This document shows, in pieces, positions 1 through 39,777 of a DNA stretch of 39,777 bases. The first letter of the stretch is position 1. Each line of letters starts with the position of its first letter. Made by a program: the position numbers and the translations under genes. Source of the stretch: Terramyces sp. JEL0728 (lineage: Eukaryota > Chytridiomycota > Chytridiomycetes > Rhizophydiales > Terramycetaceae); NCBI GenBank assembly GCA_027603945.1, contig JADIIU010000113.1, positions 1 through 39,777 of the forward strand. Reading direction: 5' to 3'. The notes under the pieces were generated by a model that did not search any database, had not been told where the DNA came from, and saw only the letters and a list, made by a program, of their open reading frames with translations.

Positions 1-1
1 A

Positions 2-735
2 TCTGTTGTCGAAGAAACTGTTGAAGAAGCTGTTGTCGAAGAAACTGTTGAAGAATCTGTTGTCGAAGAAACTGTTCAAGAAACTGTTGTCGAAGAAACA
101 GTCACAGAAACTGTTGTCGAAGAAACAGTCACAGAATCTGTTGTCGAAGAAACTGTTGAAGTATCCTGTCCTGACTGTATTGACTGTATCCTGACTGTAT
201 CCTGACTGTAACTGTATTAGAAACTGTTGTCGATGAAGAAGCTGTTGTCGAAGAAACTGTTCAAGAAACCAAGAAACTGTAGTCACTGTTCAAGAAACTG
301 ACTGTAACTGTATTGACTGCAGAAACAGTAAACTGAAGAATAACTGTAACTGAAGAATATTGACTGTATCCTGTTGTCGAAGAAACTGTAGTCGAAGAAA
401 CTGTTCAAGAAACTGTAGTCGAAGAAACTGTTCAAGAAACTGTTGTCGAAGAAACTGTTGAAGAAACTGTTCAAGAAACTGTTGTCGAAGAAACTGTTCA
501 AGAAGCTGTTGTTGAAGAAGCTGTTCAAGAAACTGTATTGACTGTATCCTGACTGTATCCTGACTGTAACTGTATCCTGACTGTATTGACTGTATCCTGA
601 CTGTAACTGAAGAATATTGACTGTATCCTGTCCTGTTGACTGCTGTTCAGAAACTGTTGAAGAAGAAAACTGTAGTGAAGAAACTGTTCAAGAAACTGTT
701 GAAGAACTGTATTGACTGTATCCTGACTGTAACTG
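2..735 (+). repeat. Degenerate tandem-repeat tract (ETV-coding units mixed with a non-coding unit)
   Basis: Two repeat families are interleaved. The first is a 15-nt-based unit (such as gttgtcgaagaaact) that encodes V-E-E-T-V / Q-E-T-V when read on the plus strand. The second is an 11-nt-based unit built on actgtatcctg and ctgtaactg, seen near 160-215, 295-370, 530-640 and 705-735. The second family brings stop codons and shifts the frame of the first, so no single frame stays open across the tract. From position 2 the ETV frame runs about 60 codons before a stop near 190. The tract sits at the extreme left edge of the window, as expected where an assembly stopped in a repeat. It may be a real degenerate gene body, repeat-derived introns, or misassembly. 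Confidence 0.85.
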
Positions 736-740
736 AAGAA

Positions 741-1112
741 TACGTCGAAGAAACTGTTGAAGAAACTGTTGTCGAAGAAACAGTCACAGAAACTGTTGTC
801 GAAGAAGCTGTTCAAGAAACTGTAGCTCTTGAAACAACCAAGGTAGAAGTGAGAGAAGCTGTTTTGGAGAATACTGTTAAAGTACAAAACGATGGTAATA
901 TTTTTGCTGATTTAGATATTGAAGTAGTTGAATCCAAAGCAAAGACAGAGCCATCTAATATCACTAAACCTCCTACTGCACTTTTGAATACCTCGACAAA
1001 GGATGTCATTCAAGAAGCTGAACCTCGTAAATCTACAGCCTCATGGAGAAGAAAATCGCAATCCAATTTGGATAAAGGAAAAAAGAAGGGTGGTAAATGT
1101 ACCATTCTTTAA
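741..1112 (+). CDS. C-terminal part of an acidic ETV-repeat protein with CaaX box (5' part unresolved)
   Basis: I do not recognise the family. The open frame begins in the repeat tract (V-E-E-T-V and T-E-T-V units), continues into a unique acidic stretch, then a basic Ser/Lys-rich tail ending KGKKKGGKCTIL. The final four residues, Cys-Thr-Ile-Leu, form a CaaX box with Leu at the last position, the type favoured by geranylgeranyltransferase I, and the lysines before it form a polybasic membrane-binding stretch as in small GTPase tails. I infer a prenylated, membrane-tethered repeat protein. Bases 895-915 look like another 21-nt stop-free intron (after codon Asp; starts gtaata, ends gatttag). 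The start codon is not identifiable because the repeat tract upstream is broken; 741 is only where the final coherent frame emerges. Confidence 0.6.
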   Translation, partial: YVEETVEETVVEETVTETVVEEAVQETVALETTKVEVREAVLENTVKVQNDGNIFADLDIEVVESKAKTEPSNITKPPTALLNTSTKDVIQEAEPRKSTASWRRKSQSNLDKGKKKGGKCTIL

Positions 1113-1316
1113 TCATTTTATTAAATTCTTATAAATTTAATTTTTTGGTAAAGATTACTTTAGAGTTGTTTTCCATTATTCGAAAATACTATAATCATAG
1201 CCTCATTAATATCAATTAACGACGAATAAGAATTCAAGGATCCAATGTCTTGATTTTTGGTTTTATTGCATATCATAATTGTTTTAAAATTATTCAAAAT
1301 TTCATACCTTACCTAT

Positions 1317-2329
1317 TTAATCTGACCATTCTTCATACTCGTCCACCAGTACGGGTTCCAAATTAAAGTTGCTAATCATTACCACAGGGGTTTCCAGTTC
1401 AGTTTCATTGGATTCAAACTCTGAACCATCTGGTGATTTTTCAAGTCGACCTTCAGTTGCAGGTTTCCCACCAATGTGTCTAAGTGAACAATTTGGCAAT
1501 TTGCAATCAGAGCCATATTGGCAATCAAGGCTGTGCCTGTTTAGACATCTTTTCCCAAATTTGCAAAATCCATTTTCAACGAAATATCTACATGGTAAAG
1601 CGTTTCGTGGTAAATCAACGTGCATGAATCTACAAACTGCTTGAGTGCAGTGGCCTTTTTCATAGTGCCTGCAGAGAGGAGTTACATGTTCGTTCGGGTT
1701 ATGATTTAGTGGACAATTTGGTTCATTACAGTGTCCGTAAAGTAAATAACGGTAGCAGGGCGACACTTTAGTAGGGTCATGTAGCCTGTAACAGTCTGGG
1801 TCGTAGCATTTTCCTAAATTAACAAGATATACCGATCCGGTACTTTAAACAATAATTAGTTCTAATAGTTAGCATCCGTTTCTTGAAACAATCTTACTTT
1901 AATCTTGCAGGTGGTACAAATCGGGGTGATGGAATAGTAAAAGTTGGCAATTGGGGTATAAAAGGCGGCTGTTGCGGACTGTAAGACGGCGAAACCGCTG
2001 TATACGATTGCTCACCGTCAATGGCTTCCTGGTATAACACATTGGATCCTGAATATGGTTTTTTCTGTACAGAATGGCTCTTTCGAATTAGCGAGTTTCC
2101 TTTTTTAATATAAATATCGTTCGATACATTCCCGCCTGCTTTTATTAGGAAAGAATACGATTCTGGATTCTCAATAGTTGGTTTTTGCGCTTCATGTACA
2201 TTCCAAAAGTGAAAAAAATCTATAGCGTTGGCGGATGATTAGCTGAAGCAGTTTACCGAAATACTCTGAATATTCTCTGCTACTATGAATCGCTGGCTTG
2301 GCAAATCACCTGCTTCGCGAGGGAGTCAT
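1317..2329 (-). CDS. CCCH zinc-finger protein, ZC3H3/Red5-like
   Basis: At least four consecutive CCCH fingers are visible, followed by a weaker one: C-x7-C-x4-C-x3-H across the 1814-1832 splice (C-L-K-Y-R-I-G-K-C ... Y-R-L-H), then [57 protein letters not shown] and [16 protein letters not shown]. This spacing and order match metazoan ZC3H3 and fission-yeast Red5, nuclear proteins linked to mRNA 3'-end processing, export and exosome targeting. Introns read as 1814-1832 (19 nt) and 1862-1897 (36 nt, with gctaac near its end), the latter longer than the window norm. The N-terminal Pro-rich region stays open to about 2250. The ATG at 2329 needs two further introns of about 37 and 27 nt and lies only 31 bp from the divergent URA3 start, so the 5' end is tentative. 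The tail after the fingers is acidic (ends EYEEWSD). Confidence 0.8.
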
Positions 2330-2360
2330 TTCTTTCTCTTTTTTTAATCCACCAACAGTA

Positions 2361-3146
2361 ATGTCCACCTACGCTGAAAGGGCCGAATTGTACTCTAATC
2401 CAACTGCAAAGAGACTGTTATTATTAATGGATGAAAAAAAGACGAATTTATCCGTTGCAGTTGATGTTACTACAAAGAAAGAGCTATTGCACTTGGCAGA
2501 CATTCTCGGCCCTTCCATTTGCGTCTTGAAGACGCATATCGACATTGTTGAAGATTTCGATTACGATTTAGTTGAGAAATTACTGGTTTTACAAAAGAAG
2601 CACAATTTCTTGATTTTCGAAGACAGGAAATTCGCAGATATTGGAAACACAGTTAAATTGCAATATAGTAAAGGTGTCTACCGAATTGCTGATTGGGCTG
2701 ATATTACCAATGCACACCCAATTCCTGGAGAAGGCATTGTTGATGGTTTGAAAGAAGTTGGTTTGAAGAAAGGAAGGGCATTATTGATCTTGGCTGAAAT
2801 GTCTTCTGCTGGTACACTTGCCAAGGGCCAGTATAGCATAGATGCTACTGCAATGGCTGAAAAGCATCGTGATTTCTGTATTGGATTTATAGGACAAAAC
2901 CCAATCAGAGAGATTGAAGGGAAAAGTGTTCAGGATTTCATCTACATGACTCCCGGAGTAGGGCTAGTCGCAAAAGGAGATGCTCTTGGCCAGCAATATC
3001 GAACCCCTCACCAAGTCATTCATGAAAGTGGTTGTGATGTTATTATTGTTGGCAGGGGTATTTATGGATCTGGAGATGCAGTGGAAAACGCCAAACAGTA
3101 TCGGGAAGCTGGCTGGGAAGCATATCTTGCAAGATTAAAAAAATAA
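2361..3146 (+). CDS. URA3: Orotidine-5'-phosphate decarboxylase (stand-alone)
   Basis: This enzyme decarboxylates OMP to UMP, the last step of de novo pyrimidine synthesis. The 261-residue product aligns along its length with fungal Ura3: MSTYAERA start, D-V-T-T-K-K-E-L-L segment, LKTHIDI, the catalytic [14 protein letters not shown] block with its Asp-Lys-x-x-x-Asp tetrad residues, [19 protein letters not shown] and phosphate-binding IIVGRGIYG. It is not fused to orotate phosphoribosyltransferase, which is the fungal arrangement. The frame is open further upstream to 2298 but the family start is at 2361. No intron is apparent, an exception here. The stop at 3144-3146 lies inside an AATAAA. 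It converges with the proline gene 44 bp away. Confidence 0.97.
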
Positions 3147-3147
3147 A
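3142..3147 (+). terminator. AATAAA containing the URA3 stop codon
   Basis: The hexamer AATAAA contains the whole TAA stop of URA3. Assignment as a polyadenylation signal is inferred from its recurrence at the stop codons of seven other genes here. Confidence 0.5.
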
Positions 3148-3190
3148 GTGCATGAGATTTTATTAAAGCTTGGAGGATCCCTACTACATG

Positions 3191-4068
3191 TTAAAACAAC
3201 CATCTTACTTGAGCTCCGAGGATTCTGCCAAGTTCGTCGCCTCTATCACTTGCTGCTTTGACAGCTTTAGCTACTATGTCACGGAAGCCATTTGCTTCAA
3301 ACGATTCAATCGCAGCTTGAGTTGTACCTATATAAATGTAAGCTTACCATTGGGAGAAGTGACTTTTCTTCGTAGTTCCGAAGGGGAATCAGCAGAAGTA
3401 GTCAACATTTGGCCAGCACCTAAACAAGTTTGTGCTGCTAAACCTCGTGCTACAGATGCGTCCAATCCCAATTGAATACCAGCTTGTTCAAGAGCTTCCA
3501 CAAGTAAAAAGAAATAGGCTGGACCAGAACCTGAAATTCCCGTAACCACATCCAAAAGGGGTTCTTTATCTACCCAATAGGTAGCCTTTGAAATAGATTT
3601 CAATACATTCAATGCCGATTCTTTTTGGCTTTCGGTGATTGTTGGAGGAGCGTAGATTCCGGTAGCTCCTTGAGAAATGAGTGCAGGTGTGTTTGGCATA
3701 CATCGAATTATACTTGGTTCCTGAGCAGAACCCATCTTTATCCAACGAGACAAATCAGGGACGGTGATACCAGCAGCGATTGAAATAATTAATGGTTTGA
3801 ATTCCAATGCATTTTTTGAGATCCCTTCTGCAACTTGCTTCATTACCTGTGGTTTAACAGCCAATATCAGGATTGTATTTGGATGTGCTATGGTGGCATT
3901 GTTGTCTGTTGTGGTTGCAACTCCAAAGTTCTTTTCCAAACTTTGTCGTGATGGTTCGTAAGGGTCTGATACAATGATGTTTGACGCTTTGTATCCAGCA
4001 GACAATAATCCCCCAATGATGGCATTAGCCATATTGCCTCCTCCTATGAATGAAATACGTTGATCCAT
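3191..4068 (-). CDS. Pyrroline-5-carboxylate reductase
   Basis: The enzyme reduces delta-1-pyrroline-5-carboxylate to proline with NAD(P)H. The N-terminal Rossmann motif FIGGGNMANAIIGGL starts four residues after Met. Further along are AVKPQVM, RCMPNTPA and the dimer/catalytic segment GISGSGPAYFFLLVEALEQAG, followed by GLDASVARGLAAQT and SPSELRRKVTSPNGTT. The last motif is split by a 20-nt intron at 3328-3347 (gtaagcttacatttatatag); joining it gives SPNG then TTQAAIESFEANGF, the normal C-terminal signature. Spliced length is 285 residues, close to yeast Pro3 (286). An upstream in-frame ATG at 4122 would add 18 residues that are not expected for the family, so 4068 is preferred. Confidence 0.95.
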
Positions 4069-4233
4069 CAGCAAATTGGCTTGGATTGTCAACAATTTAT
4101 AGTTGTAAATGTGGCTTGACATTCAGTAGGTTCAACAGCTGATGAAACGATAATGAAATGTACTCAACAGGTTTCACTACGCCAATATGTATCAAAAACA
4201 TCAATCTCAATCAACACGCATTATATAACGACA

Positions 4234-4239
4234 TTTATT
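4234..4239 (-). terminator. AATAAA overlapping the IleRS copy A stop
   Basis: The sequence TAATAAA places the hexamer over the last two bases of the stop codon. It is identical in copy B. Confidence 0.45.
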
Positions 4240-7200
4240 AGTGTTTCACTAGAGCTAGCAAGAATTTAGATCCGTTAACAACTTGCTCTGCTTTCTTGAT
4301 CAACTTGGATTTGTCGTATTGTCCTTGCAAAATATCCTGCTTCAAATACTTGGACAGCATTTCCTTTTGTTCGCTCAGTACATTCTTTAATAGATCCCCA
4401 GCATCTTCTGTCAAAGTTACATGGTACAAAACATCGTCTGTTGCCTGCAAGCCTGCGTCCTTACGGAGCCGTTGGACACGGTTTACGACTTCTCTGGCAT
4501 GCCCTTCTTGGATCAATCCTTCGTCCAAAGCAGTGTCCAAGATAACCAGCACCTCGTTGGTAAAGTGGGCATGGTAGTTGCTGTTGGATGATTCAAAGGT
4601 TCTGGCAACCTGCAGCTCGGCACTGGTCAATTCAAATCCAGCAATAGTGATCTTTCCTGCTGCGTTGAAGCCCTTGATTTCTTCTTTGGAAACGGATGGA
4701 AGCGCTGCTGTGATGGTTCTGGCGTCCTTCTTGAATTTGGTGCCAAGGGCTTTAGCATCTGGAAGCAATTTGTAGTTGACCCCATACTTGTCTTCCTCAG
4801 CAGTGACTGTGACTAATTTGACGTTCATTTCTTCTTGGATATACGATTCGAGAGATTTTACATCTTGGTGGAACTGTCCATTTGGGTTGATGATAATCAT
4901 TTCACGACACGGAGTCTTGAGCGAAATAGTCTTTTGGTCGCGGATGAATCTTCCAAGGTCAATAACTGTCTGCATTCTGCCAACAGAGCGCTCCACTTCT
5001 TTGTTAAAGTATTCGTCCTTTGGCTCTGGGAACGGCAAAAAGTGAACGCTGCGAGTGTCTTCGGTGCTTGGAGGCAAGAACTTGCGCAGATTCTGGTACA
5101 TGGTTTCAACCATGAACGGTGCAAATGGCGCCATCAATCTACAAAGAGTGTACAAAACTTCAAACAGCACATTCAAGGCTCTACCTGCATCCTCAACCCC
5201 ATTTTCTCCCTTGAGACGCTTACGGTTCAAGCGAATATACCAGTTCGTTAAAGTGTCAATCAAAGTCAACAGTCTAGGAGTAACCGTGTACAATCTGTAA
5301 GCATCCATCTCTTTTCGCACAAACTGGATCAAGCTTTGTGTAGAAGCAAGAATCCACCTGTCCATGACATTGGCATCCTTCATATCCATGTGCGGGTTAT
5401 ACACAAAATTAAAGTCGTGCTCCTTCTTTAACAGTGCCAACTGTCCAAACAGGAAACGGTACGAGTTGAACCATGGCAGCATAACCTTGGAAACCATCTC
5501 CTTGACACTTTCTTCTCTGAATCTAACATTTTCAGCCCGAACTCCTGCAGAAGTCATCAAGAATAATCTAGCATAAGTGATCCTCTTACCTCAAAGAATC
5601 TGCGCCGAATTCCTCCAACACAATCCCTGGATCTGGATAATTCTTTTTGCTTTTACTCATCTTCTGTCCATCTGATGCCAACACAAGCCCATTCACAATA
5701 ATGTTTTTCCAAGCTGGCTTATCAAACAAGTGTGTGGAAAGAACCATCAAAGTATAGAACCAACCACGCGTTTGATCGATACCTTCAGCAATGAAATCTG
5801 CAGGGAAAGACTGGTCAAATTCTTCCTTGTTCTCAAACGGATAGTGCTTTTGGGCATAAGGCATGCTGCCACTTTCAAACCAACAGTCAAACACTTCTGG
5901 GATACGGCGCAACACTCCTTTGCCGGTCTTTGAAGGGATAGTAAGATGGTCAATCTTGTCACGATGAATATCTGTAATAGTGTAATCTCCCGTCAATTCG
6001 TGCAGCTGTGCAATGGATTCGATTACTACAATTTCTTCAAAGTCTTCACTGATCCATAACGGAATTGGAGTACCCCAGTATCTAGATCTAGATATATTCC
6101 AGTCTCTGGCGTTGGCCAGCCAGTTGTGGAATCTCTTTTCCTTGACATTTTCTGGAACCCTACTATCAACAATACTTACCAGTAAGTTTGCTCGTTGTTT
6201 TTGCATAATTTGTCAACAATTGGTGCGACTCTGACAAACCACGCCGGCACAGCTTTGTACATCAACGGACGTCCCGACCTGTAGCAGAATGGATAGCTGT
6301 GCGTGTATTGGGACTGGCGAATGAGACGTCCCTTGGCTTTCAAGTCTTTTTGGATTGGCTTGTCTGCATCTTTAAAGTTCATCTTGGCATATGGCGGAAC
6401 TTCGTCGGTAAAGTTTCCACTGTTGTCGACCGGACACGGAAGATCGTCCTCTCCAGCAATAATCTTTTGTTCAGTGCAAATGCGGTAATCGTCTTCACCA
6501 AATGCCGGTGCTTGGTGGACAATACCGGTACCACTATCACTGGTTACATAGGCGTCGGTGACAACTTTGAACGACTGTCCTTTTCTCTAAAGTTATATAT
6601 AATTACATGAGCGAAAAAGTCAAACAGAGGTTCGTATTCCAGTCCTTTGAGAGCTGCTCCCTTCATCTTTTCCAACACTGCATATGTTTTGTCCTTCTTT
6701 TTCAGCTCTGCAGCTGTGTACAGAATATCCAAACGTGCTTCCATTAAAATAAAGATTGCTCCTGTCTTTTCATCCTTGATTTTCACATAGTCCAATTCAG
6801 GATGCACACAAAGCGCTAAATTAGACGGCAATGTCCATGGGGTAGTAGTCCATGCAATCAATGAGACCGAAGGGTCTGATACCAGTGGGAAAGAAACAAC
6901 TACAGCTGGATCTGTGACATCTCTGTAGTCCAAACCTGCTTCAAAATTTGATAATACAGTGCTGCAATACCACGAGTATGGCATGATTCGGAATCCTCTG
7001 TAAACTTGATCTTTCTTGTACAGCTGGGAAAATACCCACCAAATCGATTCCATGAAAGTAGGATCCAAAGTTTTGTAATCATTCTTGAAATCAATCCATC
7101 TGCCGATTCGCGTAATGGTATTTTCCCACTCATTAGCATAAGTCATGACAATTGAACGACAGAGTTCATTGTATTTTGGGATACCCATTTTAGCAACATC

Positions 7201-7563
7201 GTCCGGCCCTCTGATATTGTGAGCCTTGTCAATTTCGTATTCGACTGGTAGGCCATGCGTATCCCAGCCGTTTCTTCGTTCAACATAATGGCCAGTTGCA
7301 TGAGCATATCTGGTGACTACATCCTTAATAGTGCCAGCGAGCAGGTGGCCATAGTGAGGTAGCCCGGTTGCGAATGGCGGACCTATATTTAGTCGATCAG
7401 TACCATCGTAAAAGTTGAACTTTTTCCTTCCTTTAGATAACTCTACGGATGTTCTGAATGCATCGATTTCTTTCCAGAAGGCGAGTACTTTGTGTTCTTC
7501 CTCTGGGAAAGAGACATTTGTAGGGACTAGAATTAATTCGTCGGTACTTTCTGGGATATCCAT
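4238..7563 (-). CDS. ILS1: Isoleucyl-tRNA synthetase, cytosolic eukaryotic type, copy A
   Basis: It charges tRNA-Ile with isoleucine. The class I motifs are present: HIGH as HYGH within [17 protein letters not shown], and KMSKS within [31 protein letters not shown] and the editing-domain segment [20 protein letters not shown] are also intact. Four introns: 7383-7403 (21 nt, stop-free), 6587-6606 (20 nt), 6160-6179 (20 nt) and 5568-5589 (22 nt). Removing them gives 1,080 residues, near yeast Ils1 (1,072). The first intron, if retained, inserts seven residues into the otherwise invariant FYDG-PPFATG junction. An in-frame ATG at 7608 would add a basic leader, MRFFLHLFKRRIHNR, resembling a mitochondrial presequence; it lies outside the duplicated segment. 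Relative to copy B the protein differs by Ala/Thr in VTD[A/T]YV and Thr/Ala in KDK[T/A]YA. Confidence 0.97.
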
Positions 7564-7768
7564 ACGGTTGTGAATTCTTCTCTTGAAAAGATGCAAAAAA
7601 AATCGCATATGCTTTTTCTCTCAGAGTGGCTTTAATACTGTTTGTATAATGTATACCTCCCCTTTTGCTCAGCGAATTGGCAGCGGCTTAAATTTCTAGT
7701 GGTTGTACTCACCAAATAAGCACTTGCAAATTATCCAAGCATACATGAAGGATGTGTATATATATATT

Positions 7769-8573
7769 TCAAATCGCTACGTATTGATTGTTACCTCGCA
7801 ATCTGGAAACTAAACTGGAAATGAAATCCTAGTATTACAAATGATTACCCAAATTGTGCACCACAAAGCAACCCAGAAATCAGAGTGAGGTAAAATATTA
7901 GGAAAGCGCGTTTCTAAATAAAAGAATGATTACCTCCCTTTATCACGTAATTTCCGACACTTCCTATAGCGAAATATGCAAAAAGTCCTCCAATCGCATA
8001 GTAAAAGAGAGATGCTACAATATTTGAAGAACTTGAAGGTTCAGCTCCCTTTTTTCCACAGCCAACCGCGTGTTCCCAACTCAAAATAACCTGATCGTCG
8101 CTAAATGATGTAATAGATGGCATTGAATCCTACATAAATGATATTGTACAGTCACACCATTCTTGCACTTGATATCCAATACAACAGACCCTTTTGTGGC
8201 GGCTACTTTTAATCGTAGGCCATCTGCAATACTTGATATTTGTGGTTCAGAACTTCCCAGTGGTTTTACAGATGTGACTCTAGGATCCCCTCCTTTTATA
8301 TTCCGGATTAATCTACAAGCCCATGTTCCCTCTGGACAAAAATCTTCTTTAGCAATTCCAGAGTCGCTAATAGCATTGCAGAAATTGAGACTTAATTCAA
8401 CTCTGTCCTCGCTGATTTCTTCGTGTTTGACTGTTTGCAATGTAATATTCTGTGATCTGAATTAACCAAAATTACTTTGCGAATAGCGCACTGATATTAT
8501 ACCCTAAATCATTTATATTTATTTGATTGCAGCTGTAAGCGAAGGCGGTAATGCAGAGTAAGTGGAATTTCAT
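7769..8573 (-). CDS. MRH-domain type I membrane protein, Atg27/mannose-6-phosphate-receptor-like
   Basis: This is a predicted sorting receptor of the Golgi/endosome/vacuole system. The spliced 241-residue protein begins with a signal peptide (MKFHLLCITAFAYS), then a Cys-containing luminal region with GYNISALFAK, CPEGTWACRL and the domain-closing VILSWEHAVGC. One membrane segment follows (about NIVASLFYYAIGGLFAYFAI), then a short cytosolic tail with NYVIKGETRFPNILPHSDFW, which resembles the conserved tail start of Atg27 and small M6P receptors. Introns: 8457-8475 (19 nt), 8130-8149, 7914-7933 and 7829-7848 (20 nt each); with these the CDS is an exact multiple of three. The last intron is the least certain, and without it the protein ends a few residues after the DFW motif. 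Whether it is Atg27 or Mrl1-like cannot be settled by eye. It is divergent from Sec61 with 236 bp between the starts. Confidence 0.78.
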
Positions 8574-8809
8574 AAAGTTTTTCAAAGAACCAATCAAAAT
8601 TCGCCAAACCCCTCGAATCGAAAAAAATAATAATCCAGACCTAATCATACATGAAAGATACGCGGTAATAACGTGAGATTACAAGAGAGAGTCCCTATTG
8701 CCATTGCCAAAGCGTACAGTCAGATAGCAACAAATTAAAGAAAAAATCAGAGATTTAATTCGCAGTTTTTGCCACTGCTTTTTTTCCCACTTTCCCAACA
8801 CAAGACCTG

Positions 8810-10336
8810 ATGTCTTCATGTAAATCACTTGCTTACCCTAGTTCGATTGTTGCATATATTAAAGCCGTTCATCTCGCTTGTGCCTGAAATCTCTTCCCCA
8901 GATAGAAAGGTTTTTACTGTATAATTATAGGTTCAATTCAGGGAAAAAGTTATGTGGACTGCAATCACATTGTTCATTTTCTTGGTATGTTCACAAATTC
9001 CATTGTACGGTATCATGTCTTCAGAGTCTGCTGATCCAATGTACTGGATGCGTGTTATTATGGCTTCAAACAGAGGTACGCTGATGGAGTTGGGTATCAC
9101 TCCAATTGTGTCCTCAGGAATGATTATGCAGCTTTTAGCTGGCGCAAACATCATCGAAGTCGATTATTCGTTAAAGGAAGATCGTGCCCTTTTCTCTGGT
9201 GCCCAAAAATGTAAGAATTATTTGATCAAGTATTTGCAATGGTTATCGCTGTTGGTCAAGCTACTGCTTCTGTGTGGTCTGGAGTTTATGGCAACCCATC
9301 TGATATTGGTGCAGGTATTGCCTTGCTACTTGTATTGCAATTGTGCTTTGCAGCCTTGATTACCATGTTGTTGGATGAACTTTTACAGAAAGGCTACGGT
9401 CTTGGTTCGGGAATTTCTTTGTTCATTGCAACCAATATTTGCGAAACTATTATCTGGAAAGCATTCAGTCCAATTACTTACAACACTGGAAGAGGTAATT
9501 CTAATTTCACAGTAGGAACTGAGTTTGAAGGTGCAGTCGTTGGATTATTCCATTTGCTATTCACTAGAAACGATAAATTCAGAGCCATCAAAGAAGCAAT
9601 GTACCGCACCAACCTCCCAAACTTGTCCAGTCTTTTGGGAACCATTTTCATCTTTGCCGTTGTTATTTACTTGCAAGGGTTCCGTGTTGAAATCCCGGTT
9701 AAATCCAACAGAATGCGTGGGCAACAAGGCTCTTACCCTATCAAATTGTTTTACACTTCCAACATGCCTATCATGCTCCAGTCTGCCTTAGTTTCCAACA
9801 TCTTTTTTGTTTCGCAAATGCTGTTCAAGAGATTCCCAGATAACTTTTTTATCCGTTTGTTGGGTGTATGGAGTAACGAAGAAGGCGTCCCAACTGATTT
9901 TGCGTCGTCTGGATTCGCTTATTACATTTCTCCTCCACACAGCATCTCTGATGCGCTTGCTGATCCTGCCAGATTTGCCGTATACGTTGCATTTATGTTG
10001 ACTGCGTGTGCTCTTTTCTCAAAGACTTGGATTGAAGTTTCTGGGTCTTCTCCTCGTGATGTCGCCAAGCAATTAAAAGATCAGCAATTGGTTCTTAGAG
10101 GACACCGCGAAGATTCAATGTACAAGGAATTGAAGAAAGTGATTCCAACTGCCGCTGCGTTTGGTGGCCTTTGTATCGGAGCCCTCTCTGTTGCTGCCGA
10201 TTTATTAGGTAACTAGTTATTAAATGTAGGCGCTATTGGTTCTGGTACTGGTATCCTACTTGCTGTAACCATCATTTACCAATACTTTGAAATCTTTGTC
10301 AAGGAACAATACGAAGAAGGAATGGTTGCTCTTTAA
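8810..10336 (+). CDS. SEC61: Sec61 alpha, ER protein translocation channel
   Basis: This is the pore subunit of the ER translocon. The spliced product is about 473 residues (family 470-480) and starts [20 protein letters not shown], then [26 protein letters not shown] and [29 protein letters not shown] and [21 protein letters not shown] follow, with [24 protein letters not shown] near the C-terminus and [11 protein letters not shown] at the end. Introns: 8820-8841 (22 nt), 8910-8930 (21 nt, donor GTTTTT), 9211-9230 (20 nt), 9495-9515 (21 nt, stop-free) and 10209-10229 (21 nt). The first coding exon is only 10 nt. The fourth intron would insert NSNFTVG into the conserved NTGRG-TEFEG sequence if not removed. 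An AATAAA follows the stop by four bases. Confidence 0.97.
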
Positions 10337-10448
10337 AGAAATAAATTCTAATTTCTAATCTTTAAACCGATCTTGGATTCTATTTATTATACTGCAAAAT
10401 ACGCGTAACACCACATTACGAAGACTTCCATACAAGAACTCCCTGGAT

Positions 10449-10841
10449 TTAATATAAAGCTACTAAATTCCCACCAAAATACATGTATAGCAAATTCCTC
10501 ATTTCATGTGTAATTTCAAATCCAAATCCTTCTCCAACTACTACATGCCAAGAACTTCCCGCGCGTTTATCCATTGACTCCTTGATAGCCTTTGATGCAG
10601 CCTATATTAAATTGATAGCACTTCGTAATTTCCAATATGCTTTTCCACTGCTGTGACAACCATATCCACCGCTTCGACTCTCATTTCGTCGCTCATATCG
10701 CAAAACTAGATTAGATTTGGATACTTTGACTAAAGCGTAGTTGAAAGCTCTTCGCGTATCTTTATCTTCCGTCTTTTCTACTGCTGGGGCAGCCTCTTTT
10801 CCAGCTGCTGCTAAATTCGCAACACTTCCTATATCTGCCAT
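10449..10841 (-). CDS. DNAL4: Axonemal dynein light chain 4 (DNAL4-type)
   Basis: This is an LC8-superfamily light chain of flagellar outer-arm dynein. After a non-conserved Ala-rich N-terminus the product reads YALVK, then DMSDEMRVEAVDMVVTAVEK, AASKAIKESMDKRAGSSWHV, VVGEGFGFEITHEMRNLLYM and YFGGNLVALY. The SDMxxEMRVE start, the x-SSWHVVxGEGFGFEITHE core and the YFGG end are the features that separate DNAL4 from the cytoplasmic DYNLL chains (which have TWHCIVGRNFGS). Two introns: 10706-10724 (19 nt) and 10602-10621 (20 nt, donor GTGCTA). Spliced length is 117 residues. It is the best evidence in the window for a flagellated cell stage. Its ATG lies 57 bp from the divergent eIF3m ATG, and it converges with Sec61. 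Confidence 0.92.
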
Positions 10842-10898
10842 TCAAAAAGTCAACTTTGTTGTGGCTGAGGCAATTCAAAATTTTTTTCTCATTCAGAA

Positions 10899-12111
10899 AT
10901 GAAGACCTTTTATAATCCAGAGCAAGTAACTAATTCTTGATTATCAGACGCTAGAGTTGGCCAGCTTGTACGCAGAATTAAAAAATGACGATTCGTTTGG
11001 AGAAAAGGCGATTGGATTATACAACAGCGAAAAGTTGGAGGAGCTGCTTGCTTTATTCACCAGCAACAGCGAATTACTCTTGAAGTTAGGAGATTCAGGT
11101 ATGCCATTATTAACCAAGAATTTGAACCAGTCTACAATCTATTAATCGCATTTGCATCTCAATTTCCGGAAAGCATTTCAGTCAATGTGTCCAGTATTAT
11201 TGGCCCGATTGTTGCGGATGATCAAGATAGATGCAGCTTGAAGCTTAAAGTGTAATTCTTGATTTATTTTAGCCTTTCTAATTTGTACAATTACGTTGCT
11301 GAACCATCCGAAAAATTCAAAATCTATGGAGCGCTGGTTAAAGTGGCATCTCAACACAGCGAAGTTGCCACTTTGAATCTTACATTGGAGGGAGCCAAGA
11401 ATTTGGTGCTAGAGTGGGGGATTTCTCCTGAAGAAACCAGAGATTTTTACCAATTGTTGAGTGAAACTCAAGAGTACTTTTTGATTTATGATAGAACCTC
11501 CCTTTCATACCAATTTGTAGTGGAATCATTAAAATTACATGAACAGGCTCCAGAATTAGCAACTAGAGGGATCAAAATTGCACTTTGCTCCCCAAGCACT
11601 TTCCTGTTTGAAGAGTTGTGCCAGTTGTCAGCAGTTCAAGCACTTAAGCCATCCCTATTGTTTGACTTGCTGGATATTTTCAAGCAGCAAACTTTGAAGG
11701 AATACAAGGCCTTCATAAAAAGTCACCCACAGATCCTGAAAGAGAATGGTAATTGTTTCTTGATGTAGAATTGAATGATCAAGAATTAATACGCAAAATT
11801 AGACTCTTAACATTTGCAAGCTATGCTACCAAGAATATTTCCAAAGAAGTTACTTACGAGTCAATCTCCAAGATGATCGATGTCACTGTCGATCAAGTGG
11901 AATTCTGGATTATTGACTGTATCCGTGCTGGCTTACTCGATGCCAGGATTGACCAACTGAACCAATCAGTCTACATCAAGTAATTTTCTATTAAATTAGT
12001 CGTGCTAGCTATAGAGTATTTGGAATCGAGCAATGGAAAGAAATCAAAGCCAAGGTTGATGCTTGGCAAACTAATTTGAATGCTTGTTTAAATATTATTG
12101 GAAAAGTATAA
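10899..12111 (+). CDS. Translation initiation factor eIF3 subunit M (PCI domain)
   Basis: This is an eIF3 scaffold subunit acting in 43S pre-initiation complexes. The spliced 369-residue protein starts MKTFYNPEQTLELASLY. It has the eIF3m middle region (LSNLYNYVAEPSEKFKIYGA, LLSETQEYFLIYD) and a C-terminal PCI/winged-helix part: KIRLLTFASYATKNISKEVT, VDQVEFWIIDCIRAGLLDAR, IDQLNQSVYI, and RVFGIEQWKEIKAKVDAWQT. The last segments match the human RTFGKQQWQQLYDTLNAWKQ region. Introns: 10926-10947 (22 nt), 11099-11118 (20 nt), 11252-11272 (21 nt), 11749-11768 (20 nt) and 11980-11999 (20 nt). The CDS is an exact multiple of three after removal. The stop overlaps an AATAAA. Confidence 0.95.
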
Positions 12112-12115
12112 TAAA
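12110..12115 (+). terminator. AATAAA overlapping the eIF3m stop
   Basis: TAATAAA: the hexamer covers the last two bases of the stop codon. The convergent CCT2 stop is only 49 bp away. Confidence 0.45.
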
Positions 12116-12160
12116 TTACCATTTAAAAAAGAATTATATTAGATTTCTTCCTATAAAACA

Positions 12161-13891
12161 TTATTCACGATTTCTTTGTCTGAAATTAATAAGGATTACC
12201 TTGGAGCACATCGGATAATGTCATCAACACGCAAAATCATTTCGCAGGCTTCAGAGGCAGACAAAAGCACTTGGCGTTTGAGCTTGAATGACTCGGTGAT
12301 TCCCAATTCAGTCATGTCGGCAATGTCTGCGTTGTACATGTCAAGTCCAGATTTAGATTTACCTTGAGCGTGAGCTGCACGGAGGCGAGCAACCAATTCG
12401 GAAGAGTCATAGCCAGCGTTGTCAGCCAAAATAGTAGGCATCTACATTAGCACGAATTACTTGGCGGAGAGCGCGAGCAAAAGCTTCGATGGCTAGAGCC
12501 TGTTTTCCAGCAGTGGTAACTGCAATCTTTTCAACAGCAGTAGACATCAACATTTCTGAGCAGCCGCCTCCCAAAACAGTTCTAGGCTCCTTGACTGTTT
12601 GAGACAATACACACAAAGCATCGTGCAAGGAACGTTCGGCTTCGTCCAACAGCTGGTTGGAAGCACCTCGCAAGACAATGGTACATGCTTCACCAGCAGC
12701 TACGCCAGAAAATTTGATCAGTTTATCTTCGCCAATAATGATTTCTTCAATCAAATCACAATGTCCTAATTTGACCAATTCTGGGTGATCAAAGGTGGAG
12801 GCAATTTCACCTCCAGTGACAAGGGCTAATCTTTCGATCCCATCGAAATCAGCATGTTCGATCGCTGTGATTCCGCTATCAGCAAACAATTGTTCTGGGT
12901 AGTTGTAAATTAGCTGTCTGTTTACGAAACAGTTGATTCCGTGGCCCTTGATCTTTTCTACCTTTTCTTTCATCTTTTCCTTTTCAGCTCGTTCCAGTTC
13001 AGCTAACTTTCCAGTTGCATCTACTCTAACTCTTGCACCGAAAATTTTGATTTTGTCAGTGTCCATAGGTGTGTTGGCAATCAAAATAGTTGCATTTTCA
13101 ACACGCTTTGGCTGGTTGACACCAATCTTTTTGTCAAGAATGAAACCTTGGATTAGTAGCAGATCACCTTCATCCAAGTATGAATCCATCAATTTGCCAC
13201 CTGGCTTTTTGATAATCTGAATGTGATCCAAGTTGGTGCTACCCTTCAAGCGCAATACTGCATCTACTGCCAAGTTGGCAAAATACTCTTTATCTTGAGA
13301 TAATACTTTTGAAGATAGAGTAGTTTTTGCAATGTTGATCAAATCAGCTCTGAAAAGTGCTTGATCAGTAGAATTATCGATAGCAGAAGCTTCAAGAGCC
13401 TTGTAAGCAGCAGCAGAAGCAAGACGATACCCGTCGATAATAGTTTGTGGGTGGACTTTTTGGTTGACCAAACGTTCAGCTTCACGGAGACATTCTGCAG
13501 CTAAAACACAAACCGAGGTAGTTCCATCGCCGACTTCATCATCTTGCACCTTTGAAATATCTAACATTAAACCGCACCTACTGACCAAAACTTTGGCTGC
13601 AGCATTGTCTAGCGCAATGGACTTTAAAATAGTAGCTCCATCGTTTGTAACCATTACGTTCTTTGAATCAGAAATAGATTGCAAAATTTTGTCCTGTTGT
13701 TAATTATTATTACCATTCCCTTTGGGCCAAGAGTAGATTTTACGAGATCTCCAACGGCAATAGCTCCAACAAATGAGGACTACATTAAACCTAATAGTAC
13801 CAGACGGGCATTTTCCGCACGCTCTTCTGTTGCGTTTTCTTGAAAGATTCTTGTTGCTGATAATCCAGACTTGTTAGTAATTTCTTACCAT
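12161..13891 (-). CDS. CCT2: T-complex chaperonin subunit beta (CCT2)
   Basis: This is a subunit of the cytosolic TRiC/CCT chaperonin that folds actin and tubulin. Diagnostic CCT2 sequence runs throughout: [112 protein letters not shown] and [16 protein letters not shown]. Seven introns: 13870-13888 (19), 13780-13800 (21), 13694-13713 (20), 13561-13581 (21, stop-free), 13147-13167 (21, stop-free), 12442-12460 (19) and 12180-12199 (20). The spliced protein is 529 residues, the family length. The first coding exon is the ATG alone. Two introns are invisible to ORF finding: one splits VLVN-ISKVQ, the other DEG-FILDKK. Confidence 0.97.
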
Positions 13892-14005
13892 TTCTGATCT
13901 TGGTTTCTTTGTTGAAAAAAAACACCATGCAAGATCAGACTTTACCGTTGGAAATTAAACGAAATAATACAGATCGGTTTGGCATTATCTGCCGTATATC
14001 AGTGC

Positions 14006-14011
14006 TTTATT
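14006..14011 (-). terminator. AATAAA overlapping the Rrp40 stop
   Basis: TAAATAAA: the hexamer begins on the last base of the stop codon. Confidence 0.45.
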
Positions 14012-14709
14012 TAAATTTGAAGTAACTTTAAATGCTGTTTGATCACATTTGGTATTTTGTCATTAGCTAAAGAATCACACTGCTTTATGAGTTGCGATAA
14101 CACTAGAACATGGTGCGGATCACCGTTCATCCATACCCTCCCATTGATACCAACCACGATTTCAAACGACGAATGTTTCGAAAATTCCTGCAGTATAATA
14201 TTCTTGGGATCCATTAATCTATGATTAGCAATTAAAAACATTCTCGCCATTCTAAGAGAGACTGTAATGATATTTCCGCCTTGAAGTTCGCCAAACCCTT
14301 CCGATTTCCCCGATAAGCCTTGATTCAAAATCTAGTTACCTATACATTCTAATTCTGGCTCCAAATCTTTGTCTGCCAATACTACCCTGCAAAACACCGC
14401 ATTCCCAACATTCAACGCAGGTTTATTTCTTTTTATCGCTCCTTCGAATGCCAATACATCCAGGTTTCCAGAGACTGCGCTTCCCAAATCCACTTTATAG
14501 TTGTCTGTATATTTATTTATAATCACTCCAATCACAGGCTCGTTTGGCTGAGGCACATAACGTTTCTGGTTGTTGTCGATATAAGTGTAGCCTTTAGCCT
14601 CTCTCAACCTCCCAGCCTTTATCGGTATGATTGTTTCCTTCTTGTGGATTAATCCAGGACCAATCTTTGAGGTTTCAATACTAATTTGTTCTCCAGGAAA
14701 TGCAATCAT
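14011..14709 (-). CDS. RRP40: Exosome complex component Rrp40 (EXOSC3)
   Basis: This is an S1/KH cap subunit of the RNA exosome. The 218-residue spliced protein begins MIAFPGEQ (compare VVLPGD in the family). It contains GRLREAKGYTYIDNNQKRYV and PQPNEPVIGVI, then the hallmark LDVLAFEGAIKRNKPALNVG, the segment ADKDLEPELECIG, and the KH-domain motif FEIVVGINGRVWM. Introns: 14319-14339 (21 nt) and 14219-14239 (21 nt, donor GTTTTT, gctaat branch motif, stop-free). Removing the second gives VSLRMARILMDPKN, which fits the family better than the unspliced MFLIANHRLMDP. A TTG nine bases upstream extends the frame, but the first ATG is 14709. Confidence 0.93.
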
Positions 14710-15094
14710 TTTCGACAAAAAAAATTATAGTGAAAAAAGAGTGTTGGAGGAATCAATTAGAGATGCAAGATGGAACTAGCCGAGATATATAATCATATAC
14801 CAAGTGGAGAGTGAGTTGCGTCCATCTCATTTTCTCACGACTAGCTCCAGTTATCCCAATGACTAGTGACTAGCTCGTGCTATCCCAATGACTAGTTCCT
14901 GGCAGATTCCCTGCAGGTGGAATCTTACAAATACTAAATTTGTGATTCCACCTCAAACTGGTAGTTTAATCTTTGCACTAAATATTCAATGCAGCGTCTG
15001 GCTTGCTTTGTATATCTTGATAGACCAGCCCTCTCGTTTATTGATTCATCGGCAAAAAGACTTGTTTGCTCTTGTCCGAAATTCTCCAATCCAA
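14710..15094. other. Divergent intergenic region RRP40/CHL1 (385 bp)
   Basis: This is the shared upstream region of two divergently transcribed genes. It holds a 29-bp tandem duplication (listed separately) and an open frame in phase with the Chl1 start from 14888, which I regard as leader rather than coding because helicase homology begins at 15095. No other element is recognised. Confidence 0.6.
14839..14896. repeat. 29-bp direct tandem repeat, two copies
   Basis: Units 14839-14867 and 14868-14896 both start gactagctc and end tatcccaatgactagt, differing only in four central bases. Each unit carries an ACTAGT palindrome at its right end. It lies in the divergent promoter between RRP40 and CHL1, so a regulatory role is possible but not shown. 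Confidence 0.85.
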
Positions 15095-17529
15095 ATGACA
15101 AAAAATGAATTTAACTTTCCATACACTCCTTGGCACATTCAAGAAGAATTCATGCACAAGTAAAGCGCTTTAATATAGTATGTTTAATGCAATTGAAGAA
15201 TCAAAGATAGGGTTTTTTGAATCTCCAACTGGCACTGGTAAAACTCTGTCTATAATCTGTGGAGCATTCAAATGGTTGAAAGATGGTGAAACCAAGCCGA
15301 TTGAGGAATTGGTTAAATTGAGAATGGAAAATTACAGTCCGAAACTATCTCCAAAAGGTAACAGCCGAGTAATCAGACCCAACATGGATGAAGGAAATGA
15401 TAATTGAAAAGGAAAGAAAAAGACTATACGAAATGATTGAAGATGACCGAAAACAAAAGTCGGGACATCAGATTTATCTTAATTCACTCCGTAATCAACC
15501 AAAATTGGCCAAAAAGTTGAAATATGAATCTCCCGAGGTGGATTCAGGGTTCTTGATTGAATATGACACTCAACCAAAGTGGAAGATGTTAGAGGAAGAA
15601 TTAAGAAGGAAGAATATTGATAAAACCCAGATTATTTATACCAGTAGAACGCATTCGCAAATAGCTCAGTTTGTCCAGGAAATCAAAAAGACAGTATATG
15701 CCGATATCCATGTCACTAGTTTAGCTTCAAGAAAGAATCTTTGCATCAATGAAAGTGTCCAAAATCTGCCGTCTTTGTCAAAAATCAATGATAGGTGCAC
15801 AGATTTACAGGGTATAATGGCACTAACTGCAGAAAATAGCAGCTGTAGGTATTTGCCGAAAGAAAAGGACGAGATATTCGAGAGCATGTCCAACCATATA
15901 CATTCGTTGATCAGAGATATAGAAGAATTGCGCGTATTGGGTAAAGATTTGTGCTGCTGCCCATATTACGGGGCTAGATTTGCAGTTAAGGATGCATCGG
16001 TAACAAGCGCTAATATTAGATTGTCTGCATCCCGTATAATCTTTTGCTGCTAAAGTCAGCTAGAGAATCGTCTGGGATCAGTTTGAAAAACAACATAGTA
16101 ATAATAGGTAATACTTTCTAATCAAAGATGAAGCTCACAATATCATTGACGCGGTCAATAGCATACACAGCACCTTTGTCGACATGAATCTACTGAAGCT
16201 GGCATCTAGCCATCTAGAAACGTATCTGGAAAAATACCAATTGAAACTGAACGGCAATTCTGTTCTATTTATCAAACAGCTACAGTTTATAACAGCAAAT
16301 TTCATCAGTAATTACACCGAGTTTCTATCTGGGACGATAGCTTCGAAAATGATTAAAGTAAACGAGTATGTAGATGACTGCAAAATTGACCACTTGAATT
16401 TGTTTAAAATATTGGAGTTTTTAAAAGTATCAAAATTACCAAACAAGCTGCAGGGCTTCATGAAAAATTCAATGAAAGCTGTTGAACTTACTCCGGACGG
16501 AACAGAGATTAGCAAGCATACTAGTCCTCTAAGATATGTTGAAAAATTTTTAGAGTCATTAACAGCAAGCGATCACGATGGAAGAATTGTGCTGTCACGG
16601 GCAGGAATCAAATATTTACTACTAAATCCATCTGAATGTTTCCAGGATATTGTCAATGAAGCAAAAAGTGTGATATTTGTCGGCGGTACTCTCTCTCCAG
16701 TGCAAGAGTTTATCAATGAGCTGGTTCCATCCGTAGATCCCTCCAAGATCCATCAATTTTCTTGCGACCATGTTATCCCGCCTGACCAAATGTTGCCAAT
16801 AGTGCTGAAATCTGGACCAAGCGGAAAGGAATTCAAGTTTACCTACGAAAATAGAAATGACACTGAAATGATAGTCGAGGCTGGAAGGGCGATATCCAAT
16901 ATTTGCAATGTAGTTAAAGGAGGTATTGTGGTATTCTTCCCTAGTTATTCATATTTAGACACTGTAATTAAGGCATGGAAGAATAGTGCTGTATTCGCTA
17001 CTTTACAAAAGAAAAAAAAGGTATTTCTAGAATCCAATACTGCTCAAGACCTTTTACCTTTATATAGCAAAGCCATTAAGCAACCAGAGGAAAACAAAAC
17101 TGGTGCAGTGCTATTTGCTGTTGTAGGCGGCAAGCTTAGCGAAGGAATCAATTTTTCAGATGAGCTGGGAAGAGTGGTAATAATGATAGGGTTGCCCTAT
17201 CCAAATATCAAATCGCCAGAACTCGTCGAGAAAATGAAATATCTGGACGCCAAAGATGGTATTACAGGCTCAGAATATTTTGAAAACCTTTGCATGAAGG
17301 CTGTAAATCAATGTATTGGAAGGGCAATCAGGCATCGAGATGACTATGCCTCAGTGATACTATTGGATGCTCGATACACAAATAAGAAAATCCAAAACAA
17401 ACTTCCGAATTGGATCAAGAAATCAAACGTTCTACACCTTGAATTTGGCGAATGTATTGGTACTATGGCAAAGGTAAAATACTGCTTATCTAGTTTTTCA
17501 AAAAGTTTATTACCAATCACAAGTTTTGA
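15095..17529 (+). CDS. CHL1: DNA helicase Chl1/DDX11 (XPD-family, Fe-S)
   Basis: This is an SF2 5'-3' helicase needed for sister-chromatid cohesion. Motifs in order: [15 protein letters not shown] (Q-motif region), Walker [21 protein letters not shown], motif Ia [15 protein letters not shown], Fe-S cysteines ([24 protein letters not shown]), DEAH in [28 protein letters not shown], and motif [23 protein letters not shown] plus [20 protein letters not shown]. Introns: 15160-15178 (19), 15358-15376 (19), 16000-16019 (20), 16108-16127 (20) and 17474-17493 (20). The spliced protein is 778 residues, somewhat shorter than yeast Chl1 (861), mainly in the acidic insert after motif I. After the last splice it ends [12 protein letters not shown]. 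The stop lies 13 bp inside the convergent gene's coding sequence. Confidence 0.94.
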
Positions 17530-20500
17530 GCTGTTAATATTGGTTTATCGTCTTGTTCTACTGTTAAATAAATACTACCTTCTTGCACATTGTCAAAAAC
17601 TACAGACTTTTGTGGATGAGCCAGGTTGATTTCAGGGAGCTTTGGGAGTCCTGCAGACCCGTTTCTATTTTTCAGAATTCCCGCTTGCGAGTTGGAAGTT
17701 TGCGAAATAGCAGTTCTTGGCCTTGATCTACTTGGCGTGGTTCCTCCGCTTTGTCTTCCAGACGGGGTTGTAGAGTAATACGATGTAGGATGAGAAAGCG
17801 ACTTTCTTGATTCGGGAGGCAGTGGTATACCATTCAAGAAGAGTTTTCTCCTCAACGCTCTATTTTCAGACTCCAATTCTTCTATTCTTTCAAATTTAAT
17901 GTTTTTGAATTCCAAGTGTAAAGGCTCTGCGGCTGATGCCAAGAGGTGCATTCCTGTTGTCGGGGTCAACTTGCTTGAGTGTGCAGAAGGAATGCGGGAC
18001 GGTGATTTGCTTTCCCTTCTAGCTACCGGTATAATCTTTGAGCTAGATTTCTCCTTCTCCCTCTTTTCCTGTATCAACTCTTCCACCAAAGCCGATTTAT
18101 TGGCCAACTCTTGAATAAGTCGTTCGATATTAATCCCTTCAAACCGTCGTAGTTTCGACTCCATCTCGACAACTTTCTTTGGTTTTCCACTATCTGTTGC
18201 CCTTGGATTTCTCGATTTTTGAGGCTCTGAAACCCTCACTTTGCCTTGCTCCTCAACCAGCTGCCTTTGCAACAAGTCGTTCTTGACCTCAAGGGCAGCC
18301 TTGGTTTTCTGGATCCTAGCCAGTTGCTTCCTTAGCGCTCTTTCTCTGGTCTCGCCATCTCTAAAACTATCCCATAATTTAGTTTCTGTTTCCTTGTTTA
18401 ATTCACCAAGTTTCCGCAGCTGGATTAAAGAACATTACCTTTGCTTGATAGAAAGATTTCATGCCCTGTTCTTTCATCGTAAACATGGATCTAATTTTCA
18501 AGACCTAGGATAAGCAATATTTACTGTCATTCTCAATTCAAAATTTTGTTCTCTAAAGTCATTAATCTGCTCATCATGCTTCAAAATGGTGGCAATAGCA
18601 GACTTCATTGATTGATTCAATCCATCATCTTTCGACATCACGATTAGTTGTTCCTTCTTGGAGTCCGTCATGATATTCATAACATCATTAAAGTTACTAA
18701 TTTGATATTCGTGAAATCTATGCCTGAGAACGGAAATTTCACGAACCAGTTCATCGATCAATGAGTCGTATTCATCCAAAATTCTATTTCTGATACGTTT
18801 TTCATCCACCTTTCGATTTTTTTTCATTTCAACCAATTCCATTTCCATACTGGCCATGGCCGAATATGCATCAAGTGCTAGATCATAAGCCCTTAACCGA
18901 CAATCTCTTTGAAAATTCCAAGTTAATTTTCTGTTACCTTGTTGATTTCTCTCTTGTCCTGTATTTGGTGGAGAATAATCCTTTCGGAATTTCTAAACAT
19001 TTCTACCAAATGAGTTGAAAGTGCAGCATAAAACTTTTCTTGTTCAATTACTCGATCAGACTTCCATTTATTTAGATTGACAGCAAAGTTTACGATCTGA
19101 AAGTTAGATGATATTACCGCTTGGCCCAAATCCGTTTTCTTGCATGCAAAGATTCGCTTGTCATCAAACAAGTTGGTTGCAATTGCTGCTGCGTCTTCAA
19201 GTTTGGCTGGGGCACCTGGTTTCTGTCCTTTCGAACTTAGCAACTACGGTAAATATTAAACTACAAAGTCTGCACTAGCTACGAAAAGTTCGTTCAGAAA
19301 ATCGTTGAAAATACTGGACTTTATGTTGTAGTCCTCCTCGGATATCTTAAATGCCAATTCTTCATTTCCAGAAACAGATGAGATAGTAACATTGTCCGAG
19401 CTTCTAAACAGCCTTCCCATTCTTTCATCAGTTAAATGCTCAAAATAAGCATTGGCATCTGCGAACCGTCTTTGAGTATATTCTCGCATTATTTCTGTTT
19501 GCAGGCAATTTTGTTGATACTTTTCGTAGGTCATTTTTCCAATACGGTTAAATTCAGCTCCCATAAAAGCTGGCTTGAATTCATCATCCATGCATCCAAT
19601 TAAAGTCGACTCTCTGAGCATAAAATCCGTAGAATAATTTCCCTTGGATCCTGCAGTATGATAGAGTTTGATTGCTGGTATTGCTATCTTGATTTTGTAT
19701 TTTTGGAAAAATGCATCTCTAGATTCTTCCGTCTAGTTTAGTATTGATTACAGTGAAAGGGTACTGTTTGCCCATGGCGGTGATGGCATATTTTTTTCTA
19801 AAGCGGAGCAATCGCAACTGATTTGCAACATGGTCTATCTTCAATTTCTGTTTGACTTCATCTTTGCTTTCTGCCTGATTTAAAGCATTAAACTCTTCCA
19901 AATCCTCTTCCATTTCTGCAATTCTAAAATCACACAAGATTTTTGCTCTTTCGGTTAGACCAGAAAGAATGTACATGTCTATATTCACTCAAAGTTACCT
20001 GGAATTAAATTTTGAGAGAATCCCAGATGCCATTTTGATACTTTGATGGGCTTGAAGTGCAGCCCACTTTTAATTGTATTACCCTGTTTAATTTTTGAGG
20101 ATATGGTCTTGTTGTATTGATACTCTAGCTTTCGTGCATCTGGGTTTAGCAGGCAATAAGATAGACAATTGATTGATACTGCTAGCAAATATTTCCATTT
20201 TAAAACCCAAAATTGCCATCGGTGGAGCAGCCCTTTTAAAACTCTGTTGTAATCAGCATTGTCTCCCTGGGCTTGGAAGTCTCTTTTAATTTGGCACATT
20301 GTATTTACTACGTAATCCGCTTCTCTGATATCGGCAGCTGCATCAACCAATATTTACCTGCAGAATTGTACCTCTTGTTTCCTTGGAAAATGTTGGAGAC
20401 AACAGCGACTAGCCCAAAAATATCTCGAATCAGAGTATAAACACGGGTAGAGCGGACGTATACTTGGCTATTTTTATAAATCAATGTTCCGAAATCGACC

Positions 20501-23500
20501 GGTCCTTTGTGAATTTTTTCATTTGGCATCATATCCATCAGCACTTCGCTTGTGTGGGGAATGTACCACAGCTTTGCCAATCGCTCGGTACCAAATGTTT
20601 CGTTCAAAATCATGCCTTGAGTAGGTGCAGGCTGCTTTAATGCAGATTTCCCATCGCTTGATATTTCACTGGCTATCATTAAAATTAAACTACCATTCAT
20701 ATATTCAGAATGTTTTGTGATTGGCGAAATAGCAAAAATCAGGGTAGAGTAATTCAATTTCTCCAAAAATGCTTTAAAATCTGAAGTGAATCTTGCAAAC
20801 TCTGTTTTTTCTACCTCTAAAGACGTCACCTGTACCAGATTGTTGTAATAGAAATCGATTAATCCATTCTGACATTAATTTCGACTACCTTGTACTTTTT
20901 CATTCTATGTTCCTTTTCAGTGTCAGAAATGTCAGTCAAGGAAATGTTTTTGTATTCTTTGGAATACTCATTTATCATAATCCTGCGCAGGACTTTCTTT
21001 TGATTCAAATTGGTTGGGATGAGACTTTGTAAATCAGATCCTTTGTCCTCCTTTTGATTATCAGCACGGTCTTTCCCAGCCGAATTGCTGATGCCTTTTA
21101 CCTCAACTTTATCATTGTGCAATATTTGTTTGTGCACTTCCATTGCTATAAGATTGTTTGTTTCTACTGCCGATAGGAACCAATATTTTTCTGCCACTTG
21201 CACTTTTAGTACTTGTTTGAGTTTTTTGACGCCATCTGCCTTCATAGACGCAATAATAATATCTAGACCAAAGTTTTCAACAGCGGGAATTGTTTCATCT
21301 AGTTCGCAAATGGCTAGTGGGCCAAATTTTAGTGTATTCATCTCTGTTTCATCAAAGTTGTCAATATAAGTTTCTGCTGCCTCTGCCTCGTTCTCCTCTT
21401 CTTTTTCTTCTTCGTTAGCTGTGTTTTCTTTTAATACAACCCCTTGAAAATCAAACTTTAGCGAAGTTAGTCGCTGTAGACTGTTTGTCTTTTTCCCCCC
21501 TATTACTGTCAATTGAGATTCATATATTTTGCGGTGGTTTTCAGAATCTATCCAGGCGCTATTGATTTTATTCCCTAGTGTGATTACTTTTAGGAGTCTG
21601 TATAGTATTTCTAAACCATCTGTTTGAAACGATGGATCGTTATAAAAGCTGTTTGGCTCCAAATGTATTTCGAGTGATTTGTAGTTCCCTTCGTCAGACT
21701 GGTCAAAGGGAACATAAAGCTCCTTCAATATTGCATCAGGTAAATAGGGATTTGAAAACAAGTCTTCAGGCTCCAACACTGTCCCTCTTTTCATCAGCGG
21801 AGACTTGAACTGATTGTCTTGCATCATGGCCCAGTAATTATGCATCAGCTTTAGGATGCAGCATTCAGCTAACGATCTCCTGAATCGTTTACCTGCATTA
21901 ATTTTGTTCATCAAGTTATCCGCTTCGTCGCATGAGATTGTCAAGTATTTCCATATATCTGTAATATTTTCAATCCCAGGGATAATTTCAGTCATCCCAA
22001 ACATGGTTCCGGCATGATGCATTACCACAGTAGGTATTTCCTCAAGATCTGTTTAAATTTCAACTTACCATCTATTTCCGGAAGCCCCATTTTTAATGAC
22101 GAAAAGAATGTTGGCAGTATTTCACTTTTTCCACTCTCTCTTTTCGCTCCAGACGATGGTGGTCTATTTAATTCGTTATTACCTTGGTTTGTATCTCCTG
22201 GCCCATTCACGATGAGATTTTGATAGCTGAGAAATAACATTTTCCAAAAGTCTGGTATGCATCAATTGTGATTGCTTGGCCATAATTAAACTTTTATGAA
22301 AATTTTTGGTATCAAAATCAAATACTGGTTTAGAGTACAGGATATTTGATATGATTTGCGCAATTTCCCTCGATTTTTTTACACAAACTGTATTTTCAAA
22401 CCCTTCCAAGTAGCAGTTGATTACTTTTATCTTTGCAAAGTGGAATTCATGATAGGCTTCATAATATTCCAGCATGAACTGTACTCTATCCAAATTTGGA
22501 TTTCTAAAGGTTACATTTGGCAAATCAGCTAAAGTTAAGGCTATTTACTTCTATTATTCTTTGTGCGGAACCGCAAATCATCTAAATAAGCCGGATCGAT
22601 TGTAGACTCTGGCGAATTAATGTACTGAGTTAGGACTTTGAGCATTTCATCTTCAAAGGCTTCCAGATCTTTTAAGGCAACGTCATAAATAAAATGCTCT
22701 CCCTTCTTGTCGGTAATATAAATCTTGTTATCATGTACCACACGAATATCTTCAGCTACAATTTCCTCATTTGGTTTTAGTTCGAAAAATTCTTGTTTCA
22801 AGCTCATTTCTGCGATAGCGGTAGGAGTTGGATCCTTTCCATTGAGTCCACTAGTGATATTATCAACATTCTTCATGTCTACAACCAATCGTTTTTCAAT
22901 CGACCTAAAGAAATTGAATTGCCGAAGTATCTTTGTTCTGAACTCTCTAATTTTTACGAATCGCAACTGCACGAATCCAAGTACTTCATGTTCTGCAAAT
23001 ACTGACGCCAGCGAAGGGTTGACGTAAATAGAGGTATCAAACACATTCGTTGGATCAGCATTGGCGATTTCTATTTCCAATTTCCTTGTATCTTCGTTAT
23101 GCTTCAGAATCGATCCGTATGCCACTTTCTTTTCGTTAAGAATATATTCATTCATATTTTCATAGTCGCCAGTTGGAATATTTAAGCCAAAGTCGAATAA
23201 CTTGGCATGCCGGATTTCAGGCATTTCATCGGATTTGTGATCGCTGTTTTGAGGAATAATTGAGATTTTGGTGTTGATTGGATGGCAGTTTGGAACAGAT
23301 GCTGCTTTTTCCCAAACTCGTTTTGCAGATTCTTTCAAATGTGTGGATATCTGATCATTATCGCTCAGTAGTAGCACGTCATATTCCAACTTCAGCTCCA
23401 TATCAATATCCCGCAAGTTTGCCAATTCTTGCTGATGTTTGGCTTGCGATGAATCCAAGTCTGGAATAATCGGCGGTAGGTCCAGCCAGTCAGCCTTCCT

Positions 23501-24893
23501 AAGTCGATTGAGTTTGTCTCTATTAATTAATAATTACTCTTGGAAAATGATTTGTTTGTCGCTCCAGAGATTGTAGCCATGGATATAACGGAAGTGTCCA
23601 AACCCAAGTTCCCACTGTACCCACCAATCCCATTCCCTTTGGCTTCAATATCGCCAGAATCATCGGTTGAGCTAACAGCATCAAATGGAATCATGGTAAA
23701 TTCCATACTCTGTTCATAAATAGCGTCCATATACTTGTGATCCACTTCGTAAGCAAAAGGGCGGCCATCTTCTTGCCCAATTGGAGTTTCGATTTTCCAA
23801 TCATTAACCAGGACTTGAAATTCCACAAAAAAGTCTTCTAATCTGGGCGGCAATACTGGCGGGCTGTCAATAAATGCATTGCAATTCTCAAAATGCAGGA
23901 TATTGTCCTCCAAGTTTTGGCCAGGTTTGACTTTAGACAGTAATGCGTAATCTTTGACGAATTCTATTCTATCGCTCTGCATCACATTTTTGCCTTTAAT
24001 ACTGTATAGTGCCATATCCGATTTTTGCTTGTTTTGTTTAATCAACCACCGGATGTAAATTGCCAAATCAGAAAGGGAATAACGAGACTTTTCAAGTTCT
24101 GCACCGCCAAATTGCTCTATTATTCCGGCTTTTAAAGGTGCATGTACTGTCTTTTGATTTTTCCTTTCTTCCTTTCCGTACGCTTTTAATACGGCCAAAC
24201 CATCTCTTTCTTCCTTCATTCTCCTGACATTTTCAGCCATCTACGTTAACGCCAACTACTTCATCCTGCATCGTATTGTGCTTTTCCGCTGCAGTGTAAG
24301 ATTGTAGCCGTTCATATCTGTGTATCGCATCTGTATACTCTGCGCGTAACTGCTGCTGTCTACGCTTGAATATCCCTAAATATTTATTGGCATCAAAGGC
24401 AGTCTTACAAAACCTGCTCCATCTTGAGACAAGTAGATTATTCTCCATTAACAGCTCTGTTCCTCTATCTTTGAAAAAACTAATCAAGGTTCTGATTAAC
24501 TTTTCACCGTCAAACAAGTTTTCAACATGCCAGCAAGTCTGTATTTCTTTCAGTACAGCTTCACTCCAAATCTTTTTCCTGACTGGATCATCAACTTGGA
24601 TAAGCGATTCAACCAAATCCTTTCTATCTGATTTGTAGTTGTGAAAGTGAGTAAGCGGGGGTATAGTGGGCAATTTTGGTTTCTTTTCTCCTGCAGATTG
24701 AAATTCTTTGGTCCTGCCATCCAATATGATTTTGATATCTTCAAGCAACTATGTTAGTGAGTTTTACAGCCTCCATTTGTTTATCTAGGGCAGGAAGGGG
24801 CTCAGGGTCTGCAAATTCCTTGTATATATCAGGTATATCTGTTGATACTCTGGAAACTTCCTTTTTTTCTTCCTTTTCTGGTTCTTCTTCCAT
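17517..24893 (-). CDS. Very large coiled-coil protein (about 2,355 aa), family not established
   Basis: Fourteen ORF blocks join in frame through 18-22-nt introns into one gene. Introns: 24749-24767, 24241-24259, 23518-23537, 22529-22548, 22164-22182, 22049-22068, 20869-20888, 20338-20357, 19979-19998, 19733-19751, 19244-19264, 18505-18524 and 18420-18438. One unclear junction lies around 18857-18942. The protein opens with an acidic/lysine-rich MEEEPEKEEKKEV and helical segments, has long globular-looking central parts, a coiled coil from about RIRNRILDEYDSLIDELVRE to ERALRKQLARIQKTKAALEV, and a Ser/Pro/Arg-rich basic tail (TTPSGRQSGGTTPSRSRPRT). I saw no P-loop, so it is not a dynein heavy chain. 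Size, coiled-coil layout and a flagellated host make a CCDC162/DUF4549-type cilium-associated protein possible, but this is a guess. The GTG at 24929 is rejected in favour of the ATG at 24893. Confidence 0.85.
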
Positions 24894-25035
24894 GTGTTTG
24901 AACGCGTAACAAAATTTCTGCACAAACACATTCTATCGATTCTACAGTCGATCTGTTTGTAATATAAATGAAAGTTGGCCAACTTTATCTTCACGTGAGT
25001 AATATTTAAGCTTTGTGAGAAATAAAATTGATGAA

Positions 25036-25308
25036 ATGCTTGTTTATAAAAATCAAATAATCATCCCAAGTATCAAAGGAAAAGAGTAACAAGTACTAAC
25101 CAGATTACCAAATGCAGACCAAGTCATTAGTACGCTAATATGTAATGGGCACACAAAGGGCACCACTACTGTGAACGGAATTCAAGTTAAATTTCACTCA
25201 AAAATATTCATTTTCAATGACCAAGTAGGTTTCTGTTGACAGTTTAACATTTATGACAAGAACGGAAACAAAATGACTTTGGTAAAGTTTACCTGCCAAT
25301 GTGAATAA
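25036..25308 (+). CDS. Small unassigned protein (78 aa), two 18-nt introns
   Basis: I do not recognise this gene. It is proposed from splice logic: ATG at 25036, introns 25086-25103 (gtaacaagtactaaccag) and 25225-25242 (gtaggtttctgttgacag), stop at 25306-25308. The joined CDS is an exact multiple of three and reads MLVYKNQIIIPSIKGKELPN, then DQVISTLICNGHTKGTTTVN, KFHSKIFIFNDQFNIYD and ends KFTCQCE. Alternating hydrophobic residues suggest a small beta-rich fold, perhaps OB- or Sm-like, but no motif is decisive. It sits in a 480-bp gap between the start of the large coiled-coil gene and the next plus-strand ORF. The first intron carries a textbook actaac branch site. Confidence 0.5.
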
Positions 25309-25372
25309 ACATTTTCACAACTTTACCTGCAACTTTAAATTGGTATTTAAAACTCAACTATTGCTTGAATTC

Positions 25373-25792
25373 ATGTCTTCAGATACATTGTCACCTGAGC
25401 TGGGAAAACCAAAGAGAGTTCAATTGAATCCAGACTTGCCATTCTCTCTGCAAGACACTGATTATTCACAATTGCTTAAACCATCCCTACGAGACACTCA
25501 AATTGAAAGCTATCAATCGCTCTTTAAACCAAGCACCAGCCAGCTACTGAACTACCAACTATCTCATCCAGACACACCAATACAGCCATTCAAAACACCA
25601 CTGGTAAAAGATGACGCCAATTTAGCATCACTAAATGATAAAGCAATGGGGATGTTGGAGAGGATAATTGAACAGAATGAAAGGATTATAGAGCTGCTGA
25701 GCAATAGAGATGTGGTTTATGAACACACCGTATTGTCGATGGATGAAACCCTTGTTGATTATTTCATTCCTAGAAAAAAGAATAAAAAGTAG
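25373..25792 (+). CDS. Hypothetical protein (139 aa)
   Basis: This intact ORF starts MSSDTLSPELGKPKRVQLNP and ends YFIPRKKNKK. The N-terminal half is Ser/Pro/Leu-rich with LLKP/LFKP repeats (SQLLKPSLRDTQ, QSLFKPSTSQLLN). A short amphipathic helix (MLERIIEQNERIIELLSN) could form a coiled coil, and the lysine-rich C-terminus could be a nuclear localisation signal. No family is recognised. It converges with the RhoGAP gene 48 bp downstream. Confidence 0.6.
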   Translation: MSSDTLSPELGKPKRVQLNPDLPFSLQDTDYSQLLKPSLRDTQIESYQSLFKPSTSQLLNYQLSHPDTPIQPFKTPLVKDDANLASLNDKAMGMLERIIEQNERIIELLSNRDVVYEHTVLSMDETLVDYFIPRKKNKK

Positions 25793-25840
25793 CTTGCAGG
25801 TTTGTTGATTTGGTTCATTTACACGCAAAGAGTGATTAAA

Positions 25841-26802
25841 TTAAAACAAGGTATTATATTCTTCAATCATATACTGTACGATTACAGAATACTGCTCATA
25901 CTTGCTCACATCTTCCAGAAAATTCATTGTCCAGACGATCGCCAAATTACTTGCATTCATCAACGTGACTTTTTCATTATGAACCATATTCAACAGTCCA
26001 AAAAGGTACCTCCACAATTTGGAATCAACTTTTTGTAGCAGCTCTTGGACAAATTCTTTGGATTTTGGTTTAATCTCGCATGGGAATAGAGATTCTTTTG
26101 ATTCTCTAAAGTATTGTTTTAGGAGGGAACAGCACCCATGAACGCCTACGTCTTTCATATTGATTTTCGTGTTCAAGTGTAGTCGTTTTATTGTGCGATC
26201 CATTGTATGCTTATTCCCTGGTATACGAAACAGTCCCTCTGTTTTGATGTTCTCTTTTATGTAATCGCCAAGCAGATACACTATGTGAGTTGTGTCTGGT
26301 TTATATAAGGCGGGTAGCGGCTCTTGATCGATAATTTCATTCGGAATGCTGAAATGCTCCAAATTGACTTTAGATGCAGAAAGTGTGTTTACCCATTCTA
26401 GTTTCTTGTTAAATTTAGGACTGATGAATAAAGATGTACCTTAGGATAAAGCCCATAGTTTGAAATACCATTTTCGCCCAGCTGTTAGGATACACGATAA
26501 CCAGCTTCTTTAGGTTCTTGCGAATCCTATATTAGTCAGATATACTTGAAATTAAGTTTGTAATATGCAGCGAGCAACCAATTTAAAGGCATATTTTTGG
26601 ACGAACAAAAGAATATGATTGTATACTGTGAAAACGAGAGCTGTTCCAGTTTCGATATTATTAGCGGGAGTATCTGGTCGTGAGAACTAGGGAAAAAGCA
26701 GGAGTAGAAGGAGAATATTGGATGGTTGTCGTTGTCCAGGCCAGAATTTACAAGTAGTTTCTGATTCAGCAATTCTTCATTTTCTTCTTCCTCCTGGGTC
26801 AT
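25841..26802 (-). CDS. CRAL-TRIO (Sec14-like) plus RhoGAP protein, ARHGAP1/p50RhoGAP-like
   Basis: This is a predicted GTPase-activating protein for Rho/Cdc42-type GTPases with a lipid-binding N-terminal module. The N-terminal half shows WLLAAYYKLNFKIRKNLKKL, VIVYPNSWAKMVFQTMGFIL and PKFNKKLEWVNTL, the pattern of the Sec14/CRAL-TRIO domain of p50RhoGAP. The C-terminal half is a RhoGAP domain: LPALYKPDTTHIVYLLGDYI, the arginine-finger motif TEGLFRIPGN, LLKQYFRESKESLFP, and MNASNLAIVWTMNFL. Introns: 26527-26545 and 26421-26439, both 19 nt. The spliced length is 307 residues, compact compared with human ARHGAP1 (439). Confidence 0.9.
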
Positions 26803-26988
26803 GACTAGGAAAGAATAAACTGCACAAATTAAGTGGCGGAAAGTCCACAATCAAGCATCTTGCAGAGTACAGCGGTGTCCTACATCTTATTTGCAACTAG
26901 ACGCGGAGACTTATCCTTATCTCTGGGCGTTCTAGTGTCGGAGATTTCCTTACAAAAGCATTAAATTACGAATTTATTTACAATTAAA

Positions 26989-27957
26989 TTATTGAGCCAT
27001 GACTGTTTGTTGCGTGGCAACAGCAGCCAAAGTTTGGAGAGACAGTATAGGAGAGGCAGACTTGCTCTCGTTAGCGGATACTGGGGTAGAAGGCACAGGC
27101 GTAGCGAGCTGTTCCTGTTCGTCTTGTGATTTCTTTATGCGTCTGTACCTCTTCTCGCATTGTCTCTGGTTTCTTCCAGGCACTCTGGCAGCAATTAGTG
27201 GCCATCGAGGTCCTAATTCTTTATAAGCTTTCAAAAGTTGCAAATCTTCATCTTCTGACCACAAACCTCTTCTAGAGGAGTCGTTTTCAACAGATTCTTC
27301 GGTTTGTACAAATTCAGTGTTCCCGTTGATTTTTTCAGGATCAACATCTTTGGCGCATGGCCGTTTAGATAGCACTCTGTACCAGTGCTCTTTACATTGT
27401 CTTCGGTTTCCTAAAGTTAATTGAAATCTTACTTCCTTCAATTTCTTCGGCAATCTTTGACCATTGTGCTCCGAGTCTCTTCACACATGCCAACAACATG
27501 CTATCCTCCTCCACCGTCCAAGGTCTAATGGTACCTTTCTTCCAGCCAAAGGAGACACCAGTAGTTGGCTGTTCAAACATGGAATGTCTTCTCATCCCGA
27601 TTACAGTGTTGACAGGGGGTTGGTTCTGAATGTTTTGATTTGGCTGTAATTCCGATTGATTCCATTGCCAAGTGCGGAGTTCCTTGCCATCGTCTAAACT
27701 GAAGGCTCTTGGTCTCTTTGCAGGATTGTCATCAAAATCAGAGCAAAGGAACTCGTGAACAAGACTTCGTCTTCTCTTTCCGTTTCTCTGATTTAAATGC
27801 TGAGGGAAATCTTGTCTTGATCGGCATAAATCCAAAATACTGTCCAATTTCGGTAGCTTGAATTCGCTATTTTTTACAGTAGGGACATGATATGGATCTA
27901 GGGTGAGCGATAAGTACCTGTCGGTTGAACTTTTGGTTCCATTAATACAGGCAACAT
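26989..27957 (-). CDS. R2R3-type MYB DNA-binding protein
   Basis: This is a predicted sequence-specific nuclear DNA-binding protein of 308 residues. Two tandem Myb repeats are visible. The first, RPWTVEEDSMLLACVKRLG...WSKIAEEIEGRNRRQCKEHW, crosses a 22-nt intron at 27411-27432. The second is GLWSEDEDLQLLKAYKELG...WPLIAARVPGRNQRQCEKRY. The tryptophan spacing and the recognition-helix pattern RNxRQCxxxW/Y are typical. A basic stretch (GKRRRSL, AKRPRAF) precedes them. The 5' intron is 27898-27917 (20 nt); 27857-27877 is a further 21-nt stop-free candidate (it would remove VKNSEFK). Start options are the ATGs at 27957 and 27942. Targets are unknown. Confidence 0.88.
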
Positions 27958-28946
27958 TTTTTTAATTTTTCAGAGTGATTGATTAATTTATACTGCACCC
28001 AACTGGCTCTGACAGGCGTCACTGGGGGGTCTTTCATGGCTTGTGGAGGAGTATTTGTGGTCAAGACGACTGTTTCAAAATAAGCCCAAATAACCATGTA
28101 TGATTCAGGTGCGAAAACAAAAAGACAAATCAAATAGGTTGAACAGGATTTCTTGTTTTGGTTTTTATTGAGGAAGGTTACACCAGATTTTCAACTCCAG
28201 AAAATCCTGTGCGACGGGGGGCAAAGGGTCGTGACAGACAATTATGATCAATGAGATGTGAAACATAACAATAGAATCTGAGAATCAACTCCGCAAGAGG
28301 AAACCCAAGATTAAGAATGGTGAAGCTTGTTTTTGCCTTGAATAGCGCAGATGAGCTAACCTGGTGTTCTTTGAATTTTCTATGGTTATACCAGGGTGGC
28401 CAAAAGTCACAGATGTTTAATCTGTCTTTCAGAGCGACCATGCAAGTTCCTTGACAGTCGAATTATATTATTAATAATGATCTTGTTGTAATGAGGTCAC
28501 CTAGGATATGCGGGCTTCAATTGCAGTGACAAATGGGCTCCCTTTATCCTCTGAAAAAAGATATTATGGCTACAGCAGTGTTGAAAAGGAAGGGTCCTTT
28601 AATTTAAGCAAGACTTGTTGACGTTGGGTTTGGCTCGGAGAAAGTCGGCGATTAGATGTACATGTCCATTACCAGGCAGCAATTTCAGAATTCATTCCAG
28701 TTCGAGCCGCATCCTGAGTGATTCTGCTGCAGTTTTAACTTGGCTATTTGCGTGGTATCCGTTGTTGTTGGCTTAGGTGCTCAACTAGCATTACTCGAGA
28801 CATTTGATCGGATCTCTCAACTACGATTGTGTGCATCACTGTTGAGGTGCTGATAAATTAGAGATGAGCATACAAATAACTAGAAGGTGATGAATCACCG
28901 CTCTCATTTTTTACTTTAAATTGGACTGAAAAAATTTAAACTCGAC
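27958..28946. other. Longest gene-poor stretch (about 1 kb) between the MYB gene and ILV1
   Basis: Two minus-strand open frames (27942-28133 and 28178-28441, the latter 87 codons with ATG) have no recognisable product and no neat splice partner. I see no tRNA, snRNA or SRP RNA signature. The stretch is locally richer in G runs (near 28025 and 28215) than other intergenic DNA here, which is compatible with an unrecognised structured RNA or a long ILV1 promoter. It contains the palindrome at 28886-28899. Confidence 0.5.
28886..28899. promoter_or_regulatory. Perfect inverted repeat upstream of ILV1
   Basis: GGTGAT-GA-ATCACC, two perfect 6-bp arms separated by two bases, lies 47 bp before the ILV1 ATG and is followed by a run of six T. 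It could be an operator or 5'-leader hairpin; no known consensus is claimed. Confidence 0.4.
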
Positions 28947-30641
28947 ATGACAGCTGAAAAATCAATATTCAAAAACCCAAATGCTGGGAAACCACTGGAC
29001 GAATCCGAAATAGATTATCTCAAACTCACTTTGACCGCCAGAGTATACGACGTATGCATCGAAACCCCGCTGCAAAAAGCAGTTGGTCTTAGTTCAAGAC
29101 TAGGAAATACAATTCTTTTAAAACGAGAGGATTTGCAACCGGTATTTTCTTTCAAATGCAGAGGAGCTTACAACAAAATGGCACACTTGAGTGAAACTGA
29201 AAAGAGGAGTGGAGTAATTGCTTGCTCAGCTGGAAATCAGTAATAGAAATTAATTCAGTGCACAGGGTGTAGCATTAGCAGCTTCAAAGCTGGGGATCCA
29301 GTCTACTATTGTAATGCCTTCAATGGCACCTCCAATCAAGTGGAAAAATGTTCAGAGACTTGGAGGATCGGTGTTATTGCATGGAAACGATTTTCAAGAA
29401 TCAAAGGATGAGTGTGAACGACTGTGCAAAGTAATTTTTGGATAATATCAGATCAAAGGAGTGACAAATATCCCGCCCTATGACGATCCACTAGTTATCG
29501 CTGGACAAGGCACAATCGGCGTCGAAATCCTTAGACAGTATATATTCCTGATGTAGATATGATGCCTCTAAAATCGACGCTATCTTTGTTTGCGTTGGAG
29601 GCGGTGGATTGATTACAGGGATTGCTGCTTATGTCAAAAAATTATATCCAAAGATAAAGATTATTGGTGTGGAAACATTTGATGCAAATGCAATGACTGA
29701 GTCTCTATTGGCCGGAAAGAGAGTGAATTTGGATCAAGTAGGTTTGTTTGCAGACGGTGCAGCAGTTAGAAATATTGGTGTGGAGCCTTTTAGAATAGCA
29801 ACTTCTTTAGTAGATGAAATGGTTTTGGTTGATACTGATGAGCTATGCGCAGCCATTAAAGATGTATTTGAGGATACTAGAGCTATCTTGGAACCTGCCG
29901 GGGCATTAGCTGTAGCGGGAGCAAAGAAATACCTTCAAATGAATAGCGTTACTGGTGGGACATATGTTGCTACTTGCAGGTAATCATTGCTAAGCGTAGC
30001 GGTGCGAATATGAACTTTGATAGACTCAGATTTGTCGCTGAGCGAGCAGATCTTGGAGAAAATACTGAAGCATTGATTAGTGTAATAATTGCAGAAAAAC
30101 CAAACAGCTTCCTCCAGTTGTATGAGTGTGTTTTCCCTCGATCCGTTACTGAGTTTGCATACAGATACGGAGATAAGGACAATGCGCACATATTCATGTC
30201 GCTCAACTTGAAAGATAGACAAAGAGAACTGCCTGAAATCATCCAAAAATTGTCAGAGAAAGGAATGAAGGCTATAGATGCCAGCCATAATGAAATGGCG
30301 AAAGCTCATGCTAGATATTTGATTGGAGGAAGAAAAGACGTAAAACAAGATTAACTCTAGGTTCCTGATGAAAGACTATTTAGATTTGCATTCCCAGAAA
30401 GACCCGGTGCTCTTGCTCACTTTCTGAAATCTTTAAACAATCCAAAGTGGAACGGTAAGAAATATCTAAAACAGTCTCATTATTCCACTACCGCAATGAT
30501 GGGGGTGATGTTGGCAAAGTGATGGTTGGAATACAAGTACCCGCAGAAACATCAGAAGAATTCTCTACTTTCTTGAGTGAGTTAAAGTATCCATTCGTAG
30601 AAGAAACAGAAAATATCGTCTACCAGCAATTCCTGAAATAA
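28947..30641 (+). CDS. ILV1: Threonine ammonia-lyase (threonine deaminase), biosynthetic
   Basis: This is a PLP enzyme that converts threonine to 2-oxobutanoate, the first step of isoleucine synthesis, normally mitochondrial. The catalytic-domain signatures are [20 protein letters not shown], the PLP-lysine motif [41 protein letters not shown] preceded by the phosphate-binding VCVGGGG, and [12 protein letters not shown]. After [11 protein letters not shown] come two ACT-like regulatory domains ([40 protein letters not shown]), the long feedback-regulated form. Introns: 29240-29258 (19), 29431-29451 (21), 29538-29556 (19), 29980-29999 (20), 30340-30360 (21) and 30455-30474 (20). Spliced length is 524 residues. 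No strong mitochondrial presequence is visible at [14 protein letters not shown]. Confidence 0.96.
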
Positions 30642-30642
30642 A
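30637..30642 (+). terminator. AATAAA containing the ILV1 stop
   Basis: AAATAAAT: the TAA stop is wholly inside the hexamer. Confidence 0.5.
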
Positions 30643-30931
30643 TTACGATACGAGATTTTATTACTGCTGTTACTCTGCATGAGCAGGAAACATTGCTCTG
30701 CAAGTCTCGCAATCTACTGCATAATAGTAGGATAACAAGGCGGTAACCAAATGAAAATGTTTGTTCCACTTGACAAACAAGAACATTTCAGAAAACAAAA
30801 AAACCAAAACCTTCAGATAAAAAAACTTGAAGAGTTTGGTCCAATAAAGGACTAGGCTTGCAATAGCAAAACCTGCTCGAATTCAAGTTTTAATAATGTA
30901 ATGTATTAACCTATCAATCTTGAACTGTTGT

Positions 30932-31321
30932 TTAACCAATAATCTTGTGCTTGACTTTGCGTTCCAACAAAGCTTTGCGGTCCTTGTCAAGCTTGAGCTT
31001 GGTGATGACGACCTTGGAAGCATCAATTGGGACAGGAACGGAAGCTCCGTTAACCTTTTCACGGTTGATTTTTTCAACATGAATGACAAACTTGCGTCTG
31101 TAAACAGCAGTGACCTTTCCAGTGTGTCCTTTGTGAGCACCACGGACGATTTCTACTTCATCGTCTTGACGAATTGGCATGCTCTTTACTTTGTGTTGTT
31201 TGTGGAGAGCCTTGGACAAGTTGGAAGACATGATCTTACGACGAATGTGAGATGGGGCAGTGAAGTGTGCCTTTCTGCTCTTTCTTGATGATGATGATAC
31301 TGCAGCAGATTGTTTGGCCAT
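30932..31321 (-). CDS. RPL26: Ribosomal protein uL24 (RPL26)
   Basis: This is a 60S subunit protein of 129 residues. It has the eukaryotic N-terminal block [20 protein letters not shown] and [20 protein letters not shown], followed by the KOW motif [20 protein letters not shown] and [18 protein letters not shown]. It ends [16 protein letters not shown], slightly shorter than human RPL26 (145). No intron is apparent, making it one of the few uninterrupted genes here. It converges with ILV1; the 290 bp between them holds nothing recognisable. Confidence 0.96.
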
Positions 31322-31450
31322 TGGTGCTTAAGTGTAAGAAAAATTTCCAGATAATTTTTGTCTTGTTTTTTTTTCGACCAATCGTTTTCAGTTAAATTCT
31401 CCGAGAAATATCAATAGGTTTGGAATATTAAATTCGTAATATCGCAGATG

Positions 31451-31456
31451 TTTATT
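31451..31456 (-). terminator. AATAAA containing the Arc1-like gene stop
   Basis: AAATAAAC: the TAA stop is wholly inside the hexamer. Confidence 0.5.
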
Positions 31457-32696
31457 TAATCGGAGCACCTTTAACACTCTTGACCGTGACAGCGCCTTTA
31501 TCGGATTTAAGGAGGGCTTCTTTACCATCTAACACAATCGATGCTTCGAGTTTTTGACTAGTGATTAGGTTTGGTTGTAAATTTTCCCACACCTTCTGCT
31601 TTGGTTTCAACTGTTCATCTGGTTCTCCTGCCGTCAAAAAAGGTTACCTTTATGTCCGTCAAAGTAGCATCTGTCACCAGGTTTGGCTCCTGCAGGGGGA
31701 ATTAAACATTCAACTGTATTTCCATCTTGAGAGGTGGCACAGAGGACCATAGCTTGCGATTCAATGCCGCGCATCTTGGCTGGTTTCAAGTTGCATAGTA
31801 AAACTACTGACTTGCCATTCAAGTCTGCTTCTGACATGTATTTTACTAGCCCACTAACAACAGTTCTAGGTTGGTCTTCTCCAAGATCAATTTGCTCAAC
31901 AAAAAGCGATTCTGCATCTGGATGGCGTTCAACTGATAGAATTTTACCGACTCTGATATCTAAACGCGCTGGATTTAGTCTGGCAGGAGCAGCTTGGATT
32001 AATTTCGACATACCATCTTTCTTTGGTTCATTCTTCTTTTCAGCCGGCTTTTCATCCTTCTTGATTTCGTTGGCTTTACCTTTATCTTGCTTTGCTTCTT
32101 CCTTGCCTTTTTTATCACCTCCTTTTACTTTGGTCTCCTTGACAGGCACAGCTTTTGCTACAAATGGCACATCCAAGTCAAATTCGGTAATTTCCAATCC
32201 AACGGAATCTGCCATTTCACCTACTAAATGTTGGATCAAGTCAAAATAGCGAACTACGTTTGGATTCTCTTTTCTATCCTGTGGTAATAAAGCAACATTG
32301 TATAAGGTTGAATAAAGAGCGATATCAGCCAGAGTGAATTGGTTTGTAGCGACATATACTTTTTGTTCCAAGATATTGTTTAATTCACTGAATGCTGCAT
32401 TGCGATCCGCTTCGAATTTTTGTTTCCATGTCTTTCCAGAGTCTAATCCCCATTGAAATACAGAGACTTGCTCTTCTTCGGTGCGTCCCAATAAATCTGT
32501 GAGTGACGCTGCCTTTAATAGATGCTGGGAAATAGCGAACGAACCAACAATTTGCTGGCCATCAACAGTTAATGAAGATGATTCCTATAGTAAATTATAA
32601 ACTTGCATCAACTAATTTGAAATTGGCGAATTTCGTATTGGCGAATGCTCGGGCAATTCGTACAGTTAAATCTTTCTTTCCAACTACCAATGACAT
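31452..32696 (-). CDS. Arc1/AIMP1-like tRNA-binding aminoacyl-tRNA synthetase cofactor
   Basis: This is a predicted cofactor that binds tRNA and docks aminoacyl-tRNA synthetases (MetRS and GluRS in yeast Arc1). The 400-residue product has a GST-like N-terminal part (FAISQHLLKAASLTDLLG; NQFTLADIALYSTLYNVALL), a Lys-rich linker (GGDKKGKEEAKQDKGKANEI), then an EMAP-II-type tRNA-binding domain: LDIRVGKILSVERHPDAESL, RTVVSGLVKYMSEADLNGKS, LLCNLKPAKMRGIESQAMVL, and KPKQKVWENLQPNL near the end. Introns: 31628-31647 (20 nt, GT-AG) and 32585-32606 (22 nt, GC-AG with the strong GCAAGT donor). Only the GC-AG solution keeps phase at a typical length, and it gives an exact multiple of three. Yeast Arc1 is 376 residues. 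Confidence 0.92.
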
Positions 32697-32824
32697 GAGA
32701 TTAGAAAAAAAATATACAGGGAGATTAGTTTGCATTTCTAACAGCTTCACAGCTGATCAGCCAGCCAATCTATCAACGATCCTGTGTTAAAAAGGCAGCC
32801 ATTCACTTTAAAAAATTATTACAA

Positions 32825-32830
32825 TTTATT
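32825..32830 (-). terminator. AATAAA overlapping the SmG stop
   Basis: TAAATAAA: the hexamer begins on the last base of the stop codon. Confidence 0.45.
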
Positions 32831-33092
32831 TAGACTGAAACTCTTTCAAGGGCTTCCATAATAGTAATAGAGTTTCCGCGAATAACGACAGATCCAATCT
32901 GTTTGGTTTCAGTATCAGAAATGATTTCGATCGTATTTTCCAAAACAATGTTCATGAATGGATCAAACCCTCTCAACACTCCAATCACTCTTCTGTTTCC
33001 GTTTAACTGAAGTGACAGCTTTTTGTCCAGATATCTTTGGTTAGAAATGAGTACCGTTTTAATTCAGGAGTGTGAGTTTTTATGTTTGTCAT
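32830..33092 (-). CDS. SMX2: Small nuclear ribonucleoprotein G (SmG)
   Basis: This is a spliceosomal Sm-ring subunit. The short CDS of 80 residues is split by one 20-nt intron at 33035-33054 (gtactcatttctaaccaaag). The spliced protein reads HTPELKRYLDKKLSLQLNGN, then RRVIGVLRGFDPFMNIVLEN (Sm1, with the SmG-typical GFDPFMN), and IGSVVIRGNSITIMEALERV (Sm2). It is too short and too split to show as a long ORF. It is itself part of the machinery that must recognise the miniature introns of this genome. Confidence 0.95.
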
Positions 33093-33249
33093 TTGGAAAA
33101 AATTTGATCTGAAAACTTTTGAAAAAAGTCCATGCAAGTAATTCTCAAAGAGTGCTTGATTTATCCTGTATCGCGTTGCGGATGGGGATTGATAGATCTC
33201 TCGATCAAATGGAGAGATAATTCAATTGAGCACGAAATTTAAATACTGC

Positions 33250-34257
33250 TCATCTTTTATAAATATAATATCTAAAGGTCAATGTGTGCTTTTCAATCCA
33301 CTCATCATGCTCCAGGATCCAGCCTTCGCTAATCATATTTTCTTGGAACTGCTGGATTTCTTTTCTAAATTTGATTCTATGAGGCAAAAGCACATGGAAT
33401 CTAGCGCTTGGGTCTTTGGACAAGTAATGCTTTGATACTTTTGGTACCAGTTCGCTGTGCATCATGTCAAAAATACAATCGGCAGCGATAATCATTTTCC
33501 AATCTGTGTTACGGAAGACTGAATCTTCTTGATCGCTGCCTTCCATATGCCATCTCCAATCCAGCGGCAAACAACACACTTTTTCCGACAGTCCATTCGA
33601 TTCAATATTCTTTACTGCATTGGAAATGACAACTGGGTGATAGTCCGACATGACAGTGTATTTTGCACCAACTCGGCCACATACCAATCCTGCTAATCCT
33701 GTACCACTCCCCAGTTCCAATATATCTTGATCTTTAACATCAATCTTTCCTTCATCGATATACCTACATTAAAAACAAGTACTTGGCTAGCAGGATACCT
33801 CCTCCCCAAGTTTGAAATCCAATTTCAGCTTCGGTAAACGAAGTCTCTTTTAAATCAATGACACCTGCATTTTTGAATTCAAAGCGAGAAACGGTTTCGC
33901 CAGTTGCTTGGTTAATAAATAAATACCAATCCTACCGCATAATTGTGCCATTATATTCGCAATTTCATCCATGAATTCAGCTTCATTGCACCCTTCAGGT
34001 GGTCTGTTCATTAAACTAACCAGCCAAGGTGTAGCATGCCTTTGTAGCAATGAAAGTCCTTTTGGGGAGAAGCTGTCAATCACCTGGTCATTTTCCTCGT
34101 CTGTATTTCCGACCATGTATGATTTGTTTTTGGAATTGAAGTGGATTTTAGTCAATTCTTTGAGCCATGTGAGCGCATCCCTAACCTGATTGTAATCCTT
34201 TTTATTACAATCAAATAGAAAATCAACCAAGTCCTGTGTTTCTTGAATTAGATCCAT
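33250..34257 (-). CDS. Protein-lysine methyltransferase, METTL21/EFM2-like (Methyltransf_16 type)
   Basis: This is a predicted seven-beta-strand SAM-dependent lysine methyltransferase; in fungi such enzymes modify eEF2 and eEF3. The 322-residue spliced product has a helical N-terminal region, then TGETVSRFEFKNAGVIDLKE, SFTEAEIGFQTWGGGILLAK, motif I DILELGSGTGLAGLVCGRVG, VMSDYHPVVISNAVKNIESN, and DWKMIIAADCIFD. The fungal EFM2/Rrg1 family carries similar TxxxxGxxTWxxxxxLA and LELGxGTGL motifs, but the exact orthologue is unclear. Introns: 33907-33926 (20) and 33764-33782 (19). The CDS is a multiple of three after splicing. Confidence 0.85.
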
Positions 34258-34335
34258 TATTAGTTGGGGTTTGACAAAAAAAATATTTTCAAGTTGTTGA
34301 TGGCACGTTGGGACAGAATAAGAAATGAAATCAGG

Positions 34336-34341
34336 TTTATT
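34336..34341 (-). terminator. AATAAA containing the DAHP synthase stop
   Basis: AAATAAAC: the TAA stop is wholly inside the hexamer. Confidence 0.5.
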
Positions 34342-35813
34342 TGAAATGCTCCGCTATTCTGAATGCAATATCTAACGATTGTTCATAGTTTAGTCTACAT
34401 AAGAATTATATTACCTTGGATCGCAGTAAGTTTGATAGTTTTTACTTAAATCGCTTTCCTTCAAATTGATGGACCCGCCAAGAGTTTCGGTTACTGGATC
34501 TCCAGTAAGTTCACAATGAACCCCGCCCAATCTAGAGTCGTTTTCTTTGTGGATTATGAACGCTTGTGTCATTTCAGAGATGATATTCTCGACCCTCCGT
34601 GTTTTCAATCCAGTAATTGTTGATTCTGTATTTCCATGCATGGGATCACAACACCATACCACTTTGTGTTTAGAAGCTTGAACTGCTTTAATGTGCGCAG
34701 GGAGATATTGTCTAATTTTTTCAGTGCCATAGCGAGTGATCAATGTTACTTTTCCTACTTCAAAGTTTGGATTTAAAATATCCAATAATGGAACCAATTC
34801 TTCTGGTTTCATCGATGGCTCGACTTTGACACCAATCGGGTTTTCAATCCCTCTAAAGTATTCAACATGTCCTCCGTCCAACTGTCTAGTACGATCGCCA
34901 ATCCACAAGTAGTGTGTTCCCAAGTTATAGTACTTTTGTCCATCCCCAGTCTTTGATTTGACCAATTTTGTAAATTGCGCTTCGTAGTCCAAGAGTAACC
35001 CTTCGTGAGACATGAAAAGGTCCACATTCTTGGTAGCACTATCAGCATCAGAGTCTGCGCCAATGGTACGCATAAAGTCCATCGCACTCATCAAATCATT
35101 CACAATTTCCTGGTACCGTTTCTTTACATCATCATTTTCAACATGACGAAGTGTCCAGTATTCAGATTGTAAATTCCATGATTCCGGATGGTGCAAGTCT
35201 GCAAATTCAGATGAAAGCAACGCACGAACATAGTTTAGGGTAGCTGCAGAATGGAAATATGCAGATAATAATCTTTCTGGATCTGGTGTGCGTTGATCCA
35301 ATTCAATTCCGTTAACCTAGCGTTAATGTCAAGTACGTTATCGCCGCGGAATGAGTTGTAGGTTTTTCCATCAATAACTTCAGTAGGACTTGAACGTGGT
35401 TTTGCATACTGTCCTGCCATTCTAGCAATACGCACGATCGGAGTTCTAGCCCCCCATACGAGAATTAATGACATTTGTAACAATACTTTAAGTTTGTCTT
35501 CAATTGGTTGCTGTGTTAATTCAAATTTTACTGTTGAACAATAATCGAATAATTCTGCACAGTCACCACCCTGTAGTAAAAATCTCTTGTTCTCTGCGAC
35601 TTCTGCCAAATATTTACGCAGTTTATCAATCTACTTTAACTGGAATTTTACTTCCCCTGATGACACCAATGGTGGTAAACTGGACAGTTTGTTCAAAACG
35701 GTTTCGACTTTTTGTTGATCTTTGTACACTACTTCCTGCTTGACAAAGTAATTCTTGTATGATGTTGGCGTCCAATTATTTGGGGCAGTCATTTTAATTT
35801 TTTCCCCATCCAT
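34337..35813 (-). CDS. DAHP synthase, class II (plant/fungal/actinobacterial type)
   Basis: It condenses phosphoenolpyruvate and erythrose 4-phosphate, the first step of the shikimate pathway. Class II signatures are present: FLLQGGDCAELFDYC with the metal-binding Cys, LKVLLQMSLILVWGARTPIV, GQYAKPRSS, SFRGDNVNGIELDQRTPDPE, HYLWIGDRTRQLDGGHVEYF, NPIGVKVEPSM, and WCCDPMHGNT with the metal-binding His. Introns: 35631-35651 (21), 35511-35531 (21, stop-free), 35317-35336 (20) and 34395-34414 (20). The spliced protein is 464 residues, the class II length. The stop-free intron would add VKFELTQ between CST and QPIEDKLKVL. An alternative ATG at 35792 removes seven residues. Class II enzymes in fungi occur beside unrelated class I paralogues. 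Confidence 0.96.
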
Positions 35814-36420
35814 TCTTTTTTATATAAAAATTTGCGTCGACTTTATTTTACGTGTGGCTAGACTTGAGGTAATTTGTCAAGCGCAAATCGCATTTTGATA
35901 AACCCGCCAGCACACAGCAGGTCGGCGATTAAGAATTCACAATTGCAAGCAGTATTGCGAGTAAAATGGTGTATACTAGACATTTTCAGCTGCACAAACT
36001 ATGTGACTCACTCGATATTTGGAGATGAGAGGTTGCGCTAGTCATGGCATTTGAAGATAATCTCCTCGACGAACTATTACTACGATAAATTAAAAATTAC
36101 TTGATAGATATGATTAACTGGTCAATGCTTTCACATTGGCATAGATGCTGGTGATTTCAATTGAAATTGAGAGGACAGAGTTCACATTCTGATGCAAGGA
36201 GGCAGAATAATTGTATTAGCATTAATAAGTATGGAATATTTAAAGCAATAAAGTCAGCTAACAAGGAAACTTAAGGAGGCAGATTTACCATTACACCCTG
36301 TGGAAATCATTTAAGGAAGGACGCGGAAATTTGGAAATGAGTGGAATGGGCAAGAATATTTGGATGACTCGTCTGAGGTTTACCAAACATAAAAGCTTGT
36401 TGGAAAAATCATGGAAAAAA
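35814..36420. other. Divergent intergenic region DAHP synthase / IleRS copy B (607 bp)
   Basis: I see no recognisable gene or RNA. The last 90 bases (from 36331) are open in phase with IleRS copy B and would encode a basic leader including MTRLRFTKHKSLLEKSWKK. This sequence shares no similarity with the region upstream of copy A. Confidence 0.6.
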
Positions 36421-39400
36421 ATGGATATCCCAGAAAGTACCGACGAATTAATTCTAGTCCCTACAAATGTCTCTTTCCCAGAGGAAGAACACAAAGTACT
36501 CGCCTTCTGGAAAGAAATCGATGCATTCAGAACATCCGTAGAGTTATCTAAAGGAAGAAAAAAGTTCAACTTTTACGATGGTACTGATCGACTAAATATA
36601 GGTCCGCCATTCGCAACCGGGCTACCTCACTATGGCCACCTGCTCGCTGGCACTATTAAGGATGTAGTCACCAGATATGCTCATGCAACTGGCCATTATG
36701 TTGAACGAAGAAACGGCTGGGATACGCATGGCCTACCAGTCGAATACGAAATTGACAAGGCTCACAATATCAGAGGGCCGGACGATGTTGCTAAAATGGG
36801 TATCCCAAAATACAATGAACTCTGTCGTTCAATTGTCATGACTTATGCTAATGAGTGGGAAAATACCATTACGCGAATCGGTAGATGGATTGATTTCAAG
36901 AATGATTACAAAACTTTGGATCCTACTTTCATGGAATCGATTTGGTGGGTATTTTCCCAGTTGTACAAGAAAGATCAAGTTTACAGAGGATTCCGAATCA
37001 TGCCATACTCATGGTATTGCAGCACTGTATTATCAAATTTTGAAGCAGGTTTGGACTACAGAGATGTCACAGATCCAGCTGTAGTTGTTTCTTTCCCACT
37101 GGTATCAGACCCTTCGGTCTCATTGATTGCATGGACTACTACCCCATGGACATTGCCGTCTAATTTAGCACTTTGTGTGCATCCCGAATTGGACTATGTG
37201 AAAATCAAGGATGAAAAGACTGGAGCAATCTTCATTTTAATGGAAGCACGTTTGGATATTCTGTACACAGCTGCAGAGCTGAAAAAGAAGGACAAAGCAT
37301 ATGCAGTGTTGGAAAAGATGAAAGGTGCAGCTCTCAAAGGACTAGAATACGAACCTCTGTTTGACTTTTTCGCTCATGTAATTATATATAACTTTAGAGA
37401 AAAGGACAGTCGTTCAAAGTTGTCACCGACACCTATGTAACCAGTGATAGTGGTACCGGTATTGTCCACCAAGCACCGGCATTTGGCGAAGACGATTACC
37501 GCATTTGCACTGAACAAAAGATTATTGCTGGAGAGGACGATCTTCCGTGTCCGGTCGACAACAGTGGAAACTTTACCGACGAAGTTCCGCCATATGCCAA
37601 GATGAACTTTAAAGATGCAGACAAGCCAATCCAAAAAGACTTGAAAGCCAAAGGACGTCTCATTCGCCAGTCCCAATACACGCACAGCTATCCATTCTGC
37701 TACAGGTCAGGACGTCCGTTGATGTACAAAGCTGTGCCGGCGTGGTTTGTCAGAGTCGCACCAATTGTCGACAAATTATGCAAAAACAACGAGCAAACTT
37801 ACTGGTAAGTATTGTTGATAGTAGGGTTCCAGAAAATGTCAAGGAAAAGAGATTCCACAACTGGCTGGCCAACGCCAGAGACTGGAATATATCTAGATCT
37901 AGATACTGGGGTACTCCAATTCCGTTATGGATCAGTGAAGACTTTGAAGAAATTGTAGTAATCGAATCCATTGCACAGCTGCACGAATTGACAGGAGATT
38001 ACACTATTACAGATATTCATCGTGACAAGATTGACCATCTTACTATCCCTTCAAAGACCGGCAAAGGAGTGTTGCGCCGTATCCCAGAAGTGTTTGACTG
38101 TTGGTTTGAAAGTGGCAGCATGCCTTATGCCCAAAAGCACTATCCGTTTGAGAACAAGGAAGAATTTGACCAGTCTTTCCCTGCAGATTTCATTGCTGAA
38201 GGTATCGATCAAACGCGTGGTTGGTTCTATACTTTGATGGTTCTTTCCACACACTTGTTTGATAAGCCAGCTTGGAAAAACATTATTGTGAATGGGCTTG
38301 TGTTGGCATCAGATGGACAGAAGATGAGTAAAAGCAAAAAGAATTATCCAGATCCAGGGATTGTGTTGGAGGAATTCGGCGCAGATTCTTTGAGGTAAGA
38401 GGATCACTTATGCTAGATTATTCTTGATGACTTCTGCTGGAGTTCGGGCTGAAAATGTTAGATTCAGAGAAGAAAGTGTCAAGGAGATGGTTTCCAAGGT
38501 TATGCTGCCATGGTTCAACTCGTACCGTTTCCTGTTTGGACAGTTGGCACTGTTAAAGAAGGAGCACGACTTTAATTTTGTGTATAACCCGCACATGGAT
38601 ATGAAGGATGCCAATGTCATGGACAGGTGGATTCTTGCTTCTACACAAAGCTTGATCCAGTTTGTGCGAAAAGAGATGGATGCTTACAGATTGTACACGG
38701 TTACTCCTAGACTGTTGACTTTGATTGACACTTTAACGAACTGGTATATTCGCTTGAACCGTAAGCGTCTCAAGGGAGAAAATGGGGTTGAGGATGCAGG
38801 TAGAGCCTTGAATGTGCTGTTTGAAGTTTTGTACACTCTTTGTAGATTGATGGCGCCATTTGCACCGTTCATGGTTGAAACCATGTACCAGAATCTGCGC
38901 AAGTTCTTGCCTCCAAGCACCGAAGACACTCGCAGTGTTCACTTTTTGCCGTTCCCAGAGCCAAAGGACGAATACTTTAACAAAGAAGTGGAGCGCTCTG
39001 TTGGCAGAATGCAAACAGTTATTGACCTTGGAAGATTCATCCGCGACCAAAAGACTATTTCGCTCAAGACTCCGTGTCGTGAAATGATTATCATCAACCC
39101 AAATGGACAGTTCCACCAAGATGTAAAATCTCTCGAATCGTATATCCAAGAAGAAATGAACGTCAAATTAGTCACAGTCACTGCTGAGGAAGACAAGTAT
39201 GGGGTCAACTACAAATTGCTTCCAGATGCTAAAGCCCTTGGCACCAAATTCAAGAAGGACGCCAGAACCATCACAGCGGCGCTTCCATCCGTTTCCAAAG
39301 AAGAAATCAAGGGCTTCAATGCAGCAGGAAAGATCACTATTGCTGGATTTGAATTGACCAGTGCCGAGCTGCAGGTTGCTAGAACCTTTGAATCATCCAA

Positions 39401-39746
39401 CAGCAACTACCATGCCCACTTTACCAACGAGGTACTGGTTATCTTGGACACTGCTTTGGACGAAGGATTAATCCAAGAAGGGCATGCCAGAGAAGTCGTA
39501 AATCGTGTCCAACGGCTCCGTAAAGACGCAGGCTTGCAGGCAACAGACGATGTTTTGTACCATGTAACTTTGACAGAAGATGCTGGGGATCTATTAAAGA
39601 ATGTACTGAGCGAACAAAAGGAAATGCTGTCCAAGTATTTGAAGCAGGATATTTTGCAAGGACAATACGACAAATCCAAGTTGATCAAGAAAGCAGAGCA
39701 AGTTGTTAACGGATCTAAATTCTTGCTAGCTCTAGTGAAACACTAA
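36421..39746 (+). CDS. ILS1: Isoleucyl-tRNA synthetase, cytosolic eukaryotic type, copy B
   Basis: This is a second, full-length, apparently functional copy with the same four introns at mirrored positions: 36581-36601 (21 nt, stop-free), 37378-37397 (20), 37805-37824 (20) and 38395-38416 (22). Intron sequences are identical to copy A. HYGH and KMSKS motifs are intact and no frameshift or stop is present. Of about 20 substitutions relative to copy A, only two change the protein (near 37297, Thr to Ala, and 37431, Ala to Thr), so both copies appear constrained. The frame stays open upstream to an ATG at 36331, giving a different basic leader from copy A; homology between copies begins exactly at 36421. 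Its 3' flank continues identical to copy A until the window ends. Confidence 0.96.
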
Positions 39747-39750
39747 TAAA
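39745..39750 (+). terminator. AATAAA overlapping the IleRS copy B stop
   Basis: The arrangement is the same TAATAAA as in copy A. Confidence 0.45.
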
Positions 39751-39777
39751 TGTCGTTATATAATGCGTGTTGATTGA

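Follow-up and report, generated by a model that had tools for sequence, protein, structure and literature searches.

Spliceosomal introns of 15–16 nucleotides (nt) are described in the ciliate Stentor coeruleus (PMC9505925), of 16–17 nt in mikrocytids and of 18–21 nt in chlorarachniophyte nucleomorphs (both PMC10245619). Among fungi, Cryptococcus neoformans, which ranked highest of those compared in PMC11913375, has introns averaging 56 nt; that paper terms introns below 60 nt ultra-short and includes a 20–40 nt bin. Here we report that predicted ultra-short introns of 19–22 nt are the sole intron class detected in the genome of the chytrid Terramyces sp. JEL0728 (Rhizophydiales), as far as sampled. 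These lengths are near the shortest in any organism and far below those of well-studied fungi, as the initial annotation of this DNA had supposed. Among the literature matches listed, none describes introns of this kind for a fungus outside the microsporidia.

Stentor introns are likewise described as tiny, AT-rich and unimodal in length, with GT–AG ends and a 5-nt tail after the branch A; the commonest starts with GUAAUU, and most spliceosomal proteins are kept (PMC9505925). They differ in having the branch A at nucleotide 10–11, as against 14–15 predicted in Terramyces, and in occurring in 18% of the ciliate's genes, as against 101 of the 141 genes modelled here. The tail being about 5 nt in both and the 5′ arm differing by 4–5 nt, each arm appears to have a limit of its own. 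Mikrocytid introns likewise vary very little in length and lie among the shortest, but their hosts are described as reduced parasites with 224 introns and 17–19 identified spliceosomal proteins (PMC10245619), whereas introns are common in Terramyces and only U6 was missed of seven splicing components sought. The nucleomorph length range is nearly equal, but belongs to the relic nucleus of an endosymbiont (PMC10245619) and not to a 15.0 Mb fungal nuclear genome. Cryptococcus neoformans is also an intron-rich fungus with short introns, some of 20–40 nt having been analysed (PMC11913375); its average contrasts with a mode of 20 nt in Terramyces, where we detected no class of longer introns.

A fungus with named isolates (JEL numbers denote cultures) thereby joins the organisms with the shortest sets of spliceosomal introns known. 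This would separate tiny introns from reduction of the genome or the spliceosome, and offers a system for comparing, within a single fungal order, what limits how small an intron can be.

Intron lengths

We sampled 21 contigs, comprising 239,777 bases (240 kb) of the 15.0 Mb genome. In a motif-free test, candidate stretches of 10–120 nt were defined by their end dinucleotides only, and their removal had to join two coding stretches in frame. GT–AG joins at 19, 20 and 21 nt numbered 57, 76 and 35 in the 239,777 bases, against control means of 14.5, 12.3 and 3.5, and a clear GT–AG excess was seen at these three lengths only. Six other dinucleotide pairs gave no excess at 19–21 nt in the same 240 kb. 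Joins with a GTA donor and AG end numbered 48, 65, 29 and 14 at 19, 20, 21 and 22 nt. In-frame joins bearing a splice consensus numbered 148 at 19–22 nt, none at 10–18 nt (the consensus cannot score below 12 nt) and, between 23 and 419 nt, roughly one at each length. Gene models with a flat length prior of 14–60 nt placed 245 of 287 introns at 19–22 nt. Because these same data served to train the consensus, the modelled-length, branch, hidden-intron, GTA-donor and consensus-join results are partly circular; the motif-free test does not depend on it. Within the 240 kb and the length limits of these tests, the introns form a single length class below about 25 nt, as in ultra-short intron genomes, and the 19–22 nt stretches are confirmed as predicted introns, genome-wide as far as sampled.

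The window, one whole contig of 39,777 nt, holds 78 predicted introns (Table 1), 67 from gene models and 11 from alignments, reading frame and the hidden-intron scan; the initial annotation had counted about 65. One is 18 nt long, 17 are 19 nt, 34 are 20 nt, 21 are 21 nt and five are 22 nt. The 18–22 nt range proposed earlier holds for 19–22 nt and is doubtful at 18 nt, where there is a single weak case (32585-32602). Introns that had been named in IleRS (37378-37397 and 37805-37824) and Sec61 (9211-9230) are found at just those places.

Protein continuity and hidden introns

Alignments cover 28 of the 32 introns in six conserved genes (Sec61, CCT2, DAHP synthase, ILV1, IleRS and eIF3m), and none contradicts removal; with the intron out, junction gaps are at most one residue. 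Once spliced, the Sec61 product and its Boothiomyces counterpart match along 473 of 473 residues. The two IleRS copies are inverted and near-identical (99.2% over 3357 bases), and their introns therefore do not count as independent cases. Of 17 junctions in the largest gene, HDV01_000789, the depositors' protein bears out 14, as does each of two Boothiomyces proteins for 14 of the 17.

Some 21-nt introns lack an in-frame stop and read as seven extra residues, and escape frame-based reading. The hidden-intron scan placed 18 such stretches in sense and none in antisense orientation. Two Boothiomyces annotations carry a 7-residue insert at one shared site (20338-20357), which fits 21-nt introns. 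In practice, those deposited proteins of Terramyces and Boothiomyces that we examined appear to retain stop-free introns of this length as 7-residue inserts.

Table 1 Predicted introns of the window by position, with three further stop-free candidates outside the list of 78 at the end; for HDV01_000789, relatives' proteins denotes the comparison with the depositors' protein and with those of relatives.
Gene	Length (nt)	Position	Strand	Evidence and remarks
CCCH zinc-finger	19	1814..1832	-	gene model; domain match
P5C reductase	20	3328..3347	-	gene model; domain match
IleRS copy a	22	5568..5589	-	gene model; junction spanned by alignment
IleRS copy a	20	6160..6179	-	gene model, alignment
IleRS copy a	20	6587..6606	-	gene model, alignment
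IleRS copy a	21	7383..7403	-	stop-free, before PPFATG motif; gene model, alignment
IleRS copy a	21	7527..7547	-	stop-free candidate; hidden-intron scan score 10.5; outside alignment
ATG27-like	20	7829..7848	-	gene model; domain match
ATG27-like	20	7914..7933	-	gene model
ATG27-like	20	8130..8149	-	gene model
ATG27-like	19	8457..8475	-	gene model
Sec61	22	8820..8841	+	gene model; Boothiomyces Sec61 match
Sec61	21	8910..8930	+	gene model, alignment, Boothiomyces Sec61 match
Sec61	20	9211..9230	+	gene model, alignment, Boothiomyces Sec61 match
Sec61	21	9495..9515	+	gene model, alignment, Boothiomyces Sec61 match
Sec61	21	10209..10229	+	gene model, alignment, Boothiomyces Sec61 match
small gene	21	10443..10463	-	gene model
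small gene	20	10602..10621	-	gene model
small gene	19	10706..10724	-	gene model
eIF3m	22	10926..10947	+	gene model; outside alignment
eIF3m	20	11099..11118	+	gene model, alignment
eIF3m	21	11252..11272	+	gene model, alignment
eIF3m	20	11749..11768	+	gene model, alignment
eIF3m	20	11980..11999	+	gene model, alignment
CCT2	20	12180..12199	-	gene model, alignment
CCT2	19	12442..12460	-	gene model, alignment
CCT2	21	13147..13167	-	stop-free, GTGATC donor; 7-residue insert relative to closest CCT2 structure; hidden-intron scan
CCT2	21	13561..13581	-	alignment, hidden-intron scan
CCT2	20	13694..13713	-	gene model, alignment
CCT2	21	13780..13800	-	alignment
CCT2	19	13870..13888	-	directly 3′ of start codon; frame and consensus; outside alignment
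KH_6-domain	21	14319..14339	-	gene model; domain match
DEAD_2 helicase (Chl1 in initial annotation)	19	15160..15178	+	gene model; domains
DEAD_2 helicase	19	15358..15376	+	gene model, low score
DEAD_2 helicase	20	16000..16019	+	gene model; DEAD_2 domain unbroken across
DEAD_2 helicase	20	16108..16127	+	gene model; DEAD_2 domain unbroken across
DEAD_2 helicase	20	17474..17493	+	gene model
HDV01_000789	21	17558..17578	-	hidden-intron scan; deposited protein agrees
HDV01_000789	19	18420..18438	-	gene model, relatives' proteins
HDV01_000789	20	18505..18524	-	gene model, relatives' proteins
HDV01_000789	20	18918..18937	-	probable GT-GG; frame-equivalent 18920-18939 tested; Boothiomyces JEL0838 aligns across; single case
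HDV01_000789	21	19097..19117	-	stop-free, VISSNFQ in deposited protein; hidden-intron scan; 7 residues absent from 4 of 4 relatives
HDV01_000789	21	19244..19264	-	gene model, relatives' proteins
HDV01_000789	19	19733..19751	-	gene model; agreement with both Boothiomyces, nearby difference in deposited model
HDV01_000789	20	19979..19998	-	gene model, relatives' proteins
HDV01_000789	20	20338..20357	-	gene model, relatives' proteins; 7 extra residues here in Boothiomyces models
HDV01_000789	21	20673..20693	-	gene model, relatives' proteins
HDV01_000789	20	20869..20888	-	gene model, relatives' proteins
HDV01_000789	20	22049..22068	-	gene model, relatives' proteins
HDV01_000789	19	22164..22182	-	gene model, relatives' proteins; 4-residue gap in Boothiomyces
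HDV01_000789	20	22529..22548	-	gene model, relatives' proteins
HDV01_000789	20	23518..23537	-	gene model, relatives' proteins
HDV01_000789	19	24241..24259	-	gene model, relatives' proteins
HDV01_000789	19	24749..24767	-	gene model, relatives' proteins
RhoGAP	19	26421..26439	-	gene model; domain match
RhoGAP	19	26527..26545	-	gene model
Myb-domain	22	27411..27432	-	gene model; domain match
Myb-domain	20	27898..27917	-	gene model; weak branch motif
ILV1	19	29240..29258	+	gene model, alignment
ILV1	21	29431..29451	+	gene model, alignment
ILV1	19	29538..29556	+	gene model, alignment
ILV1	20	29980..29999	+	gene model, alignment
ILV1	21	30340..30360	+	gene model, alignment
ILV1	20	30455..30474	+	gene model, alignment
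Arc1-like	20	31628..31647	-	gene model; tRNA_bind and Arc1p_N_like domains
Arc1-like	18	32585..32602	-	doubtful candidate; gene model, low score 6.2
LSM-domain (SmG in initial annotation)	20	33035..33054	-	frame and consensus; spliced protein matches LSM domain 2-65 of 66
methyltransferase	19	33764..33782	-	gene model; domain match
methyltransferase	20	33907..33926	-	gene model
DAHP synthase	20	34395..34414	-	gene model, alignment
DAHP synthase	20	35317..35336	-	gene model, alignment
DAHP synthase	21	35511..35531	-	stop-free; 7-residue insert in alignment; hidden-intron scan
DAHP synthase	21	35631..35651	-	gene model, alignment
IleRS copy b	21	36437..36457	+	stop-free candidate; hidden-intron scan; copy of 7527-7547
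IleRS copy b	21	36581..36601	+	stop-free; gene model; copy of 7383-7403
IleRS copy b	20	37378..37397	+	gene model, copy comparison
IleRS copy b	20	37805..37824	+	gene model, copy comparison
IleRS copy b	22	38395..38416	+	gene model, copy comparison
	21	11474..11494		stop-free candidate; hidden-intron scan
	21	15812..15832		stop-free candidate; hidden-intron scan
	21	31993..32013		stop-free candidate; hidden-intron scan

Intron anatomy

In the 240 kb, the introns have a GTAATT-like donor (A at +3 in 92.5%, A at +4 in 57.5%, T at +5 in 47%) and a YTAAY branch motif, and most of them end in TAG. The predicted branch A lies at nucleotide 14–15 and is followed by a tail of 5 or 6 nt, AG included, in 284 of 309 modelled introns. 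A branch motif close to the AG had been noted before, with a spacing of 4–10 nt that we revise to 3–4 nt. By sequence comparison, the motif fits GUAGUA in the U2 RNA that this genome encodes.

The ends are those of U2-type introns, only GT–AG being in excess among seven pairs, with one probable GT–GG exception. U12-type introns have AT–AC ends, or a GTATCC donor with a TTCCTTAAC branch. We rejected this class: AT–AC joins at 19, 20 and 21 nt numbered 23, 18 and 7, with no peak comparable to that of GT–AG, and the donors are GTAATT-like.

Origin of the 19–22 nt stretches

We interpret these stretches as spliceosomal introns of U2 type that have shrunk to a minimum of 19–22 nt, the only class detectable here, each composed of two minimal arms flanking the branch A, and put the probability of this reading at about 95%. 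Removal by the spliceosome, like the branch position, is what we infer from the sequence. The spliceosome would presumably assemble across some 20 nt by intron definition, the first arm running 14–15 nt from the initial G up to the branch A and the second a further 5–6 nt to the last G; the lariat would have a loop of 14–15 nt and a tail of 5–6 nt, and spliceosome geometry may set the length floor.

Translational bypassing is known from Magnusiomyces mitochondria. If the stretches stayed in the mRNA and were skipped by the ribosome, the frames would join exactly, as they do; but the GT–AG ends, the branch-like motif at a fixed distance, the missing excess for six other dinucleotide pairs and the presence of splicing components make this extremely improbable. 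Equally hard to credit are elements deleted at the DNA level, and so absent from expressed DNA, or assembly indels. Although the assembly is a draft with near-identical repeats, the consensus is directional on the coding strand, as the sense bias of the hidden introns shows, a 7-residue insert lies at the same site in two Boothiomyces annotations, and errors would not yield GT–AG stretches of 19–22 nt.

Splicing of tiny introns could also be real while ordinary longer introns, unseen by frame joining, are numerous as well. The motif-free test ends at 120 nt and only the short-intron consensus was applied beyond, so longer introns with another consensus could escape, and small single-length excesses occur, such as 12 joins at 27 nt where the control mean is 5.7, not distinguishable from chance. 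Nevertheless, the background of consensus joins above 22 nt is flat, and neither the aligned conserved genes nor HDV01_000789 required a longer intron, which makes a numerous longer class unlikely.

Splicing machinery

Six of the seven splicing components sought were found: a U2 RNA gene with GTAGTA (140 bits), Prp8, SF1, U2AF65, Slu7 and Prp18. The losses of U2, U2AF or SF1 suggested by the initial annotation are therefore not supported. A reduced spliceosome, true of mikrocytids but not of Stentor and hence no strict hallmark of ultra-short intron genomes, is not indicated by the components sought, which include Slu7 and Prp18 for step two and SF1 and U2AF65 for the branch. Searches of the genome did not find U6, whose gene may lie in an assembly gap, be interrupted or have diverged.

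The Terramycetaceae spliceosome might be specialized to a fixed two-arm intron (14–15 plus 5–6 nt), with the +5G rule relaxed to GTAATT, GG allowed as 3′ splice site and the donor-pairing box of U6 changed; ordinary-length fungal introns may splice poorly. A changed box would explain the failed U6 searches; we regard this specialization as unlikely.

Ultra-short introns also occur in the genes of the five splicing proteins modelled. Taking four predicted introns out of U2AF65 raises its score from 251.7 to 333.8 bits, above the family cut-off of 310.3. Counting against our interpretation, as does the failure to find U6, U2AF65 is kept, yet the introns leave no room for a pyrimidine tract between branch and AG.

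Short GT–AG joins exceed chance

Frame-restoring GT–AG joins are concentrated at 19–21 nt in this chytrid genome, as judged by a motif-free test that, unlike counts derived from a splice consensus, is not circular. In this test, GT–AG was compared with six other dinucleotide pairs using the end dinucleotides only, and a join was counted where removal made the best coding frame of six continuous and read-through was blocked. Across 239,777 bases, comprising the window and one 10-kb stretch from each of 20 other contigs, GT–AG gave 57, 76 and 35 joins at 19, 20 and 21 nt, against six-pair means of 14.5, 12.3 and 3.5; at 22 nt there were 22 joins against a control mean of 16.2. No comparable peak was seen at any other length from 10 to 120 nt in this sample, where single lengths showed at most slight surpluses over the controls (for example, 12 versus 5.7 at 27 nt). 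With a GTA donor, the joins at 14 to 26 nt numbered, in order, 4, 1, 1, 4, 3, 48, 65, 29, 14, 3, 0, 5 and 2.

Consensus-derived counts, which are partly circular, have the same range. Joins scoring at least 8 numbered 148 at 19–22 nt, 34 at 23–59 nt and 371 at 60–419 nt (about 1 per length), with none at 10–18 nt, a range in which lengths below 12 nt are unable to score. When all intron lengths from 14 to 60 nt were given equal prior weight, the gene model placed 245 of its 287 introns at 19–22 nt. The gene finder used initially, which combined iterated training with a low penalty on introns, called 1,525 introns, a gross overcall, and was replaced by a stricter one. The conservative models hold 312 introns in 141 genes, 101 of which have at least one. 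This density of 1.61 introns per kb of coding sequence is lower than that of two Chytridiomycota for which the accessible part of PMC8476143 gives 3.93 per kb, although the methods differ.

Anatomy of the introns

Donor and acceptor statistics were taken from 308 modelled introns of 19–22 nt. The upstream exon ends in AG or AA, and the donor is GTA, with A in 92.5% at +3 and 57.5% at +4; position +5 is T in 47.4% and G in only 18.8%, and +6 is T in 52.6%. The commonest donor hexamer is GTAATT (40 of 308), and the introns end in TAG (208), CAG (66), AAG (27) or GAG (7). A motif fit to 309 introns of 18–22 nt predicts a YTAAY branch motif, with 151 introns having 5 nt after the branch A and 133 having 6 nt. 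The predicted branch A lies at nucleotide 14, followed by 5 nt, in 62 of the 73 19-mers; 20-mers are divided between 15+5 (77) and 14+6 (73), and 21-mers are mostly 15+6 (48 of 62). The two arm lengths are roughly independent, observed and expected counts differing by up to 15 per cell. The A+T content is 70% in introns and 59.6% in exons.

Protein alignments across junctions

Spliced products of Sec61, CCT2, DAHP synthase, threonine deaminase ILV1, IleRS (copy a only) and eIF3m were aligned with solved homologues. The printed alignments cover 28 of the 32 introns in these six genes and, read by eye, contain no junction gap of more than one residue after intron removal. Among the four introns outside them, the one in Sec61 is backed by the Boothiomyces protein, to which the spliced Sec61 is 98% identical over all 473 residues. 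Two of the 28, introns of 21 nt in CCT2 and DAHP synthase, appear as clean 7-residue inserts when left in.

Positions of the genes, introns and repeats discussed
Feature	Position	Strand	Remark
Largest gene	24893 to about 17520	−	17 junctions
IleRS copy a	4207–7563	−	
IleRS copy b	36421–39777	+	
21-nt intron, CCT2	13147–13167		hidden candidate, alignment support
21-nt intron, DAHP synthase	35511–35531		hidden candidate, alignment support
21-nt intron, largest gene	19097–19117		hidden candidate, alignment support
Hidden candidate	13561		alignment support
Hidden candidate	17558		alignment support
Hidden candidate, eIF3m	11474		alignment compatible with either reading
20-nt intron, largest gene	20338–20357		7 extra residues in Boothiomyces
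Probable GT–GG intron, largest gene	18918–18937		GTAACAGAAAATTAACTTGG
31-nt intron, rejected	18909–18939		removal breaks frame
Intron candidate, IleRS	7527		outside printed alignment
Intron, Sec61	8820		outside printed alignment
Intron, eIF3m	10926		outside printed alignment
Intron, CCT2	13870		outside printed alignment
Degenerate tandem repeat	1–850		ETVVEE-like coding units
Short repeated motif	14760–14900		intergenic

The product of the largest gene shares 97% identity with the protein HDV01_000789 from Terramyces sp. JEL0728 (Chytridiomycota, Rhizophydiales, Terramycetaceae), and the next-closest proteins, at 84% and 82% identity, come from Boothiomyces, a genus of the same family. For URA3, also in the window, the best named relatives are chytrids. 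Of the 17 junctions in the largest gene, 14 match the depositors' protein and 14 match each of the two Boothiomyces proteins. The deposited protein differs near 19733, where a stretch is missing, at 19097, where it keeps VISSNFQ, seven residues absent from all four relatives, and at 18918, where it adopts another solution. Gaps or inserts in Boothiomyces relative to the spliced protein fall at 22164 and 20338 in both strains; JEL0866 has a further one at 18918, and JEL0838 one at 22529. Both proteins also have a gap of 1–2 residues near 17558.

The sequence at 18918 is probably a GT–GG intron, as its removal preserves the frame common to Boothiomyces JEL0838. A sequencing error is a possible alternative; GTA–GG joins show no surplus at 19–21 nt (4, 4 and 0).

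Candidate stop-free 21-nt introns within modelled exons

A scan for intron-like sequences of 15–25 nt, with a minimum score of 9, covered the 193,488 exon bases of the conservative models. It gave 18 candidates of 21 nt in the sense orientation and none in antisense, the pattern expected where no permitted length other than 21 is divisible by three. Every other length gave 0 or 1 sense and 0 to 4 antisense candidates, the antisense total being 17. Alignments support five of the 18, and two of the 18 represent one site, present in both IleRS copies. We saw no depletion of stop-free 21-nt introns when the shares with an in-frame stop were compared across lengths: 43 of 73 modelled 19-mers, 83 of 150 modelled 20-mers and 47 of 62 modelled 21-mers, the last becoming 47 of 80 with the 18 hidden candidates, 13 of them unsupported by alignment.

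Public Terramyces and Boothiomyces protein models (P0241, P0242 and P0243) contain 7-residue inserts resembling retained 21-nt introns. Such inserts could be used to detect tiny introns in annotated proteomes.

Probable sharing with relatives

At the 20-nt intron at 20338, the seven extra residues of the Boothiomyces annotations are GIVYSNL and GNQLLNL; Terramyces, Kappamyces and Globomyces lack them. A 21-nt GT–AG sequence whose branch A has a 5-nt tail could code for either heptapeptide. With branch tails of 4 to 7 nt allowed, an intron of this form could encode only 132 of the 9,107 seven-residue windows in four related proteins (two Boothiomyces, Kappamyces and Globomyces). From these sequences we infer that the inserts are 21-nt introns left unspliced in the annotations, so the trait, on the evidence of the Boothiomyces proteins, probably predates the split between Terramyces and Boothiomyces. 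VTYLSFTRQ, nine residues inserted in Globomyces JEL0801, was considered as a retained 27-nt intron; it did not fit the consensus, and the trait is not claimed for Globomyces.

Splicing machinery

The initial annotation expected losses of U2, U2AF or SF1; matches to all three are present in the genome (15,016,339 bases, 231 contigs). U2 RNA scores 140 bits and has the usual GTAGTA. Matches were also found for Slu7, Prp18 and Prp8, and the gene models at these loci and at those of U2AF65 and SF1 carry introns of the same kind. For U2AF65, removing four predicted introns of 19–20 nt raises the score from 251.7 bits in the raw genome to 333.8 (cut-off 310.3). The SF1, Slu7 and Prp18 domains exceed their cut-offs both raw and with introns removed, and Prp8 does so in the raw genome. 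The Prp18 model stops early, covering domain positions 3–99 of 143, and the SF1 model ends past the KH domain, an end that may be cut by the gene model.

U6 was not found in the genome by six profile, sequence and pattern searches, although U2 is present. Matches to Rfam RF00026 at 27 bits were two near-identical spurious repeats (48 of 1,328 first-look candidates were scored). When at most 3 mismatches were allowed, a 19-mer of the U6 box matched 6 times versus 3 in the control; a looser box gave 7 versus 5 and a 3′ stem pattern 3 versus 0; a 99-nt mammalian U6 query and an intron-split pattern gave none. Thirteen scanned loci with U6 patterns (L023–L028 and L041–L047) had no Rfam match at the gathering score, and L046 had none up to E = 1; three looser-box matches had no locus of their own, one of them coinciding with scanned locus L028. 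No RNA family reached the gathering score in the window or in 13 of the 10-kb stretches (L003–L015). The two contigs carrying the U6-like false match, C199 and C111, are nearly identical by eye over the 300 bases viewed around it in each, which suggests a repeat, a second haplotype or a duplication.

Proposed mechanism and comparison with known systems

A standard U2-type spliceosome would recognise the donor and the branch across about 20 nt and would use an acceptor AG 3–4 nt past the branch A. The tight arms and the lack of lengths below 19 nt suggest a physical floor on intron length. This floor is higher than that of Stentor, whose branch A lies at nucleotide 10–11 with a 5-nt tail according to the accessible part of PMC9505925, and the difference resides in the 5′ arm. 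The commonest Stentor intron described there also starts with GUAAUU, a likeness that hints at convergence.

Introns of 15–25 nt are known from heterotrich and other ciliates, mikrocytids, nucleomorphs and Trichomonas (accessible parts of sources including PMC10245619 and PMC9505925). A 2025 paper, in its accessible part, defines ultra-short introns as those below 60 nt, includes a 20–40-nt bin and ranks C. neoformans, with an average of 56 nt, highest among the fungi compared (PMC11913375). Among the matches listed, with subscription literature mostly outside reach, there was no report of such an intron set in a chytrid or other non-microsporidian fungus. Because both genome and annotation are publicly available, and most of the junctions are already present in the one deposited protein compared, the novelty lies in recognising the pattern and not in the sequence facts themselves. 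The genome paper for the strain is presumably Amses et al. 2022.

IleRS pair and repeats

The IleRS gene occurs twice in inverted orientation, with 99.2% identity over 3357 bases; none of the 28 mismatches falls within the four introns compared. Because the contig ends inside this repeat, the pair could reflect either a genuine duplication or an effect of the assembly graph. Two further repeats were noted by eye: the tandem repeat at the start of the window includes disrupted stretches, and the intergenic motif centres on gactagctc / tatcccaatgactag.
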